From positions 186,001 through 250,000 of the forward strand of contig NZ_VUKD01000005.1 of assembly GCF_009193155.1 (NCBI RefSeq): a DNA stretch of 64,000 bases, in the 5' to 3' direction. The notes under the pieces were generated by a model that saw only the letters and a list, made by a program, of their open reading frames with translations, was not told the DNA's origin and made no database searches. This DNA is from Georgenia subflava. Lineage in GTDB: Bacteria; Actinomycetota; Actinomycetes; Actinomycetales; Actinomycetaceae. Shown here one piece after another: positions 1 through 64,000 of the stretch. Within the stretch, counting starts at the first letter, position 1. Every line of letters begins with the position of its first letter. The position numbers were made by a program, and so were the translations under genes.

Positions 1-777
1 TTCCTCGGCCAGACCATCCCGCTCATCGAGTCCGGCGCGACGGCGGAGACCCTGGGCGCGGTCGGCGCCTCCAGCCTCATCGGGCTGCTCGTCGCAGGCG
101 TCGGCGTGTTCATCGCGTCCATCCTGCTCACGGCCGTCCTCATCGTCTCGGTGAGCCAGTCGGTCATCGGGCGGGTCATCACCGTGTCCGAGGTCTGGCA
201 GCACGCGAAGGGCCAGATCTGGCGCCTGCTGGGGCTCACCCTGATCCTCGGGGTGGGCTGGGTGGTCGTGGTGGTCGCCGTGTCCGTCGTCGCCGCGCTG
301 CTCATCGCCGCCGCCCTGGCATCGGTCGGCGAGTCCGCCCCGGTGCTCGTCGGGCTCCTCGTGCTGCTCGTCGTCGTCGGCTCGGTGGTGGCGATGGCGT
401 TCTTCGCCGTGCGGCTGACGCTCGCGGCACCCGCCATGATGCTCGAACGGGCGGGTGTGATGACGTCGCTGCGGCGCTCGTGGTCGCTCACCAAGGGCAA
501 CTTCTGGCGCATCTTCGGCGCCCTGGCACTGTCGGTGATCATCGTCAGCGTCATCTCCTACGCCCTGATGATCCCGATCAGCCTGGCGACGACGCTGCTG
601 GGCACTGACGTCACCGCGCTGGTGGCGTCCATGGTCATCACCACCGTGCTGTCCGTGCTCATCTCCGCCCTGACCACGCCGTTCCTCGCCGCGGTCCTCG
701 CCCTGGCCTACATCGACGTGCGCATGCGCAAGGAGGGGCTGGACGTGGAGCTGGCCCGCGCCGCAGAGGCCCGCTGA
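1..777 (+). CDS. polytopic membrane protein, 5' partial
   Basis: The reading frame is open from the first base, so the true N-terminus lies outside the window. What remains is a hydrophobic protein with about four to five membrane segments and a short charged C-terminal tail. It resembles the glycerophosphodiester phosphodiesterase membrane-domain (GlpQ-like) or DUF7544-type proteins that often sit upstream of DUF4129 genes in actinobacteria. Its stop is followed after one base by the DUF4129 start, so it is very probably the first gene seen of the MoxR operon. No catalytic motif is visible; a structural or export role is only a guess. Confidence 0.7.
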   Translation, partial: FLGQTIPLIESGATAETLGAVGASSLIGLLVAGVGVFIASILLTAVLIVSVSQSVIGRVITVSEVWQHAKGQIWRLLGLTLILGVGWVVVVVAVSVVAALLIAAALASVGESAPVLVGLLVLLVVVGSVVAMAFFAVRLTLAAPAMMLERAGVMTSLRRSWSLTKGNFWRIFGALALSVIIVSVISYALMIPISLATTLLGTDVTALVASMVITTVLSVLISALTTPFLAAVLALAYIDVRMRKEGLDVELARAAEAR

Positions 778-778
778 G

Positions 779-1447
779 GTGCTGGGCCACCCGGTGCGCC
801 TCGGCGTGCCCGTGGATCCCGAGGCCGCAGAGGCCCGGCGCTGGGCGGAGGAGGAGCTCGCCAAGGCCGTCTACTCCGACGAGCCGAGCCTGCTCGAGCG
901 TGCGCTCGCGTGGTTCCTCCGGCTGTTCGAGGGCATCGGCGAGATCGGTCTCTCGGCACCGCCCGCCGTCGTACCGGTCCTGGTCGTCCTCGCCTTCGTG
1001 GCCGTCCTGGTCCTGGCGCTGGTCGTCGGCGGCCGCGTGCGCCGCAACCGCGCGGTGGCCGGCGCTGCCTCGACCGAGCTGTTCGAGGACGACCGGTCCA
1101 GCGCCGAGCTGGCCAGGACGGCCGACGACGCCGCCCGCCGCGGTGACTGGGCCACCGCCGTGCTCGAGCGCTTCCGTGCGCTCATCCGGGGTCTGGACGA
1201 ACGAGCGGTGCTCGACGACCGCCCCGGCCTCACCGCGCACGAGGCCGCCGGTCTCGCCGCGGCGGCCCTGCCCGAGGTGGCCGACGGGCTCCGCTGGGCC
1301 GGCCGCCTCTTCGACGACGTGCGCTACGGCCACGTCGCCCCAGGCGCGGCGGAGGACGAGGACCTGCGCGAGCTCGTCGCACGGGTGGACCGCGCCCGCC
1401 CGGCGCCGGCCGGGGTGGGCGCGGATGGTTGGGCAGGGGTCTCGTGA
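779..1447 (+). CDS. DUF4129 domain-containing membrane protein
   Basis: A 222-residue protein starting at GTG one base after the upstream stop. It has a charged N-terminal segment, one strong membrane helix near residues 60-85, and a cytoplasmic C-terminal domain rich in Ala, Arg and Glu with the R-x-R-x-L-x-x-R-G-L-D pattern typical of DUF4129. Members of this family are found beside DUF4350, MoxR and DUF58 genes, as here, and are thought to help build a membrane complex driven by the MoxR ATPase. The exact biochemical role is unknown. The end overlaps the next gene by four bases (GTGA), implying translational coupling. Confidence 0.8.
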   Translation: MLGHPVRLGVPVDPEAAEARRWAEEELAKAVYSDEPSLLERALAWFLRLFEGIGEIGLSAPPAVVPVLVVLAFVAVLVLALVVGGRVRRNRAVAGAASTELFEDDRSSAELARTADDAARRGDWATAVLERFRALIRGLDERAVLDDRPGLTAHEAAGLAAAALPEVADGLRWAGRLFDDVRYGHVAPGAAEDEDLRELVARVDRARPAPAGVGADGWAGVS

Positions 1448-2700
1448 GGGCCCCGGAGACCGCCGCGGCACCGACTGCGGACGCCCCCACGACGAACGAC
1501 ACGTCAGCGTCCGGCGCCGGTGCCGGGCCGGACGACGCGACGGGTTCCCCCACCGCGGGACCCTCGCTCTGGCGCCGGAGCGCACGCTGGTGGCGTCGTC
1601 GTCGCACGGTCGTCGTGGTCGTGGTCGCCTTCGTCGCCCTGGCGGTGCTCGCCGTCGTGCTCGGCTCGCGCACCTCGTCCCGCCCGCTCGCGCCGGACAA
1701 CCCGGATGCCGGCGGTGCGCGGGCCGCCGCCCAGATCCTCTCCCGGCAGGGGGTGGCTGTGCACGAGGCGAGCCGGCTCGCGCAGGTGGGCGAGCTCGCC
1801 GGGCCGGGCACGACGGTGCTCGTCACCGACATCTCGATCCTCTCGACGGAGCAGCGCGCCGAACTCGTCGGCACGGGCGCCGACCTGGTCATCGCGGGCA
1901 GCCCGTTCGCCTCCCTCGACGGGCTCGGGGTGCCGTTCAGCCCCGGTGGTGCCGGGTCGGCCGAGCCCGTGCACGCGCAGTGCCCGGACCCGGACGCGGG
2001 TGCCGCCGCGCGAATCTCCTTCTCCTCCGGCTCGGTCACCGCGGAGCAGGGCTCCGGCGCCGTGGTGTGCTTCCCCGTGGGCGACGACGGTGCGGGCGCC
2101 TACGCGGTCTGGACCGACGGGACGCAGACCGTGCGCTACCTCGCCGACCCGCGGCTGATGACGAACGAGCACCTCGCCGAGGACGGCAACGCGGCCCTGA
2201 CCCTGCGGATGCTCGGCCACCACGAGGACCTGGTGTGGTACCTCCCGTCGGTCCTCGACACCTCGAGCAGCGTCGACGACGGCGTCCCGACGGTCCCCGC
2301 GCAGGTGCAGATGGTCCTGTGGATGCTGCTGGGCGCCGCCGCGGTGCTCGCGCTCGGCCAGGCCCGGTCCCTCGGCCGCGTCGTCACCGAGGTCATGCCC
2401 GTGGTGGTCCGCTCGGCGGAGACCACCCGTGGCCGCGGCCGGCTGTACCGGCGCTCCGGTGCCCATGACCACGCCGCGGCCGCCCTGCGCGCCGGCGGCG
2501 CAGCCCGGATCGCCCGCGCCCTCGGCCTGCCCCGCTCGGCCGAGGCACCGGCCGTCACCGATGCCGTCGCCCGGGCCACCGGCTGGGACCCGCGGGAGGT
2601 TGCCGACCTCCTCTACGGCCCACCGCCCACCGACGACGGCGGCCTCCTTGCCCTGTCCACGATGCTCGACGCCCTGGAAAGCGAGGTTCACCGAACGTGA
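1444..2700 (+). CDS. DUF4350 domain-containing protein
   Basis: A protein of about 418 residues with a disordered Ala/Thr-rich N-terminus, a membrane helix after a W-W-R-R-R-R stop-transfer-like cluster near residues 45-70, an extracytoplasmic DUF4350 domain (GATase-like fold) and a second helix near residue 290 before a cytoplasmic tail. I chose GTG 1444 because it overlaps the DUF4129 stop (GTGA) and follows an AGGGG ribosome site; an in-frame TTG at 1429 is possible. Its 3' end overlaps moxR by four bases. The DUF4129-DUF4350-MoxR-DUF58 order is a recurrent actinobacterial arrangement. Confidence 0.8.
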   Translation: MRAPETAAAPTADAPTTNDTSASGAGAGPDDATGSPTAGPSLWRRSARWWRRRRTVVVVVVAFVALAVLAVVLGSRTSSRPLAPDNPDAGGARAAAQILSRQGVAVHEASRLAQVGELAGPGTTVLVTDISILSTEQRAELVGTGADLVIAGSPFASLDGLGVPFSPGGAGSAEPVHAQCPDPDAGAAARISFSSGSVTAEQGSGAVVCFPVGDDGAGAYAVWTDGTQTVRYLADPRLMTNEHLAEDGNAALTLRMLGHHEDLVWYLPSVLDTSSSVDDGVPTVPAQVQMVLWMLLGAAAVLALGQARSLGRVVTEVMPVVVRSAETTRGRGRLYRRSGAHDHAAAALRAGGAARIARALGLPRSAEAPAVTDAVARATGWDPREVADLLYGPPPTDDGGLLALSTMLDALESEVHRT

Positions 2701-3872
2701 GCTACCCCCAGTACGGCCAGCAGCCGTCCATCCCGCAGCCGTCTGCCGCTCAGCCGTCAGCGTCGCAGCCGTCCGGCGACCACGACCGGTTCGCACCGCA
2801 CCCGGAAGGTGGCGGCTCCCCCGCCGGTCCGGGCCCGGCGACGTCACCCGCGGGCCACGCGGCACCGGTGGCCACCTCCGCCCCGCAGAGCGGCGGCCCC
2901 CCGGCCGGCCCGTCCGTGGCGGACTCCGAGGCGCGGGCCAAGCTCGGCGCGCTGCGGGGCGAGGTCGGCAAGGCGGTGGTCGGTCAGGACGCGGCCGTCA
3001 CAGGTCTGGTGATCGCGCTGCTGTGCGGCGGCCACGTGCTGCTCGAGGGCGTCCCGGGCGTCGCGAAGACCCTCCTGGTGCGCACCCTCGCCGCCAGCCT
3101 GGACATGGGCACCAAACGGGTCCAGTTCACCCCCGACCTCATGCCGGGCGACGTGACCGGCTCCCTCGTCTACGACGCGCGCTCCGCGGAGTTCTCCTTC
3201 CGGGAGGGCCCCGTCTTCACCAACCTGCTCCTCGCCGACGAGATCAACCGGACGCCGCCGAAGACGCAGGCCTCCCTGCTGGAGGCGATGGAGGAGCGGC
3301 AGGTCTCCGTCGACGGCGAGCCCCGCCCGCTGCCCGACCCGTTCATGGTGATCGCCACCCAGAACCCGGTCGAGTACGAGGGCACCTACCCGCTGCCGGA
3401 GGCGCAGCTCGACCGCTTCCTGCTCAAGCTCCTCCTGCCCCTGCCGGAGCGCCACGACGAGATCGAGGTCCTGCGCCGGCACGCCCACGACTTCAACCCG
3501 CGCGACCTCGCCTCGGCCGGTGTCCGGGCCGTGGCCGGGCCGGCCGACGTCGCCGCCGCCCGCGCCGAGGTGGCCAGGGTGCAGGTCGCCCCGGAGGTGC
3601 TCGGCTACGTCGTCGACCTGGTCCGGACCACCCGGACCTCGCCGTCGTTGTCGCTGGGCGTCTCCCCGCGCGGGGCGACGGCGCTGCTCGCGACCGCCCG
3701 GGCGTGGGCGTGGCTGTCCGGGCGCCGCTACGTCACACCCGACGACGTCAAGGCGCTCGCCCACCCCACGTTGCGCCACCGCGTCCAGCTGCGGGCCGAG
3801 GCCGAGCTCGAGGGCGTCACCGCCGAGACCGTCCTGGACGGGGTGCTCGGCTCGGTGCCGGTGCCCCGCTGA
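2697..3872 (+). CDS. MoxR family AAA+ ATPase
   Basis: A 391-residue AAA+ chaperone-like ATPase. After a disordered Gln/Pro/Ser-rich leader of about 70 residues comes the ATPase core: Walker A GVPGVAKT near residue 118, Walker B LLLADEINR near residue 180, sensor-1 in IATQNPVEYEGTYPLPEAQ, and the lid domain with SPRGATAL. MoxR proteins remodel or activate partner complexes, usually with a DUF58/VWA-like protein, which is the next gene. The start GTG overlaps the DUF4350 stop and the stop overlaps the DUF58 start (TGATG), so the whole operon is translationally coupled. The long N-terminal leader is unusual, but I found no better internal start. Confidence 0.93.
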   Translation: MSYPQYGQQPSIPQPSAAQPSASQPSGDHDRFAPHPEGGGSPAGPGPATSPAGHAAPVATSAPQSGGPPAGPSVADSEARAKLGALRGEVGKAVVGQDAAVTGLVIALLCGGHVLLEGVPGVAKTLLVRTLAASLDMGTKRVQFTPDLMPGDVTGSLVYDARSAEFSFREGPVFTNLLLADEINRTPPKTQASLLEAMEERQVSVDGEPRPLPDPFMVIATQNPVEYEGTYPLPEAQLDRFLLKLLLPLPERHDEIEVLRRHAHDFNPRDLASAGVRAVAGPADVAAARAEVARVQVAPEVLGYVVDLVRTTRTSPSLSLGVSPRGATALLATARAWAWLSGRRYVTPDDVKALAHPTLRHRVQLRAEAELEGVTAETVLDGVLGSVPVPR

Positions 3873-5164
3873 TGATCCCCACCACCCGAGCGGCGGTCGT
3901 CGCCGCGCTCGGGGTCGTGCCTGCGGCCCTGTGGCCGAGGCCGCAGACGGTACTGCTCTGGCTGGGGCTGGTGGTGCTCGGCTGCGTGGTCGACACGGTG
4001 CTGGCGGCCTCCCCACGCCGGGTGCAGGCCGCCCGCACGGTGCCCGCCTCGGTGCGCCTGGGCGAGCCGACGACGTCGACGCTGACCCTGACCCACGCGG
4101 GCCCGCGGACGCTGCGCGCCCTGGTGCGCGACGCCTGGCCGCCGTCGGCGGGGGCGACCGCCGATCGGCACCGGGTGACGATCCCGGCGGGTGAACGGCG
4201 GCGGGTGCGCACCGCGCTGCTCGCGACCCGTCGCGGCGACCGGACGGCGGACCTCGTCACCGTCCGCTCCGTCGGCCCGCTCGGGCTCGCGGCCCGGCAG
4301 GCGTCGCTGTCGGCGTCGGCGACCCTGCGGGTGCTGCCGGCCTTCGCCTCCCGTCGCCACCTGCCCTCGCGGCTCGCCCGGCTGCGGGAGATGGACGGGC
4401 GCACCGCGGTGCTGGTGCGCGGGCAGGGCACCGAGTTCGACTCGCTGCGCGAGTACGTCATCGGCGACGACGTGCGCGCCATCGACTGGCGGGCCACCGC
4501 CCGCGGCGGCGACGTGGTGGTGCGCACCTGGCGCCCCGAGCGGGACCGTCGCGTGCTCATCGTCCTGGACGTCGCACGGCTCTCGGCCGCCCGGCTCGGC
4601 GACGCGCCGCGCCTGGACGCCCAGATCGAGGCCGCCCTGCTGCTGGCCGCCCTCGCCTCCCGCGCCGGGGACCGCGTGGACCTGGTCGCCGTCGACAACC
4701 AGGTGCGTGCTCGGGTGGCCGGTGAGCAGGGGGCACGCCTGATGAACGCGCTGGCCGCGGCGATGGCCCCGCTGGAGCCGTCGCTGGTGGAGATCAGCTG
4801 GACCGACGTCACCCAGGTGGTGCGGGACACGCTCTCCCAGCGGGCGCTGGTGGTGCTGCTGACCGCGCTCGAGCCCTCGGCCGTGACGTCCGGGCTCCTC
4901 CCCGTCGCCCAGGCCCTGACGGCGGACCACACGGTGGTCCTCGCGTCCGCGTCGGACCCGGAGGTGGCCGCCATCCGCGCGGACCGCTCCGGCACCGACG
5001 CGGTGTTCGACGCCGCCGCCGCGGAGCGCGGCGAGATCGAGCGGGACGCCGTCGCGCGGCGGCTGCGCCGCCGGGGGGTGGAGGTCGTCGAGGCCACCCC
5101 CGACGAGCTCGCCCCGGCACTTGCGGACACGTACCTGGCGCTCAAGGCGGCCGGGCGGCTGTGA
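3872..5164 (+). CDS. DUF58 domain-containing protein
   Basis: A 430-residue protein beginning at the ATG that overlaps the MoxR stop. Two membrane helices occupy roughly residues 5-45. A beta-rich extracytoplasmic part follows, then the DUF58 signature with E-F-D-S-L-R-E-Y, G-D-D-V-R-A-I-D-W and R-D-R-R-V-L-I-V-L-D around residues 190-235, the last resembling a VWA-type strand with a metal-binding Asp. DUF58 proteins are the usual partner of MoxR ATPases. The frame stays open well upstream of 3872, but that stretch only shadows moxR and DUF4350. Confidence 0.9.
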   Translation: MIPTTRAAVVAALGVVPAALWPRPQTVLLWLGLVVLGCVVDTVLAASPRRVQAARTVPASVRLGEPTTSTLTLTHAGPRTLRALVRDAWPPSAGATADRHRVTIPAGERRRVRTALLATRRGDRTADLVTVRSVGPLGLAARQASLSASATLRVLPAFASRRHLPSRLARLREMDGRTAVLVRGQGTEFDSLREYVIGDDVRAIDWRATARGGDVVVRTWRPERDRRVLIVLDVARLSAARLGDAPRLDAQIEAALLLAALASRAGDRVDLVAVDNQVRARVAGEQGARLMNALAAAMAPLEPSLVEISWTDVTQVVRDTLSQRALVVLLTALEPSAVTSGLLPVAQALTADHTVVLASASDPEVAAIRADRSGTDAVFDAAAAERGEIERDAVARRLRRRGVEVVEATPDELAPALADTYLALKAAGRL

Positions 5165-5189
5165 CACGGCGGGACGTAGGCTCGTGCCC

Positions 5190-5564
5190 GTGGTGACCGG
5201 TGGCCCGACGTCCGCGCGGGTGGACAGCTGGCTGTGGGCGGTGCGTCTGTTCAAGACGCGCTCGCAGGCCACCGCCGCGTGCCGGGCGGGCCACGTGCGG
5301 GTCAACGGCGAACGGGTGAAGGCTGCCACGACGGTCACCGTCGGCGACGAGGTGCGCGTGCGCGGCGGTGAGCGCGAGCGGATCGTCGAGGTGGCCAAGA
5401 TCCTCGTCAAGCGCGTCGGCGCCCCGGTGGCCGCGGCCGCCATGGTGGACCGCAGCCCGGCACCCCTGCCGCGTGAGGTCTACGCCGTCCCCCGGCGCGA
5501 CCGTGGGGCCGGCCGGCCTACCAAGCGCGACCGGCGCGAGATCGAGCGGCTCCGCGGCTACTGA
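5190..5564 (+). CDS. S4-domain RNA-binding protein (HslR/Hsp15-like)
   Basis: A protein of about 124 residues with an S4 RNA-binding domain at the N-terminus: R-V-D-S-W-L-W-A-V-R-L-F-K-T-R followed by A-C-R-A-G-H-V-R-V-N-G, then a basic C-terminal tail ending in R-E-I-E-R-L-R-G-Y. E. coli Hsp15 binds 50S subunits carrying stalled nascent chains, and this is its usual actinobacterial relative. Adjacent GTG codons at 5184, 5190 and 5193 are candidate starts. I favour 5190, nine bases after a weak AGG. The gene is 25 bases downstream of DUF58 and may be read from the same transcript. Confidence 0.85.
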   Translation: MVTGGPTSARVDSWLWAVRLFKTRSQATAACRAGHVRVNGERVKAATTVTVGDEVRVRGGERERIVEVAKILVKRVGAPVAAAAMVDRSPAPLPREVYAVPRRDRGAGRPTKRDRREIERLRGY

Positions 5565-5664
5565 CGCCGTCGCGGCTGCCGGCCCGCACAGCTGGCCAGG
5601 CAGGCAGCTCGTGCCGTTGCGGCGGCGGCAGGTCAGCAGGGCACCGCAGGCCCGGCAAGCCTGG

Positions 5665-5772
5665 CAGCACGGCGGGCACGGCAGGCACGGCAGGCACGGC
5701 AGGCACGGCAGGCACGGCAGGCACGGCAGGCACGGCAGGCACGGCAGGCACGGCAGGCACGGCAGGCACGGC
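5665..5772. repeat. 9-bp tandem array, 12 copies
   Basis: Ten perfect consecutive copies of AGGCACGGC occupy 5683-5772, preceded by two one- or two-base variants (CAGCACGGC and GGGCACGGC). The array lies in the 283-base gap between the S4 gene and the polysaccharide deacetylase. Because 9 is a multiple of 3 it stays open in frame with the downstream gene and would encode Gly-Arg-His triplets, but the lipoprotein signal at 5848 argues that it is not translated. Confidence 0.95.
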
Positions 5773-5847
5773 AGGATCGCACGTACGGCAGCGGAAGATC
5801 GCCGCCGATCAGGGTGCAGACGGGTGCGCTGCGAGGACAATCAGGTC

Positions 5848-6885
5848 ATGGGACCAGGCGCGACGCGGCGCGCCGCGGAGCAGCTACGGCGAGCAGTGCT
5901 CGCCGCCCTCGTCGCCGTTGCCCTCACCGCGTGCGGGATCCTCGGCTCGGGCGGGCTGAGCATCCCGGAGGAACGCACCGGCGTCGCTCCGAGCGAGACC
6001 TCGACGTCCGCCGATCCGCCCACCGGGCCCGGTACGGACGTCTCGGCGAACCCGGCGCCGTCGCGGGATCCGGTACCGAGCGCCGCGCCATCCACGGCAT
6101 CCACGGCATCCACGGCACCTACCGCACCGCCGTCGGCTTCACCGCCGTCGCCCGCACCACCCTCGACAGCACCGCCGTCGGCCACGCCTGGGACGGCCGC
6201 CCCATCTCCGTCGCGCGCCACTCCCCGGCCGGGTGAAGGCATCCCCGCGTCGTGGCTCGGGCTGGACGTGGAGGTGCTGCCCACCACCGAGCGGGTCGTC
6301 GCACTGACCTTCGACGGCGGGTCCTCCGACGTCGGCGCCGCATCGATCCTGGCGACCCTGGAGCGCCACGGCGTGCCGGCCACGTTCTTCGTCACCGGCG
6401 AGTTCGCCCGACGGTACCCGCAGACGCTGAGGAGCATCGACGCCGCGGGTCACCCGGTGGGCAACCACTCCGACACGCACGCCCACTACCCGCAGCTGCG
6501 CAACGCCGAGATCCGCGACGACCTCGCGGCGGCGGAGGCCGCGATCTCCGCCGCCACCGGCCGACCGGCCATGCCGCTCTTCCGGTTCCCCTACGGCGAC
6601 CGCACCGCCCTGGACATCGAGGTGGTCAACGACGCCGGCTACATCCCCTTCCGGTGGACCGTCGACTCCCTCGGCTGGCAGGGCACCTCCGGCGGGCGCA
6701 GCGCGGCGGAGGTGACCCAGCGGGTCCTCGAGTCGGCTCGACCCGGGCAGATCGTGCTCATGCACCTCGGGGCACACCCGACCGACGCCTCGACCCTCGA
6801 CGCGGACGCCCTCCCCGGTGTCATCACGGAGCTCCGCGCCCAGGGCTACGGCTTCGTCGCTCTCGACGAGCTCGTCGGCCGGTGA
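5848..6885 (+). CDS. polysaccharide deacetylase (NodB homology) lipoprotein
   Basis: A 345-residue secreted lipoprotein. The signal peptide ends in a lipobox L-T-A-C with Cys29. A 100-residue Thr/Pro/Ser/Ala-rich linker follows, then a NodB-type carbohydrate esterase 4 domain: T-F-D-G-G (one residue from the usual TFDDG), the metal-binding H-S-D-T-H, R-F-P-Y-G-D and the C-terminal L-M-H-L-G. Such enzymes remove acetyl groups from peptidoglycan or other N-acetylated glycans outside the cell. The TFDGG change drops the second Asp, which can be the metal ligand, so activity should not be assumed. The start was chosen for the lipoprotein signal; the frame is open further upstream across the 9-bp repeat array. 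Confidence 0.88.
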   Translation: MGPGATRRAAEQLRRAVLAALVAVALTACGILGSGGLSIPEERTGVAPSETSTSADPPTGPGTDVSANPAPSRDPVPSAAPSTASTASTAPTAPPSASPPSPAPPSTAPPSATPGTAAPSPSRATPRPGEGIPASWLGLDVEVLPTTERVVALTFDGGSSDVGAASILATLERHGVPATFFVTGEFARRYPQTLRSIDAAGHPVGNHSDTHAHYPQLRNAEIRDDLAAAEAAISAATGRPAMPLFRFPYGDRTALDIEVVNDAGYIPFRWTVDSLGWQGTSGGRSAAEVTQRVLESARPGQIVLMHLGAHPTDASTLDADALPGVITELRAQGYGFVALDELVGR

Positions 6886-6933
6886 GGCGCGGTCTTCGGG
6901 CCGTGAGCAGACTCGTCAACCGGTGAGGCGGAC

Positions 6934-7929
6934 TCAGCCGGCCTGGGCGAGCGTGTGGCCGGCCAGGTCGTGCTCGAGGTCGCCGGTCTCGCCCTCGGCG
7001 ACCGCGCGACGGCCGAGGACGATCGTGTAGGTCCAGTAGCCGGCGAGCACGATGGCCCCGATCGTCAGCTTGAGCGCCGTCGGCAGTCCCGACGGCGTCA
7101 CGAACCCTTCGACGAGGCCGGAGACCGCCAGGACGAGCACGAGCCCGACGGCGACGGTGACCAGCGAGCGACCCTCCTCGGCCAGGGCGCGGGAGCGGGT
7201 GCGCCGGCCGGGGGCGACAGCGGTCCAGAAGAGCTTCAGTCCGGTACCGCCGGCGATGAAGATGGCGGTGAGCTCCATGAGCCCGTGCGGCAGGATCAGG
7301 CCGAAGAACACCCGCAGGTCACCGTAGGTGGCCATGATGGCGCCGGCCTCGCCGACCCCGACGGCGTTGACGAACAGCACGTACAGCGGGAAGACGCCGG
7401 TGATGCCGAGACCGATGCACTGGGCGGCGATCCACGCGTTGTTGGTCCACACCTGCGCGGCGAAGTCGGGCGCCGGGTAGTCGGAGTAGTACGCCGCGAA
7501 CGCCTCCTCGGCGTAGCTCTCCAGCTGGCTGGGCGGGCCGAGCTGGGCCAGCGCGGCCGGCGTCGTCGCGATGTACCAGCCGACCACGACGGCGAGCGCG
7601 ACCCACCCGACCATCACCGCGACCGTCCACCAGCGCACCCGGTAGAACGCTGCCGGAAGCGTGCGGACGAAGAACCGGCTCACGTCCGACAGCCGCAGCT
7701 CGTGGGCACCGGCGACGCGCCCGCGCGCCTGGCCCAGCAGGGCCGACAGCCGCCCGACGAGGTGCGGGTCCGGGGCATGGGTGCGCACGGCGGAGAGATG
7801 GCCGGCGGTCGCCTGGTAGAGACGCACGAGCTCGTCGGCCTCCGGCCCGGTCAGCCGGCGCCTGCGGCTCAGCTCGTCGAGGCGCTGCCACTGCGGCTCG
7901 TGCACCGCGGCGAAGGCGTCGGTGTCCAC
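6934..7929 (-). CDS. stage II sporulation protein M (SpoIIM) family membrane protein
   Basis: A 331-residue membrane protein of the DUF95/SpoIIM family. A soluble helical N-terminal third with R-R-R-R-L-T-G and L-V-R-L-Y-Q-x-T-A-x-H-L-S is followed by about five membrane segments containing N-N-A-W-I-A and L-P-H-G-L-M-E-L-T-A. In non-sporulating actinobacteria it is nearly always paired with a divergent RDD gene and a MoxR/DUF58 operon, exactly as here, suggesting one membrane-associated complex. The GTG at 7929 gives the standard VDTDAF-like start; another GTG at 7947 exists. Confidence 0.87.
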   Translation of the reverse strand: MDTDAFAAVHEPQWQRLDELSRRRRLTGPEADELVRLYQATAGHLSAVRTHAPDPHLVGRLSALLGQARGRVAGAHELRLSDVSRFFVRTLPAAFYRVRWWTVAVMVGWVALAVVVGWYIATTPAALAQLGPPSQLESYAEEAFAAYYSDYPAPDFAAQVWTNNAWIAAQCIGLGITGVFPLYVLFVNAVGVGEAGAIMATYGDLRVFFGLILPHGLMELTAIFIAGGTGLKLFWTAVAPGRRTRSRALAEEGRSLVTVAVGLVLVLAVSGLVEGFVTPSGLPTALKLTIGAIVLAGYWTYTIVLGRRAVAEGETGDLEHDLAGHTLAQAG

Positions 7930-7947
7930 ACCGGTACCCTGCCACAC

Positions 7948-8835
7948 GTGAGCACCACCGCCCGATGGTCCGGCCCGGAGGCGGCCCTGGCGCGTGCGCG
8001 CCTGCAGGAGGACCTGATCATCACCGGCGAGGCGGTGGCGCTCGAGATCCGTCCCGCCTCCGTCGGCGTTCGCATCCTCGGTGCGCTGATCGACGCCGCT
8101 GTCTACGCCCTCGGGGCGTTCCTCCTGATCATCGGCGGGGCGCGGCTGCTGGAGACCTTCAACGCCGCCCAGATCGGCGTCGTGCAGGTGAGCACCTTCG
8201 CCGTGGTGCAGGTCATCGCCCCCACGGCGGTCGAGACCCTCACCCGGGGGCGCTCGCTCGGCAAGCTCGCCACCGGGCTGCGGGTGGTCCGGGACGACGG
8301 CGGCCCGGTGCGCCTGCGCCACGCGCTGGTCCGCGCACTGACCGGCATCGGCGAGCTGTGGCTCACGGTCGGCTCGCTGGCCATCGTCTCCGCGGCGGTC
8401 AACCGCCGCGGAAAGCGGCTCGGGGACCTGCTCGCCGGCACCTACGCGGTCCGGGTGCGCGGCGGCGAGCGCCGCGAGCGGCCGCTCGTCATGCCGCCGG
8501 AGCTGGCCGGCTGGGCCGGCGCCGCCGACATCCGGGCGCTGCCCGACGGTCTCGGGCTGGCTGCCCGCCGGTTCCTCGGCCGGACCGGGTCGATGACCCC
8601 GCAGGCACGCACCGAGATGGGCACCCGGCTCGCCGCGCAGGTCGAGCCGTTCGTCGCCCCGCCGCCCCCGTGGGGCACGGACCCAGAGCGGTTCCTCGCC
8701 GCCGTCCTCGTCTCGCGGCGGGACCGCGAGTACGCCGTCGGCCTGCGCGCCCGCGAGCGTGAGGAGACCGAGGCCGCGCGGATCGCGCGGCTGCCCTACG
8801 GCGTGCACGATTCCCAACCGGCTGGTCCTCGCTGA
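7948..8835 (+). CDS. RDD family membrane protein
   Basis: A 295-residue protein with an RDD domain: R-P-A-S-V-G-V-R-I-L-G-A-L-I-D near residues 30-45, several hydrophobic helices, the G-R-S-L-G-K loop and a membrane-proximal K-R-L-G-D-L-L-A-G-T. The hydrophilic C-terminal 120 residues are charged. It starts at GTG 7948, only 18 bases from the opposite SpoIIM start, and has a TACCCT box at 7935-7940 seven bases before the start, suggesting a leaderless transcript. RDD function is mostly unknown; ion transport roles have been shown for a few members. Confidence 0.87.
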   Translation: MSTTARWSGPEAALARARLQEDLIITGEAVALEIRPASVGVRILGALIDAAVYALGAFLLIIGGARLLETFNAAQIGVVQVSTFAVVQVIAPTAVETLTRGRSLGKLATGLRVVRDDGGPVRLRHALVRALTGIGELWLTVGSLAIVSAAVNRRGKRLGDLLAGTYAVRVRGGERRERPLVMPPELAGWAGAADIRALPDGLGLAARRFLGRTGSMTPQARTEMGTRLAAQVEPFVAPPPPWGTDPERFLAAVLVSRRDREYAVGLRAREREETEAARIARLPYGVHDSQPAGPR

Positions 8836-8905
8836 GCGTCCACGATCCGCCGCCACGCGCTGGCCGTGGGCGCCTTGCGCCATTTCCGGGTGATCTGATC
8901 CGGTC

Positions 8906-9166
8906 TTAGCGGACTGAGGTTCCTCCGACCACCGCGTCGTCCCCGGTTGCCAGCTCACGCTCGATCACGAGGCGGATCCAGTTCGACACCGTGCGGTGGT
9001 CGGCCTCGGCTCGTGCTTTCACCTGCTCCCTTATGTCTTCAGGCAGGCGCACCGGGATCGGCGCACCCATCCGCGCACGTCGGCGGACTGGGGGACCTTC
9101 TGGCTCCTGGTTCGCTGGGTCTGCGTAAAAGTCGTACTCCTGCTGTGGTGTCATCCCCGTGCTCAT
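8906..9166 (-). CDS. ribbon-helix-helix antitoxin-like protein
   Basis: An 86-residue protein. The acidic N-terminus (Q-Q-E-Y-D-F-Y-A-D-P) resembles several actinobacterial antitoxins. The C-terminal half has the RHH pattern I-P-V-R-L-P-E-D-I-R-E-Q-V-K-A-R-A followed by T-V-S-N-W-I-R-L-V-I-E-R-E-L. It is probably a DNA-binding autoregulator. No toxin gene is evident on either side. Immediately upstream, a different frame on the same strand ends in Y-V-A-A-K-H-L-A-S-R-Y-L-E-D-R with its TGA overlapping this ATG. That looks like the tail of a lost or frameshifted partner. Confidence 0.7.
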   Translation of the reverse strand: MSTGMTPQQEYDFYADPANQEPEGPPVRRRARMGAPIPVRLPEDIREQVKARAEADHRTVSNWIRLVIERELATGDDAVVGGTSVR

Positions 9167-9285
9167 CGGTCCTCCAGATACCGGCTTGCGAGGTGTTTCG
9201 CGGCGACGTAGCAGCCGATCGCCGCCTACCTCGAACGGGGTCATCGTCGAGCAGGTCGGGGTCGAACCGCTCACCGGTCACAGGA

Positions 9286-9313
9286 ACAATCGTAGTCGCT
9301 TCGACTACATTGT
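9286..9313. promoter_or_regulatory. operator-like dyad upstream of the RHH gene
   Basis: The arms ACAAT-C-GTAGTCG and CGACTAC-ATTGT are perfect reverse complements apart from one bulged C, separated by CTT. The site lies about 120 bases upstream of the RHH start and overlaps the proposed promoter, as expected for autoregulation. Confidence 0.6.
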
Positions 9314-9316
9314 GAA
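9289..9316 (-). promoter_or_regulatory. putative promoter for the RHH gene
   Basis: On the minus strand, TTCACA (9316-9311) and TACGAT (9294-9289) are separated by 16 bases and enclose the dyad. Transcription would start near 9282, leaving about 115 nt before the RHH ATG. Confidence 0.45.
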
Positions 9317-9557
9317 CAGGGTCGTGGTCACCCATCGCTGCTCACATCCCGACACCCCCAGCGCGATCGATGGGTGCGGTCGGGTCCCGCGGGTCACCTG
9401 GCATGCAACTGACCGTCCGAGGCCACGGAGCGGGCACGCTCGTGACTGTCCGCCGGTACGCTCGGCGCGACGGCACGAGGGTGTGCACGGGCAGGCGAGG
9501 TCCGTCCGGTCGCGCCGCCCGTGCACCACACGCCCGTGCGATCACCTGGAGGCTCCA

Positions 9558-10931
9558 GTGTCCGGCCCGACCGTCGATGAAGCACGCACCGCCGACGACC
9601 GCCGTGGCGTCGGCGAGACCGCACCCTGGCGCTACGCCGTCGGCATGTTCGGAACGTCGATCCCGATCAACCTGATCAAGGGCTCGATGATCCTGTACTA
9701 CGTCGACATCCTCGGTCTGGACGCCCGCGTGTACGGCGCGGTCATGGTCGTCTACGCGATCGTCGACGCGGTCGACAACCCGGTGCTCGGTTACCTCTCG
9801 GACCGGACCCGCACCCGCTGGGGCCGCCGTCGCCCCTGGCTCGTGATCGGTGCCCCGCTCCTTGCCGCCGCGCTGATCGGGTTCTTCTCCGCCCCGACCT
9901 CGCTGGACGGTCTCGGCCTGGTGATCTGGTTCGCGGTCTTCGCGATCCTGTGCGAGGCGCTGGACTCGTTGCTGAACGCCAACTACGGGGCGCTGCTTCC
10001 CGAGCTCTTCCCGGTCGAGTCGCGCCGCGCCACGGCCAACTCGTTGCGCCAGGGCTGCCAGCTCGCGGCGCTCGTGATCTCCCTGGCGCTGACGCCGCTG
10101 CTGACCACCTCGGTCCTCGGCACGGAGGATACGACCGAGGGGTTCACGCGCACCGCCATCATCTACGGCGTGCTGGCGGCGGGCGTCATCGTGTTCATGG
10201 CGCTCGGGATGAAGGAGAACCCGCGCTACGACGCGACCGAGCGGCCGCGCTTCTTCAGCACCTGGCGCACCATCGTCACCAACCGCCGGTTCTGGCAGAT
10301 CGGCATCGCCTCGGCGTGCTACGGCAGCGCGATGGCGCTGGTGCTCGCCGGCCTGCAGCTGTACGTGCGCTACTCCCTGGGGCTGCCGGTGGCCAACGCG
10401 CTGTACCTGCAGGGCATCGTCATCGTCATCTCGGTCGGCGGGCTGTGGGCATGGACCCGGGTGGTCCGCGCCAAGGGCGCGCCGTGGGCCTGGCGGGCCG
10501 CCTTCGTCGTCCTCGCTCTCAGCTTCGTGCCGCTGTACTTCGCGACCTCCCTGATCACCGCGATCGGTGCCGGGGTGCTCGTCGGCGCCGGCTGGTCGGG
10601 GATGCTCGCGACCAACGACCTCATCGTGGCCCGCGTGCTCGACGAGGACGCCGAGCTCCACGGGGTGCACCGCGAGGGCCTGTTCCTCTCCGCGTTCGGG
10701 TTCTTCGGCCGGCTCAACGGCGTCGCCGTCGGCGTCGCACTGGCGTCGCTGGCGACCTTCTTCGGCTACACCTCGGGAGACGATCCCGGCGCGAGGCCGG
10801 ACCAGGCGTTCCGGTTCTACCTGTGCGTGTATCCCTTCCTCCTGGCCGGCGTCGGGGCGGTCATCGCGCGGGTCATCACGGTGCCCGGCGAGGAGGACGC
10901 GGCCGAGCCGGCGACGGCGGAGCCTCGATGA
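9558..10931 (+). CDS. MFS transporter, GPH (glycoside-pentoside-hexuronide) cation symporter family
   Basis: A 457-residue transporter with about 12 membrane helices. The first helix region carries the GPH-type pattern D-A-V-D-N-P-V-L-G-Y-L-S-D-R-T-R-T-R-W-G-R-R-R, the conserved loop 2-3 motif. The start GTG follows a clear GGAGG ribosome site five bases away. The next gene, a ChbG/YdjC deacetylase, overlaps its stop (ATGA). That suggests the imported substrate is an acetylated oligosaccharide or amino sugar that is then processed by the deacetylase and PHP proteins downstream. Confidence 0.88.
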   Translation: MSGPTVDEARTADDRRGVGETAPWRYAVGMFGTSIPINLIKGSMILYYVDILGLDARVYGAVMVVYAIVDAVDNPVLGYLSDRTRTRWGRRRPWLVIGAPLLAAALIGFFSAPTSLDGLGLVIWFAVFAILCEALDSLLNANYGALLPELFPVESRRATANSLRQGCQLAALVISLALTPLLTTSVLGTEDTTEGFTRTAIIYGVLAAGVIVFMALGMKENPRYDATERPRFFSTWRTIVTNRRFWQIGIASACYGSAMALVLAGLQLYVRYSLGLPVANALYLQGIVIVISVGGLWAWTRVVRAKGAPWAWRAAFVVLALSFVPLYFATSLITAIGAGVLVGAGWSGMLATNDLIVARVLDEDAELHGVHREGLFLSAFGFFGRLNGVAVGVALASLATFFGYTSGDDPGARPDQAFRFYLCVYPFLLAGVGAVIARVITVPGEEDAAEPATAEPR

Positions 10932-11794
10932 CGCGGCGGCTCGTGCTGACGGCCGACGACCTCGGCGTCCATCCCGCGGCCGACCGGGAGATCCTCGCCC
11001 TCCTCGCCGAGGGGGCGATCAGCGCGACGACCATGATCGTCGTCGCCCCGGCGTCGGCCGAGACCGCGCGGCTGCTGCGGGCTACTGGAGGTGGCGTGGA
11101 GCCGCGGCTCCACGTCGCCCTGACCAGGCCGCGCGAGCCCTTCGACGCCGGCCGCACCCCGGCCGGAGCGCTCCCGTGGCGCCCGCTCGGCCGGGGCACC
11201 GGCACCCTCACCGACGCGACCGGGGCGTTCCCGGTGGACCCCGCAACCGTCGTCGCCCACGGCTCCGCGGCCGACGTCACGGCGGAGCTGGCCGCCCAGC
11301 TGGCCTGGATGCGGGCCGCGGGGCTGCGGCCGACGGGGCTCGACTCCCACTCCGGGGTCCTCTACGGCCAGCACGGTCTGCTCGAGGCGGCGCTGAGGTT
11401 CTGCGCGGAGCACGGGCTCGCCTTCCGGCTGCCGCGCAGCCTCGGCTCGACGCTCGGGGCGAGCCTGTCGCCGGCGGCCCGTACCGGACACGTCGAGGCA
11501 CTGGCTCTCGCCGACGAGCTGGGGGTCCGCCTGCCCGAGACGATCGCCACCGCCTGGCTGCCGGGCGCGGCCCTCGAGAGCTACGAGCAGCTGCGCGCCA
11601 CGTACCTCGACGCCCTCGTCGCGCTGCCGGAGGGCACGTCCGAGGTGTTCTGCCACCCCGCACCGGAGGAGGCGACGACCGGGCTGCCGCCGGCCGAGGC
11701 CCGCAAGCGGTCGTGGGAGCTGCGTCTGCTCCGGGACCCGACGTTCACCGACGCGCTCGGTCGCGAGGGCATCGAGGTGGTCCCGACGTGGTGA
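10928..11794 (+). CDS. ChbG/YdjC family carbohydrate deacetylase
   Basis: A 288-residue YdjC-fold protein. The metal-binding and catalytic positions are present: T-A-D-D-L-G near residue 9, G-L-D-S-H-S-G near residue 138 and the C-terminal C-H-P-A-P-E. The family includes ChbG, which removes an acetyl group from chitobiose and chitotriose so that they can induce and enter catabolism. It is translationally coupled to the GPH symporter and followed by a PHP-domain hydrolase and a second paralogue, forming a four-gene sugar cassette. The substrate is not readable from the sequence. Confidence 0.88.
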   Translation: MTRRLVLTADDLGVHPAADREILALLAEGAISATTMIVVAPASAETARLLRATGGGVEPRLHVALTRPREPFDAGRTPAGALPWRPLGRGTGTLTDATGAFPVDPATVVAHGSAADVTAELAAQLAWMRAAGLRPTGLDSHSGVLYGQHGLLEAALRFCAEHGLAFRLPRSLGSTLGASLSPAARTGHVEALALADELGVRLPETIATAWLPGAALESYEQLRATYLDALVALPEGTSEVFCHPAPEEATTGLPPAEARKRSWELRLLRDPTFTDALGREGIEVVPTW

Positions 11795-11810
11795 CTCACC
11801 GGAGAGCACC

Positions 11811-13049
11811 ATGACGACGACCGTCCACCGCCGTCACCTGACGCTCGAGGTCCAGAGCACCGACCGGTACCTGGAGCTGCCGTTCGAGGTCGACGGGGCC
11901 GAGTCGATCGAGGTCACCCTGACGTACGACACAGGTGCCACGGTCGTCGACCTCGGCTGCCAGGACCCGCACCGCTGGCGCGGCTGGTCCGGCGGCGCCC
12001 GGTCCCGCTTCGTCATCGGGCCCACCGAGGCGACGCCGGGCTACCTCCCCGGCGAGCTGCCGGACGGACGCTGGGCGGTCGTGCTCGGGCTGCACCGCAT
12101 CCCCGCCGACGGCGTGGACGTCACGGTCACCGTCACCATTCCCGCGTCCGCCGGCGTCGAGCCGGGCCCGCCCGACCCCGCGCCGCCGACCGGGCCGCGC
12201 GGCAGCGGCAGGCGGCTGCCCGCACCTGCCGGGCTGACCTGGTTCGCCGGTGACTTCCACGCCCACACGGTCCACTCCGACGGCGACCAGAGCATCGCCG
12301 AGCTCGCGGCCAGGGCGACGGCCCGGGGCCTGGACTTCCTCGCGGTCACCGACCACAACACCACCTCCCACCACCCGCACCTGCCCGCCGTCGGCGCCGC
12401 CTACGACCTCGCACTGCTGCCCGGCCAGGAGGTCACGACCCACCGCGGGCACGCGAACGCCTTCGGCGACATCGGGTTCGTCGACTTCCGTCGGCCGGCG
12501 CACACGTGGGTTACCGAGGTGGCGGACCGGGGCGGGCTGCTCTCGCTGAACCACCCGATCGAGACCGACTGCGCGTGGCTGCACCCGCTCCCCGAGCTGC
12601 CCCCTGCCCTGGAGCTGTGGCACATCGGGTGGTTCCGCGACCTGCGGGCCACCGGCGCGTGGGCGCTGTGGCAGCTCTGGCGCCAGGATGCCGTGCTCCT
12701 CGGGGGCAGCGACTTCCACAACGCCTCGCTCGGGTACCCGCCGGGGACGCCGACCACCTGGGTGGCCGCCGAGGACCGCTCCCCCGAGGCGATTCTCGCG
12801 GCCGCCGCGGCGGGCCGCACGGCCATCACCCGGTTCCCCGGCCCGGGCGAGCCGGCGCTGCTCCGGCTGGGCGCGGACCTGGTCGCCTTCGAGGCCGACG
12901 GCACCGTGCTGGTGGACATCGAGGGTCGGCGGCGAACCGTCCTCGGCGACCGGCAGACCTTCGCCGCGGGCGCCGGGCCGGGCGGCGCCGGACAGGGGCC
13001 GTACCGCCTGGAGGCGGCCGACGGAACGCTGCTGGCGATCAGCCCCTGA
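11811..13049 (+). CDS. PHP-domain CehA/McbA family metallohydrolase
   Basis: A 412-residue protein with a beta-rich N-terminal third and a PHP metallohydrolase domain. The motifs are W-F-A-G-D-F-H-A-H-T-V-H-S-D-G-D near residue 145, V-T-D-H-N-T near residue 180, a Glu in L-P-G-Q-E-V-T, N-H-P-I near residue 247 and G-G-S-D-F-H-N near residue 302. These are the metal ligands of the PHP fold. Family members act as phosphoesterases or as carbamate or ester hydrolases. Its position between two deacetylase paralogues suggests action on the same sugar or a phosphorylated product. A GGAG site precedes the ATG. Confidence 0.85.
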   Translation: MTTTVHRRHLTLEVQSTDRYLELPFEVDGAESIEVTLTYDTGATVVDLGCQDPHRWRGWSGGARSRFVIGPTEATPGYLPGELPDGRWAVVLGLHRIPADGVDVTVTVTIPASAGVEPGPPDPAPPTGPRGSGRRLPAPAGLTWFAGDFHAHTVHSDGDQSIAELAARATARGLDFLAVTDHNTTSHHPHLPAVGAAYDLALLPGQEVTTHRGHANAFGDIGFVDFRRPAHTWVTEVADRGGLLSLNHPIETDCAWLHPLPELPPALELWHIGWFRDLRATGAWALWQLWRQDAVLLGGSDFHNASLGYPPGTPTTWVAAEDRSPEAILAAAAAGRTAITRFPGPGEPALLRLGADLVAFEADGTVLVDIEGRRRTVLGDRQTFAAGAGPGGAGQGPYRLEAADGTLLAISP

Positions 13050-13186
13050 CCCGCAGCCGGCGGAACCGTTGCGTACCAGCGGTATCGCCGAGCGTGGTGA
13101 CGCTCACGTGCCGCCGCCGTATCGCGCGCCACCTCGCTCGGGTTACCGTCGACAGATCTTCTCCCGAGAGTCCGGAGCCCCGCCGC

Positions 13187-14026
13187 ATGAGCCGACGACT
13201 GGTCGTGACCGCCGACGACCTCGGCATGGACGCTCACGCCAACGAGGAGATCGTCGACCTTCTGGGTCGCGGCGTCCTGACGTCGACCACCCTGATGACG
13301 GTGGCGCCCGGGGCAGCCGACGCCGCCGCGCGCGTCCGCGCCGCCGGGCTCGCTGCGCCTCGCCTGCACGTCACACTCACCAGCGCCCGCGAGCTGGGGC
13401 CCTGGCGCCCCCTCGCCGCGGACGTCCCCACGCTCACCGACGCCCGTGGCCGCTTCCACGTGGACCCGGGGCGCCTCGCGGGGCGTGCCTCGGTCGCCGA
13501 GGTCGCGCGCGAGATGACGGCACAGCTGGCGTGGATGCATGCCACCGGGCTCCGGCCAGGTGCGCTCGACTCTCACTCCGGAAGCCTGTACGGCTCGCGC
13601 GGGGAGTCGATGATGAATACCGCCATGACCTTCTGCGCCGAGAACGGGCTCGGTTTCCGGCTCCCCCGCCGCCTGCCGCGCGTGCTGGACCTCGGCATCC
13701 GCGGCCGTCTCCGCCGCCGCTACGACGCGGGCCTGGCCGCGGCGGACGCCCACGGCGTGCCGCTGCCGCAGACGATGATCGGCTGCTGGCTGCCGGGGCG
13801 GCTGATCGCCGGCTACGCTCACCTGCGGGCGAACGTCCTGCGCAAGCTGCGCGACCTCCCCGACGGCGTGTCCGAGCTGATCCTGCACCCCGCCCCCGCG
13901 GCGTCGGTGCACAGCCTGGACCGCGCCGAGGGCCGCAAGCGGGTGTGGGAGCTGCGGCTGCTGCGCGACCCGCTCTTCCTGCGCACGATCCGCCGCGAGG
14001 GCATCTCGCTCGTCCCCGCCTGGTGA
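13187..14026 (+). CDS. second ChbG/YdjC family carbohydrate deacetylase
   Basis: A 279-residue paralogue of the upstream deacetylase with the same motifs (T-A-D-D-L-G, A-L-D-S-H-S-G, L-H-P-A-P) and the same C-terminal block E-L-R-L-L-R-D-P. It lacks several residues around position 55-65 present in the first copy, so it is an older duplicate rather than a recent one. It is preceded by a 137-base gap, so it may have its own promoter. The start ATG 13187 gives the standard M-S-R-R-L-V-V-T-A-D-D. Confidence 0.87.
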   Translation: MSRRLVVTADDLGMDAHANEEIVDLLGRGVLTSTTLMTVAPGAADAAARVRAAGLAAPRLHVTLTSARELGPWRPLAADVPTLTDARGRFHVDPGRLAGRASVAEVAREMTAQLAWMHATGLRPGALDSHSGSLYGSRGESMMNTAMTFCAENGLGFRLPRRLPRVLDLGIRGRLRRRYDAGLAAADAHGVPLPQTMIGCWLPGRLIAGYAHLRANVLRKLRDLPDGVSELILHPAPAASVHSLDRAEGRKRVWELRLLRDPLFLRTIRREGISLVPAW

Positions 14027-14119
14027 CCGACGACCGCCAGACTCACCGGAGACCTGCCAGGCAGAAACCGAAGACCTGCCAGGCTCAGCCAGACTGACCG
14101 AAGACCGCCAGACTGACCG
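14024..14119. repeat. degenerate ~19-21 bp repeats starting at the stop codon
   Basis: About five imperfect copies of ACCGA(A/C)GACC-x-CCAGACT run from the stop codon of the second YdjC gene into the palindrome that follows. The first copy begins inside the TGA. Confidence 0.6.
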
Positions 14120-14157
14120 AAGGGTTCGTACCGGATATCGGTACGAACCCTTCGGTC
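14115..14157. terminator. 43-nt perfect palindrome, copy 1; likely bidirectional terminator
   Basis: A 19-bp perfect stem, GACCGAAGGGTTCGTACCG, with a GATAT loop. It separates the convergent YdjC and aceB genes. The same palindrome recurs in four other intergenic places of this window. Confidence 0.75.
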
Positions 14158-14226
14158 TGATCGGTAGCGCGCCGTCGGTCTGATGGTGCAGAGGCGCTGG
14201 TTCGCGCGGGCGTGGTCTGGCCGGAC

Positions 14227-16143
14227 CTACTCCACCCGGCAGGCGTAGGCCGGGACGGTCAGGAACGTGGGGTAGCTCTCGCCGAGCGCGACCTCGGCGA
14301 ACAGCTCCGCCGCGGCGGTGATGCGCGCCTGCCGTGCCGGGTCGTCGGCTGCCTCCCGGGTCAGCGCGGCCCGCTCGTCGTCGAGGATCTCGCCCACGAG
14401 CTCGACGGTCACGGTACGGCCGTCGTCGAGGACCGTGGCGTTGTGGATCCACTGCCACACCTGCGAGCGGGAGATCTCCGCCGTCGCCGCGTCCTCCATC
14501 AGGCCGAAGATCGCGACGGCGCCCCGCCCGCCGAGCCATGCCTCGAGGTAGCGCACGGCCACCGCGACGTTGGTGCGCAGGCCCGCCGCCGTGACCCGGC
14601 CGCCGGCCGAGGCGACGTCGAGGAGGTCCGCAGCGGTGACGTGGACGTCCTCGCGGGTGCGCCAGACCTGGTTCGGGCGAGGGCCGAGGACGCCGTCGAA
14701 CACCTCCTTGACGTAGCCGACCATGCCGGGGTGCGCGACCCAGGACCCGTCGAAGCCGTCGTCGGCCTCACGCTGCTTGTCCTGGCGCACGATCGCCTCG
14801 ACCTCGCGGTTGCGCGCCTCGTCCCGGGCGGGGATGAAGGCGGACATGCCGCCGATGGCGTGGGCGCCGCGCTTGTGGCACGTGCGCACGAGCAGCTCGG
14901 TGTACGCGCGCATGAACGGCACGGTCATCGTGACCGCGGCCCGGTCGGGCAGCACGAACGCCTTCCCGGAGGCCCGGAAGTTCTTGACGATGCTGAAGAT
15001 GTAGTCCCACCGGCCGGCGTTCAGGCCGGCCGAGTAGTCGCGCAGCTCGTAGAGGATCTCCTCCATCTCGAAGGCCGCGGTGACGGTCTCGATGAGGACG
15101 GTGGCGCGGATGGTGCCGTGGCCCAGGCCGAGCAGCTCCTCGGCCCGGGCGAAGACGTCGTGCCACAGCCGCGCCTCGTGGTGGTTCTCGAGCTTGGGCA
15201 GGTAGAAGTACGGGCCGGTCCCGCGGGCGAGGAGCTCGTGGGCGTTGTGGAACAGGTACAGCCCGAAGTCGACCAGCGCACCGACCATCGGCTCGCCGTC
15301 GACGCGGACGTGCTTCTCCAGCAGGTGCCAGCCACGCGGGCGGACCACGATGGTGGCGGTCTCTGGGCCGAGCTCGTAGCGCCGACCCTCGGCGGTGGTG
15401 AAGTCGATCTCGCGCCGGATGGCGTCGCGGAGGTTCACCTGACCGTCGACGACGTTGTGCAGGTGCGGGGTGTTGGCGTCCTCGAGGTCGGCGAGCCAGA
15501 CCTTCGCCCCGGAGTTGAGCGCGTTGATGGTCATCTTCTTGTCGGTCGGGCCGGTGATCTCCACCCGCCGGTCGACCAGTCCCGGCGCCGCGGGGGCGAC
15601 GCGCCACGTGCGGTCGGCGCGGATGTGCGCGGTCTCGGCCAGGAAGTCGGGGTGCTCGCCGTTGGCGATCCGACGACGACGCTCCTGACGCTCTGCGAGC
15701 AGCTCGGCCCGGCGCGGGGCGAAGTGGTGGTGCAGGTCGGCGAGGAACGCGAGCGCATCGGGGCTGAGGATCTCCGCGGCCCGCGGCACGGCCGGACCGG
15801 TGACCCGGATCTCGGCCGTGCCGGCGGGCGTGACCACCTCCGCCGTCGTGCCGGCCTCGCCGTTGCCGGCGCCCGGGATGGCGTCGCTGGGGCCGGCCGG
15901 GGCGACGGCGGTACGCGCCGAGGTGTCGGCACCGGTACCGGCCGGGGCGACGGCAGCGGTACCGGCCGAGGCGACGACGGCGCCCAAACTGGCCGGGGCG
16001 ACGGCGCCCGTACCGGCTGGGGCGTCCGCCCCGACGCCGCCCGGGCTGCCCGCGCTGGGGGCGCTGGGCGCGAGCACGCGGAGGGCGGCGCCGACGCTGC
16101 GGCGGGGCGGTGCGACGACGAACGGGCTGGCGTTGCTGGTCAT
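14227..16143 (-). CDS. aceB: malate synthase A with an unusual N-terminal extension
   Basis: A 638-residue enzyme that condenses glyoxylate and acetyl-CoA to malate in the glyoxylate shunt. The core from about residue 112 has the class A features: [23 protein letters not shown], and the signature [16 protein letters not shown]. Class A enzymes are normally about 530 residues. The extra ~100 N-terminal residues are low-complexity Ala/Gly/Pro/Thr with repeated A-V-A-P-A-G-T-G units. The ATG at 16143 lies 29 bases after aceA with an AAGGGA site, which supports the long form. The two genes form an operon. Confidence 0.95.
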
Positions 16144-16172
16144 GACGATCGTCCCTTCTGCAGTGGTCGTGC

Positions 16173-17495
16173 CTAGAACTGCTGCTCCTCGGTGGACCCG
16201 CGCAGGGCGAGGGTGTCGGACTCGGGGTTGAGCGCCGTGGAGACCAGGTCGAAGTAGCCGGTGCCGACCTCGCGCTGGTGCCGGGTGGCGGTGTAGCCGT
16301 GGATCTCGTCGGCGAACTCCTTCTCCTGGAGCTCGACGTAGGCGCTCATCCCGCGCTCGGCGTAGCCGCGGGCGAGGGAGAACATGCCGTGGTTCAGCTG
16401 GTGGAACCCGGCGAGGGTGATGAACTGGAAGGTGTAGCCCAGCTCGCCGAGCTCGCGCTGGAACCGGGCGATCTCGTCGTCGGTGAGGTGCTTCTTCCAG
16501 TTGAACGACGGCGAGCAGTTGTAGGCGAGCATCTTGTCCGGGAACTGCTCGTGGACGGCCTCCGCGACCCGGCGGGCCAGCCCGATGTCCGGCGTCGAGG
16601 TCTCGACCCAGATCAGGTCGGCGTAGGGGGCGTAGGCCAGGGCGCGGGCGATCACGGGCTCCGGCCCGGGCTCGGTGCGGTAGAAGCCCTCGGGGGTGCG
16701 CTCACCGGTGGTGAACTCCCTGTCGCGCGGGTCGACGTCGGAGGTGATGAGGTTGGCGCCGAGGGCGTCGGTGCGGGCGACGATGATCGTCGGGGTGCCC
16801 ATGACGTCGGCGGCGAGGCGGGCGGCGTTGAGGGTGCGCACGTGCTGCTGGGTGGGGACGAGGACCTTGCCGCCGAGGTGGCCGCACTTCTTCTCCGACG
16901 CCAGCTGGTCCTCGTAGTGCACGCCCGCGGCGCCGGCGGCGATGAGCGACTTCGCCAGCTCGAAGGCGTTGAGCGGGCCGCCGAAGCCAGCCTCGGCGTC
17001 GGCCACGATCGGGGCGAGCCAGTCGACGCCGGGGTCGACGCCCTCGGAGAAGGTGATCTCGTCCGCGCGGAGCAGGGCGTTGTTGATGCGGCGCACCACA
17101 GTGGGGACGGAGTTGACCGGGTACAGGCTCTGGTCCGGGTAGGTGTTGCCGGAGGTGTTGCCGTCGGCGGCCACCTGCCACCCGGAGAGGTAGATCGCCT
17201 TGAGCCCCGCGCGGACCATCTGCACCGCCTGGCCGCCGGTGATGGCGCCGAGGGCGTGGACGTAGTCGCTGCCGTGGAGCAGGTCCCAGAGCCGCTCCGC
17301 GCCGCGGCGGGCGAGCGTGTGCTCTTCGCGGACGGTGCCGCGCAGCCGGACGACGTCCTCCGCGGAGTAGGTGCGCTCGACGCCGGCCCAGCGCGGGTCG
17401 GTGGCCCACTCGCGCTCGAGCTCGGCGGCCTCGGCGCGGATGCGCTCGGCCACGCCGGTGGGGGTCGTCGTGCGGTTCTCGATCGTCGCGGTCAT
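16173..17495 (-). CDS. aceA: isocitrate lyase
   Basis: A 440-residue glyoxylate-shunt enzyme that cleaves isocitrate to glyoxylate and succinate. The catalytic K-K-C-G-H motif, the [12 protein letters not shown] metal site and the [10 protein letters not shown] segment are all present, and the length fits the bacterial family. A GAGGAG ribosome site precedes the ATG. It is followed closely by aceB and divergent from a RamB-like regulator, a typical actinobacterial arrangement for acetate- and fatty-acid-dependent control. Confidence 0.97.
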
Positions 17496-17592
17496 GTCGC
17501 TCTCTCCTCGGTCGGGGCGGTCGGCCGCCCGGTGAACTTTCCGTGTACCGCAACACTGGCGACGTGGTCCGCCTCACATCTACTGCTAACCT

Positions 17593-17618
17593 GTGTGAAG
17601 TTCTTGCGATCTTCACAC
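17593..17618. promoter_or_regulatory. dyad operator between aceA and the ramB-like gene
   Basis: GTGTGAAG and CTTCACAC form a perfect inverted repeat spaced by 10 bases. It sits immediately upstream of the ribosome site of the ramB-like gene, in the 134-base divergent region. It is a strong candidate for the regulator's own binding site. Confidence 0.55.
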
Positions 17619-17629
17619 CAGGAGAAGAA

Positions 17630-19114
17630 GTGACATCGACAGAGCCCGCGGTCGACCTCGCCACCCTCGGTCGGCGTATCCGGCACGCCCGGCAGGCTCG
17701 CGGGCTCACGCTCGCCGAGCTCGCCTCCCGGGTGGAGCGGGCGCCGTCGCTGCTCTCGCAGATCGAGAACGGGCGCCGCGAGCCGCGGCTGGCGCTGCTC
17801 AGCGCGATGGCGCGGGAGCTCGGTGTCAGCGTGGCGGAGCTGATGAAGGACGAGCCGCCCTCGCACCGCGCGGCGCTGGAGATCGCCCTCGAGCAGGCCC
17901 AGTCGAGTCAGCAGTACACGACCCTCGGCCTGCCCACGGTGCGTCCCGGCGCACGCCTCCCCACCGAGGTGCTGGAGTCCCTGGTCGGCCTGCACGAGGA
18001 GCTGGCCCGGCGGGCGACGATCCGGGCGGCGACCCCGGAGGAGGCGCGGCGCGCGAACGCGGAGCTGCGCGGCAAGATGCGCGCCCGCAACAACTACTTC
18101 GCCGAGATCGAGGCGCTCGCCGCACGGATCTCGACGGCGATCGGCCACCGGGGCGGGCCGCTGACCGAGCGCGGGGTCGGGGCGGTGACGGCGCACCTCG
18201 GCTTCACCCTGCACCGCGTGCCGGACCTGCCCCGGGCCACCCGGTCCGTCTCGGACCTGCGCAACAGGCGGATCTACCTGCCGGTGGCCGGACGCGGCGG
18301 GCACGACCCCCGCACGATCGTGCTGCAGACCCTCGGGCACTTCGCGCTGGAGCACTCCGACCCCACCGGCTACGCCGACTTCCTGCGCCAGCGCGTGGAG
18401 TCGAACTACTTCGCCGCGGCGCTGCTCATGCCGGAGAAGCCGGCCGTGGCGTTCCTCGCCGAGGCCAAGGCGGCCCGTTCGCTGGCGATCGACGACCTTC
18501 GCGACGTCTTCGCCGTGTCCTACGAGACGGCGGCGCACCGGTTCACCAACCTCGCGACCGAGCACCTCGACCTGCCCGTGCACTTCCTGCGGGTCGGCGA
18601 GGACGGGGTGATCTACAAGGCGTACGAGAACGACGCCGTCACCTTCCCCACCGACGTCACCGGGGCCATCGAGGGGCAGATCGTGTGCCGGTACTGGGCC
18701 TCGCGCGCGGTGTTCGGCAATGCCGACCGGTACGCGACGCACTACCAGTACACGGACATGGGGCGCGGCACCTACTGGTGCACCACCCACGTCGAGCGCA
18801 CCGGCGACGGCGACTTCGCGATCGACGTCGGGGTGCCGTTCGCGCACGTCAAGTGGTTCCAGGGCCGCGAGACGCCGGTGCGGGCGCGCTCGTCCTGCCC
18901 GGACCCGTCCTGCTGCCGCCGGCCGCCGGCTGAGCTGGCCGCGCGGTGGTCCACCCAGGCGTGGCCCAGCGCCCGGGCGCACTCGCACCTGCTCGCGGCG
19001 ATCCCGCCCGGGACGTTCCCGGGCGTGGACGACACGGAGGTGTATGAGTTCCTCGACCGGCACGGGATCGCCGAACCGGTGGTGGCCGCCGACACCGGCC
19101 GGGTCGGGACCTGA
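17630..19114 (+). CDS. RamB/ScfR family transcriptional regulator of acetate and short-chain acyl metabolism
   Basis: A 494-residue regulator. The N-terminal XRE-type helix-turn-helix (residues ~10-65) includes R-G-L-T-L-A-E-L-A and L-L-S-Q-I-E-N-G-R-R-E-P. The middle has an ImmA/IrrE-like segment with L-G-H-F-A-L-E-H and E-S-N-Y-F-A-A-A-L-L-M-P-E, and the C-terminal DUF2083/ScfR region contains several Cys and His. RamB represses aceA and aceB in corynebacteria and mycobacteria and responds to the carbon source. The start GTG follows GGAGAAG. Its position divergent from aceA-aceB and a perfect dyad at its 5' end support direct control of both units. Confidence 0.9.
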   Translation: MTSTEPAVDLATLGRRIRHARQARGLTLAELASRVERAPSLLSQIENGRREPRLALLSAMARELGVSVAELMKDEPPSHRAALEIALEQAQSSQQYTTLGLPTVRPGARLPTEVLESLVGLHEELARRATIRAATPEEARRANAELRGKMRARNNYFAEIEALAARISTAIGHRGGPLTERGVGAVTAHLGFTLHRVPDLPRATRSVSDLRNRRIYLPVAGRGGHDPRTIVLQTLGHFALEHSDPTGYADFLRQRVESNYFAAALLMPEKPAVAFLAEAKAARSLAIDDLRDVFAVSYETAAHRFTNLATEHLDLPVHFLRVGEDGVIYKAYENDAVTFPTDVTGAIEGQIVCRYWASRAVFGNADRYATHYQYTDMGRGTYWCTTHVERTGDGDFAIDVGVPFAHVKWFQGRETPVRARSSCPDPSCCRRPPAELAARWSTQAWPSARAHSHLLAAIPPGTFPGVDDTEVYEFLDRHGIAEPVVAADTGRVGT

Positions 19115-19264
19115 CCGCCGAGGAGACTGCCGGACGACGACGGCACCTACGAGGGAATCGCCTGGGCTGCCGGTCGGGACCTGACAGTCGGGGAGGCTGC
19201 CAGGTCGGGGCCTGACAGTCGGGGAGGCTGCCGGGTCGGGGCCCGACAGTCGGGGAGACTGCCG
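19102..19264. repeat. 31-bp tandem repeats, one copy spanning the ramB-like stop codon
   Basis: Three adjacent 31-bp units (19172-19202, 19203-19233, 19234-19264), each beginning GGTCGGG and ending GACTGCC or GGCTGCC. A fourth, divergent unit at 19102-19132 covers the last codons and stop of the regulator gene, separated from the array by about 40 bases. No gene is visible in 19115-19382. Confidence 0.85.
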
Positions 19265-19382
19265 CAGGACCGCCGGCCGGATCCTTGGCCACCCGAGATG
19301 CACGGGCGCCGTGGGCGGGTGAGCCTGGTAGTGGAGACCCCGACCCCGACGGCATCTGGCCGCGGGAGGATGGAGGAACGCC

Positions 19383-19811
19383 ATGGCACAGGATCCGGGA
19401 CGCTTGGAGATGCTCAGCGACACCGGCAAGACGGTTGCCGACCCCACGGAGGACGTGCGCGGACGAAAGGTCTTCGACGCCGACGGCGAGGAGATCGGCA
19501 CGGTCGACGACCTCTTCGTCGACGAGACCGATCAGGTGCGCTTCTTGCGCGTCGGGGCCGGTGGGTTCCTCGGTATCGGAGAGCAGCACTTCCTCGTTCC
19601 CGTCGAGGCGATCACAGCCACCGAGGCCGAACGTGTCCGCGTCGACCGCGGGCGCACGGCTCTGCGTGAGGTGCCCACGTACGACCCCGACCTCACCGAC
19701 GACGTCGGCAGTTACTACGGCGACGTCTACGGCTGGTGGGGCGTGACGCCCTACTGGGGCATGGGCGCGTACCCGGGCCCGGCATACCCGCGGGGGCCGC
19801 AGGTCCAGTAG
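19383..19811 (+). CDS. PRC-barrel domain-containing protein
   Basis: A 142-residue protein. Residues ~25-95 form a PRC-barrel: V-R-G-R-K-V-F-D-A-D-G-E-E-I-G-T-V-D-D-L-F-V-D followed by V-R-F-L-R-V-G-A-G-G-F-L-G-I-G and the basic L-V-P-V-E-A-I. The C-terminal tail is rich in Tyr, Trp, Gly and Pro. PRC-barrel proteins of this stand-alone kind are common in actinobacteria; their role is mostly unknown, possibly stress-related binding. A GGAGG ribosome site sits eight bases before the ATG. Confidence 0.85.
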   Translation: MAQDPGRLEMLSDTGKTVADPTEDVRGRKVFDADGEEIGTVDDLFVDETDQVRFLRVGAGGFLGIGEQHFLVPVEAITATEAERVRVDRGRTALREVPTYDPDLTDDVGSYYGDVYGWWGVTPYWGMGAYPGPAYPRGPQVQ

Positions 19812-19838
19812 CGGGCAGGCCTGGGTGTCGACCTGATC

Positions 19839-19916
19839 AAGCGTCGCGACGACGCACTGACCTCAAGCATCGCGACGACGCAGTGGCACCAAGTGTCGCG
19901 ACGAGGCACTGACGCG
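19839..19916. repeat. 26-bp tandem repeat, three copies
   Basis: Three units (19839-19864, 19865-19890, 19891-19916) share the core TCGCGACGACGCACTG with a few changes. They lie between the convergent PRC-barrel and RlmC genes. No gene is visible in 19812-20000. Confidence 0.85.
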
Positions 19917-20000
19917 GCTCGCGCACGTGGGCGAGGCCGTCGCGCGGGCACCCGACCCCGCGCGCCCAGCCGACCGGCTGCGCGTGCTCAACTCGACCGC

Positions 20001-21125
20001 TTACGCGCGCTCGAGCTGGACCAGCACCTCGTGGTGCGCGGTCTGCGGGAACATGTCGAAGAGCTGCGCCCGGCGCGGGACGAGCGACGGCATGGCCGCG
20101 AGGTCGCGGGCGAGGGACTCGGCGTTGCAGCTGGAGTAGAGCACGTGGGCGACGTCGGAGGACTCCAGCCACCCGGCCAGTTCTGCACCGATGCCGCGCC
20201 GGGGCGGATTGACGATCACCAGGTCGGGCGCCGCGCCGGCCCCGACCGCGAATGCCGTGGCGTCGCCTGCCCTAAAGCTCACCCCGTCGAGCCGGGCCTC
20301 GGCGGCACTGAGCCTCGCCGCCTCGACCGCTTGCTCGCTCGTCTCGATGCCGACCACATCCCGGTCGGGTGCGGCGCAGTGCAGCGCGAAGCCGCCGACG
20401 CCGCAGTACAGGTCCCACACCGACCGCGGTCCGGCGTCGTCCACCCACGCCCGCCCCTGCCGGTACAGCGCGGCGGCGACGGCGGTGTTCGTCTGGAAGA
20501 ACCCCTGCGGGCGCAGGTGCAGGTCGACGTCGTTGACGTGCATGCGCAGCGCGCTGGCCTCGGTGAGCAAGATCTCCCGGTCGCCCTCGAGGACGGCCTT
20601 GTGCTCGGGGAGGAGGTTGACGGAGGCGACCGCCAGGGCGGGCAGCTCGTGCCTGAGCGCGGGCAGGTGCTTGCGGATACGGACCACCGGCTCGTCGGTG
20701 CGCAGCACGAAGCGCACCATCAGCTCGCCGTCGGGCGACTGGGTGACGATGAGGTGCTTCAGCTCGCCACGACGCCGGGACACGTCGTACGGCGTCAGGC
20801 CGGCGCGGGTGACGAACGACGCCAGGACCGGGAGGACGGCCTGCAGGTCCAGCGGGTACAGACCGCACCCGCGGAGGTCGACACCCGCACCGGCCTCGTC
20901 GAGGATGCCGAGCGTCGGCTGCTCCACCGTGCCGGCGACCACCATCTTGGCCTTGTTGCGGAAGCCGGACTCCGGCCCGCTCACCGGCGGCAGCCACCGC
21001 AGGCCGTCGTGGTCGGCGAGCAGCTCGCGGCAGCGGCGGTCCTTGGCGGTCAGCTGCACGGCGTACGGCTGGCCCATCAGAGTGCACGAGCGGCAGCGGC
21101 CGGCGTCGAAGTAGGAGCAGTGCAT
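20001..21125 (-). CDS. rlmC: 23S rRNA (uracil-5-)-methyltransferase RlmC-type
   Basis: A 374-residue S-adenosylmethionine enzyme of the TrmA/RumA/RumB group. Three cysteines near the N-terminus (positions 3, 11, 14) and G-C-G-L-Y near residue 87 match the RlmC 4Fe-4S cluster pattern. The Rossmann part has D-L-Y-C-G-V-G-G-F, the D-L-V-I-V-N-P-P-R-R-G motif and the catalytic Cys in Y-S-S-C-N-A. Its length equals E. coli RlmC (RumB), which methylates U747. RlmD-like specificity cannot be excluded without structure-based comparison. Confidence 0.9.
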   Translation of the reverse strand: MHCSYFDAGRCRSCTLMGQPYAVQLTAKDRRCRELLADHDGLRWLPPVSGPESGFRNKAKMVVAGTVEQPTLGILDEAGAGVDLRGCGLYPLDLQAVLPVLASFVTRAGLTPYDVSRRRGELKHLIVTQSPDGELMVRFVLRTDEPVVRIRKHLPALRHELPALAVASVNLLPEHKAVLEGDREILLTEASALRMHVNDVDLHLRPQGFFQTNTAVAAALYRQGRAWVDDAGPRSVWDLYCGVGGFALHCAAPDRDVVGIETSEQAVEAARLSAAEARLDGVSFRAGDATAFAVGAGAAPDLVIVNPPRRGIGAELAGWLESSDVAHVLYSSCNAESLARDLAAMPSLVPRRAQLFDMFPQTAHHEVLVQLERA

Positions 21126-21266
21126 GGCCGGGCAAGTTTATGCGCCGCCGCGCGCCACAGGTCACCCAGGGCCCCCGCCGCAACCACGACGACAGCACCT
21201 AACTCACCGCGCCGACGGAGGCCGCCTCATCGCATCTGCGCCGCTACCGCGACGCCCATCTCACGA

Positions 21267-21307
21267 GCCGAAGGGTTTGTACCGGATATCGGTACAAACC
21301 GTTCAGT
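21267..21307. terminator. intergenic palindrome, copy 2
   Basis: The stem GCCGAAGGGTTTGTACCG pairs, with mismatches near its base, with CGGTACAAACCGTTCAGT around the same GATAT loop as copy 1. It lies about 115 bases downstream of the nirK-like stop on that strand and upstream of rlmC. I see no gene in 21126-21423. Confidence 0.65.
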
Positions 21308-21423
21308 CTGAGAGCCGCGAACCGTTCCGCGGACGGGCCGCGACCAGCACGGCCGCTCCGCCGACGGGAGGGCCACGCCGCGACGCCGGGCGGAGACGAT
21401 CGCGGCCGAGCGCGCTGCGAGCG

Positions 21424-24204
21424 CTAGTCCGTCACAGCGAAGATGCCGTGCGCGCCGCGCTCGCCGTCGACCATGGCGTGCGAGGTGAACGGGTAGTTGC
21501 CCGCCTCGGGGAACGTCAGCTCGACGAACCCGCCCTGCGCCGCGACCAGCGGGAGCACCTGCGCGCCGCCGGTGGGATCGCCGCCGGCGTCCTCGGGCCC
21601 GCCGAGGAGGTAGGCCCCCTCGGAGTAGACCGTGTCGAACTGGCCGCCGATCACGTGGAAGGAGCTGCCGCGGCTGGGGCCTGCGTCGAGCACCCACACC
21701 CGCACCTGCTCGCCGACCCGGGCGACGAGCTTCTCGTGGTCGTACTGGTTGGCGTAGCCGTTGAAGACCACCAGGTCGGGCTCCTCCGCGGCGATCTTGT
21801 CCGCGTCGGCCGGCCCGGCGACGTCGCCGAGGTAGACCTCGGACTGCACGAGCACGTACTCGCGGTCCACCGGCTCCAGGTTCGGCGGGTCGATGATGAC
21901 GGCGCCAAACATGCCGTTGGCGATGTGCATGGACATCGGCATGGTCGAGCAGTGGTACATCCAGATCCCGCTGCGGGTGGCGGTAAACCGGTAGGTCAGC
22001 TGCTCCCCCGGCGCGATCGTGCGCATCGGCCGGTCCGGTGCGAGCGCGCCGGCGTGGAAGTCGATCGAGTGCCCGATCGTGCCGTCGTTGACCAGAGTGA
22101 TCTCGAAGACGTCGCCGACCGTGCCCCGCAGCGTCGGCCCGGGCGCCGAGCCGTTGAAGGTCCACCGCTCCTGGACGACGCCCGGGGCCACCTCGGCCTC
22201 GACCTCGCTGACAGTCAGCGTCACCTCGTGGACCTCCGCGCCGTCCGCGGGCGGCAGGACCGCGTCGTGCGCGGTGAAGTCCTCGCCCGGCTCGGCCTGG
22301 AGGTCCAGCAGACCCGCCGCTCCGGCGTCGTCCGGGCCCGCCGCACCCGCGCCGTCCGACGTGTCATGACCGGCGTGCGTGCCGCCGTCGCCCTCGACGG
22401 CAGAACCGTCGGAGCCGGCGGAGCTGTCGGAGCCGTCCGTCCCGTCGACGCCGGCCGCGGCGCCCGTCGCGCCGACCGCGACGATGTCGAGCGTCATACC
22501 CATCTGCCGGTGCCCGGCCACCGAGCACCAGCCCTCGACGTCGCGGCCGATGACGCCGGCGTCGAGCGTGCGGGTCTCCCCCACGCTGAGGCGGCCGGTG
22601 GTGGCCCCGGTCTCGAGGACGAGGTCGTGCACGTCCGTGCCGGTGTTGGTCAGCTCGATGACGAGCTCGTTGCCGGCGGGAACCTCGATGACCGACGGCG
22701 TGAAGCGCATCCCCTCGACGCTCACCTCGACGGTGGTCGTCTCCCCCGTGCCGGCGACGTCCGCAGCGGCGGACCCGGCGCCGAGACCGGCGGCGGCCGG
22801 GTCGCCGGCGACGCCGAGCACCACGGCCACGGCGACGGCACCCACGCCCCAGGCGGCGCCGAGACGACGGCGCACCGGCGGCGCTCCGGTCGGGATGCCG
22901 GTGGCGAGGACGTCGTCGTCGCGGCGACGCACGAGCCGACGGCGGGCGAGGACCGCCCGGGCCAGCAGCACGATGAACGACGCGAGTGCGGCGAGGCCGA
23001 GCATCGACGTCGTGACCCGCACCAGCGAGGGCAGCGGGAGGACGAAGAGGACGAGGCACAGGTTGAGCGTGACGACGCGCGCGAGGGCTGCGCGGTCCAT
23101 CTCCTCGTTCACGGCCCGCACCACGGAGGGCCCGCCGCCGAGCATCACCGGGGCGAGGTAGCTCAGCGCGCCGACGAGCACCTGCCCGGCGAACCCGGCG
23201 GCGAACGGGGCGCGCAGGATGCCGAGGTCCTCGACGGCGGCCGGCCAGTCCGGGGCGGTGGCGACGACGATGCCGAGGGCCAGCACGCACAGGGCGAACC
23301 AGGCGACCGCGCAGGTCGCGGAGAAGGTGGCGAAGGACCGCGGCGGCTTGGCGCGGGCGATGGTGACCATCGGCCGCACGAGCATGGCTATGCCCACCAG
23401 GTAGACGAGCGTGCCGAGCAGGACCACGGCCGGGACCTGGGCGAGCGCGCCGGCGCCGACGACCACGACGCCGCCCACGAGCACCCACAGCGCCCGGCCG
23501 GCGGCGAGCGGGGCGCCGGGCACCATCTTGGTGCGCAGCATGGTCGGCCACAGCACCACCAGGGTGCCGAGCACGGTCAGGCCGACGAAGCCCATGAGCA
23601 TGGTGCCCACGTGGCCGACGTAGAGCCCGGCCTGGGCGGCGGCGTCGGTCGTCCGGCGCGCCAGCAGGACGCCGAACCCGGCCCCGGCGGCGAGGGCCAG
23701 GCCGGCGGCGACGTAGAAGAGGGAGAGCTTGCCGAACCGGGCCATGATCGCGCCGCGGCGCTGGCGCAGCACGACCCCGGCGTGGGTGAGCGCCACCGCG
23801 GCGACGAGCCCCCCGCCGAGCGCCGTGACGACGTCGTTCGCGGTGTAGATGCCGGCGATGACGCCGATCGCACCGACGTTGTGCACGGCCAGGCGCACCA
23901 CCATGAACGGCTGCCCACCCGGTGCCGGGCGCCCGAGCAGGGTGTCGGCGAAGTGGCTGGACCAGATGAGGATCGCCGAGGTCACCGCGCCGAGCAGCAT
24001 GAGGTGGGTGAGCAGCCAGGTGGACTCCGGCAGCCAGCGGTGGATGATCGCGACGACGAAGGCGGCGAGGAACCAGGCCACCACGACGGCGTTGGCGCGC
24101 ACGTGCCAGGTGCGCCGGTCGAGTCCGGGCCGGCCGGGGGGCGCCGGGCGGGTCGGGGCGGCTCCGTCGTCGGGGCGGGTGGTGATCGAGGGGCCAAGGG
24201 TCAC
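21424..24204 (-). CDS. membrane-anchored NirK-type copper nitrite reductase fusion
   Basis: A 926-residue fusion. Residues ~25-480 form about 12 membrane helices with conserved His (T-H-L-M-L-L-G, G-H-V-G-T-M-L-M-G). Next comes a plastocyanin-like cupredoxin (~500-590) with V-H-D-L, W-C-S-V-A-G-H and R-Q-M-G-M, a type 1 copper site. The C-terminal ~300 residues match NirK: I-G-H-S-I-D-F-H-A-G (type 1 His, catalytic Asp and type 2 His), Y-H-C-S-T-M (type 2 His, type 1 Cys), M-H-I-A-N-G-M (type 1 His and Met), F-H-V-I-G-G and T-S-H-A. It probably reduces nitrite to NO outside the membrane. GTG 24204 overlaps the upstream stop (GTGA). Confidence 0.85.
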   Translation of the reverse strand: MTLGPSITTRPDDGAAPTRPAPPGRPGLDRRTWHVRANAVVVAWFLAAFVVAIIHRWLPESTWLLTHLMLLGAVTSAILIWSSHFADTLLGRPAPGGQPFMVVRLAVHNVGAIGVIAGIYTANDVVTALGGGLVAAVALTHAGVVLRQRRGAIMARFGKLSLFYVAAGLALAAGAGFGVLLARRTTDAAAQAGLYVGHVGTMLMGFVGLTVLGTLVVLWPTMLRTKMVPGAPLAAGRALWVLVGGVVVVGAGALAQVPAVVLLGTLVYLVGIAMLVRPMVTIARAKPPRSFATFSATCAVAWFALCVLALGIVVATAPDWPAAVEDLGILRAPFAAGFAGQVLVGALSYLAPVMLGGGPSVVRAVNEEMDRAALARVVTLNLCLVLFVLPLPSLVRVTTSMLGLAALASFIVLLARAVLARRRLVRRRDDDVLATGIPTGAPPVRRRLGAAWGVGAVAVAVVLGVAGDPAAAGLGAGSAAADVAGTGETTTVEVSVEGMRFTPSVIEVPAGNELVIELTNTGTDVHDLVLETGATTGRLSVGETRTLDAGVIGRDVEGWCSVAGHRQMGMTLDIVAVGATGAAAGVDGTDGSDSSAGSDGSAVEGDGGTHAGHDTSDGAGAAGPDDAGAAGLLDLQAEPGEDFTAHDAVLPPADGAEVHEVTLTVSEVEAEVAPGVVQERWTFNGSAPGPTLRGTVGDVFEITLVNDGTIGHSIDFHAGALAPDRPMRTIAPGEQLTYRFTATRSGIWMYHCSTMPMSMHIANGMFGAVIIDPPNLEPVDREYVLVQSEVYLGDVAGPADADKIAAEEPDLVVFNGYANQYDHEKLVARVGEQVRVWVLDAGPSRGSSFHVIGGQFDTVYSEGAYLLGGPEDAGGDPTGGAQVLPLVAAQGGFVELTFPEAGNYPFTSHAMVDGERGAHGIFAVTD

Positions 24205-25445
24205 GGGCGGGCTCCAGCGGGACGCGGTGCGCTCAGCACCGACCAGGCGGCGACGGCGACGAACGCCAGCACCGAGATGATGTTGAGGACCCCGGCGACC
24301 TGGACGACCGCCTCGAGGTCGCGGGCGTCGCCGACCGCGAGGCGCAGCAGCAGCGAGCCGTGCAGCAGAGCCGCCGGGACGTACATGACGGGCCGGTACG
24401 GCAGCGGGCGGCGCAGCACGGCAGGGAAGATCACCGGGGCGTGCGCCATGATCATCGAGATGACGAAGCCGAGCATGACGGCGTGCAGCACGGCGTCGTA
24501 GCCGCGGCCCTCGGTCACCGCGCCGCCCAGCGTCCAGATCGCGCCGGCGACGGCGAGCCAGGCGTAACCGGCCAGGAGGCAGACGGCGATGAAGCGCGGC
24601 AGCCCGGTCGCCCGGACCGTGCGGCGGGCGACGTCCTTGGCGGCGAGCCAGCCGGCGACGGCGAGCAGGCTCAGCCCGGTCAGGGTGAACCCGACCTCCG
24701 GGGCGAGGAGCGCGACGACGGCGGAGCCGAGCAGCGCCAGCGCCACGCCGAGGGCGGCGCGCGAGGCCGCGGGCGAGAGGACCTCCGTGCGGGCGAGCTC
24801 GAGCCGCTCGCCGAAGATGGTCAGCACCAGGTACCCGGCGAGCCACGGGGTCAGGTAGGGCACCGGCACCCCGCCGGCCCACAGCACGGCTGCGCCGAGC
24901 GACATGACGGCGCCGAGCACCTGGATCGTCACGGCGGCGGCCGGCTGGCGCGCGAGGAGCTGGCGGTAGACCAGCAGGGCGAGGACCTGGGCGACCACGA
25001 GCAGGCCCTGGCCGAGCGCGATCGGCAGCGGCGAGACCAGCGCGAGCGCCCCCAGACCAGATGCTGCCGGAGCCGCGTAGCCCCACGGCAGGCCCAGCGC
25101 CACCGAGCGCTCGAGGGAGATAACGGTGCCGACGAAGCCGAGCACCATCAGCGGGCCGTGCACGTCGGGCAGCCGGACGAGGCCGAGCGCCGGTCCGAGG
25201 AGCTGCGGCAGGCCGAGCAGGCCGAGAGCGGCGTCGAGGCCGAGGATCATGGCGATCGCGCCGGGCAGGAGGAAGGCCAGCCGGAAGCCGGTGCGGGTGC
25301 GCAGCGGCCGGGCGCCTGGCAGCCCCGCGGCTCCTGTGGCGCCGCGCGTGCCGCCCACGCGCACCGGCGAGGCGGGCGCTGACGGGCGCGACGGGCGCGA
25401 CGGCCGCGGCGTGCCGGTCCCGGTGGTCGGTGCCGGCGAGGTCAT
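24201..25445 (-). CDS. NnrS-like polytopic membrane protein
   Basis: A 414-residue membrane protein with 10-12 predicted helices after a Pro/Arg/Ala-rich cytoplasmic leader. Motifs D-V-H-G-P-L-M-V-L-G-F and L-H-A-V-M-L-G-F-V-I-S-M-I-M-A-H-A-P-V-I-F-P resemble NnrS, a haem- and copper-containing protein linked to NO tolerance in denitrifiers. It resembles the membrane part of the downstream NirK fusion in overall style, so both may share a distant ancestor. The ATG overlaps the regulator's stop, and its own stop overlaps nirK. A role in electron supply or NO protection is inferred from context. Confidence 0.72.
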   Translation of the reverse strand: MTSPAPTTGTGTPRPSRPSRPSAPASPVRVGGTRGATGAAGLPGARPLRTRTGFRLAFLLPGAIAMILGLDAALGLLGLPQLLGPALGLVRLPDVHGPLMVLGFVGTVISLERSVALGLPWGYAAPAASGLGALALVSPLPIALGQGLLVVAQVLALLVYRQLLARQPAAAVTIQVLGAVMSLGAAVLWAGGVPVPYLTPWLAGYLVLTIFGERLELARTEVLSPAASRAALGVALALLGSAVVALLAPEVGFTLTGLSLLAVAGWLAAKDVARRTVRATGLPRFIAVCLLAGYAWLAVAGAIWTLGGAVTEGRGYDAVLHAVMLGFVISMIMAHAPVIFPAVLRRPLPYRPVMYVPAALLHGSLLLRLAVGDARDLEAVVQVAGVLNIISVLAFVAVAAWSVLSAPRPAGARP

Positions 25446-26362
25446 GGCCGTTCCAGCGCGGGCGCGGCGGCCGACGCCGCGGTGTCCGCGCGCGCACCGC
25501 CCCTGGACGCGACCTCCGCACCGACCTGACGCGCGGCCACGTCAGCAGGTGCGGTCACCGGTGCGACGGCGTCCACGGGCCCCCCCGCCGGGGCGCCCGC
25601 ACCGAGACCGGGGCGCGGGCCGATCCGCAGCCCCTCGTCGTCACCGACTGTCGCGGCGTCGCGCCGGGCGGCCACGTGGAGGAGGCAGCCGCCGGGCTCG
25701 GCGAAGGCCTCGAGCGTGACGTGCCCGGGATCGACGTCACCGGCGGCGAGGATCTCCCGGGCCATCCCGAGGTGGGCGTTGCACACGACGTCGGGGCGCT
25801 CGGCCGCGAGCTCGAGCACGGGGCAGCGCGGCAGGCGCAACGTGTACGTGCCGTGGTCCTTCGTGGTCTCCGGCGCGAACCCCACCTTCTCGAGCATCCG
25901 GCGCAGACCGGCGACGGCGGCACCCGCCCCGCGGCCGCCGGTACGCCCGCCGGCGGGCTCGGCCCGCTCGAGGATGGTCCGGCCCCAGTGCCGCCCGGCC
26001 TCGCGCGCGTGGTGGCGCAGCAGCGGGCCGTCGGGCAGCGTGTGGGCGAGGTAGGAGACGATCACCTTGGCCAGCACGGCGTACTCGGGGCTGGTGAAGG
26101 AGGCCTCGGGCGCGTAGGTGTACACCGAGGCCGGCCGGCCGCGCCCGACCGGGGCGAGCTGGTCGCGGCGGGCGAGGCCGGCGCGGGCCAGCGCCTCGAG
26201 ATGCTCGCGGACGGTGTTCGGATGCTGTGCCAGCGTGGTCGCGACCTGCGACACGGTCATCGGTTCCTGCTGCTCGACGAGCAGGTCCAGCACCGCGCGT
26301 CGGGGCGCGGACAGCTGGCTGCGGGCGTCGGCGCGAGCAGGACGCGGACCAAGTTTATTCAC
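25442..26362 (-). CDS. HTH transcriptional regulator with SufR-like Fe-S cysteine pattern
   Basis: A ~306-residue regulator. A winged helix-turn-helix near residues 18-85 includes L-L-V-E-Q-Q-E-P-M-T-V-S-Q-V-A and H-P-N-T-V-R-E-H-L-E-A-L. A C-terminal sensor domain has C-P near residue 178, C-N-A-H 14 residues later and G-G-C about 27 residues after that. This resembles the SufR arrangement that binds an Fe-S cluster, so NO or redox sensing is likely. A disordered Ala-rich tail of ~80 residues follows. I prefer GTG 26362 because a TGGTCA/TACGGT promoter puts transcription at the start codon; TTG 26368 is the alternative. It heads the nitrite-reductase operon. Confidence 0.8.
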   Translation of the reverse strand: MNKLGPRPARADARSQLSAPRRAVLDLLVEQQEPMTVSQVATTLAQHPNTVREHLEALARAGLARRDQLAPVGRGRPASVYTYAPEASFTSPEYAVLAKVIVSYLAHTLPDGPLLRHHAREAGRHWGRTILERAEPAGGRTGGRGAGAAVAGLRRMLEKVGFAPETTKDHGTYTLRLPRCPVLELAAERPDVVCNAHLGMAREILAAGDVDPGHVTLEAFAEPGGCLLHVAARRDAATVGDDEGLRIGPRPGLGAGAPAGGPVDAVAPVTAPADVAARQVGAEVASRGGARADTAASAAAPALERP

Positions 26363-26398
26363 ATGCAATACCGTACTTATTGGACCGGGGCCTGACCA
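26363..26398 (-). promoter_or_regulatory. putative leaderless promoter of the nitrite reductase operon
   Basis: On the minus strand, TGGTCA (26398-26393) and TACGGT (26375-26370) are 17 bases apart, and the GTG start lies seven bases downstream. A TATT-N7-AATA dyad (26356-26370) overlaps the start and could be an autoregulatory site. Confidence 0.45.
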
Positions 26399-26849
26399 GG
26401 ACGAAAGTCCGTGGTCAGTCCCGCCTCACCGTGCGAGCCGGACGTCTCACCGTGAGCCGATACGCACCCTCACTGGCGTGAGAACGTGACCTGCCTCTCG
26501 ATTTCGACAAGCGATGGTCAAGAATTGTCACAACCCCATAACGATCCGGAACCGTCCGACATGTCCGAGAATCCGCGCCGCCGCAACGTTTCGGTCTCCT
26601 TCGGGACGTCGGCGACCGCCGACGAGCCCCGTGCATCCATCTCGTTTCGATGCCATGGTGGGATGTCCACTTTTCCATGACTTCATGCGCAGACCGAGGC
26701 CGGAGACCTCTGCAGAGTTTCCGAGGGGAGCCGGGACTGCGCCTGACGGGGCGGCCTCCACAGGCGTGCCCCGGCGGTCACGCGAGGTGAGCGGCGCGCC
26801 CGAGAAGGCGCTGCCCTGCTTCGCACCCGACGCGAACCGCGAGGTGAAT
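26399..26849. other. intergenic region upstream of the betaine transporter operon
   Basis: This stretch, with the promoter just before it, separates the divergent nitrite-reductase and betaine-transport operons. A GGTCAA/TAACGA pair with 17-base spacing near 26515-26543 is a weak plus-strand promoter candidate. Base composition is less GC-rich here. I see no convincing gene or known riboswitch. Confidence 0.5.
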
Positions 26850-28190
26850 GTGAGCGCCATCAGCGCCCAGAACGTGTACAAGGTCTTCGGCAGAAGATCA
26901 CAAGAGGCGGTCCGCCGGCTCCAGGCCGGCAAGAGCCGCGACGAGGTCAAGCCCCTGGGCACGGCCGCCGTCATCGACGCCTCCTTCGAGGTCCAGCCGG
27001 GCGAGACGTTCGTCGTCATGGGGCTGTCCGGCTCGGGCAAGTCCACCCTGATCCGCATGCTCAACGGGCTGCTGCCGCCCACCGCCGGCCGCATCGCCGT
27101 CGACGGCGCCGACATCTCCGACGTCTCGGCCGCGCAGCTGCGCGAGATCCGCCGTCGGAAGGTCTCCATGGTCTTCCAGCACTTCGCGCTGCTCCCCCAC
27201 CGCACGGTGCTCGACAACGCCGCCTACCCCCTGGAGATCCAGGGCGTGGACAAGGCGGAGCGTCGCAAGCGCGCCGCCGAGTCGCTGGGCATGACCGGCC
27301 TGGCCGGCTGGGAGGACCACCTGCCGTCCCAGCTCTCCGGCGGGATGCGCCAGCGCGTGGGCCTGGCCCGGGCACTGGCCGCGGACACCGACATCCTGCT
27401 CATGGACGAGGCGTTCTCCGCCCTCGACCCGCTGATCCGCCGCGAGATGCAGGACCAGCTCGTCGAGCTCCAGGCCACCCTCGGCAAGACCATCGTGTTC
27501 ATCACGCACGACCTCAACGAGGCCATGTACCTCGGCGACCGGATCGCCGTCATGCGTGACGGCCGCATCGTGCAGATCGACACCGCCGAGAAGATCCTCT
27601 CGCACCCCGCCGACGAGTACGTCGCGAAGTTCATCGCCGACGTCGACCGGTCCCGGGTGCTGACCGCCGGCTCGTTCATGAGCCGCCCGGTCGTGACGAT
27701 CCCGAAGACCGGCGGCCCGCAGGTCGCGCTGCGCGAGCTTCGCCAGGCGCAGGTGTCGGCGGCGTACGTGGTGGACAAGCGCCGCGTGCTGCACGGGTCG
27801 GTCTACGACGACGAGCTCCTCACCGCCCACCGTCAGGGCGCCGAGACGCTCGACGGGCTGATCCACCCGGACACCTCCGCCGTCGGCCCGGACACCTCCC
27901 TCGCGGAGATGTTCGCCCCGGCCGCGGAGGCCCGCCTGCCGCTGGCGGTGGTCGACGACGAGCGCCGCCTCCTCGGCGTCGTGCCGCGCGTCGCGCTGCT
28001 CGAGGCCATGGCGCCGACCTCCACCGCCGACAGCGCCGCGAGCCCGGAGGTGGCTGTCTCCGCCGGTCGCGCGACCCCGCACGGCAGCGAGCCGACGGCT
28101 GAGCACGTCGCCGCCGCGCAACCGAAGAACGAGACGACGGCGGCCGCCGAGCCGCCTGCCCCGACCACCACCGAAGGAGGCGCGCGATGA
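26850..28190 (+). CDS. glycine betaine/proline ABC transporter ATP-binding protein with CBS domains
   Basis: A 446-residue ProV/OpuAA-type ATPase: Walker A G-L-S-G-S-G-K-S-T, Q-loop Q-H-F-A-L-L-P-H, signature L-S-G-G-M-R-Q-R-V-G-L-A-R-A-L, Walker B I-L-L-M-D-E-A-F-S-A-L-D-P and the switch T-H-D-L. The C-terminal part contains two CBS-like halves (~residues 275-390), used in OpuA for ionic-strength sensing, then a disordered Ala/Thr/Glu tail. GTG 26850 follows a GAGGTG site; GTG 26844 is an alternative. The permease gene overlaps the stop by four bases. Confidence 0.92.
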   Translation: MSAISAQNVYKVFGRRSQEAVRRLQAGKSRDEVKPLGTAAVIDASFEVQPGETFVVMGLSGSGKSTLIRMLNGLLPPTAGRIAVDGADISDVSAAQLREIRRRKVSMVFQHFALLPHRTVLDNAAYPLEIQGVDKAERRKRAAESLGMTGLAGWEDHLPSQLSGGMRQRVGLARALAADTDILLMDEAFSALDPLIRREMQDQLVELQATLGKTIVFITHDLNEAMYLGDRIAVMRDGRIVQIDTAEKILSHPADEYVAKFIADVDRSRVLTAGSFMSRPVVTIPKTGGPQVALRELRQAQVSAAYVVDKRRVLHGSVYDDELLTAHRQGAETLDGLIHPDTSAVGPDTSLAEMFAPAAEARLPLAVVDDERRLLGVVPRVALLEAMAPTSTADSAASPEVAVSAGRATPHGSEPTAEHVAAAQPKNETTAAAEPPAPTTTEGGAR

Positions 28191-29059
28191 ACGAGGACAC
28201 CTTCCGTATCCCCGTCGGTGACTGGTCCGAGAGCTTCGTCGACTGGCTGACGGACAGCTTCGCCGGCTTCTTCGACGTCCTGCGCGCCGTCCTCGAGTCC
28301 AGCTACGACGCCGTCAACCTCGTCCTCAGCGCACCGCCCTTCTGGCTCGTCGGGATCGTCCTGGCCGGCCTGGCCTTCTGGGCGAAGGGCTGGAAGCTGG
28401 CGGTCGGCAGCCTCGTCGGGCTCGCGGTGATCGTGGGCGTGGACCAGTGGGACAACGCGATGGCCACGCTCGCGCTCGTCCTCGTGGCCAGCGTGATCGC
28501 GACCGTCGTCGGCGTGCCGCTGGGGATCTGGGCCGCCCGCAACTCCACCGTGGCGGCGATCGTCCGCCCCATCCTCGACTTCCTCCAGACGATGCCCGCC
28601 TTCGTCTACCTCATCCCCGCCGTGCTCATCATCGGCGTCGGCGTCGAGCCAGGGATCGTCGCGACCATCGTCTTCGCGGTGGCGCCCGGCGTGCGCATGA
28701 CCCAGCTCGGCATCCGCCAGGTGGACCAGGAGGTCGTCGAGGCCGGTGCCGCGTTCGGCGCCGCCCCCAGGCGCATCCTGCGCCAGATCCAGCTGCCGCT
28801 GGCCATGCCGACCATCATGGCCGGGCTCAACCAGGTGATCATGCTGTCGCTCTCGATGGTCGTCATCGCCGGCATGGTCGGCGCTCCCGGGCTCGGCCAG
28901 GACGTCGTCTCGGCGCTGTCCAGCCTCAACATCGGGCTGGGCGTCGAGGCCGGACTGTCCGTCGTCATCCTGGCGATGTTCCTCGACCGCGTCACCGCCG
29001 CCCTGGGCAACCGCTCCGCCGTCTCGCGGGCGCTGCAGACCCGCTCGGCCGACGACTGA
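28187..29059 (+). CDS. glycine betaine/proline ABC transporter permease
   Basis: A 290-residue ProW/OpuAB-type permease with about six membrane helices. The permease signature with the EAA loop reads V-E-A-G-A-A-F-G-A-A-P-R-R-I-L-R-Q-I, and A-G-M-V-G-A-P-G-L-G is also typical of this family. It couples to the upstream ATPase by an ATGA overlap and is followed 73 bases later by the substrate-binding lipoprotein. The system imports compatible solutes during osmotic stress. Confidence 0.93.
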   Translation: MNEDTFRIPVGDWSESFVDWLTDSFAGFFDVLRAVLESSYDAVNLVLSAPPFWLVGIVLAGLAFWAKGWKLAVGSLVGLAVIVGVDQWDNAMATLALVLVASVIATVVGVPLGIWAARNSTVAAIVRPILDFLQTMPAFVYLIPAVLIIGVGVEPGIVATIVFAVAPGVRMTQLGIRQVDQEVVEAGAAFGAAPRRILRQIQLPLAMPTIMAGLNQVIMLSLSMVVIAGMVGAPGLGQDVVSALSSLNIGLGVEAGLSVVILAMFLDRVTAALGNRSAVSRALQTRSADD

Positions 29060-29132
29060 GCCGACCACACCACAGAACCTGCCACACCGGCTAACAACCA
29101 GAGCGCCCACGCGCTCACGGAAGGACAACGGA

Positions 29133-30071
29133 ATGCAGAACATCAAGCGTCGCGGAGCAATCCTCGCGACCACCTCCGCGCTCGCCCTCACGCTCGCCGC
29201 CTGCGGCTCGAGCGCGGAGGAGACGCCGGAAGAGACCTCGGGCGCGGAGGAGACGGCCGCTGCCGGCACCGCACCCGAGGACGCCGAGCCCATCACGATC
29301 GGCATGTTCAACTGGGAGGAGGCCATCGCCGCCTCCTACCTGTGGGAGCACATCCTCACCGAGGCCGGCTACGAGGTGAGCATCGAGACCGCCGACCCGG
29401 CCGTCGTCTTCGCCGGCACCGCCTCGGGTGAGTACGACGTCAACTTCGACACCTGGCTGCCGCTGACCCACGGCGACTACAAGGAGCAGTTCGGCGACGA
29501 CATGGAAGAGCTCGGCCTGTGGCTCGAGGACGCCCCGCTGACCGTCGCGGTCAACGAGGACGCCCCGATCGACTCCCTGGCCGAGCTCGCCGAGAACGCC
29601 GACGAGTTCGGCAACCGCATCGTCGGCATCGAGGCGGGCGCCGGCCTGACGGGCCAGATGAACGACTCGGCCATCCCGACGTACGGGCTGGAGGACATGG
29701 ACTTCGTGACCTCCTCGACGCCGGCGATGCTCGCCGAGCTGCGCTCCGCCGTCGAGTCGGGCGAGAACATCGCCGTGACGCTGTGGCGTCCGCACTGGGC
29801 CTACGACGAGTTCCCCATCAAGGACCTCGAGGACCCCGAGGGCGCCATGGGTGAGGCCGACGACATCTACGCCTACGGCACCGCCGGCTTCTCCGAGGAG
29901 TACCCGCAGGTCGCCGAGTGGATCGGCAACTTCACGATGACGCACGAGACCATCGCCGAGCTCGAGAACGTCATGTTCAACGAGTTCGAGGGCGAGGACC
30001 ACGAGGCCGCCATCGACCAGTGGGTCGAGGCGAACCCCGAGTTCGTCGAGGGCATCACCGGCGCCGCCTGA
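29133..30071 (+). CDS. glycine betaine ABC transporter substrate-binding lipoprotein, copy 1
   Basis: A 312-residue OpuAC/ProX-type lipoprotein with lipobox L-A-A-C (Cys24) and an acidic Glu/Thr-rich linker before the binding domain. Aromatic residues likely to build the betaine cage are in N-F-D-T-W-L-P and T-L-W-R-P-H-W-A-Y. It follows the permease gene and presumably delivers substrate to it. The acidic surface bias is common in halotolerant actinobacteria. A closely similar second copy lies 540 bases downstream. Confidence 0.92.
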   Translation: MQNIKRRGAILATTSALALTLAACGSSAEETPEETSGAEETAAAGTAPEDAEPITIGMFNWEEAIAASYLWEHILTEAGYEVSIETADPAVVFAGTASGEYDVNFDTWLPLTHGDYKEQFGDDMEELGLWLEDAPLTVAVNEDAPIDSLAELAENADEFGNRIVGIEAGAGLTGQMNDSAIPTYGLEDMDFVTSSTPAMLAELRSAVESGENIAVTLWRPHWAYDEFPIKDLEDPEGAMGEADDIYAYGTAGFSEEYPQVAEWIGNFTMTHETIAELENVMFNEFEGEDHEAAIDQWVEANPEFVEGITGAA

Positions 30072-30610
30072 TCCGACCGCCTCGGCGTGCCACGCCGGCG
30101 CCACGTGCGCCGGCGTGGCCCCGGACCTGGCGCGGCCTGCCGCCAACGGGCGACCTGACCTGGCCCGGGCTGCCGCCCACAGGTGTGGCGCGGCCTCCCG
30201 CCCACGGGCAACCTGGCTCGGCCTGCCGCCCACCGGCAACCAGGCTCGGCCTCCCGCCCACCGGCAACCAGGCTCGGTCTCCCGCCCATCGGCGACGTGG
30301 CTCGGTCTGCCGCTCACGAGCAACCCGGCTGGGCCTGCCGCCCACGGGTGTGGTGCGGGCTGCCCCCGTCGACGGGACCGCCCGCGCCGAGCCGTGTGGC
30401 CGTCCACAGCACGCACCACACACCGGGCTGCGCCTGGCCGTTGACCACCGGCGCACCAACTGACCGCTGCACGATCCTCGCCGTCACCAAGCACGGCGAG
30501 GCGTCCACCAGGCCGCTCACGGCCGAGCCGGGCCACGGACGAGAACGACCTCGCACGGCTCGGCCTGGCTGTCGGGAAAGACCCGAGGGCCGTCCCGGAA
30601 GGATCACCGA
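30072..30610. repeat. intergenic region with ~28-bp imperfect tandem repeats
   Basis: About eight imperfect copies of a 28-bp unit, with core CGGCAACCAGGCTCGG and CCCGCCCAC, fill roughly 30121-30352 between the two betaine-binding protein genes. The rest of the gap holds a GAAGGAT ribosome site for the second copy and no recognisable gene. Frames remain open through the array only because of its GC content. Confidence 0.8.
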
Positions 30611-31552
30611 ATGCAGAGCAGCACACGTCGCGGAGCGATCATCGCGACCACCACCGCCCTCGCGCTCACCCTGGCCGCCTGCGGCACCGGCGGCGGGGAC
30701 TCGACCGGAGACAGCACCGACAGCGCGGAGACTGCCGCCGAAGGCGCCGCACCCGAGGACGCCGAGCCCATCACCATCGGCATGTTCAACTGGGACGAGG
30801 CAATCGCCGCCTCCTACCTCTGGGAGCACATCCTCACCGAGGCCGGCTACGAGGTGAGCATCGAGACCGCCGACCCGGCCGTCGTCTTCGCCGGCACCGC
30901 CTCGGGCGAGTACGACGTCAACTTTGATACCTGGATGCCGGCGATGCACGCCGACTATGTCGGCGAGTTCGGCGACGACATGGAGGACCTCGGCATGTGG
31001 ATGGAGGGAGCGACCCCGGCGGCCATCGCCGTCAACGAGGACGCTCCGATCGACTCCCTGGCCGAGCTCGCCGAGAACGCCGACCTGTTCGGCAACCGCA
31101 TCGTGGGCATCGAGGCCGGCGCCGCCCTGACGGCGATGACGAACGAGTCGATCATCCCGGGCTACGGGCTCGAGGGCATGGAGTTCGTGACGTCCTCGAC
31201 GCCGGCCATGCTCGCCGAGCTGCAGGCCGCCACCGAGGCCGGCGAGAACATCGTGGTGACGCTGTGGGCCCCGCACTGGGCCTACGACGCCTACCCGATC
31301 AAGGACCTCGAGGACCCGGAGGGCACCTTCCCCGAGGCCGACAACGTCCACACCTACGGCCACGCGGGCTTCTCCGAGGAGTACCCGCAGGTCGCCGAGT
31401 GGATCGGCAACTTCACGATGAGCCAGGACCAGCTCGCCGAGCTCGAGAACGTGATGTTCAACGAGTTCGAGGGCGAGGACCACGAGGCCGCCATCGACCA
31501 GTGGGTCGAGACGAACCCCGACTTCGTCGAGGGCATCATCGGCGCGGCCTGA
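30611..31552 (+). CDS. glycine betaine ABC transporter substrate-binding lipoprotein, copy 2
   Basis: A 313-residue paralogue of the preceding lipoprotein, with the same lipobox (Cys24) and long identical stretches, for example around E-E-Y-P-Q-V-A-E-W-I-G-N-F-T-M. Differences cluster near the ligand pocket (D-T-W-M-P-A-M-H versus D-T-W-L-P-L-T-H; L-W-A-P-H versus L-W-R-P-H), which suggests altered solute preference, for example choline or proline betaine. It is separated from copy 1 by a repeat-filled spacer and ends in a strong palindrome. Confidence 0.9.
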   Translation: MQSSTRRGAIIATTTALALTLAACGTGGGDSTGDSTDSAETAAEGAAPEDAEPITIGMFNWDEAIAASYLWEHILTEAGYEVSIETADPAVVFAGTASGEYDVNFDTWMPAMHADYVGEFGDDMEDLGMWMEGATPAAIAVNEDAPIDSLAELAENADLFGNRIVGIEAGAALTAMTNESIIPGYGLEGMEFVTSSTPAMLAELQAATEAGENIVVTLWAPHWAYDAYPIKDLEDPEGTFPEADNVHTYGHAGFSEEYPQVAEWIGNFTMSQDQLAELENVMFNEFEGEDHEAAIDQWVETNPDFVEGIIGAA

Positions 31553-31587
31553 CCAGGCACCCGCACTCCTCTGCCTCCGGAGAGGAA

Positions 31588-31634
31588 CAGACCGAAGGGT
31601 TCGTACCGATAGTCGGTACGAACCCTTCGGTCTG
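31588..31634. terminator. intergenic palindrome, copy 3; terminator after the second betaine-binding gene
   Basis: A perfect 22-bp stem with core ACCGAAGGGTTCGTACCGA and a TAG loop, 35 bases after the gene. It is the longest perfect member of the family also seen at 14115, 21267, 32951 and 45309. Confidence 0.8.
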
Positions 31635-31812
31635 TCATGCGGCGTCCGTCCATCCCGCCTGCCCGTGCCGAGGTGGCTCGCGTCGCGCTGGGGCCATCGA
31701 GTCGGTGGTGCACACAGATCACGGGCCGGTGCGGAGTCCACACGTCTCCCTGACCCGCTGTGTCCACAGCGAACCGTCGGCGGCGCCGGAGGGATCAGCA
31801 TGATGACCACCC

Positions 31813-32790
31813 ATGGCGACGGCGAACCTTCCCGGCATCGAGCGGATCGCGGGCGGCCAGGATCAGGCAATCACCCGCCAGCAGCTCCTCGAGCACGGAG
31901 CAACACCGAACTGGATCAGTCGCCAGGTCCGTAACCGGCGCTGGCAACGAGTCTTCCGCGGGGTCTACGTCATCCACACCGGCCCACTGCAATGGCGCAC
32001 ACGGGCGCGTGCCGCCCTGCTCTACCTGGGCGAGGGAGCGGCACTGAGCCACATCAGTGCCGCCTTTCATCACGGCCTTCGCGACCGGCCGGGCCGCGTC
32101 ATCCACGTCAGCGTGCCGTCGAACCGTCGCCCGGCACCCCAGCGCGGTCTGGTCATCCATCTGCGCGACGCCATGCCCCCGGCTTGGGGGCGGCTCAGGG
32201 CGATATCGCCGGTCTCCACAGTCCTGGACCTCGCTGATGACCCGTCCGTCCACGAGGACGACGTCGTGGGACTCGTCTGCGCCCTCGCCCGGCGATCGAT
32301 CCCGCTGAGTGCACTCATGAAGGAGCTGCGTGCACGCAAGCGGGTGCGACATCGCGCCCTACTAAAGGACCTCGTCACGGCGGTAAAGCTCGGCGTGGAG
32401 TCGCCCCTCGAGTACCGGTACCACCGTGTGGAGCACTCGCACGGTCTGCCTCGATCCACCCTGCAGGTCCGCGAGGTCCTGGACGAGCTGTGGCTGCGGG
32501 CCGACTGCCGATACCTCAAGCTCGGCGTCCGCGTGGAGCTCGACGGACAGCTTGCACACCCGAACGGCCGGACCGATGCCGACGTGTGGCGCGACAACGC
32601 CGCACTGATCGGCGCCGTTGAGATCACGCTGCGGTACCGCTGGCACCACCTTGTGGTGACGCCCTGCGAGGTGGCGCGACAGGTGGCACTGGCTCTCATA
32701 GCGCGTGGATGGACAGGACGACCACGCCGTTGCTCGCCCGGGTGCGCGGTGGGGGATCTCGCCGACCCGCCTGCCGGCAGCCGCCGCTGA
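31813..32790 (+). CDS. AbiEi-like HTH and DUF559-like nuclease-fold protein
   Basis: A 325-residue protein. The N-terminal ~60 residues carry the AbiEi-type domain (I-T-R-Q-Q-L-L-E-H-G then V-R-N-R-R-W-Q-R-V-F-R-G-V-Y). The C-terminal part has V-E-L-D-G-Q-L-A-H, D-A-D-V-W-R-D-N and R-Y-R-W-H, a Vsr/DUF559-like PD-(D/E)XK layout. Proteins with this architecture are common in actinobacteria, usually solitary, and are named type IV antitoxin-like by homology. No AbiEii-type toxin is adjacent, so a toxin-antitoxin role is doubtful. A GGAGGG site near 31788 is better spaced for a different frame, so the start is uncertain. Confidence 0.75.
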   Translation: MATANLPGIERIAGGQDQAITRQQLLEHGATPNWISRQVRNRRWQRVFRGVYVIHTGPLQWRTRARAALLYLGEGAALSHISAAFHHGLRDRPGRVIHVSVPSNRRPAPQRGLVIHLRDAMPPAWGRLRAISPVSTVLDLADDPSVHEDDVVGLVCALARRSIPLSALMKELRARKRVRHRALLKDLVTAVKLGVESPLEYRYHRVEHSHGLPRSTLQVREVLDELWLRADCRYLKLGVRVELDGQLAHPNGRTDADVWRDNAALIGAVEITLRYRWHHLVVTPCEVARQVALALIARGWTGRPRRCSPGCAVGDLADPPAGSRR

Positions 32791-32822
32791 CGCCGAGTCG
32801 GGCGGCAGCCGCACCTGTGACC

Positions 32823-32943
32823 CGCCGAATGAGCCGGCGGTCGCAGCTGGCACCAGCCGAATGAGCCGACAGTCGTAGCTGGCGCCCGCCGAATGAGGCG
32901 GCAGTCGCAGCTGGCGCTCACCAGTCCGCCGACAGTCCCAGCC
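32823..32943. repeat. 32-bp tandem repeat, 3.8 copies
   Basis: Units at 32823-32854, 32855-32886 and 32887-32918, each with GCCGAATGAG and AGCTGGC, plus a decayed fourth. They lie between the convergent AbiEi-like and CDF genes, just before palindrome copy 4. Confidence 0.85.
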
Positions 32944-32950
32944 ATTTGCC

Positions 32951-32989
32951 CGAACGATCTGTACCGATATCCGGTACAAACTCTTCGGC
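32951..32989. terminator. intergenic palindrome, copy 4 (degenerate)
   Basis: CCGAACGATCTGTACCG pairs imperfectly with CGGTACAAACTCTTCGG around a short loop. It lies between convergent genes and belongs to the same family as copies 1-3 and 5. Confidence 0.6.
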
Positions 32990-33048
32990 CTCCGCGGGGC
33001 CGACGGGATGGGACCAGCCAGATCACCGACCGCCAGCGGACGGTTTGC

Positions 33049-34101
33049 CTACGGCTGGTGGGGTTCCGTGTCGGACGAGCGGCCGACGGGCGCGTCTGCG
33101 TCCCGGACCACGGGGGCGTCGGCATCCGGGCCGGCGGGGGCGTCGGGGTCCGGGCCCGCGGGGGCGTCGAGGTCCGGGCCGGCGGCCGCCTCCGCCTGGC
33201 TGTAGAGGTCGGGCTCGAGGTAGATGTGCAGCTTGAGCGGCACCGCCTCGCGCAGCCGCACCTCGGCCGCGTCGATGGCGTCCGCGATCTGCTCGGCGCT
33301 CGAGCTGCGCGGCACGGAGACCTTCGCGGCCACGAGCACGTCGTCCGGACCGAGATGCATGGTCCGCATGTAGATGACGCGGTCCACCCCCTGACCCGGC
33401 AGGGCGTTCCTGAGCGCGTGCTGGTGGTGCGGCAGCGCCGACTCCCCCACCAGCATCGACATCATCTCGCGGGCCAGGAACACCGCTATCACCACGAGGA
33501 GCACGCCGATCGCGGCCGAGCCGACGGCGTCCCAGCGCCCGTCGCCGGTGGCGAGCGTCATCCCCACGCCGAACAGGCCGAACACGAGCCCGAGCAGCGC
33601 TCCGGTGTCCTCGAGGAGGATCGTCGGGATCTCGGGTGCTCGCGAGGCCTTCACGAACTGGAAGAGCGTCATCTTCCCGCGTACATGGTTCGCCTCGATC
33701 ACGGCTGTGCGCAGGGCGAAGCCCTCCATCACCATCGCCAGCAGCAGCACGGTGATCGGCACCCACTGCCAGGAGTCGATCGGGTGCGGGTCGGAGAACT
33801 TGTGCCACGCCTCGTACAGCGCGAAGAGCCCACCGAGGCTGAACAGGACGATCGAGACGATGAAGGCGTAGACGTAGCGCACGCGCCCGTAGCCGAACTG
33901 GTGCTCGCTGGACGCCTTGCGTCGGGCACGCCTGCCACCGATGAGGAGCAGCGCCTGGTTCGACGTGTCGGCCACCGAGTGCACGGACTCCGCCAGCATC
34001 GAGCTCGATCCGGTCAGCAGGTAGCCGACGAACTTCGCGATGGCGATGCCCAGGTTCGCAAACAGTGCGGTGATGACTGCCTTGGTGCCGCCCGATGCCA
34101 T
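33049..34101 (-). CDS. cation diffusion facilitator family transporter
   Basis: A 350-residue CDF transporter with about six membrane helices. Helix 2 has the metal-site pattern A-E-S-V-H-S-V-A-D. Helix 5 carries I-L-L-E-D-T-G-A instead of HxxxD, as I recall for the ZnT9-like branch, so metal specificity is unclear. A cytoplasmic C-terminal domain follows, then a repetitive tail of about five P-A-G-P-D-x-D-A-like units that probably arose by DNA slippage. The likely role is divalent metal efflux. Confidence 0.88.
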   Translation of the reverse strand: MASGGTKAVITALFANLGIAIAKFVGYLLTGSSSMLAESVHSVADTSNQALLLIGGRRARRKASSEHQFGYGRVRYVYAFIVSIVLFSLGGLFALYEAWHKFSDPHPIDSWQWVPITVLLLAMVMEGFALRTAVIEANHVRGKMTLFQFVKASRAPEIPTILLEDTGALLGLVFGLFGVGMTLATGDGRWDAVGSAAIGVLLVVIAVFLAREMMSMLVGESALPHHQHALRNALPGQGVDRVIYMRTMHLGPDDVLVAAKVSVPRSSSAEQIADAIDAAEVRLREAVPLKLHIYLEPDLYSQAEAAAGPDLDAPAGPDPDAPAGPDADAPVVRDADAPVGRSSDTEPHQP

Positions 34102-34432
34102 AGGTCGTTTCCCAACGTTCGATCCGTCGGACTCAAGGTCCGCGCACAGGCTATGCGATCAGGCACAGGGGCGCCGGTCGTGCGGTCAGCTGCCGACTCG
34201 TCGTGGTGGCCCGACACCCGGGCGCACGTCCGGCCGACCGGAACGGTCGCACACCATCGCCGCAGCGGCAGCTGCTGCCTGTGACGCGCGCCCAGGTGGG
34301 TCTGCGCAGCCAGAGAGGTCGATTCGGGCGGACAGGTCAGCCCAACGGGGTCAGCGCAGGCAGTCGGGTCAGCCCAGGCAGATGAGCCCAACGAGATGAG
34401 CCCACGTAGGTCAGCCCCGGCAGGTCTGACCG
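34102..34432. other. intergenic region with short degenerate repeats
   Basis: The CDF promoter should lie near 34102-34170. The remainder, especially 34338-34432, consists of irregular 14-20 bp units with the core GGTCAGCCCA or ATGAGCCCA. I see no gene here. Confidence 0.5.
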
Positions 34433-34657
34433 TCAGACGCCGACGTGCCGGGCCTCGGACTCGAGAAGGATCGGCACACCGTCGCGCACCGGGTACGCGA
34501 GCGGGTTGACCTCACTGGTCGAGACGAGCTCTGGCTCACCGTCCGGTCCGGTTCCGTCCACGAGGTCGGCACCGGTCACCGGGCAGCGCAGGATGTGCCG
34601 CACCCACGGGTCGATGCCGAGCAGGGAACGGCCGGCGTCCGGGCGGGACTGGCTCAC
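34433..34657 (-). CDS. Trm112 family protein
   Basis: A 74-residue small protein. The core reads W-V-R-H-I-L-R-C-P-V-T-G, followed by Y-P-V-R-D-G-V-P-I-L-L. Bacterial Trm112-like proteins (YcaR family) are activators or zinc-binding partners of methyltransferases; only one Cys of the usual pairs is left here. The GTG start at 34657 has an AGGAGG ribosome site seven bases away, and the longer upstream frame has no such support. It lies in a conserved block with DUF3499, metallopeptidase and mannose genes. Confidence 0.88.
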   Translation of the reverse strand: MSQSRPDAGRSLLGIDPWVRHILRCPVTGADLVDGTGPDGEPELVSTSEVNPLAYPVRDGVPILLESEARHVGV

Positions 34658-34781
34658 GTGAGGCCTCCTGAGTCTTGATCTGCCCGCCAGCCTACCGGCG
34701 GAACCTGCCACCACGATCGACGTGGCGATCGCTCGCGAACAGCCCGCTCGACCCGTCACGCGCAGGCACCTCCCCGAGGAG

Positions 34782-35195
34782 CTACTCCCCCTCGCCCCGC
34801 AGGACACGCAGATGGCCGCGGCGGCCGATCTCGCCGTCGGCAGCAGGCTCCGGCAGCCGGTGCGTGACGGGTGCCGGTGCGGCCGAGCCGGGGCGCTTGG
34901 CCGGCACGGTCGCCTGCGGCGTGGAGCGCGAGGCCTCACGGACCGCGTTGGCCAGCGCCACGAGGTCGTCGTCCGACGGGGCAGCCGGCACGAAGTCCGT
35001 GGCCAGACGCACCACGTCCCACCCGCGCGGCACCGTCAGACGCTCGGCGTGCACGTCGCACAGGTCGTAGCTGTGCGGCTCGGCGCTGGTGGACAGCGGG
35101 CCCAGGACGGCGGTGGAGTCGGCGTAGACATAGGTGAGGGTGGCCACGGCTGATCGGTCGCAGGCGGACCTGGTGCACTGGCGGACGGCTCTCAC
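34782..35195 (-). CDS. DUF3499 family protein
   Basis: A 137-residue protein. The N-terminal part is typical of DUF3499: Q-C-T-R-S-A-C-D-R-S-A-V-A-T-L-T-Y-V-Y, then Y-D-L-C-D-V-H-A-E-R-L, giving a likely zinc-binding site from three Cys and one His. The C-terminal third is disordered. I chose GTG 35195 so the protein begins directly before the conserved V-R-Q-C. The family is confined to actinobacteria and regularly neighbours the metallopeptidase, WhiB and mannose genes. Function unknown. Confidence 0.87.
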   Translation of the reverse strand: MRAVRQCTRSACDRSAVATLTYVYADSTAVLGPLSTSAEPHSYDLCDVHAERLTVPRGWDVVRLATDFVPAAPSDDDLVALANAVREASRSTPQATVPAKRPGSAAPAPVTHRLPEPAADGEIGRRGHLRVLRGEGE

Positions 35196-35266
35196 AACCG
35201 CTGACGCTACCTCCTGCGACGCCTTGCGCGGAGTTTCCACGCCGTGAGCCCCGTTACGCTCGTGTC

Positions 35267-35728
35267 GTGAGCGAGTCCGACCTGCCAGTCCCCGCGGTGC
35301 CGGTGCGCCGCGGCGCCAAGCGCCGGGACCGGCGCGGTCGTGGGCTGCGCGGCCCGCTCGTCCCTCCGACGCTGCCCGCCTGGCGGACGAGGGCGGACAA
35401 GTTCGACGACGTCGTCCTGCGTCGGGTGCGGCGGCTCGACCGTCAGTGGTCCAAGCAGCTCAAGGGCGTGGAGTTCGCCGTCGAGGAGGTCCCGCCGTCG
35501 GACCCGGCTCCCTGGGAGCACCGGACCGTGGCGCTCGGACGCTACTTCCCGGCCGACCCGGCCGCCGGGCTGACCCACCGGATCGTGATCTACCGCCGAC
35601 CGCTGCTGGCTCGCTGCGAGGACGCCGAGGACGTGGACATGCTGGTGCGGGTCGTGCTCGTGGAGCAGGTCGCGAGCATGCTCGGCCGCGCCCCGGAGGA
35701 CATCGACCCGGGCTACCCGGCGGAGTAG
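35267..35728 (+). CDS. metallopeptidase family protein lacking the HExxH motif
   Basis: A 153-residue protein of the small zincin-like (DUF1025) family. After a basic leader, the core contains F-D-D-V-V-L-R-R-V-R-R-L, R-I-V-I-Y-R-R-P-L and, where catalytic relatives have H-E-x-x-H, the sequence V-L-V-E-Q-V-A-S-M-L-G. The metal ligands are therefore absent and it is probably not a peptidase. The C-terminus P-G-Y-P-A-E and its stop are part of a 34-bp minisatellite. It is divergent from DUF3499 and convergent with DUF5719. Confidence 0.83.
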   Translation: MSESDLPVPAVPVRRGAKRRDRRGRGLRGPLVPPTLPAWRTRADKFDDVVLRRVRRLDRQWSKQLKGVEFAVEEVPPSDPAPWEHRTVALGRYFPADPAAGLTHRIVIYRRPLLARCEDAEDVDMLVRVVLVEQVASMLGRAPEDIDPGYPAE

Positions 35729-35950
35729 CGAGGTCCGGCGGGAAGCGGGTCCGGCGGAGCAGCACGGTCGGACGGGAAGCGGGTCCGGCGGAGTAGCGAG
35801 GTCCGGCGGGAAGCGGGTCCGGCGGAGCAGCACGGTCGGACGGGAAGCGGGTCCGGCGGAGTAGCGCGGTCGGACGGGAAGCGGGTCCGGCGGAGCAGCA
35901 CGGTCGGGCGGGCAGCGGGTCCGGCGGAGTAGCGCGGTCGGGCGGGAAGG
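35717..35950. repeat. 34-bp tandem repeat, ~7 copies, first copy contains the stop codon
   Basis: Units begin CCGGCGGAG and are exactly 34 bp: 35717-35750, 35751-35784, 35785-35818, 35819-35852, 35853-35886, 35887-35920, then a partial one. They alternate between TAG and CAG versions, suggesting a 68-bp dimer as the later expansion unit. The first unit encodes the last three residues and stop of the metallopeptidase. Confidence 0.93.
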
Positions 35951-35979
35951 GCGGAGCGCGGCCGCGGGCAGCGGGTTCG

Positions 35980-37887
35980 CTATTGGTCGATGTCCACGAG
36001 CACCGACCGCGCCGCCTGCGGGTCCGCGCTCAGCGGCAGCACGGTGATGAGCTCGCCGTCGTCGGCCGTGGCGGTCAGCACGGCCGCGCCCAGCACCCCG
36101 GTGCCGTCGTCCCCGTCCTCGGCCGGACGCACGACGACGGAGGCCAGATCCTCCGCGAGGTCGCCGGCGTCGGTGCTCACGGTGCTGCGGGCCGGGATCG
36201 TCACGGGGACCGGGTCGCCGATCGTCCCGCCGGCCGTCACGGGGACGAGCTCGACCGTCACGTCTTCCTCGGCCGGGTTGGTCAGCACGAGGGCTCCGGC
36301 GTCGACGAGGTCGCCGAGCCCCGGCGTCTGGAGCAGCCCCCTCGGCGCGGGCTCCGCGGCCGCGGTCCACGCCCGGTCGACCGGAGCGGCGTCGGGGTCC
36401 AGCTCGCCCGCGAGACCCGTGCGAGCCAGGACGACGCCGCCGGTGACGGGCTGGTCGGCGTCGACCTCGACGGCGTAGGCGCCCGGCTCGAGGCCGGCGA
36501 GGCTGAGGTCGAGGACGGCTCCAGGATCGAGGACGACCTCGCGCGCCCCGGGTATCTCCGTCTCGCCGTCCGCGCCGAGGAGCGTGACCTCGGCCGTGGC
36601 GATCTCCTCGCCCGGGTTGACGAGGCGGACCGCTGAGGTGGCGGTGTCCTCCGGGGTCGACTCCCCGAGCACGACGCCCGGGATCGTGACGTTGAGCGCC
36701 GGGGCGGCAGCCGGGCTCACCGTGTCCAGGCCGGCGCTGACCAGCCCGTTCAGCTGCAGGTCCTGCACGGTCGCGGTGACCTCGCCGCCCGCGGCGTCGA
36801 CCCGCAGCGCGAGCGCGGGGTCCCCGGTGGCGACCCCCTCGAGCAGGATCGCGGTCTGGCTGTGCGGGGCGACGACGATCTCGCTGAGCCGGGCCGCGTC
36901 GGCGAGACCCAGCGAGGTCCACATCGTCGCGGTGACTGTCGTCGTGGTGTCCCCAGCGTTGGTCAGCACGAGCTGTGCGCTCTCCCCGAGCTCGGTGGCT
37001 CCGCCGACGAGCCACGTGGTGGTCGACGGGGCCAGGCAGCCGGTGGCGCTCAGCCCGCGCAGGTCACCGGCGTTCGTGCGGGTCAGTGTCGCCCCGCCTG
37101 CCAGGGCGCTGACGCCGTCGACCGGCTGCGCCTCGAGCACCCCGGCACCGTCCGGGTCGGTGAGTGTGAGCTCGCGGACCGAGCCGGAGCGCGTCAGCTC
37201 CTCGGTCGCGCCCTCCAGCAGGGTGTAGCTCGCCTCGGCAGCAGCGGCGTCCGGACGGGGCACCGTGAGCAGCCGGGTGAGGGTGCTGGGGACGACGTCG
37301 GCCGGGTCGATCTCGGGGTCGACGGACATGCCCTCGCCGGTGGTCAGGGTGGGGGGCCCCGCACAGACGGCGGTCACCGGGCCGGCCGGCACGTCGACGG
37401 CGCCGGCGGGTGTGGCGGCCGCGACAGGTGCCGACCACTGCTCGCCCGCAAGCACGGCTCCAGCCGTCGCGGCGAGAATCACCAGCGCTGAGACGGTGGC
37501 GCCGAGACGGCGCACGGCTGCGCGGCCCCTGGGCTGCTTGCGGGCCGCAACGCCTTCCTCGGGCTCGGCGCCGGTCTCTGCGTCCGCCCCGGTATCTGCC
37601 ACCGCCGCGGGCTCGTGCGTCTTCGCTGGCCCCGGCTCGGCTCCGGCTCCAGGCTCGTCCCCTTGCGGGCCGGCGTCAGCGCTCGGCTCGCGCCCCGTCG
37701 CCGGGGCCGGACCAGCCACTACCCCGGACTCCGCCCCTTCCACGTCGGGCTCCCGCGCAGCCTCGGGCTCGGGGCGAGTGCCGGCCTCGGGCGCCGGCGC
37801 TGTCGCGGCGGACCCGCCCTCGAGGTGCGCCCGCTCCTCGCTCGGGGCGTTGTCCTCGGGCACCGCAGACCCTTCCTGCTCACGCAT
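35980..37887 (-). CDS. DUF5719 family secreted or membrane-anchored protein
   Basis: A 635-residue protein. Residues 1-130 are a disordered Glu/Pro/Ala-rich cytoplasmic region. One membrane helix lies near residues 135-160. The rest is an extracytoplasmic domain with several internal repeats ending in L-V-N-P-G-E or L-T-N-x-G-D, which suggests stacked beta-sandwich units. The ATG overlaps the stop of the giant glycosyltransferase gene (ATGA), so the two are co-translated. This pair is conserved next to whiB in actinobacteria. A role in envelope assembly is inferred from that. Confidence 0.85.
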   Translation of the reverse strand: MREQEGSAVPEDNAPSEERAHLEGGSAATAPAPEAGTRPEPEAAREPDVEGAESGVVAGPAPATGREPSADAGPQGDEPGAGAEPGPAKTHEPAAVADTGADAETGAEPEEGVAARKQPRGRAAVRRLGATVSALVILAATAGAVLAGEQWSAPVAAATPAGAVDVPAGPVTAVCAGPPTLTTGEGMSVDPEIDPADVVPSTLTRLLTVPRPDAAAAEASYTLLEGATEELTRSGSVRELTLTDPDGAGVLEAQPVDGVSALAGGATLTRTNAGDLRGLSATGCLAPSTTTWLVGGATELGESAQLVLTNAGDTTTTVTATMWTSLGLADAARLSEIVVAPHSQTAILLEGVATGDPALALRVDAAGGEVTATVQDLQLNGLVSAGLDTVSPAAAPALNVTIPGVVLGESTPEDTATSAVRLVNPGEEIATAEVTLLGADGETEIPGAREVVLDPGAVLDLSLAGLEPGAYAVEVDADQPVTGGVVLARTGLAGELDPDAAPVDRAWTAAAEPAPRGLLQTPGLGDLVDAGALVLTNPAEEDVTVELVPVTAGGTIGDPVPVTIPARSTVSTDAGDLAEDLASVVVRPAEDGDDGTGVLGAAVLTATADDGELITVLPLSADPQAARSVLVDIDQ

Positions 37888-40800
37888 CAGACCAGCTCCG
37901 TCCGTCGGCGGCGGACCGGCAGGGCGAGCAGCACCGTCAGCCCGATCACGATCCCCTGCACCCAGGCCCACGCGGTGCCCAGCGGCTCCTCGTAGGTCAC
38001 GGTCAGCGTCCCGGTGTGGGCCGGCAGCTCGAACGCCTGCCGCCACCCGTCGGTCGTCGCGCGCAGCGGGCGGCCGTCGTAGTAGGCACGCCAGCCCGTG
38101 TCCGCCCGCTCGGCGAGCACCAGCGTGCGGCCCTGCGGACCGGAGGGCAGCTCGGCGCGCATGTCGACGACGCCGGCGTCGACGTCCTCCAGCCAGGCAC
38201 CCTCGGCGTCGACCACCCGCGCCCGGGCGACCGACACGGCCGACCCGACCTGGTCCTCGCTGCGCGAGACCCGCCAGATCACCCCGGACTCGTTCTCCGT
38301 CACCCGTTCCAGCCCGGCCGTCGCGTCCAGCTGCGCGATCAGGTCAGCGCGCTCCGCCGTCGTGGGCTCGGTGCCCTCGGGGACGTACGTCTCCTCCGGC
38401 GGGACGACCACGATCCCGACGGCGTGCCGGCCCAGGACCGCGCCGTGATCCTCCCCCGCGCCGACGGCGAGCGCGGCGACGACGGCGGCAAGCTCGGTCT
38501 CGGCCGGGTCGGCCTCCGTCGCGGTCAGCGCTCGCGAGGACACGATCGCCGCTGCGGTGGTGAGCTGCGGCCCCGCGTCGCGCCACACCTCAGCGCGCAC
38601 GGTCTCCCCCTCGGGGATCAGCGCAAGCACGCGCGCCCGGGTGCCCGAGCTCTGCATCTCGGCCGCAACCGCCGGCACGGGCTGCCCGGCACGACCGTGC
38701 ACCGCCAGCAGCTGGGTCGGGCGGTCGTGGCCGGCACGCACGGCCACCAGCCATCCCGCGGCGGTCGCCAGCGGGCCGAGGACGACGACGAGGGCCAGGA
38801 GCCCGACGCCGACCTGGCGGAGGCCGAAGCTGCGCTCACCGAGCGAGCCCCGCAGCCCGTCGCCGGCGCTCACCGCGGCCATCAGGAGGCCAAGCACGAC
38901 CAGGGAGGTGCCGGGACCCGCCCAACCTCGGACGACCTCGGCGCCGCCGTCGAGAGAGGTACCCACGGCGACGTCCGTACGTGCGGAGACCAGCGCCGTG
39001 ACGATGCCGACGACGGCGCTCAGCCACCCCGCCCGCACGGCCCACAGTCGGCCGCCGCCGCGCAGAAGGGCGGCGAGGGCGGCCAGCAGGAGCGTCCCGC
39101 CGCCGAGAAGCATCCCCCACTGGGCGAACGCCTCGCCGACGGTCCCGTCCGCGGGGTCGAGCCCCGGGAACGCGGGGGGCTCGGCGGGCCAGCCGAGCAC
39201 GCTGAGCCAGGACGGTCCCGCGTCCGCCGCGTAGGCGACGCCGGGGTCGGTCAGCAGCAGTCGCCAGCTGCCACCCCCGAGGTCGCTGACGGCCGCGACG
39301 ACGAGCGGGCCGAGGACGACCAGGGCCGGCACGGGGACGGCCAGCAGCATAAGGCGGCGTCGCGGCACGACGACGGTGAGCAGCAGCACGGTCACGATCG
39401 CGGCCGGCAGGAGGACGGGCGCCCCGGCTGCGGCGCCGGCCAGCGCCAGGGCAGCACCCGCGCCGGCGGCGATGGAGCCGGCACGGCTCCGACCGGCACG
39501 GAGGGCGCCGACGTCCCCGGACGGCGCGGCGCCGGTGGCGGCGATAGTCCTAGTGCCGGTGGCAGTCTTAGTGCCGGTGGCAGTCCCGGTGCCAGCGCCA
39601 GTGCCAGTGCCAGCGCCAGCGCCGGCGCCGGCGCCATCGCCAATGCCAGCGCCGGTGCCGGTGCTGGTCCGAGCGCCCGCGCCAGCGGCAGGAGCAGCTG
39701 CCCGGACCGGCGTGGTCGCCCCTGCCTTCTCCGCTGCTCGCTCCTCGTCGGCGGCCCGTGCCCGGGCGGTGCGGCGGGCGCCGACGAGGCCGGACAGGAT
39801 GACGTCGCGCCGGTCGACCCCCACCAGCCGGGCGATGCCGAGCGCGACCCACGGAAGCAGGACGTGGGCCAGGAGCGCGCCCAGCCGGCCCTGACCGGTG
39901 GCGAGCAGCAGGGCGGGAGCGAGCGCCCACACGACTGCGGCCCAGGCCCGCAGCGCCGTCGACCGGCTGGCGGCGCCGGCCGCGAACCACCCGCCCACGC
40001 CGGCCAGCGGCACGGCGAGGACGACCAGGATGCTGATCAGCGTGCCGGTGGCCGCCCCGAACGGGGCGAGGAGGAGCATCGGTACGGCCAGCGCCTGCAG
40101 GAGCGGGTCCGCGGGCCCACGGTGCCCCGCCCCCTCGGCGATCCAGCCGGAGCGGGCCGCACCCCACAGGTCGGCCAGTCCGGCGTCCGCCGGGAGCAGC
40201 GCCCCGCCGGTCAGCGGCCCGGCGAGGGCCAGCGGCAGATAGGCCACGAGGGCGACGGCGGTCAGCGCCAGCAGGACGACAGTCGCCGTGGTCCGCCGGC
40301 GTCGCGCCAGGGCCGCGCGCTCGGCGATCTCCAGCTCGCTCGGCGCCACCGCGGCGCGCCGGGCGGCCGAGGCCTGCCGGCGCACGTCCCGCTTGGCCGC
40401 CCGGATGTCCGAACCGGTCGCCTGCAGCGGGGCGAGGGACCGCGCCGGGATGCGCCGGGTGCGCGAGGCGTTCCGGCGGGCGCGCCACAGAGCGCCCGGC
40501 TGGGCGAGGACAGCGAGCACGGCGGCGATCTCGGCGCCGGCGAGAGCGAGCTCCTTGGTCGCGAAGCGCCACAGGGCACGCAGCGGCGCGAGCAGCACCT
40601 GCCCGACCAGGAGCAGCGGGACCAGCGCGGCGGGCGCGGCGACGAGGGAGTTGTGGAGCTGGGCCCGCCGTCGGGCGAGGTAGGACCGGCGCGGGTCCGC
40701 GGCGGCGTCCCGGGTCGCCCCCGGCGGCGTGCGACCGTCGTCGCGGAGCCCGAGGAAGGAGGCGCGGGCGTGGTGGACGACTGCTGTCGGGACCACGACG

Positions 40801-41651
40801 ACCCTGTGGCCGGCGAGCCGGGCGCGGCGGGAGAGGTCCAGCCCGTCGCCGTAGGGACCCAGCGCGGGGTCGGTGCCGGCGAGCTCGTTCCAGATCTCCA
40901 GGCGCACGAGGGCACCGGCGGTCCCGACGGCGAGCACGTCCTCACGGTGGTCGTGCTGGCCCTGGTCGATCTCGCCGGGCTCGATGTCCGCCACCCGCCG
41001 CGCGGTGCGGGTGGCACGGACGCCGACCTCGAGCAGCCGGTCGGGCACCGTCCAGTCGCGCTGCTTCGCCCCCGCGATCGCCACGGAGCGGCCCGACTCG
41101 GCGGCGTGCAGCAGCCGGTCCAGGGCCTCGGGCGCCGGGGCGGAGTCGTCGTGCAGGAGCCAGAGCCACTCGGGCCGGGACGCGTGGTCGGGCGCCGCCC
41201 CGCCGACACCGACGGCGCGGATCTCGCCGCTGGTCACCGGGCTGAGCTCGCCGGTCACCCCGGACCACGAGCCGCTCAGGGAACCGCCGAACGAGCCCGA
41301 TGTGCCGCCGTCGCCTCGTTTGCGGGCGCGGCGCACGGCCCGCTCGACGAGCGCCGCGTACTCGTCGAGGCCCTGCTTGACCGCCTCGCCGAACGTCGTC
41401 GCCTCAGACGCCCGGACCACCCGTACCCGGGTGACGTCCTCGAGGCCGGCGTCGGCGACGGCCTCGTGCACGGGGATCCCGGTACCGAGGTCTCGACCGG
41501 GCGCACCGACGTCGACCACCAGGACGACGTCGGGCACATGGCTCTGCCCCGCGACCGCGGCAAGGGTGCGGGGCAGGTAGGTCGACACACCGGCGCTGAC
41601 CACCACGGCGAGCGTGGACGGTCGGACAGGCTGAGGGGACGCGGCCGCCAT
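37887..41651 (-). CDS. giant membrane glycosyltransferase family 2 protein
   Basis: A 1254-residue protein. The N-terminal ~330 residues are a GT-A glycosyltransferase domain with L-V-V-D-V-G and the metal-binding W-L-L-H-D-D-S near residue 168. The remainder has more than ten membrane helices. A Gly/Thr/Ala-rich low-complexity stretch near residues 655-710 comes from alternating GCC/GGC-type codons. A C-terminal extracytoplasmic part ends in a last helix and a basic tail. Such proteins assemble envelope polysaccharide. It is coupled to DUF5719 and follows WhiB. The start ATG 41651 is preceded by an in-frame TTG at 41654. Confidence 0.87.
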   Translation of the reverse strand: MAAASPQPVRPSTLAVVVSAGVSTYLPRTLAAVAGQSHVPDVVLVVDVGAPGRDLGTGIPVHEAVADAGLEDVTRVRVVRASEATTFGEAVKQGLDEYAALVERAVRRARKRGDGGTSGSFGGSLSGSWSGVTGELSPVTSGEIRAVGVGGAAPDHASRPEWLWLLHDDSAPAPEALDRLLHAAESGRSVAIAGAKQRDWTVPDRLLEVGVRATRTARRVADIEPGEIDQGQHDHREDVLAVGTAGALVRLEIWNELAGTDPALGPYGDGLDLSRRARLAGHRVVVVPTAVVHHARASFLGLRDDGRTPPGATRDAAADPRRSYLARRRAQLHNSLVAAPAALVPLLLVGQVLLAPLRALWRFATKELALAGAEIAAVLAVLAQPGALWRARRNASRTRRIPARSLAPLQATGSDIRAAKRDVRRQASAARRAAVAPSELEIAERAALARRRRTTATVVLLALTAVALVAYLPLALAGPLTGGALLPADAGLADLWGAARSGWIAEGAGHRGPADPLLQALAVPMLLLAPFGAATGTLISILVVLAVPLAGVGGWFAAGAASRSTALRAWAAVVWALAPALLLATGQGRLGALLAHVLLPWVALGIARLVGVDRRDVILSGLVGARRTARARAADEERAAEKAGATTPVRAAAPAAGAGARTSTGTGAGIGDGAGAGAGAGTGTGAGTGTATGTKTATGTRTIAATGAAPSGDVGALRAGRSRAGSIAAGAGAALALAGAAAGAPVLLPAAIVTVLLLTVVVPRRRLMLLAVPVPALVVLGPLVVAAVSDLGGGSWRLLLTDPGVAYAADAGPSWLSVLGWPAEPPAFPGLDPADGTVGEAFAQWGMLLGGGTLLLAALAALLRGGGRLWAVRAGWLSAVVGIVTALVSARTDVAVGTSLDGGAEVVRGWAGPGTSLVVLGLLMAAVSAGDGLRGSLGERSFGLRQVGVGLLALVVVLGPLATAAGWLVAVRAGHDRPTQLLAVHGRAGQPVPAVAAEMQSSGTRARVLALIPEGETVRAEVWRDAGPQLTTAAAIVSSRALTATEADPAETELAAVVAALAVGAGEDHGAVLGRHAVGIVVVPPEETYVPEGTEPTTAERADLIAQLDATAGLERVTENESGVIWRVSRSEDQVGSAVSVARARVVDAEGAWLEDVDAGVVDMRAELPSGPQGRTLVLAERADTGWRAYYDGRPLRATTDGWRQAFELPAHTGTLTVTYEEPLGTAWAWVQGIVIGLTVLLALPVRRRRTELV

Positions 41652-41667
41652 CAATCAGGCGGCCGGG

Positions 41668-41994
41668 TCAGACGGCGCGGCGCTTGAGCTTGCGACGCTC
41701 GCGCTCGGAGAGACCGCCCCAGATGCCGAAGCGCTCGTCGTGGGCGAGCGCGTACTCCAGGCACTCGGCGCGCACCTCGCACGAGCCGCACACACGCTTC
41801 GCCTCACGGGTCGAGCCGCCCTTCTCGGGGAAGAACGCCTCGGGATCGGTCTGCGCGCACAGGGCGCGGTCCTGCCATGCCAGGGCACCGTCGTCACCCT
41901 CATCGCTGCCCAGCAGGTGCAGGACATCGGTGTCCACCTGCTCGTCAGCCACCATGCCCGAGGTCAGCGGACCTTCACCGAGAATGTTCCACAC
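41668..41994 (-). CDS. WhiB2/WhmD-type transcriptional regulator
   Basis: A 108-residue Fe-S protein. Four cysteines (A-L-C-A-Q, V-C-G-S-C, E-C-L) coordinate the 4Fe-4S cluster, G-I-W-G-G is the turn that contacts sigma factor, and the basic K-L-K-R-R tail binds DNA. The spacing and ending match WhiB2/WhmD, which regulates septation and cell division. Start GTG 41994 has a GGAGG ribosome site and a consensus promoter upstream. Downstream genes are the giant glycosyltransferase and DUF5719, consistent with division and wall control. Confidence 0.95.
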   Translation of the reverse strand: MWNILGEGPLTSGMVADEQVDTDVLHLLGSDEGDDGALAWQDRALCAQTDPEAFFPEKGGSTREAKRVCGSCEVRAECLEYALAHDERFGIWGGLSERERRKLKRRAV

Positions 41995-42034
41995 GGCTCT
42001 TCCCCCTCCTCGCTAGCGGTTCTTGATCTCGTAA

Positions 42035-42063
42035 ATTACACGCGTGTCATCCCCTGGCGTCAA
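42035..42063 (-). promoter_or_regulatory. sigma-70 type promoter of whiB2
   Basis: On the minus strand, TTGACG (42063-42058) and TGTAAT (42040-42035) are separated by exactly 17 bases. This is the closest match to the housekeeping consensus that I found in the window. Transcription would begin near 42028, giving a 34-nt leader with a GGAGG site. Confidence 0.75.
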
Positions 42064-42220
42064 GCCCAGAAGTGCTATGGCTCGGCTCGAAGTTCCCGAA
42101 CTTGTGTGCTTCTCGGCGTGTCGTGCGGCGTGTCGGCCGAGTTCGTGGGACAAGGCCCGGTGCCTGCTCGGCGCCGAGCGGTGCCACGGTAACCCGGCGA
42201 GCCCCGTCGGTGCCGCGCCG

Positions 42221-42226
42221 TAGGCT
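42221..42226 (+). promoter_or_regulatory. -10 element of a leaderless promoter
   Basis: TAGGCT sits seven bases before the ATG of the TIGR03089 gene, the usual spacing for actinobacterial leaderless mRNAs. No clear -35 hexamer is visible. Confidence 0.5.
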
Positions 42227-42233
42227 CGCCCTC

Positions 42234-42995
42234 ATGACTGCACCTCGAACGCTCGCCGGACGGCTGCTCGACGGCTTCCTCCAGGACGGCGCCGCGCCGC
42301 GCCTGACCTGGTACGGCACCGACGGCGAGCGCACCGAGCTCTCGGGGCGGGTGCTGGGCAACTGGGTGACGAAGGCGGCCAACCTCCTCGCCGAGGAGGC
42401 CGACGCCGAGCCGGGCACCACGGTGGTGCTCGACCTGCCGGTGCACTGGCGGGCGCTGGTGTGGGCGCTCGGGTCCTGGACCACGGGCGCCCGGGTGGTC
42501 CTGCCCGGCGCCGTCGAGCGGAGCGCCGACGTGGTGGTGACCTCCCGGCCCGGGCACGACCCGCGCGAGACGGACGCCGACCTGGTGCTCGCCGTCGCCC
42601 TGCCCGCGCTGGCGATGCGCTGGACCGGTCCCGAGCTGACCGGCGGCGCGGTCGATGCCGCGGCGGCCCTCATGACCTACCCCGACGTGCTCGGCTACGT
42701 CAGCGAACCGGCGGAGGACGACGTCGCCCTCCTCGGTGCGGACCTCGAGGCCACGTTCGGCGAGCTGACGACCTGGGCGCGCGGCAGCCGCGAGCTCGGC
42801 CGGCCCGCCCGGGACACCGACGACGACACGACGCCGGTGCGGGCGCTCGTCTCGCCCGCCGACCTCGACGGGCTCGTCGAGCAGGCGCTCTCGGTCTGGC
42901 GCGCCGGCGGCTCGCTCGTGCTGGCCGAGCCGGGCACGGACGAGGCGAGGCTCGAGCGCATCGCCCAGGACGAGCGGGTGGACCTGCGCTGGTGA
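42234..42995 (+). CDS. TIGR03089 family protein
   Basis: A 253-residue protein resembling the first half of an AMP-binding acyl-CoA synthetase: T-W-Y-G-T-D-G-E-R-T-E-L-S-G-R-V-L-G-N-W-V-T-K-A-A near residues 25-50. The ATP-binding P-loop and the C-terminal half are missing, as is normal for the TIGR03089 group in actinobacteria. Its function is unknown. A TAGGCT box at 42221-42226 lies seven bases before the ATG, indicating a leaderless transcript. Confidence 0.87.
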   Translation: MTAPRTLAGRLLDGFLQDGAAPRLTWYGTDGERTELSGRVLGNWVTKAANLLAEEADAEPGTTVVLDLPVHWRALVWALGSWTTGARVVLPGAVERSADVVVTSRPGHDPRETDADLVLAVALPALAMRWTGPELTGGAVDAAAALMTYPDVLGYVSEPAEDDVALLGADLEATFGELTTWARGSRELGRPARDTDDDTTPVRALVSPADLDGLVEQALSVWRAGGSLVLAEPGTDEARLERIAQDERVDLRW

Positions 42996-43142
42996 CGTGC
43001 GCTCGCGTGTGACCACCGGCGCGGCAGCCCTGCCACGAGGCTCCTCAGCGCCTGGGCCGGGTCGCCGCAGTGACCGACCAGCACGTCAGGTCTCGGTACC
43101 CCGCACAGACCTTCGCGTGACGCCCCCGGGGCGATCTCCCGG

Positions 43143-44327
<1,185 letters not shown>

Positions 44328-44388
44328 GTCTGCCCTTCGGTCGAGGTTCGCTGCCACGTTAGCGTCCGGCATGGGCCAGACTGGGCGG

Positions 44389-45258
44389 ATGCGAGGAATC
44401 ATTCTGGCCGGCGGGTCCGGCACACGGTTGCACCCCATCACCCAGGGCGTGAGCAAGCAGCTCGTGCCGGTCTACGACAAGCCGATGGTGTACTACCCGC
44501 TGACCACCCTGATGCTCGCCGGGATCCGCGACGTGCTCGTGATCACCACGCCGCACGACGCCGAGTCGTTCCACCGGCTGCTCGGGGACGGGTCGCAGTT
44601 CGGCATCAGCATCTCCTACACCGTCCAGGACGTGCCCAACGGGCTCGCGCAGGCGTTCGTGCTCGGCGCGGACTTCGTCGGGGACGACGCCGCCGCCCTG
44701 GTCCTCGGCGACAACATCTTCTACGGCCCCGGCATGGGCACGACCCTGAGCCGCTTCGGCGACATCGAGGGCGGCGCGGTCTTCGCCTACCACGTGTCCG
44801 ACCCGACGGCCTACGGCGTCGTGGAGTTCGACGAGAACTTCAAGGCCCTGTCGCTGGAGGAGAAGCCGGCCCGGCCGAAGAGCTCGTACGCGGTGCCCGG
44901 CCTGTACTTCTACGACAACGACGTCGTCGAGATCGCCAAGAACCTCGAGCCCTCGGCGCGCGGGGAGTACGAGATCACCGACGTCAACCGCGCCTACCTC
45001 GAGCAGGGGCGGCTGCAGGTCGAGGTCCTCCCCCGCGGCACCGCCTGGCTGGACACCGGGACGTTCGACTCGCTCGCCGACGCCACGTCCTTCGTGCGCA
45101 CGGTCGAGGCCCGGCAGGGGCTGAAGATCGGCTGCCCGGAGGAGGTCGCCTGGCGTCGTGGGTTCCTCACCGACGACGAGCTGGCCGAGCGCGCCGAGCC
45201 GCTGCGCAAGTCCGGGTACGGCGAGTACCTCCTCAACCTCCTCGCGCACCGCATCTGA
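44389..45258 (+). CDS. rfbA: glucose-1-phosphate thymidylyltransferase
   Basis: A 289-residue enzyme making dTDP-glucose, first step of dTDP-L-rhamnose synthesis. The nucleotide-binding [11 protein letters not shown], the catalytic region [12 protein letters not shown] and D-N-I-F-Y-G are all present, and the length is that of RmlA. I chose ATG 44389 for the standard M-R-G-I-I-L-A-G-G start. A TAGCGT box at 44360-44365 would place transcription at the in-frame ATG 44371, so a six-residue longer leaderless form is possible. Partner genes rfbD and rfbC lie downstream but not contiguous. Confidence 0.95.
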
Positions 45259-45615
45259 CGCGCCTGAGCACCCCGGCGCCCCAGCCGGCCCGTCATGGCC
45301 GCGAGAACAGACCGAACGGTTCGTACCGGTATCCGGTACGAACCCTTCGGTCTCCGCGGTCGGCTGATGACTCGGGCCGCTGAGCGCCGTGACGCCCGCT
45401 TCCGCTGCAGCCGTGCGTCCACCTAGACTGGCAGCCGGCGCGCCTCAACGCCCAACCCCAGACCGGTTCTCCACGCGGGCCGGCATCGCGGGGCAAAGGG
45501 GACTTCGAGAGCCTCGAGGCGCCGCGCGAACCATGCTTCCACCAACGGACGGCACGGCTGCGGCGGCGGACGGGGCGTGGAGCCGACCGTCGCGCGCGCA
45601 GCCGGAAGGTCCGAC
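45259..45615. other. intergenic region between rfbA and the BtrH-like gene
   Basis: It holds palindrome copy 5 (45309-45353), then a TAGACT -10-like box at 45424-45429 and a long GC-rich leader of about 180 bases ending in a GGAAGG ribosome site. I see no gene here. Confidence 0.5.
45309..45353. terminator. intergenic palindrome, copy 5
   Basis: A 21-bp stem with core ACCGAACGGTTCGTACCGG and a TAT loop, with one mismatch. It lies 50 bases after rfbA and probably terminates it. Confidence 0.75.
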
Positions 45616-46932
45616 ATGACCAGTGGCAAGCAGCTGAAGGCGCGCGTACGCGCGCGGATGGCCCGCACCGGCGAGCGGTACGCCGTGGCCCGGGCGCACG
45701 TGCTGGGTGCGAGCGGCGGGGCTGGACCCGTCGTCGATGCCGGGTGGACGCTGCGCGGCGGCACTGACCCGGACACCGCCGCGCTGGCCAACGTGCTCGA
45801 GCACCGCGGGGTCACCGGGCCGGACTGGCCGCTGACCGAGCCGCTGTTGCTCGTCGTCGGCGGCGGCCTCGGTGCCGGCTACATCCTGTGGGAGTTCGCG
45901 CACGACGACAGTCGCGTGGTCACCCTCGGGTTCACGCACTCGTGGCAGTACTTCGACCGCCGGCTGGCGACGACGGTCGACCGGCTCGGGCTGGACGTTG
46001 CGTGGTCGCGCACCGGCGGCTCCGGCGCCGCGGCGCGGGCGCTGGCCTCGACGCTGGCCGCCGGCGACCCTGCCATCGTCTGGCCGGACCGCTACCACGT
46101 CGGTTACTGGAACCTGCCCGAGCACCTCGACGGACACGGCGGCCACCCAGTCGTCGCCTACGCCGGTGGGGGCGACCAGGTGCACGTCGACGACCGCACG
46201 CTGGGCCCGCTGACCGTGCCCGTCGCCGCGGTCGACCGGGCGCGAGCCCGGGTGGGCAGCTACAAGAACACGATGCTGGTCGTCCGGTCCTCGGACGAGG
46301 TGGTGCCGGCCGACCGGCTGCGTGCCGCGGTGCGGGACGGGCTGCAGGCGATGGTCGACCACCTGGCCGGCTCGTCGACGTCGTTCGCCCTGCCCGCGTG
46401 GCGCAAGTGGTCGCGGCTCCTGGTCGACCAGCGTGCGGCGAAGGGCTGGCCGACGGTGTTCGCCGACCGGCGCGGGATGCTGCGGGCGCTGGCCGGGGTG
46501 TGGGAGGGGGTCGAGCCCGCCGGGATGGACGGCGGGCACCTGCGCGGCCTGTTCGCCGACGGGCTCACGCAGGCCGCCGCCGTCCTTGAGGAGCCGGCTC
46601 TGGCGGCCGAGGCGCAGCGGTGGCAGGAGATCGGGCAGCGCTGGCATCTCCTCGCCGAGACCGCGCTGCCGGACGACGTCCCGGCCATCGCCGAGATCCG
46701 CGAGCTGACCGCGACGGTGACCGGCGCCGTCGCCGAGGGGGACGCCGGAGCTGCGGAGCGCACGGCGGCCGCCGAGCAGCTGTGGCGGCTGCGGGCCGAG
46801 CACGCGGACGCGTCGCCGCTGGACGAGGAGCGGCTGGCCTCCATCCGCACGGCGATGAGCGCACAGCTCGCCGCGATCCACGAGGCCGAGACGAGCGCGG
46901 TCGCGTCACTGAGGGCGGTGCTCAGCCGCTGA
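45616..46932 (+). CDS. BtrH N-terminal domain-containing protein
   Basis: A 438-residue protein. It begins with a short basic S-G-K-Q-L-K-A-R-V-R-A-R-M-A-R-T-G segment. The BtrH-type peptidase-like fold follows, with L-A-N-V-L-E-H-R-G, G-G-L-G-A-G-Y-I and F-T-H-S-W-Q-Y-F. The C-terminal ~220 residues are a helical DUF4872-like domain with D-H-L-A-G-S-S and L-P-A-W-R-K-W. BtrH transfers an acyl-amino group in butirosin synthesis. No other antibiotic genes are visible, so the substrate here is unknown. It sits between rfbA and rfbD. Confidence 0.8.
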   Translation: MTSGKQLKARVRARMARTGERYAVARAHVLGASGGAGPVVDAGWTLRGGTDPDTAALANVLEHRGVTGPDWPLTEPLLLVVGGGLGAGYILWEFAHDDSRVVTLGFTHSWQYFDRRLATTVDRLGLDVAWSRTGGSGAAARALASTLAAGDPAIVWPDRYHVGYWNLPEHLDGHGGHPVVAYAGGGDQVHVDDRTLGPLTVPVAAVDRARARVGSYKNTMLVVRSSDEVVPADRLRAAVRDGLQAMVDHLAGSSTSFALPAWRKWSRLLVDQRAAKGWPTVFADRRGMLRALAGVWEGVEPAGMDGGHLRGLFADGLTQAAAVLEEPALAAEAQRWQEIGQRWHLLAETALPDDVPAIAEIRELTATVTGAVAEGDAGAAERTAAAEQLWRLRAEHADASPLDEERLASIRTAMSAQLAAIHEAETSAVASLRAVLSR

Positions 46933-46980
46933 GCGCCGGCGCCGCGTCGCAAGAGACACCGGGGCGCTGCGAGCTCGCGC

Positions 46981-47829
46981 TCAGCGCGCTGCGAGGACCG
47001 CCCCGGCGGCGGCGCGCCACCGCTCGGCCCAGTCGCCGATCGGCTCGACTCCGACGCGCCGCAGGGCGTCGTGCCCGAGGACGGAGTACGCCGGGCGCGG
47101 CGCCGGGCGCACGAACGCCTCCGACGTCGTCTCGCCGACCATCGCGGGGTCCTTGCCCAGCCCGGCGACGATCTCCTGGGTGAACCCGTGCCAGGACACC
47201 TGTCCCGACGACGTGCCGTGGTACGTGCCGGCCGGCGCCCCGGCCTCGACCAGCCGCACGATCAGGTCCGCCAGGTCGACCGTCCAGGTGGGCTGGCCGA
47301 CCTGGTCCGCCACCACAGACAGCTCGTCGCGCTCGGCGGCAAGCCGGGCCATGGTCTTCGGGAAGCAGCCGCCGTGCGCGCCGTAGAGCCAGGCGGTCCG
47401 CACGATGAGGTGGTCCGGCGCCTCGGCCCGCACGGCCCACTCCCCGGCCGCCTTCGTGCGCCCGTAGGCCGACGCCGGAGCCAGCGCCGCGTCCTCCGCG
47501 TACGGCTGCGTGGCCGAACCGTCGAAGACGTAGTCGGTCGAGACCTGCACCATGCGGGCCCCGGCGCCGTGCGCGGCGCGGGCGAGCAGCTGTGGCCCGA
47601 CGGCGTTGAGCCGGAACGCGCCGGCCTCGTCGGACTCGGCGTCGTCGACGGCGGTCCACGCCGCGCAGTTGACGACGACGTCGACGTCGCGCACCGCCGC
47701 GGCGACCGAGCGGGCGTCGGTGACGTCGAGCTCGGCCCGGCCGGCCGCGCGCACGTCGTGCGTCCCGCCCAGCCGCTCCACCAGGTCCGTGCCGAGCATG
47801 CCCGTGGCTCCTGCCACCAACCAGCGCAT
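46981..47829 (-). CDS. rfbD: dTDP-4-dehydrorhamnose reductase
   Basis: A 282-residue short-chain reductase completing dTDP-L-rhamnose. It has the N-terminal G-A-T-G-M-L-G dinucleotide loop, N-C-A-A-W-T-A-V-D-D-A-E, S-T-D-Y-V-F-D-G and the catalytic Y-G-R-T-K-A-A-G-E. It is convergent with the BtrH-like gene and divergent from the SpoIID/LytB gene. The rhamnose genes are therefore dispersed and not in one operon; an rfbB dehydratase is not seen in this window. Confidence 0.93.
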   Translation of the reverse strand: MRWLVAGATGMLGTDLVERLGGTHDVRAAGRAELDVTDARSVAAAVRDVDVVVNCAAWTAVDDAESDEAGAFRLNAVGPQLLARAAHGAGARMVQVSTDYVFDGSATQPYAEDAALAPASAYGRTKAAGEWAVRAEAPDHLIVRTAWLYGAHGGCFPKTMARLAAERDELSVVADQVGQPTWTVDLADLIVRLVEAGAPAGTYHGTSSGQVSWHGFTQEIVAGLGKDPAMVGETTSEAFVRPAPRPAYSVLGHDALRRVGVEPIGDWAERWRAAAGAVLAAR

Positions 47830-48016
47830 CGCGTATGTCCCTTCGTCGACGTCTCACCGCAGCCTAACGACGACGCGAGGCACTGTTCCGGACGCCTACC
47901 GCCCAGGTATCGTGGGTCACAGTGTCCGGACGTGCAGGTGCGTTCCGGGCCGGCGGGCACCATGCGGGAGCTGGCACGCGCGCGGCACCACTTCCCCGAA
48001 CCGAAGGACGCACAGC

Positions 48017-49972
48017 ATGGACAGGCTCCGGCTCTTCATCAGCACGACCGTGACGAGCATGCTGGTCCTGGCCGGCCTCGTCGCGATCTCGCAGCCGGCG
48101 GCCGCCGCCGAGGAGCGCTACCCGGCGCCGGCCAGCGGCTACTGGGACGTCAACGGGCGCGGCTGGGGCCACGGCATCGGCATGTCCCAGTGGGGCGCTC
48201 TGGGTGCGGCCGAGCAGGGCCAGTCGTACACCCAGATCCTCGACTTCTACTACCCCGGCACCACGAGGAACACCGTTCCCAACTCGAACATCCGGGTCGC
48301 GCTGAGCCAGGACGACTACACCCCGACGGACACGGTCACCCTCGGCGTCCCCACGGGGCAGCGGATGACGATCAAGGACGCAGCCGGGAACGCCATCGTC
48401 TCCGGCGTGGCCGGGCGGTTCACGGTGACCCGCGACAGTGACGGCTTCACCATCGAGCGCCGCGACCGGATCGACGTCAACGAGGCGGACGCCGACCGTG
48501 GGGTGCGGGCGACCTACGAGTCCGCCTCCTCGGAGATCGAGTTCTCCACCGGTGACGGCGTCGCCGTGTTCCCCGTGCAGCGGGAGACCGACGGCACCTG
48601 GTACCGCGGCACGCTCCGACTGGTGGGCAGCGCGGGCGTCGCCGGCGCCTTCGACGTCGTCAACCACCTCCGGCTCGAGGACTACCTCCGCGGCGTGGTC
48701 CCCCGCGAGTCCCCGTCCGCCTGGCCTGCCGAGGCTCTGAAGGCCCAGGCCGTCGCGGCCCGCAGCTACGCGCTGACCGAGAAGAAGGCGGCGCACTTCG
48801 ACACCTGTGACACGACGCAGTGCCAGGTCTACGGCGGGCGCGCGGAGGTCGTCGCCGACGGCGTGGCCTTCGGTGTCCGCTCCAACGAGGCAGCAAGCAC
48901 CGACGCAGCGATCAGCGCCACCGCCGGCCAGGTCCGCTGGTACGCCGGCAAGGTCGCCTTCACCCAGTTCTCCGCCAACAACGGCGGCTTCTCCCGTCAG
49001 GGCCGGGCGTACGGCGCCGAGGTCCCCTACCTGCCGGCGAAGGCAGACCCGTGGACCGGCACCGGCACCGGTGACGCGCGCACCCGGTGGACCGACCGCC
49101 TCGCCGTCAGCACCGTCGCCCAGCAGTGCCCCGACGACGGCTCCCTGCGGACCATGGTCATCACCCGCGACGGCAACGGCGAGCTCGGCGGCCGGATCGT
49201 GCAGGCGCGCCTGGAGTGCTCCACCGGGAACGTCACCCTGAGCCGTCCCGCGTTCGGGATGTACTCGAGCTGGTGGCGCCCCGTCGAGCCGCCGTACGGC
49301 TTCTTCCTCAACGACTCCTGGACCGCGACCGCCAACACGGTCTTCCAGTACGGCAAGCCCGACGACGAGGTCTACATCGGCGACTGGGACGGCGACGGGA
49401 TCGACACCATCGCCATCCGCCGCGGCGCCGAGTTCCACGTGCGCAACTCCAACAGCGGCGGCGCGGCCGACCGGGTCTTCGTCTACGGCAAGCCGGGCGA
49501 CGTCGTCCTCGTCGGCGACTGGAACGGCGACGGCGTCGACACCCTGGCCGTGCGCCGCGGGCCGGAATACCACATCAAGAACTCCGTCGCCCCGGGCAGG
49601 GCGGACCAGGTAGTCGTCTACGGCCGCTCCGGTGACGCCGTCGTCGTGGGCGACTGGGACGGCAACGGCAGCGACACCCTCGCCGTGCGACGCGGGATGG
49701 TCTACCACATCAAGAACTCCATCTCGGCCGGGAACGCCGACCAGGTCGTGCCCTACGGCAAGGCGGCCGACGTCGTCATGGTCGGTGACTGGAACGGCGA
49801 CAGTCGCGACACCCTCGCCGTCCGGCGGGGCCGTGAGTACCACATCAAGAACTCGATGAGCGGAGGCAAGGCCGACCTCGTCCTGGCCTACGGCCGCCCT
49901 GGCGACAAGGTCATCGTCGGCGACTGGAACGGCGACGGCACCGACACGCTCGGCGTGCACCGCACCCCCTGA
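48017..49972 (+). CDS. SpoIID/LytB domain protein with C-terminal five-repeat module
   Basis: A 651-residue secreted protein. It has a signal peptide ending in A-A-A-A, a motif W-G-H-G-I-G-M-S-Q-W-G-A near residue 55, and a SpoIID domain (~residues 215-420) with L-E-D-Y-L-R-G-V-V-P-R-E and W-P-A-E-A-L-K-A-Q-A-V-A-A-R-S-Y-A. SpoIID proteins are lytic transglycosylase-like peptidoglycan enzymes. The last 225 residues are five 45-residue repeats with GDWDGDG-like loops, joined without a linker, the same module as in five neighbouring proteins. Confidence 0.92.
   Translation: MDRLRLFISTTVTSMLVLAGLVAISQPAAAAEERYPAPASGYWDVNGRGWGHGIGMSQWGALGAAEQGQSYTQILDFYYPGTTRNTVPNSNIRVALSQDDYTPTDTVTLGVPTGQRMTIKDAAGNAIVSGVAGRFTVTRDSDGFTIERRDRIDVNEADADRGVRATYESASSEIEFSTGDGVAVFPVQRETDGTWYRGTLRLVGSAGVAGAFDVVNHLRLEDYLRGVVPRESPSAWPAEALKAQAVAARSYALTEKKAAHFDTCDTTQCQVYGGRAEVVADGVAFGVRSNEAASTDAAISATAGQVRWYAGKVAFTQFSANNGGFSRQGRAYGAEVPYLPAKADPWTGTGTGDARTRWTDRLAVSTVAQQCPDDGSLRTMVITRDGNGELGGRIVQARLECSTGNVTLSRPAFGMYSSWWRPVEPPYGFFLNDSWTATANTVFQYGKPDDEVYIGDWDGDGIDTIAIRRGAEFHVRNSNSGGAADRVFVYGKPGDVVLVGDWNGDGVDTLAVRRGPEYHIKNSVAPGRADQVVVYGRSGDAVVVGDWDGNGSDTLAVRRGMVYHIKNSISAGNADQVVPYGKAADVVMVGDWNGDSRDTLAVRRGREYHIKNSMSGGKADLVLAYGRPGDKVIVGDWNGDGTDTLGVHRTP
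49295..49969 (+). repeat. 225-residue five-repeat module, copy A (SpoIID/LytB protein)
   Basis: Exactly 675 bases, five 45-residue units: an N-terminal Y-G-F-F-L-N-D-S-W half-unit equivalent, G-D-W-D-G-D-G-I-D-T and four more acidic loops, then the end G-V-H-R. Consensus of one unit: Y-x-V-K-N-x-x-x-x-G-x-A-D-x-V-x-V-Y-G-R then a G-D-W-x-G-D loop. Confidence 0.9.
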
Positions 49973-50179
49973 CGCACCGGCGCCACGCGGCCGGCCGCGC
50001 GCGTCCGACGCCGGCCCGGTCGCGCCGCACGGCGCCGGTCGGGTCCGAGCCGGACCCGCGGTCGTCCCTTTGCGCGACCGCGGGGCCGGACGCTGGGCAC
50101 CGCGTTCGGCCAGGCCGCGGGCACGTCGGTACTGTGGGGCCGCCGGGCACCGTGCCCGGGCGATCGAAGGGATGTGCCG

Positions 50180-50797
50180 ATGGAGTTCCGTGAGCTGAGC
50201 GTGCCGGGTTCGTGGGAGATCACACCCAGGCTGTTCGGCGACCCGCGCGGCGTGTTCCTCGAGGCGTTCAAGGAGGAGGCGTTCGTCGAGGCGGTCGGGC
50301 ACCCCCTGAACCTCAGGCAAGCCAACTCCTCCGTCTCGGCCGCCGGCGTGGTGCGCGGCGTCCACTTCGCCGACGTGCCGCCGTCCCAGGCCAAGTACGT
50401 CATGTGCCCGCGCGGGGCGGTGCTCGACTTCGTCGTGGATATCCGGGTCGGCTCCCCCACCTTCGGCCGGTGGGACAGCGTGCTCCTCGACGACGTCGAC
50501 CGTCGCGCGATCTACATCTCCGAGGGTCTCGGGCACGCCTTCTGCTCCCTCGAGGACGACTCCACGGTCGTCTACCTGTGCTCGGCTCCCTACGCCCCGG
50601 GCCGTGAGCACGGGGTGCACCCGCTGGACGCGGACGTCGGCATCGAGTGGCCCACCACCGGCCGTGACGGCGCCCCGCTGGAGCTGCTCCTCTCGGACAA
50701 GGACACCGCTGCACCCGGCCTGCTCGAGGCGAAGGAGCAGGGGCTCCTCCCCCGCTACGACGAGGTCCAGGAGCTCCTCGCCTCGCTGCGCGCCTGA
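50180..50797 (+). CDS. rfbC: dTDP-4-dehydrorhamnose 3,5-epimerase
   Basis: A 205-residue cupin-fold epimerase of the dTDP-rhamnose pathway. It has F-G-D-P-R-G-V-F-L-E-A-F, the catalytic V-V-R-G-V-H-F-A and the closing Y-I-S-E-G-L-G-H-A-F. ATG 50180 has a GAAGGGA ribosome site; GTG 50174 is also possible. The downstream GT2 gene begins two bases after the stop, so a rhamnosyl donor and its transferase are co-expressed. Confidence 0.93.
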   Translation: MEFRELSVPGSWEITPRLFGDPRGVFLEAFKEEAFVEAVGHPLNLRQANSSVSAAGVVRGVHFADVPPSQAKYVMCPRGAVLDFVVDIRVGSPTFGRWDSVLLDDVDRRAIYISEGLGHAFCSLEDDSTVVYLCSAPYAPGREHGVHPLDADVGIEWPTTGRDGAPLELLLSDKDTAAPGLLEAKEQGLLPRYDEVQELLASLRA

Positions 50798-50799
50798 GC

Positions 50800-51717
50800 A
50801 TGACCGACGAACCGACGGTCGTCGCCGTCGTGGTGACGCACCGGCCGCGCCCCGAGCTGGTCACCCCGCTGCTGGAGGCGCTCGCCGCACAGTGCGCGCA
50901 CGTCGTCGTGGTGGACAACGGCTCGTCGGCGCAGGCGGTGGCCGACCTGCGGGCGAGCGGCGCCCGCCTCGGCGTCGACGTCGTGGCGCTGGCCAGCAAC
51001 GAGGGCATCGCGCACGCCCAGAACGTCGGCATCGCGCGGGCGCGCGAGCTCGACGCGGACTGGGTCCTGCTCTCCGACCAGGACTCGCTCCCGGCCGCGG
51101 ACATGGTCGAGCAGCTGCTCGCCGGTGCGCGCCGGGCGACCGCACGGGGCGACCGGGTGGCCGCCGTGGGGCCGGTGTCCTCCGACACCCGCTCCAGCAC
51201 CGAGCAGATGGTCTACGTCAGCCGTCGGTGGGGGCCGCGGCGGGCCCGCCCGGACGAGGTGCACGACGGCCTGGTCGACGCGGCGTTCCTCATCGCCTCG
51301 GGCTGCCTGATCGAGGCCGCCGCCCTGGACGAGGTCGGCGGGATGAACGCCGACTGGTTCATCGACCACGTCGACCTGGAGTGGGGGCTGCGCGCACGCC
51401 GGGCGGGCTACGGCCTCTACGCCGTCACCGACGCGCACCTCGACCACGAGCTCGGCGACCGGCTCACCAAGCTCCCAGGCCGCGCGCAGGAGGTCCACGT
51501 CCACTCCCCCGTGCGCACCTACTACCTCACCCGCAACACCGTGCTGCTGATCCGCTCCGGCCTCATGAGCCGTGCCTGGTCCGTCGGCTACGTCGTCTGG
51601 CTGGCGAAGTACGTCGCGTTCAACTCGCTCCTCGCGGCGCCGCGACGACGGCGCATCCCCCTCATGGTCCGCGGCCTGCGCGACGGGCTCCGCGGACGGG
51701 TCGGCCCGCTGCGCTGA
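50800..51717 (+). CDS. glycosyltransferase family 2, rhamnosyltransferase-like
   Basis: A 305-residue GT-A enzyme. V-V-V-D-N-G-S-S near residue 37 and S-D-Q-D-S near residue 93 match the RfbN/RfbF-type rhamnosyltransferase group, and I-D-H-V-D-L-E-W-G-L-R is the usual acceptor-side motif. It is co-transcribed with rfbC, so a rhamnose substrate is likely. It ends in a basic tail with no membrane helix. Confidence 0.9.
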   Translation: MTDEPTVVAVVVTHRPRPELVTPLLEALAAQCAHVVVVDNGSSAQAVADLRASGARLGVDVVALASNEGIAHAQNVGIARARELDADWVLLSDQDSLPAADMVEQLLAGARRATARGDRVAAVGPVSSDTRSSTEQMVYVSRRWGPRRARPDEVHDGLVDAAFLIASGCLIEAAALDEVGGMNADWFIDHVDLEWGLRARRAGYGLYAVTDAHLDHELGDRLTKLPGRAQEVHVHSPVRTYYLTRNTVLLIRSGLMSRAWSVGYVVWLAKYVAFNSLLAAPRRRRIPLMVRGLRDGLRGRVGPLR

Positions 51718-51766
51718 CCGAACCGCCTCCCCCGACCGCCGCCACTGTCCGCCCCCACCGCCGACT

Positions 51767-51814
51767 GACACGCACTGCACGGGTCTGCCGCGGCAGAACG
51801 GTGCGGTTCGTGTC
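51767..51814. terminator. imperfect hairpin terminator after the rhamnosyltransferase
   Basis: An inner TCTGCC-GC-GGCAGA stem is extended outward by paired GCAC/GTGC blocks and GACACG/CGTGTC. It begins 50 bases after the gene. Confidence 0.55.
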
Positions 51815-51870
51815 GCTCACCGGGGTCGCGGGCGCACCCGCCGAGGTCGTTGATGTGGCTTCGGCCCCGG

Positions 51871-51892
51871 GCAACATCTGACAACCGGTGGC
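51871..51892. promoter_or_regulatory. 22-bp motif shared with the GH3 upstream region
   Basis: 20 of 22 bases (GCAACATCTGACAACCGGTG and two more) match the site at 54489-54510. It lies 106 bases before the alpha/beta-hydrolase start. A likely regulator site. Confidence 0.5.
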
Positions 51893-51997
51893 CAATGCCA
51901 CCTCCGCCGCACCACGATGGCCGCGAGCCGGCGCCGACGCCGGCCTGACGACGTCCACCGACGACGACGACGTCACCCCATCCAGGAGAGGCACCTC

Positions 51998-54337
51998 ATG
52001 AGCAGGCCCTTCATCCCTCGCCCAGCCAGGACGGCCCTGACGGCCGCCTGTGTGGGCGCGGTCGTCATCAGCGTCGCCGCGGCACCGGCGTCCGCGGCCC
52101 CGGACCCGATCACGGAGTCCCTGATCGCCGTCCCCGACGTCCAGCCGGTCCCCGAGACCGCCGACAGCCACATGTGGTCCAGCATGGAGCGCGCTCGACT
52201 GCCGTTCGACGTCGCCGACTTCGGGTACGTCGAGGAGGAGTACTTCCTCTCCGGCACCGCCAACGTCTACGACAGCACCGACGACGAGCTGACGGTCACG
52301 CAGGAGGACGTCCCGTACGTCAACAACATCCTGGTGCGCCGTCCCGCCGCCGCGGCCGACTCCTCCGGCGTCGTGCTGGTCGACATCCTCAACGCCTCCA
52401 ACGGGTTCCCCGGCGAGGACCACTGGCGGCGGATGTGGCAGTGGGCGATGGAGGAGGGCCACACCGTCATCGGCCTGACCTCCAAGCCGATCCAGGTCGA
52501 CGCGCTGCAGAACTACGACCCCGAGCGCTACGCGGACCTGACCTGGGACCTCGACGACGGCGACGACGTCGGGCGCGAGCCGATCATCGCGGACCCCGAG
52601 GACCCGAGCAGCTTCGACCCCTTCATGGTGCTCGAGGACGCGGAGGAGGGCCTTGTCTGGGACATCATCACCCAGCTCGGCACCCTGCTCGACGGCGACG
52701 AGGCAGGCTCCGTCCTGGGTGGGCAGACCGCGGAGACGACCCTGCTCATGGGTCAGTCCCAGTCCGGGGTCTACCTGAACACCTACGCCACCCACTTCCA
52801 CGAGCTGCAGGCGGAAGCCAACTACGGCTCCGTGTGGGACGGCTACCTCAACACGGTGGGGGCGGTGATCGAGCGACCGCTGGCACAAGGCACCGAGGAC
52901 GGCTTTGCCACCCTCCCTGGTGCGGAGGTGGCGCTCGACGTCCCGTTCGTCACCGTGACCTCTGAGGGGGACGCCGGCCTGTTCGGGGCCGCCACGCTCG
53001 CCGAGAAGGAGCTTCCCGAGTCCCGGCGGCACTGGCAGGTGCCCGGCACCCCGCACACCGACCTGCTGTCCCCGGTGATCCCGGCGGACGAGGAGATCTA
53101 CCAGGCGGGCCGGCTGCCGAACCTCAACGTGCACGACGAGGCGTTCGTGGACGGCCTCAACCTCTACCCTCTGGAGCCGGCGATCATCGCCGCCGCCGAG
53201 GCCCTCATCGCCTCCGCCCAGGACGGCGCCGAGCTCCCGGCCTCGCAGTGGTTCGACCAGGCCGCGGGCGAGCTCGTCCGTGACGAGGCCGGGAACGTGA
53301 CCGGCGGGGTCCGCTACGGCCTCATCGAGCACCCGCTCGGCCAGTACCTCGGCGCCTCGGCACCGGGCGCGGTCGCGGGGTCCATGGACCTGATGTCCGC
53401 CGAGGAGTTCACCACGACGTACGGCACCCGCGAGGCCTACCTCGAGCAGATGTCGGCGTTCGACGACGGCCAGATCGAGGCCGGGTATCTCACCGAGTAC
53501 GGCGCGGACTACCTCTACGCCGTGGCGAACCTGCTCCTGGACCGCATCGAGTCCGGGGAGCCGGGCGAGGAGCCGGGTGAGCCGGAGGAGCCGGGTGAGC
53601 CGGAGGAGCCGGGTGAGCCGGAGGAGCCGGGTCAGCCCGGGGAGCCGGCGGAACAGCCGTTCGGGTTCTTCCTGAACGACTCGTGGACCGCGAAGGCGAA
53701 CCACGTGTTCATGTACGGCAAGCTCACCGACGAGGTCCTGATCGGGGACTGGGACGGCGACGGCACCGACTCCATCACCGTGCGTCGCGGGAACGTCTTC
53801 TACGTCTCCAACGCCCCCCGCGGTGGGGCGGCCGAGCACGTCTACGTCTACGGCCGCCCCGGCGACACCGTCCTCGTGGGCGACTGGGACGGCGACGGCA
53901 AGGACACCCTCGCCGTGCGACGCGGCGCCGAGTACCACGTCAAGAACAACCTGGCCGGCGGCCCTGCCGACCAGGTCGTGGTCTACGGACGCTCCGGCGA
54001 CCAGGTCGTCGTCGGCGACTGGGACGGCGACAGCGAGGACACCTTCGCAGTGCGCCGAGGTGCGCAGTACTTCGTGAAGGACTCCATCGCCGCGGGCGAG
54101 GCCGACCAGGTCGTCGTCTACGGCCGTGCGAACGACGTCACACTCGCCGGTGACTGGGACGGCGACGACAAGGACACCTTCGCCGTACGGCGTGGGGCGA
54201 CCTACTTCGTCAAGAACTCCATCGCCCCCGGCGAGGCCGACAAGGTCCTCGTCTACGGCCGTGCGAACGACGAGGTCTACGTCGGCGACTGGAACGGCGA
54301 CGGCCAGGACACCCTCGGCGTCCGCAGGGTTCCGTGA
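51998..54337 (+). CDS. secreted alpha/beta-hydrolase with C-terminal five-repeat module
   Basis: A 779-residue secreted protein. The signal peptide ends in A-S-A-A-P. A ~500-residue alpha/beta-hydrolase domain of the PF20091 type follows, with the nucleophile motif M-G-Q-S-Q-S-G-V-Y-L around Ser254. Next is an acidic linker made of E-E-P-G-E-P units (nucleotides ~53561-53655), then the 225-residue five-repeat module. No LPxTG or C-terminal membrane anchor is present. An AGGAGAGG ribosome site precedes the ATG. The natural ester or lactone substrate cannot be read from sequence. Confidence 0.87.
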   Translation: MSRPFIPRPARTALTAACVGAVVISVAAAPASAAPDPITESLIAVPDVQPVPETADSHMWSSMERARLPFDVADFGYVEEEYFLSGTANVYDSTDDELTVTQEDVPYVNNILVRRPAAAADSSGVVLVDILNASNGFPGEDHWRRMWQWAMEEGHTVIGLTSKPIQVDALQNYDPERYADLTWDLDDGDDVGREPIIADPEDPSSFDPFMVLEDAEEGLVWDIITQLGTLLDGDEAGSVLGGQTAETTLLMGQSQSGVYLNTYATHFHELQAEANYGSVWDGYLNTVGAVIERPLAQGTEDGFATLPGAEVALDVPFVTVTSEGDAGLFGAATLAEKELPESRRHWQVPGTPHTDLLSPVIPADEEIYQAGRLPNLNVHDEAFVDGLNLYPLEPAIIAAAEALIASAQDGAELPASQWFDQAAGELVRDEAGNVTGGVRYGLIEHPLGQYLGASAPGAVAGSMDLMSAEEFTTTYGTREAYLEQMSAFDDGQIEAGYLTEYGADYLYAVANLLLDRIESGEPGEEPGEPEEPGEPEEPGEPEEPGQPGEPAEQPFGFFLNDSWTAKANHVFMYGKLTDEVLIGDWDGDGTDSITVRRGNVFYVSNAPRGGAAEHVYVYGRPGDTVLVGDWDGDGKDTLAVRRGAEYHVKNNLAGGPADQVVVYGRSGDQVVVGDWDGDSEDTFAVRRGAQYFVKDSIAAGEADQVVVYGRANDVTLAGDWDGDDKDTFAVRRGATYFVKNSIAPGEADKVLVYGRANDEVYVGDWNGDGQDTLGVRRVP
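53561..53655 (+). repeat. short in-frame repeats encoding a Glu-Pro-Gly linker
   Basis: Three near-identical 18-base units (GAGCCGGAGGAGCCGGGT) and variants encode the E-P-E-E-P-G linker between hydrolase and repeat module. The similar but shorter linkers of the GH3 and 5'-nucleotidase proteins suggest length change by slippage. Confidence 0.8.
53660..54334 (+). repeat. 225-residue five-repeat module, copy B (alpha/beta-hydrolase)
   Basis: 675 bases, five 45-residue units with loops G-D-W-D-G-D-G-T-D-S, -G-K-D-T, -S-E-D-T, -D-K-D-T and G-D-W-N-G-D-G-Q-D-T, ending G-V-R-R-V-P. Confidence 0.92.
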
Positions 54338-54392
54338 CCCGGTAGCACCGGTGCGGGGACCTGTTGCAGGACACCGCAGCACGCCCGCTCCA

Positions 54393-54435
54393 CCGATGAG
54401 GCCCGCACCCGAGTACCGGGTTCGGGCCTCATCGG
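54393..54435. terminator. hairpin terminator after the alpha/beta-hydrolase
   Basis: CCGATGAGGCCCGCACCCG pairs with CGGGTTCGGGCCTCATCGG with one mismatch. The GAGGCCCGCACCC core recurs in the terminators of the next two module genes. Confidence 0.8.
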
Positions 54436-54488
54436 CTGCTCCAAGACTCGTGCTCAGCTCCCCCTCGAAGGCGTCACGGACGCGCAAT

Positions 54489-54510
54489 GCAACATCTGGC
54501 AACCGTTGGC
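54489..54510. promoter_or_regulatory. 22-bp motif shared with the alpha/beta-hydrolase upstream region
   Basis: Inside it, TGGCAACCGTTGGCA is a near-perfect odd-length palindrome, typical of a dimeric repressor site. It lies 150 bases before the GH3 start. Confidence 0.5.
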
Positions 54511-54659
54511 AGTTCCGCTCGGGCTCCCGGGAGAGTGAGCAAGGTCACGTCCGAGGAGGGCCGTGACGTGCCAGCGCCGGGCCACGTCCCGGCGACGGAT
54601 GGACGACGACGTCCGGTCACGGACGCCGTCACCGCCCAGTTCAAAGGAGAACACCCTTC

Positions 54660-57600
54660 ATGACACCCGAACACAGTGGTGCTCGCAGGCGGGGGGCGGC
54701 GCTGCTCGGCGCATCGCTCCCGCTCGCGATGGCACTGACCGGATTCACGGTCGCCGCCCCGGCGGCTGCCCAGACGGACGACGGCGCCCCGGTCGTCGAC
54801 GACATGCGGGTCGAGGGCAAGGAGCTCCTCGAGATCGACGGCGAGCAGTTCCGCGACCTCAACGGCAGCGGCTACCTGGACCCGTACGAGGACTGGCGCC
54901 TGCCGACCGAGGAGCGCGTCCAGGACCTCATCAGCCAGATGTCGCTGCACCAGCAGGCCGGCCTCATGCTCATCGACACCCTCAACGCCGAGTGCATCGA
55001 CGGCGACGTCGCCTCGGTCTCGGACACCGGCAAGGCCTACATCGGCGAGCAGCACATGCACCGGCTGATCTTCCGCAACGTCGTCTCCGACGAGCCCGTG
55101 TGCGGCGAGCCCGGCGGTGGCTTCCGGGCCTCCACCGAGCTGACCCCGGCCGACGCGGCCACCTTCATGAACCGTGTCCAGGAGCTCGCCGAGGCCACTC
55201 CCCTGGGCATCCCGGTGCTGTACAAGTCGAACGCCCGCAACCACATCGACCCGCAGGCGCGGGCCGGCATCAACGAGTCCGCGGGCGCGTTCTCGGCCTT
55301 CCCCAAGGAGGCCGGCATCGCTGCTGCCGCCCTGGGCGAGCAGGCCAAGAGCACCGGCGAGGCCACCGACGGAGACATGTCCGTGGTGGAGGACTTCGCG
55401 GGCGTCATGGCCGACGAGTGGAAGTCCATCGGCCTGCGCGGCATGTACGGCTACATGGCCGACCTGTCCACCGAGCCGCGCTGGTACCGCACGCACGAGA
55501 CGTTCACCGAGGACGCCGACCTGGGCGCCAACATCATGGGCGAGCTCGTCGAGACCCTCCAGGGGCCGGTCGGCGAGGACGGGAACTCCCTCAGCCCTGA
55601 GACCTCGGTCGCGCTGACGATGAAGCACTTCCCCGGAGGTGGCCCTCAGGAGCTGGGCCTGGACCCGCACTACGCGTTCGGCAAGGCCCAGGTCTACCCG
55701 GGCGACCTCTTCGGCTACCACCTCAAGCCGTTCGAGGCGGCCATCGACGCCGGCGTCGCCGCGATCATGCCGTACTACGGCGTGCCGGTGGACGTGACCT
55801 ACGAGGGCGTCGACTACGAGGAGGTCGGCATGGCCTTCTCCGACCAGGTCGTCAACGGTCTCCTCCGCGGCCAGATGGGCTTCGAGGGCTACGTCAACTC
55901 CGACACCGGCATCATCAACGACCGTGCCTGGGGCCTCGAGGACGCGACCATCCCCGAGCGGGTCGCCGCTGCCATCAACAGCGGCACCGACACCCTCTCC
56001 GGCTTCAACAACGTCGCGACGATCACCGACCTGGTCGACGACGGCCTCGTCTCGGCGGACCGTGTGACGGAGGCAGCCGAGCGGCTGCTCGCGCCGATGT
56101 TCGAGATGGGGCTCTTCGAGAACCCCTACGTCGACCCGGAGCACGCAACCGCCACCGTCGGCAGCGACGCGAACCGTGCGGTCGCCCTGGACCTGCAGCG
56201 CAAGTCCGCGGTCCTGCTGCAGAACGACGCCGGCGCCGACGGCGAGTCGGTCCTCCCGCTGGAGGCCGGCTCCGACCTGTACGTCCTCGGCAACATCGGT
56301 GCCGACGCCGCCACCGCCTACGGCTACGACGTCACGGACGGCAACGTCGACGAGGGCGAGACCCGGCCGAGCGCCGAGGGCAGCGACGCCGCCGTCATCT
56401 CGGTGACCGTCAGCAACGTCAACACCAGCACCTACGTGAGCGACGACCCGACCAGCGGCATGAACCCCGAGCACACCAACACCAGCGTGATCGAGGGCTT
56501 CGCCGGGCTGGACGGCAACAGCCCCTACGGTGCCGCCGACATCTGCGTCATCACCGGTGGCGCGGAGGAATGCACAGACAACGGCCTGCGCTTCGGCGGA
56601 TCGCTCCCTTGGGAGTCGAGCATCCTTGACTTCACCGGCATGTCCGGCTCGGAGTCCTGGGAGATCACCCCGTCCCTGGAGACCATCCAGGCCGTGATGG
56701 ACGAAGTCGGTGACGACAACGTCGTCCTCGACATCTACTTCCGCCAGCCCTACGTCCTCGACGAGGCCAGCGGCCTGCGCGACGCCGGAGCCATCCTCGC
56801 GAACTTCGGCAACACCTCCACGGCGCTGCTCGACGTGCTCTCGGGCGAGTTCGCCCCCCAGGGCCGGCTGCCGTTCGCGCTCGCCGGCACTCCCGAGGCC
56901 ATCGTGGAGCAGGACACCGACCGTCCCGGGTACGACGAGACCGCCGACGGGGCGCTCTTCGAGTACGGCCACGGCCTGACCTACGAGGAGACCCCGGAGC
57001 CGGAGGAGCCCACCGAGCCGGGCGTGCCGGCGGACATCCCGTTCGGGTTCTTCCTCAACGACTCCTGGACGACGAAGGCCAACCACGTCTTCATGTACGG
57101 CAAGGTCACGGACGGCGTGCTGATCGGGGACTGGGACGGTGACGGCACCGACTCGATCACGGTCCGCCGCGGGAACGTGTTCTACGTGAACAACGAGCCC
57201 CGTCCCGGTGAGGCCGAGCACGTCTACGTCTACGGCCGCCCCGGTGACACCGTCCTCGTGGGCGACTGGGACGGCGACGGCAAGGACACCCTGGCCGTGC
57301 GGCGCGGCGCCGAGTACCACGTGAAGAACAACCTGGCCGGCGGCCCCGCCGACCAGGTCGTGGTCTACGGCCGCTCCGGCGACCAGGTCGTCGTCGGCGA
57401 CTGGGACGGCGACGAGCTGGACACCTTCGCCGTCAGGCGCGGTGCCCAGTACTTCGTCAAGGACAGCATCGCCCCCGGCGACGCCGACAGGGTCGTCGTG
57501 TACGGCCGGGCCGGGGACATCACCCTCGCCGGCGACTGGGACGGCGACGGCAAGGACACCTTCGCCGTCCGCCGTGGCGCCCAGTACTTCGTCAAGGACA

Positions 57601-57719
57601 GCATCGCCCCCGGCGACGCCGACCGCGTCCTGGTCTACGGCCGGGCCGACGACGAGGTCTACGTCGGTGACTGGAACGGCGACGGCATGGACACCCTCGG
57701 GGTCCGCCGCCTGCCCTGA
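54660..57719 (+). CDS. secreted GH3 family glycoside hydrolase with C-terminal five-repeat module
   Basis: A 1019-residue secreted enzyme. After a signal peptide (residues 1-37) comes the GH3 barrel with V-A-L-T-M-K-H-F-P-G-G-G near residue 322 and the nucleophile Asp415 in Y-V-N-S-D-T-G-I. The alpha/beta sandwich follows (A-V-L-L-Q-N-D, G-R-L-P-F-A-L, E-Y-G-H-G-L-T-Y near residues 510-775). A short P-E-P-E-E-P linker leads to the 225-residue module. GH3 enzymes are beta-glucosidases, xylosidases or N-acetylglucosaminidases; the substrate is unclear. An AAAGGAG site precedes the ATG. Confidence 0.92.
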   Translation: MTPEHSGARRRGAALLGASLPLAMALTGFTVAAPAAAQTDDGAPVVDDMRVEGKELLEIDGEQFRDLNGSGYLDPYEDWRLPTEERVQDLISQMSLHQQAGLMLIDTLNAECIDGDVASVSDTGKAYIGEQHMHRLIFRNVVSDEPVCGEPGGGFRASTELTPADAATFMNRVQELAEATPLGIPVLYKSNARNHIDPQARAGINESAGAFSAFPKEAGIAAAALGEQAKSTGEATDGDMSVVEDFAGVMADEWKSIGLRGMYGYMADLSTEPRWYRTHETFTEDADLGANIMGELVETLQGPVGEDGNSLSPETSVALTMKHFPGGGPQELGLDPHYAFGKAQVYPGDLFGYHLKPFEAAIDAGVAAIMPYYGVPVDVTYEGVDYEEVGMAFSDQVVNGLLRGQMGFEGYVNSDTGIINDRAWGLEDATIPERVAAAINSGTDTLSGFNNVATITDLVDDGLVSADRVTEAAERLLAPMFEMGLFENPYVDPEHATATVGSDANRAVALDLQRKSAVLLQNDAGADGESVLPLEAGSDLYVLGNIGADAATAYGYDVTDGNVDEGETRPSAEGSDAAVISVTVSNVNTSTYVSDDPTSGMNPEHTNTSVIEGFAGLDGNSPYGAADICVITGGAEECTDNGLRFGGSLPWESSILDFTGMSGSESWEITPSLETIQAVMDEVGDDNVVLDIYFRQPYVLDEASGLRDAGAILANFGNTSTALLDVLSGEFAPQGRLPFALAGTPEAIVEQDTDRPGYDETADGALFEYGHGLTYEETPEPEEPTEPGVPADIPFGFFLNDSWTTKANHVFMYGKVTDGVLIGDWDGDGTDSITVRRGNVFYVNNEPRPGEAEHVYVYGRPGDTVLVGDWDGDGKDTLAVRRGAEYHVKNNLAGGPADQVVVYGRSGDQVVVGDWDGDELDTFAVRRGAQYFVKDSIAPGDADRVVVYGRAGDITLAGDWDGDGKDTFAVRRGAQYFVKDSIAPGDADRVLVYGRADDEVYVGDWNGDGMDTLGVRRLP
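57042..57716 (+). repeat. 225-residue five-repeat module, copy C (GH3 enzyme)
   Basis: 675 bases, five 45-residue units. 57303-57461 (159 bases) is identical to 60013-60171 in copy D. Units 4 and 5 are also nearly identical to one another around A-P-G-D-A-D-R. Confidence 0.92.
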
Positions 57720-57752
57720 CCACCGCCGACCAGGCACGACCCAGGAGCACGA

Positions 57753-57791
57753 GCGAGGCCCGCACCCCGACCCACGGGGTGCGGGCCTCGC
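57753..57791. terminator. perfect hairpin terminator after the GH3 gene
   Basis: GCGAGGCCCGCACCCC and its exact complement flank the loop GACCCAC, 33 bases after the stop. Confidence 0.88.
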
Positions 57792-57912
57792 CCCTGCGCT
57801 GCCGGCCCGAGGTCATGCCGACGTCACCGAACGGCCTACCAAACGTCATACGTGCCCGCTACCTTCTGGGGACGCCGTGTGATCCACGGCACACACCCCA
57901 CGAGAGGAAGAC

Positions 57913-60429
57913 ATGCGCGTACGACACGCCGCAGGCGGCATCGCCGTCGCCTGCCTGAGCATCACCCTCGCAGCACCGGCACTGGCGGCGACGGCGCCGC
58001 CGGATCAGCTCGAGCTCACGCTGGTCTCGACGACGGACGTGCACGGGCACGTGTACAACTGGGACTATTTCGCCGGCGCCGAGTACACCGGCGACGACAC
58101 CCTCGGTCTCACCCGTGTCTCGACAACCGTCGATCAGATCCGCGCCGCCAAGGGCGAGGAGTCCGTCGTCGTCCTCGACAACGGCGACGCCATCCAGGGC
58201 ACACCGCTCACCTACTACTACGGTATGGGCGAGGGCGCCCCCGCGGTGCTCGCCGACGAGATGGTCCACCCGATGGCCACCGCGTTCAACGAGATCGGCT
58301 ACGACGCCCAGGTGGTCGGCAACCACGAGTACAACTACGGCCTGGACCTCCTCTCGGCGTACGACGAAGACTTGAACGCGCCGCTGCTCGGGGCGAACGT
58401 CGTGCACGCGGAGGGCCCGAACAAGGGCCTGCCGTACCACGAGCCCTACACCCTGATCGAGCGCACCATCGACGACCAGGACGTCACGGTCGGGGTCATC
58501 GGCCTCGTCACGCCGGGCGTGCGGGTCTGGGACAAGCAGCACGTCGAGGGCGTCCTCGAGTTCCAGGACATGGTCGCCGCCGCGAAGAAGTGGGTGCCGG
58601 AGGTCGAGGCGCTGGCCGACGTGGTCGTCGTCATCGCCCACACCGGCGAGGGCAACGTGCCCGACGAGGGCTACGACCAGTCGCTCCTCCACGAGGACGT
58701 CATCAACAACATCGGCTACCAGGTCCCGGGCATCGACGTGCTCGTCGCCGGGCACTCCCACCAGGACAACCCCGGCAAGGTCTACGAGAACGTCGAGGGC
58801 GGCAAGGTCCTCATGACCCAGCCCTACTACTGGGCGCGCAGCAGCACCGAGGTCACGCTCAACCTCGTGCCCGACGGCGAGGGCTGGCAGGTCGACTGGA
58901 CCGGGGAGAACGCCCCGGCGGCCGTGGCGCACTACGGCCAGGACGTCGCCGAGGACGCCGAGCTGAAGGAGCTGCTCGCCGAGGAGCACCAGACGACTGT
59001 CGACTACGTCAACACCCCGGTGGCGGATTCCGTCACCGAGCTGCCCGCGTCGACCTCGCGCTACGAGGACACGGCGATCATCGACTTCATCAACCACGTC
59101 CAGGAGGAGACCGTCCGCCAGGCCCTGGCAGGCACGGAGCACGCGGACAAGACCGTCATCTCCCAGGCGTCGCCGTTCTCCCGCACCGCCGTCTTCCCCG
59201 AGGGCGAGGTGACGATCCGGGACATCGCCGGTCTGTACATCTACGAGAACACCCTGCGCGGCGCCGAGCTGACCGGTGCCCAGCTCAAGGACTACCTCGA
59301 GTACTCCGCCCGCTACTTCAACCAGGTGGAGCAGGGAGCCGAGTTCGACCCCGAGACGGGGACGAACGCGACCTATCCGGACCGCCCCGACGGCGTCCCG
59401 GACTACAACTACGACGTCATCTCGGGCCTCGAGTACGCCATCGACATCTCCCAGCCGGTGGGCAGCCGCATCGTCGGCCTGTCGCACCCGGACGGGACGC
59501 CGGTGGCCGACGACGACGTGTTCGTCATGGCGGTGAACAACTACCGGCAGAGCGGCGGCGGCGGCTTCCCGCACATCGCCGACGCGCCGGTGGTCTACGA
59601 CGAGCTGCTGGAGATCCGTCAGCTGCTCATCGACTGGGCCGGCAACGAGGGCGAGATCAACCCGGACGACTTCTTCGTGCAGAACTGGGCGCTCATCACC
59701 GAGCCCCTCGAGGAGCCCGGTGAGCCGCAGGAGCCGCCGGCGGAGATCCCCTACGGGTTCTTCCTCAACGACTCCTGGACGACGAAGGCCAACCATGTCT
59801 TCCACTACGGCCGGTTCTCCGACGAGGTCCTCATCGGTGACTGGGACGGTGACGGCACCGACTCGATCACCGTCCGCCGGGGCAACGTCTTCTACGTCTC
59901 CAACGCGCCCCGTGGCGGGGAGGCCGAGCACGTCTACGTCTACGGCCGGCCCGGCGACACCGTCGTGGTGGGTGACTGGGACGGTGACGGGATCGACACC
60001 CTCGCGGTTCGTCGCGGCGCCGAGTACCACGTGAAGAACAACCTGGCCGGCGGCCCCGCCGACCAGGTCGTGGTCTACGGCCGCTCCGGCGACCAGGTCG
60101 TCGTCGGCGACTGGGACGGCGACGAGCTGGACACCTTCGCCGTCAGGCGCGGTGCCCAGTACTTCGTCAAGAACACCATCGCCGCCGGTCAGGCCGACCA
60201 GGTCGTCGTCTACGGCCGGGCCGGGGACATCACCCTGGCGGGCGACTGGGACGCCGACGGCAAGGACACCTTCGCCGTCCGCCGTGGCGCCCAGTACTTC
60301 GTGAAGAACACGATCGCCGCCGGCGAGGCCGACACCGTCCTGGTGTACGGCCGCGCCGGTGACGAGGTCTACGTCGGCGACTGGGACGGCGACGGCTTCG
60401 ACACCCTCGGGGTGCGCCGCCTGCCCTGA
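57913..60429 (+). CDS. secreted 5'-nucleotidase/2',3'-cyclic phosphodiesterase-type enzyme with five-repeat module
   Basis: An 838-residue secreted enzyme. After a signal peptide (residues ~1-27) the metallophosphoesterase domain shows S-T-T-D-V-H-G-H-V-Y-N-W-D, L-D-N-G-D-A-I-Q-G, V-G-N-H-E-Y-N-Y-G, V-I-A-H-T-G and L-V-A-G-H-S-H-Q. The C-terminal nucleotidase domain has Y-E-N-T-L and V-N-N-Y-R-Q-S-G-G-G-G-F. The Y-N-W-D element resembles CpdB/YfkN-type cyclic nucleotide phosphodiesterases. A short E-E-P-G-E-P linker leads to the 225-residue module. It probably releases phosphate and nucleosides outside the cell. Confidence 0.92.
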   Translation: MRVRHAAGGIAVACLSITLAAPALAATAPPDQLELTLVSTTDVHGHVYNWDYFAGAEYTGDDTLGLTRVSTTVDQIRAAKGEESVVVLDNGDAIQGTPLTYYYGMGEGAPAVLADEMVHPMATAFNEIGYDAQVVGNHEYNYGLDLLSAYDEDLNAPLLGANVVHAEGPNKGLPYHEPYTLIERTIDDQDVTVGVIGLVTPGVRVWDKQHVEGVLEFQDMVAAAKKWVPEVEALADVVVVIAHTGEGNVPDEGYDQSLLHEDVINNIGYQVPGIDVLVAGHSHQDNPGKVYENVEGGKVLMTQPYYWARSSTEVTLNLVPDGEGWQVDWTGENAPAAVAHYGQDVAEDAELKELLAEEHQTTVDYVNTPVADSVTELPASTSRYEDTAIIDFINHVQEETVRQALAGTEHADKTVISQASPFSRTAVFPEGEVTIRDIAGLYIYENTLRGAELTGAQLKDYLEYSARYFNQVEQGAEFDPETGTNATYPDRPDGVPDYNYDVISGLEYAIDISQPVGSRIVGLSHPDGTPVADDDVFVMAVNNYRQSGGGGFPHIADAPVVYDELLEIRQLLIDWAGNEGEINPDDFFVQNWALITEPLEEPGEPQEPPAEIPYGFFLNDSWTTKANHVFHYGRFSDEVLIGDWDGDGTDSITVRRGNVFYVSNAPRGGEAEHVYVYGRPGDTVVVGDWDGDGIDTLAVRRGAEYHVKNNLAGGPADQVVVYGRSGDQVVVGDWDGDELDTFAVRRGAQYFVKNTIAAGQADQVVVYGRAGDITLAGDWDADGKDTFAVRRGAQYFVKNTIAAGEADTVLVYGRAGDEVYVGDWDGDGFDTLGVRRLP
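59752..60426 (+). repeat. 225-residue five-repeat module, copy D (5'-nucleotidase)
   Basis: 675 bases, five 45-residue units. One loop has G-D-W-D-A-D-G, an Ala replacing Gly. It shares a 159-base identical block with copy C. Confidence 0.92.
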
Positions 60430-60458
60430 CCGGCGACGCAGTGCACCACCCAGCAATG

Positions 60459-60498
60459 GGCGAGGCCCGCACCCCGAACCCGGGGTGCGGGCCTCGCC
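60459..60498. terminator. perfect bidirectional terminator between convergent module genes
   Basis: GGCGAGGCCCGCACCCCG pairs exactly with CGGGGTGCGGGCCTCGCC around AACC. It lies between the 5'-nucleotidase (+) and the CAP protein (-). Confidence 0.9.
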
Positions 60499-60513
60499 GC
60501 GTCGGTCCGGCGG

Positions 60514-61725
60514 TCAGCCGCAGGAGAAGGCGAACCGCTGGGTGTTGAAGATCTCGCCGTCGACGAGGATCGTGCCCGTCGCGACGAACCCGAGGTCGCG
60601 GTTCAGGATGTTCGCCCGGTGACCCGGTGAGTTCATGTACTCGGTCATCGCGAGGTCGGGCGTGCTCTCGTAGCTCGACCAGAAGATGTTCTCGGCGTAC
60701 CCCGTCCCGCAGCCGGCGGCCCTGGTGTCCGCCCGGAGGACCGCCGCGCTGGCGTGCTCGAACGACGTAGGAGGCTCGTCCGGTGCCGACCGGTCGTTGC
60801 GGTCCATCCACGCCGAGTGGCTCAGCGCCCCGGTGCGCAGGCCGTCCCAGTACCGCAGGGGCGGCACTCCGTTCTGCGCCCGGTAGTCGTTGATCAGCTC
60901 GAACATCCGGCGGTCGTAGCCGTCCTGCGCCCCGGCCACCCGCGCGTCGCGGCGCACGCCGAGGGAGTCGGTGCCGTCGCCGTTCCAGTCCCCCACCATC
61001 GTGGTGTCCGTGCCGCGGCCGTAGACCACCGTGCGGTCGGCCGCCCCGGCGCGGATGGCGTTGGCGATGAAGTACTGCGGCCCGCGCCGCACGGTGAGGG
61101 TGTCGTCGCCGTCGCCGTCGAAGTCCCCGACGTAGACCTGGTCGCCCGCGCGGCCGTAGACGGCCACCTGGTCCGCCCGGCCGGGGGCGATGGAGTTCTT
61201 CACGTGGTACTCGGCGCCGCGCCGTACCGCGAAGGTGTCGTCGCCGTCGCCGTCCCAGTCGCCCACGAGGACGACGTCGGACGCGCGGCCGTAGACGACC
61301 TGCTGGTCGGCCGGGCCGCCGGCGAGGTCGTTCTTCACGTGGTAGACGGCGCCCCGGCGGACCGCGAGCGTGTCCGTGCCGTCGCCGTCCCAGTCGCCGA
61401 CGAGGACCACGTCACCCGGCCTGCCGTAGGTGAAGCGGTGGCTCTCGGGTCCGGAGGAGTTCGCGTTGCGCACGTGGAAGGTCGCGCCGCGACGCACCGC
61501 GAGGGTGTCGGTGCCGTCGCCGTCCCAGTCGCCGACGTAGACCTGGTCCGTCGGCCCGCCGTAGGTGAAGACCGTGTTGGCCTCCGTCGAGAAGGTGTCG
61601 GAGAGGTAGTACGTGCTGCCGGAGCCGCCGACCTCCCCGCCCTTCGCCATCGCGGGCACCGCGGTCGCCCCGGTTGCCAGCAGCGTCGCAGTCGCGACGG
61701 CAGTCACCGCTCGTCTGAGCCTCAT
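60514..61725 (-). CDS. secreted CAP (SCP/PR-1) domain protein with N-terminal five-repeat module
   Basis: A 403-residue secreted protein with reversed order: signal peptide (residues 1-27), then directly the 225-residue module (residues 37-261), then a CAP domain (residues ~270-402) with L-I-N-D-Y-R-A-Q-N-G, the His in L-S-H-S-A-W-M, A-E-N-I and S-P-G-H-R-A-N-I-L. CAP domains are secreted and often bind lipids or glycans. The start was set at the ATG that gives the signal peptide. Confidence 0.9.
   Translation of the reverse strand: MRLRRAVTAVATATLLATGATAVPAMAKGGEVGGSGSTYYLSDTFSTEANTVFTYGGPTDQVYVGDWDGDGTDTLAVRRGATFHVRNANSSGPESHRFTYGRPGDVVLVGDWDGDGTDTLAVRRGAVYHVKNDLAGGPADQQVVYGRASDVVLVGDWDGDGDDTFAVRRGAEYHVKNSIAPGRADQVAVYGRAGDQVYVGDFDGDGDDTLTVRRGPQYFIANAIRAGAADRTVVYGRGTDTTMVGDWNGDGTDSLGVRRDARVAGAQDGYDRRMFELINDYRAQNGVPPLRYWDGLRTGALSHSAWMDRNDRSAPDEPPTSFEHASAAVLRADTRAAGCGTGYAENIFWSSYESTPDLAMTEYMNSPGHRANILNRDLGFVATGTILVDGEIFNTQRFAFSCG
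60943..61617 (-). repeat. 225-residue five-repeat module, copy E (CAP protein)
   Basis: 675 bases, five 45-residue units, opening S-T-Y-Y-L-S-D-T-F in place of G-F-F-L-N-D-S-W. Loops include G-D-F-D-G-D-G, the only one with Phe for Trp. It follows the signal peptide by about 10 residues. Confidence 0.9.
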
Positions 61726-61818
61726 CGTTGCCCGGTCCCCCGATCGTCGTCGCACCGCACGGTCGAGGACGAGCCTACGGTGCACGACGGGCGTCCCGGC
61801 GCCAACGGGCGAGCGGCT

Positions 61819-62892
61819 TCAGTCGAAGAACGCCTCGAAGGCCGTCACGGTCCAGGCCTGCGGCGCGCTCTGGCCGATCCAGATCGCGCCGACTGGGCGC
61901 AGCGGGAAGTCCGCGGACAGCACGGTGCAGGCGATCGTCATGGAGTCCTCGGCGGCGCAGAAGTCGACGGAGAACGGGCCGGTGATGGTGAATATGTCCC
62001 ACATCCGTTCCATCCAGTCGGCCGCCTCGGGTGTGGCCCACCGGCGCAGCCCGATGCCGTCACCCGCGGCCACCGCCGCCACCGCCCGCTCGGCGACCGG
62101 CCGCGCCACCTCGCTGCGTCGCACGCCGATCGTGGTGACTCCTCCGCCGTCCCAGTCCCCCGCCATCGCGCCGTCGGTGGGCCGTCCGTAGATCAGGCGA
62201 ACGTCGGCGTCCCCCGAGCCCAGCTCGTGCTTGAGGAAGTACTCGCGTCCTCGACGCACGGCGAGGGAGTCGTCCCCGTCACCGTCCCAGTCGCCCACCA
62301 GCACCTCGTCCAGCTCGCGACCGTAACCGAGCGAGAACTCGGCAGCACCGGGGGTGAGCGAGTTCCGGAAGTAGTAGAGAGCGCCGCGGCGCACGGCGAG
62401 GGAGTCGGCGCCGTCACCGTCCCAGTCGCCGACCAGCACGTCGTCCGAGTCGTTGCCGTACGCGAACACCGTCTGCGCCGGCCCCGACGTCAGGGAGTTG
62501 CTGATGTGGTAGACGGCGCCCCGGCGCACGGCCAGGGTGTCGACGCCGTCGCCGTCCCAGTCCCCCACCAGCACCTCGTCCCCGGCACGCCCGTAGGTGA
62601 GTGTCACGTGGGCCGGCCCGTCGGTCGCGGCGTTCCTGAGATGGAAGGTGGCGCCACGGCGCACCCCGACGGTGTCCGTGCCGTCGCCGTCCCAGTCACC
62701 GACGAAGGCCTCGTCCGCGTCCCGGCCGTAGGCGAAGGCGATGCCCGACGTCGCGTCCAGGGAGAGGTGGTAGCGCGCACCGATCCCGTCGACCTCGCTG
62801 CCCTTCGCCGACGCGGCGGGGGCCAGCAGCACGGTGGCGGCCAAGAGGGTGGTGGCCAGCACGGAGGCATCGACCGCGCGGATCTTCTTCAT
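61819..62892 (-). CDS. secreted protein consisting mainly of the five-repeat module
   Basis: A 357-residue secreted protein. Signal peptide residues 1-29, then the module from about residue 39 to 261, then a ~95-residue C-terminal region with no recognised fold: helical R-P-V-A-E-R-A-V-A-A-V-A-A-G-D, two cysteines (F-C-A-A and I-A-C-T) that may form a disulfide, and W-I-G-Q-S-A. It has no enzyme domain, so it may act as a stand-alone binding or scaffold protein. GGGGAGG precedes the ATG. Confidence 0.85.
   Translation of the reverse strand: MKKIRAVDASVLATTLLAATVLLAPAASAKGSEVDGIGARYHLSLDATSGIAFAYGRDADEAFVGDWDGDGTDTVGVRRGATFHLRNAATDGPAHVTLTYGRAGDEVLVGDWDGDGVDTLAVRRGAVYHISNSLTSGPAQTVFAYGNDSDDVLVGDWDGDGADSLAVRRGALYYFRNSLTPGAAEFSLGYGRELDEVLVGDWDGDGDDSLAVRRGREYFLKHELGSGDADVRLIYGRPTDGAMAGDWDGGGVTTIGVRRSEVARPVAERAVAAVAAGDGIGLRRWATPEAADWMERMWDIFTITGPFSVDFCAAEDSMTIACTVLSADFPLRPVGAIWIGQSAPQAWTVTAFEAFFD
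62110..62778 (-). repeat. five-repeat module, copy F (module-only protein)
   Basis: Five units; the first is two residues shorter than 45. The last loop is degenerate, G-D-W-D-G-G-G-V-T-T, so it has lost two acidic positions. It is the most divergent copy. Confidence 0.85.
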
Positions 62893-63029
62893 GGCGACCT
62901 CCCCGTCGAGGTGCTGTGCCTGGCGCAAGCATAGGACTGCCAAAACCGGCGCGGAACGGAATGGCGACGCTTCCGAGGGCGCTTCCAAGGGCGGCGTCCA
63001 AGGGCCGCTTTCAAGGGGCAGCGCCGCGT

Positions 63030-63121
63030 GGGTCGGTCGGCCCGCTCGGCACCGCCGGACGGGTCAGTCGACCCGCTCGTCACCGCCGGACAGGTCAGTC
63101 GACCCGCTCTGCAGCGCCGGT
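63030..63121. repeat. 31-bp tandem repeat, three copies, one spanning a stop codon
   Basis: Units 63030-63060, 63061-63091 and 63092-63121, read on this strand as GGGTCAGTCGACCCGCTC and similar. The third unit includes the last nine codons and stop of the minus-strand membrane protein gene. Confidence 0.88.
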
Positions 63122-63793
63122 CGCCTCGACCGCGCGACGGTCTGGCCGGTTCTCGGCCAGGCCGAGCAGGTACGCGATGACCACCGACAGCACGAGCAGC
63201 TCCCCGCCGTCCTCGACGACCACGAGGATCTGGTCGACCGTACCGCCGTCGTCGAAGGCCAGGGCGAGGCCGTCGACGATGACGCCGAAGAAGATCAGGA
63301 GGCCGAAGAGCACGACGAGCCGCCAGGAGACGGCGCGCTCGGCCGCCGCGCTGCGGCGGTGCGTGAGCAGGACGGTCAGGGCCAGCAGGGCTCCGACCCC
63401 GGCCATCCACAGCACCTCGACGAGCTGGGTCCGCTGGTCGCCGAAGCCGGGGGCGAAGAGGTAGTTGTTGATCACCCACCGCCCGACCCCCTCGTGGATC
63501 CCGCCGGCGTCGTCGGCCAGGAAGTAGGCCGTGACCAGGGCCCAGGCCACGATGACGGGGCTGCGCGACGTCCACCAGGCCGCCGCGAGCAGGATCACCG
63601 ACCACAGCTGCTTGAGGTACTGGAAGGCCTCGCCCCAGCCGCGCTCGGCACTGAGGTCGAAGTACCAGCTCGACGTGCCGTTCACCCTGAAGCCGACGTG
63701 CAGGACGATCAGCACCACGTCCGCGACCAGCAGCAGCACCAGCAGCAGGCGGGCGAGGGACCGGCGGGGCGGCAGGACGTCGAGCGGCGGCAT
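63095..63793 (-). CDS. hypothetical six-helix membrane protein
   Basis: A ~232-residue protein that I do not recognise. A short basic N-terminus (P-P-R-R-S-L-A-R) is followed by about six hydrophobic segments. Between helices 2 and 3 is a polar motif F-L-A-D-D-A-G-G-I-H-E-G-V-G-R-W, in which Asp, His and Glu could bind a metal. The C-terminal end A-E-R-V-D is part of the minisatellite unit. Start at ATG 63793 or 63817; neither has a good ribosome site. Confidence 0.65.
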   Translation of the reverse strand: MPPLDVLPPRRSLARLLLVLLLVADVVLIVLHVGFRVNGTSSWYFDLSAERGWGEAFQYLKQLWSVILLAAAWWTSRSPVIVAWALVTAYFLADDAGGIHEGVGRWVINNYLFAPGFGDQRTQLVEVLWMAGVGALLALTVLLTHRRSAAAERAVSWRLVVLFGLLIFFGVIVDGLALAFDDGGTVDQILVVVEDGGELLVLSVVIAYLLGLAENRPDRRAVEATGAAERVD

Positions 63794-64000
63794 CTGACCA
63801 GGATGCCGGAGCGCCATGAGAACAGGATGAGAGACCCGCCGGACGACGACGCGTCTGCCGCCTAGGAGGCCCGGCGCCTCTGCGGACCGGTCGGCCCGAC
63901 GGCTCCGCGAGCTGGTTCGGCTGGACCTCTCCGCCAAATGCTCGGATCCGTCTGCCGGACCACTTCGCCGAACCCTCGGACGGAGGAGTCAGCTGCCCAC
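63794..64000. other. right edge, no gene seen
   Basis: It should hold the promoter of the preceding minus-strand gene. Several short CCG-rich repeats of the type GACCTCTCCGCC are visible. No start, stop or domain fragment that I can support reaches the edge. Confidence 0.4.

Follow-up and report, generated by a model that had tools for sequence, protein, structure and literature searches.

Beta-propellers of the VCBS supercluster (PF13517, FG-GAP_3) were described by Pereira and Lupas in 2021 (PMC8023676), and VCBS propellers are typically linked to carbohydrate recognition (PMC9218822). The 2021 account also names 'VCBS actinolectins', for which it gives no characterised member at that date. 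Another propeller with short repeats is tachylectin-2, which is five-bladed with repeats of 47 residues (PMC4735018). Among wall-directed enzymes, EpaU of Enterococcus faecalis has a C-terminal binding domain that recognises the rhamnose-based wall antigen EPA; according to PMC13343894, the target is the teichoic-acid-like decorations of EPA and not the bare rhamnan.

Here we consider a repeat module found in the window, by which we mean the whole stretch of 64,000 nucleotides of Georgenia subflava DNA that was analysed. Six open reading frames of the window each carry five 45-residue units, and the unit-to-unit spacing is 45 in all six (Table 1). The sequence-only reading of this DNA had claimed as much, and the unit calls bear it out. 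We also recover the placement it gave, with the module C-terminal in four proteins and N-terminal in two, and the alignment of the six modules contains a single indel, the 2-residue gap that had been reported for the sixth copy, near the start of the module in the protein with a tail. Two of the earlier names require correction: the protein called 'module-only' continues past the module for about 96 residues that match no Pfam family, and the best NCBI model for the supposed 5'-nucleotidase is a 2',3'-cyclic-nucleotide 2'-phosphodiesterase/3'-nucleotidase (341.5 of 486 bits, under the cut-off).

Table 1. Module proteins, their parts and neighbouring genes in the window.
Feature	Positions	Strand	Remarks
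SpoIID/LytB-module ORF	48017-49972	+	
Signal-peptide-like start and SpoIID/LytB domain	48017..49291	+	PF08486 7.5e-28; TIGR02669 5.3e-55
Five-blade module, C-terminal	49292..49969	+	five units, spacing 45
Abhydrolase_10-module ORF	51917-54337	+	
Signal-peptide-like start and alpha/beta hydrolase (Abhydrolase_10)	51917..53656	+	PF20091 9.3e-108
Five-blade module, C-terminal	53657..54334	+	five units, spacing 45; copy modelled with AlphaFold2
GH3-module ORF	54660-57719	+	
Signal-peptide-like start and GH3 domains	54660..57038	+	PF00933 2.9e-30; PF01915 2e-10
Five-blade module, C-terminal	57039..57716	+	five units, spacing 45
Cyclic-nucleotide phosphodiesterase/nucleotidase-module ORF	57913-60429	+	
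Signal-peptide-like start and metallophosphoesterase/nucleotidase	57913..59748	+	PF02872 2.7e-27; PF00149 6.1e-6; NF006938 9.1e-102
Five-blade module, C-terminal	59749..60426	+	five units, spacing 45
Module-CAP ORF	60514-61785	-	
CAP domain, C-terminal of module	60514..60942	-	PF00188 2.5e-9
Five-blade module, N-terminal	60943..61620	-	five units; FG-GAP_3 21.7 bits, below cut-off
Module and tail ORF	61819-62988	-	start more likely at the ATG at 62892
C-terminal tail, about 96 residues, no family match	61819..62109	-	sole Pfam signal of the protein is sub-threshold FG-GAP_3, within the module
Five-blade module, N-terminal	62110..62787	-	five units; 2-residue gap near start
Phosphomannose isomerase	43143..44456	-	PF20511 6.4e-28
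rmlA-type nucleotidyl transferase	44371..45258	+	PF00483 7.5e-75
rmlD-type reductase	46981..47829	-	named by sequence and position
rmlC, dTDP-4-dehydrorhamnose 3,5-epimerase	50174..50797	+	PF00908 2e-57
Glycosyltransferase family 2	50800..51717	+	PF00535 6.5e-10

Across the whole genome, 24 proteins hold 24 copies of the module, none of which departs from five units, while 92 of the 96 unit spacings are exactly 45, a regularity far beyond chance. Five units were likewise counted in 97 of 107 unit clusters at related loci, one cluster having ten. The loci L103 and L126, considered as circularly permuted five-blade modules, were rejected on a recount that gives four blades each. Within the blade, the most conserved residues are Trp 7, Arg 18, Arg 19, Asn 27, Tyr 40, Arg 42 and Asp 45.

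For the module of the Abhydrolase_10 protein, AlphaFold2 predicts 20 strands arranged as 5 x 4 (pLDDT 97.2, pTM 0.91), so that the propeller proposed earlier from the repeats is borne out by a confident prediction of five-fold structure. The four-stranded antiparallel blades of VCBS/FG-GAP propellers are present in this predicted fold, and we infer that their ring is closed because the N- and C-terminal ends of the module complement each other, together making exactly one 45-residue blade. A Foldseek search with the predicted module returned propellers, including PVL-type fungal GlcNAc lectins, and among the matches listed the lectins closest by fold are this fungal PVL group. The sole match in a sequence search for a solved relative was a profilin (E 0.067), which we judged to be chance. 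Applied to L114, a locus in shifted register with an alignment of only three sequences, AlphaFold2 gave pLDDT 51.8 and pTM 0.46. No existing Pfam family spans the module above its cut-off: the best scores, both to PF13517 (FG-GAP_3), are 21.7 bits in the window and 22.2 in the genome, against a curated cut-off of 26.9. Among NCBIfam models, none hits more than 6 of the 81 modules with E ≤ 0.01; the lowest E value is 5.6e-7 (PA5033_fam, 4 members). We thus treat the module as a predicted five-bladed propeller of the VCBS superfamily, lying below all Pfam cut-offs; a literature search of titles and abstract starts found no description of it.

As in VCBS/FG-GAP propellers, a DxDxDG loop lies between strands A and B, and of the 400 ungapped blades 361 have D or N at loop positions 1, 3, 5 and 8. 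As for the likeness to calcium loops that had been drawn, the sequence D-x-D-G-D-G-x-D agrees with DxDxDG, but it ends with an Asp at position 8, where the integrin loop has it at position 9. These Asp-rich AB loops probably hold metal, which would stiffen each blade.

All six window proteins begin with a hydrophobic, signal-peptide-like stretch, by Kyte-Doolittle hydropathy. None of the six has LPXTG in its last 60 residues or, past residue 60, a 19-mer exceeding 1.33 on the same scale, in keeping with the earlier claim that they lack a sortase or membrane anchor. LPXTG is also absent downstream of the module in all 86 hosts, most of which end at the module, and no sortase was found in the organism's own genome. 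That the module replaces sortase as a general rule is ruled out by the sortase kept in 27 of 28 module genomes. Five of the 24 hosts in the genome carry SpoIID, Amidase_2 (two hosts), M23 or M15_4. In relatives, the Pfam matches of 76 partner segments fall into 65 families, some of them overlapping, with Amidase_2 in five segments, GH25 and SpoIID in three each and NLPC_P60 in two. The module is terminal in many unrelated surface enzymes and comes with no sortase motif, as is usual for the class of non-covalent wall-binding domains. It sits on two dozen different secreted enzymes of Georgenia subflava, and on many in relatives.

A phage contig, L129, provides the one clear case of the module in the place of an endolysin binding domain: it encodes an endolysin (PHROG 1493, E 4.7e-20) with the module at its end (39-42% identity), with portal and prohead protease genes nearby. 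At L133, an Amidase_2 is accompanied by only two or three weak units. Searches of INPHARED (50,697 records; one window module and the L129 module as queries) and of PLSDB plasmids (one window module) gave no match. Against PHROG, three window modules gave weak matches (2.1e-4 to 0.006), each to a family of unknown function.

In the window, the SpoIID-module gene lies 201 bases from rmlC, which is the genome's sole PF00908 match. In 15 of 18 relatives' regions an ORF has the window's rmlD-type reductase as its best match (39-83% identity), and these matches mostly adjoin other rml genes. In a draw of genomes from the family, treated as independent, rmlC is present in 28 of 28 module genomes versus 38 of 73 others (p 7.8e-7), and GLF (galactofuranose) in one of 28 versus 38 of 73 (p 2.1e-6). 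Counted by genus, the high-score rmlC class gives 10 of 11 versus 7 of 25 (p 7.6e-4); the association with GLF is not kept (p 0.07). Beyond the family, 11 of 28 genomes have a module and rmlC no more than 20 kb apart, versus 0.54 expected, a calculation that ignores kinship and scores rmlC alone; one of the 11 (G004) has a weak match (1.4e-4) and nothing by the unit profile, and in four families (f2, f4, f5, f7) the matches are divergent, with unit scores mostly of 10-50 bits and 4-6 units. Because the module so often adjoins rhamnose-making genes, these patterns suggest a clip that keeps enzymes attached to the sugar coat of the cell itself, and a rhamnose-containing wall polysaccharide is its likely ligand.

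The explanation we prefer, and consider fairly probable, is that the module is a closed five-bladed VCBS/FG-GAP propeller that binds, non-covalently, a wall glycopolymer of its own cell. It draws on the five-fold repeat, the predicted fold, the partners, the one phage endolysin and the rml association; the last three also back the retention on a shared wall glycan that had been put forward from the letters. Secreted enzymes with the module at either end would be held on this glycopolymer, which is most probably a polysaccharide that contains rhamnose and is produced by the adjacent rml locus, and the five near-equivalent blades would offer five like binding sites and hence avidity.

The main competitor, which we think unlikely, keeps a wall-binding module but makes its ligand peptidoglycan or another glycopolymer, the rml link then reflecting wall type or an old SpoIID synteny. 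The partners and the endolysin would suit any wall ligand, and the PDB titles of the fold-nearest lectins, among the Foldseek matches listed, name GlcNAc. Moreover, 19 of 46 genomes with the high-score rmlC class in the family draw have no module, and 17 of the 28 genomes beyond the family showed no module at 20 kb or less from rmlC (in 16 it is on another contig, in one 70 kb off). Against this competitor, the module tracks rmlC and avoids GLF in the family draw, and its proximity to rml genes recurs with differing hosts (SpoIID, Amidase_2, GH25 and rhamnosidase). In two families, for example, the SpoIID-module gene is placed among rmlA, rmlC and a glycosyltransferase gene; in Enterococcus asini a GH25-module gene lies within an rml/ABC-exporter/GT locus; and in B. 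primatium about 10 kb separate an alpha-L-rhamnosidase-module gene from a gene of rmlC type.

Other partners in the organism's own genome, namely GH3, BNR_4 and beta-helix, together with the rhamnosidase of relatives and the typical tie of VCBS propellers to carbohydrate recognition (PMC9218822), would fit an adhesin or carbohydrate-binding module for outside glycans of plants, hosts or other microbes, bringing enzymes to food. We find this improbable given the peptidoglycan hydrolases, M15_4 peptidase, nucleotidases and CAP among the partners, the fusion to a phage endolysin and the rml linkage. Least credible, and very improbable, is the idea that the module binds nothing on the wall and shields secreted enzymes as a structural or oligomerising cap stiffened by calcium. 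This would suit the kept D/N positions of the Asp loops but leaves unexplained the endolysin fusion, the rml association and the C-terminal use in an EpaU-like GH25.

If the module does bind the cell's own rhamnose polysaccharide, a location and a docking partner would be provided for hundreds of actinobacterial and some Bacillota surface enzymes (one scan found at least 358 relatives), VCBS propellers would gain a self-glycan ligand, the sortase-free surface display of the window organism would be explained, and the module might serve as a tag or probe for rhamnose wall polysaccharides. With somewhat less than even confidence, we extend this to a general and so far undescribed surface-anchoring system of rhamnose-walled Gram-positives, in which the propeller would read the rhamnose polysaccharide, dock the whole secretome, sit in the slot of enterococcal EpaU, be borrowed by phage lysins and have outlived the complete loss of sortase in the window organism.

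The folds of LysM, SH3b, WXL, CWB1/2, SLH and CW-7 are not known to be related to the predicted propeller of the module. These domains attach to the wall non-covalently (PMC5817068), as we propose for the module, and the words 'propeller' and 'FG-GAP' are absent from the text of that review. The parallel with tachylectin-2 suggested earlier stands as regards five short blades (45 versus 47 residues), but no tachylectin is named among the 50 Foldseek structures listed. Moreover, PMC8023676 describes tachylectin-like propellers as carrying GW in loop DA' and no Asp motif, whereas the module keeps the Asp motif and has Y-G-R-x-x-D in that loop, the residue after the loop's G being R in 66% of blades.

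EpaU and the GH25-module protein of E. asini are both GH25 enzymes with a C-terminal domain, encoded in a rhamnose-polysaccharide cluster, and have in common a Ser/Thr-rich N-terminal stretch (PMC13343894). The EpaU domain, however, consists of OB-like repeats whose recognition of EPA decorations is shown in that paper, whereas the module is predicted to be all-strand, matches propellers, and has a binding role proposed from sequence; since EpaU binds decorations, the ligand of the module could be a decoration too. Like the module, the VCBS actinolectins are secreted actinobacterial propellers of the same supercluster, but by their published description (PMC8023676) they are exclusively actinobacterial and stand alone or after a TIM barrel, whereas the module has many partner types and occurs also in Bacillota (E. 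asini, Faecalicatena orotica and Clostridiales loci). With the VCBS supercluster at large (PMC8023676) it shares four-stranded blades, DxDxDG in loop AB, secretion and PVL-lectin neighbours in Foldseek; it differs in its mostly fixed five blades of 45 residues, where the blade number of repetitive VCBS propellers varies inside one lineage (PMC9218822), in scoring below the Pfam cut-off and in its many enzyme-type partners. The module is a new variant of the known VCBS propeller fold, with a newly proposed role.

As the sequence-only reading had proposed, six ORFs of the window each carry a module of five 45-residue units. Its account of their arrangement also stands: the module is C-terminal in four proteins (SpoIID, Abhydrolase_10, GH3 and nucleotidase) and N-terminal in two (CAP and the last protein), and the one 2-residue deletion ascribed to the sixth copy sits in the last protein. 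That protein ends in a tail of about 96 residues beyond the module, for which no Pfam match was found. Across the assembly of the window's own genome (4.32 Mb, 11 contigs) there are 24 copies in 24 ORFs, each with five units, and the unit spacing is exactly 45 in 92 of 96 cases. Ten of the 24 modules cluster within about 60 kb, around and past the window end. The 18 copies lying outside the window have as partners Amidase_2 (2), M23 with SH3, M15_4, GH3 (2), nucleotidase, CAP, GmrSD_C, Excalibur, AMIN-like, DUF3152, beta-helix, PKD/LamG (2), GSDH and BNR_4 with LGFP; the remaining copy has a partner that matches no family. The fifth blade of the BNR_4/LGFP protein has the unrelated GRRRNYNRADINP in place of its last strand, possibly through decay or a frameshift. 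The blade consensus, over 405 blades from 81 modules, is roughly xVLVGDWDGDGxDTLAVRRGNxYxVKNSxxxGxADxVxxYGRxGD.

Coordinates of the modules and segments discussed in the text
Feature	Sequence	Position	Strand
Module used as AlphaFold2 query	window	53657-54334	
C-terminal tail of last window protein	window	61819-62109	-
Group of ten modules	own genome (G000), contig C7	235-294 kb	
BNR_4/LGFP protein	L039 (G000 contig C7)	6078-6755	
Single-blade protein	L125	2393-3256	-
Tandem pair of five-blade modules	L114	1840-3204	

Blade number was counted with a unit profile over loci L041-L128, which hold relatives of the module and form a redundant sample (related strains are included, and L119 is one of the own-genome copies). 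Of 107 clusters, 97 have five units, six have four, two have one, one has two and one has ten. Among those with four, the locus edge truncates L053, and L095 continues into masked bases, the two-unit cluster being its other piece; L103, L105, L117 and L126 are genuine four-unit modules, those of L103 and L126 starting and ending in another register than usual. One single-unit cluster, L089, reaches the contig end. The other, L125, is a true single blade followed by other sequence, next to a gene with five blades; its protein would be a remnant or a single-blade oligomer. A Clostridiales protein in L114 carries two five-blade modules in tandem. Five blades per module is thus the norm, with exceptions. 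Blades that share a position in different proteins of the own genome are 65% alike, as against 54% for blades within one module, which indicates that whole modules were copied there. Across the wide set of 81, the corresponding values are nearly the same (53% and 54%), with 48% for blades of different proteins at different positions, and the argument for whole-module copying is valid for the own genome only.

The structure of one window module was predicted with AlphaFold2 from an alignment of 81 sequences, of which 6 are window copies and 75 come from the relatives' loci after removal of near-copies and four short sequences. The prediction (mean pLDDT 97.2, pTM 0.91) contains 20 strands in five sets of four, in agreement with the propeller inferred in the sequence-only reading. 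A Foldseek search of the PDB yields ten matches at E up to 0.001, with query TM 0.41-0.50. The best are KICSTOR chains (2.8e-5), which we take to be FG-GAP propellers, and other matches are an Agrocybe lectin (4.6e-4), a BBSome chain (6.7e-4), and PAL and PVL (7.1e-4); tachylectin is absent by name among the 50 PDB matches listed. Strands A and B at the C-terminus and strands C and D at the N-terminus complement each other to one exact 45-residue blade, from which we infer that the module closes into a ring. Circular shifts of the break are what a ring would be expected to show. The tandem modules of L114 begin at strand B, so that their break is placed elsewhere than in the window form. In the module of a phage endolysin, L129, we counted by eye five of each strand, in the order A to D; four units score clearly there with the unit profile (26-62 bits) and each end has a partial one (2.7 and 4.0 bits), as a shift of the break would produce. 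The module presumably holds calcium as well.

A search of genome contigs found at least 358 relatives, the best 80 of which were kept as 78 loci. Among the matches listed are Georgenia, Oceanitalea, Actinotignum, Actinomyces, Cellulomonas, Bifidobacterium, Geodermatophilaceae, Acidimicrobiia and others, together with the Bacillota Clostridiales, Faecalicatena, Scatomonas and Enterococcus asini. A match to the module occurs in 28 of the 101 genomes in the family draw and in 34 of the 198 in the order draw. In 86 five-unit host ORFs it lies at the C-terminus or within 25 residues of it in 67, is N-terminal in 13 and internal in 6; in none of the 86 is it followed by LPXTG. The partner segments of 76 of these ORFs (the ten omitted being mostly near-copies), searched against Pfam at 1e-4, match 65 families, and in counts taken from the best 25 of the 65 the leaders are Metallophos (8), subtilase (5), Amidase_2 (5) and CAP (5).

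Peptidoglycan-acting partners occur in 5 of 24 module hosts of the own genome and, among the families listed for relatives, comprise Amidase_2, GH25, SpoIID and NLPC_P60. No sortase (PF04203) was found in the own genome (98.7% complete assembly), which makes it the only one without sortase among the 95 good genomes in the family draw. Sortase is present in 99 of the 101 drawn genomes, however, and 27 of the 28 module genomes keep it, so that the module is not just a stand-in for sortase. Phage lysins have binding domains for the host wall. On the viral contig IMGVR_UViG_3300027784_000086 (L129) is the gene for an endolysin of 408 residues, assigned to PHROG 1493 (E 4.7e-20) and matching no Pfam family. 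The C-terminal part of this endolysin is the module (39-42% identity), and portal and prohead protease genes follow downstream. A weaker second viral case, L133, has Amidase_2 followed by two or three weak units; the other four of six viral matches include no clear lysin. Taken together, the peptidoglycan-acting partners, the sortase-free own genome and the phage endolysin point to a module that would retain enzymes on the wall, and that it binds the wall in general we consider quite probable.

In the window, rmlC separates the SpoIID::module gene from the remaining five module genes. All 28 module genomes of the family draw have rmlC, compared with 38 of the 73 others (p 7.8e-7, genomes counted as independent); in the order draw it occurs in 33 of 34 versus 108 of 164 (p 1e-4). 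RmlC (PF00908) matches of both draws form two score classes, above about 169 and below about 143 bits, and in the lower class the open frame often spans 470-560 aa. The high-scoring class, defined after the scores were seen, is found in 27/28 module genomes of the family versus 19/73 others (p 3.3e-11), or by genus in 10/11 versus 7/25 (p 7.6e-4). The galactofuranose gene GLF behaves oppositely, with 1/28 versus 38/73 (p 2.1e-6), and by genus 3/11 versus 16/25 (p 0.07). Over all 101 genomes, GLF occurs in 7 of 46 with high-class rmlC and in 32 of the 55 others; the two tend to exclude each other, as if the family were split into two wall types.

In five genomes of the own genus, module and rmlC are 127-1225 bp apart. 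The distance is 0.3-1.5 kb in four g8 genomes and 2.3 kb in a single g99 genome; a further 11 genomes, from seven other genera of the family, have it at 12-39 kb. Taking the worst genome from each of ten genera, the combined p is 7e-4, or 0.04 without the three closest genera, the module numbers in this test being match counts, some split and some lower bounds ("at least"). Left out of the family set of 28 were G199, G248 and G213 (rmlC on another contig) and G052 (weak match), as well as G235, G256 and G273. Outside the family there are 31 module genomes, and for 28 the place of rmlC is among the matches listed. In 11 of these 28 the module lies within 20 kb of rmlC, where 0.54 are expected (Poisson 1.9e-11, ignoring kinship); five families contribute, and one near case, G004, depends on a weak match. 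The other 17 have module and rmlC on different contigs (16) or 70 kb apart (one). G011 and G077 have rmlC at a place not among the matches listed, and G119 has none.

We compared 18 regions picked because module and rmlC are near, G043 being taken for its module part only. The window order rmlA, rmlD (reverse), SpoIID::module, rmlC, GT2 is also seen in G240, G278 and G261, all three of the own genus, and G224 (g99) has the five genes together in a different order. Two genomes of another family, G063 and G189, have rmlA, SpoIID::module, a second module gene (reverse), rmlC and GT2; no rmlD was found in their regions. SpoIID-like genes (27-39% identity) also lie near rml genes in G023, G001 and G004, no module units being found in the G004 gene region, and Amidase_2::module proteins do so in G268, G137 and G229 (g8) and in G171. 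The divergent matches from families f2, f4, f5 and f7 have 4-6 units, with scores mostly of 10-50 bits per unit, and they may represent wider VCBS propellers.

The named module genomes have rmlC in 12 of 12, low-class in two. Module and rmlC share a region, with the module found in each, in E. asini (15 kb), Bifidobacterium primatium and Geodermatophilaceae URHA0031 (about 7 kb). Flaviflexus, Actinotignum timonense, Neoactinobaculum and Demequina pelophila share rmlC places with draw genomes G260, G256, G221 and G103; in the five remaining named genomes and Demequina, rmlC and module carry different contig numbers and thus appear to lie apart. In B. primatium roughly 10 kb, including an ABC-2 permease, separate an alpha-L-rhamnosidase::module gene from a low-class rmlC-type gene, and a second module gene lies beyond. 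The E. asini GH25::module gene is inside a run of 14 same-strand ORFs, which includes rmlA (partial, by sequence), rmlC, rmlB-type and rmlD genes, genes for a UDP-sugar dehydrogenase, for an ABC-2 permease with the ATPase belonging to it and for glycosyltransferases, an unassigned 613-residue ORF and YfhO; the GH25::module gene is listed next, with an LPG_synthase_TM protein and a further glycosyltransferase after it. We lean towards a rhamnose-containing polymer as the ligand.

A known counterpart is the E. faecalis autolysin EpaU. According to PMC13343894, it combines a stretch rich in Ser/Thr (32%) with a GH25 domain and an OB-like wall-binding domain that varies between strains; it is encoded within the cluster for the rhamnose-based antigen EPA, and the V583 binding domain co-sediments with wild-type sacculi but not with those of a decoration-free mutant. 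The E. asini protein has 34% Ser/Thr ahead of its GH25 domain, and the five-blade module occupies the place of the EpaU binding domain as described there; by this analogy we take the protein to be a putative natural domain swap. In the literature searched we found no description of a five-blade wall anchor linked to rhamnose genes, and the part of a review of wall-attachment domains available to us (PMC5817068) contains no propeller. An existing Pfam family of unrelated function covering the full 225 residues would have spoken against the sequence-only reading; the module falls below Pfam's cut-off. The fold itself is of a kind already known. PMC8023676 unites VCBS, integrin-like propellers and tachylectins in a VCBS supercluster, to which the module belongs, as judged by its predicted fold and Asp motif. 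It does not share the loop features of tachylectin. The same source names uncharacterised 'VCBS actinolectins', which, as far as that text goes, are actinobacterial, whereas the module extends beyond the actinobacteria.
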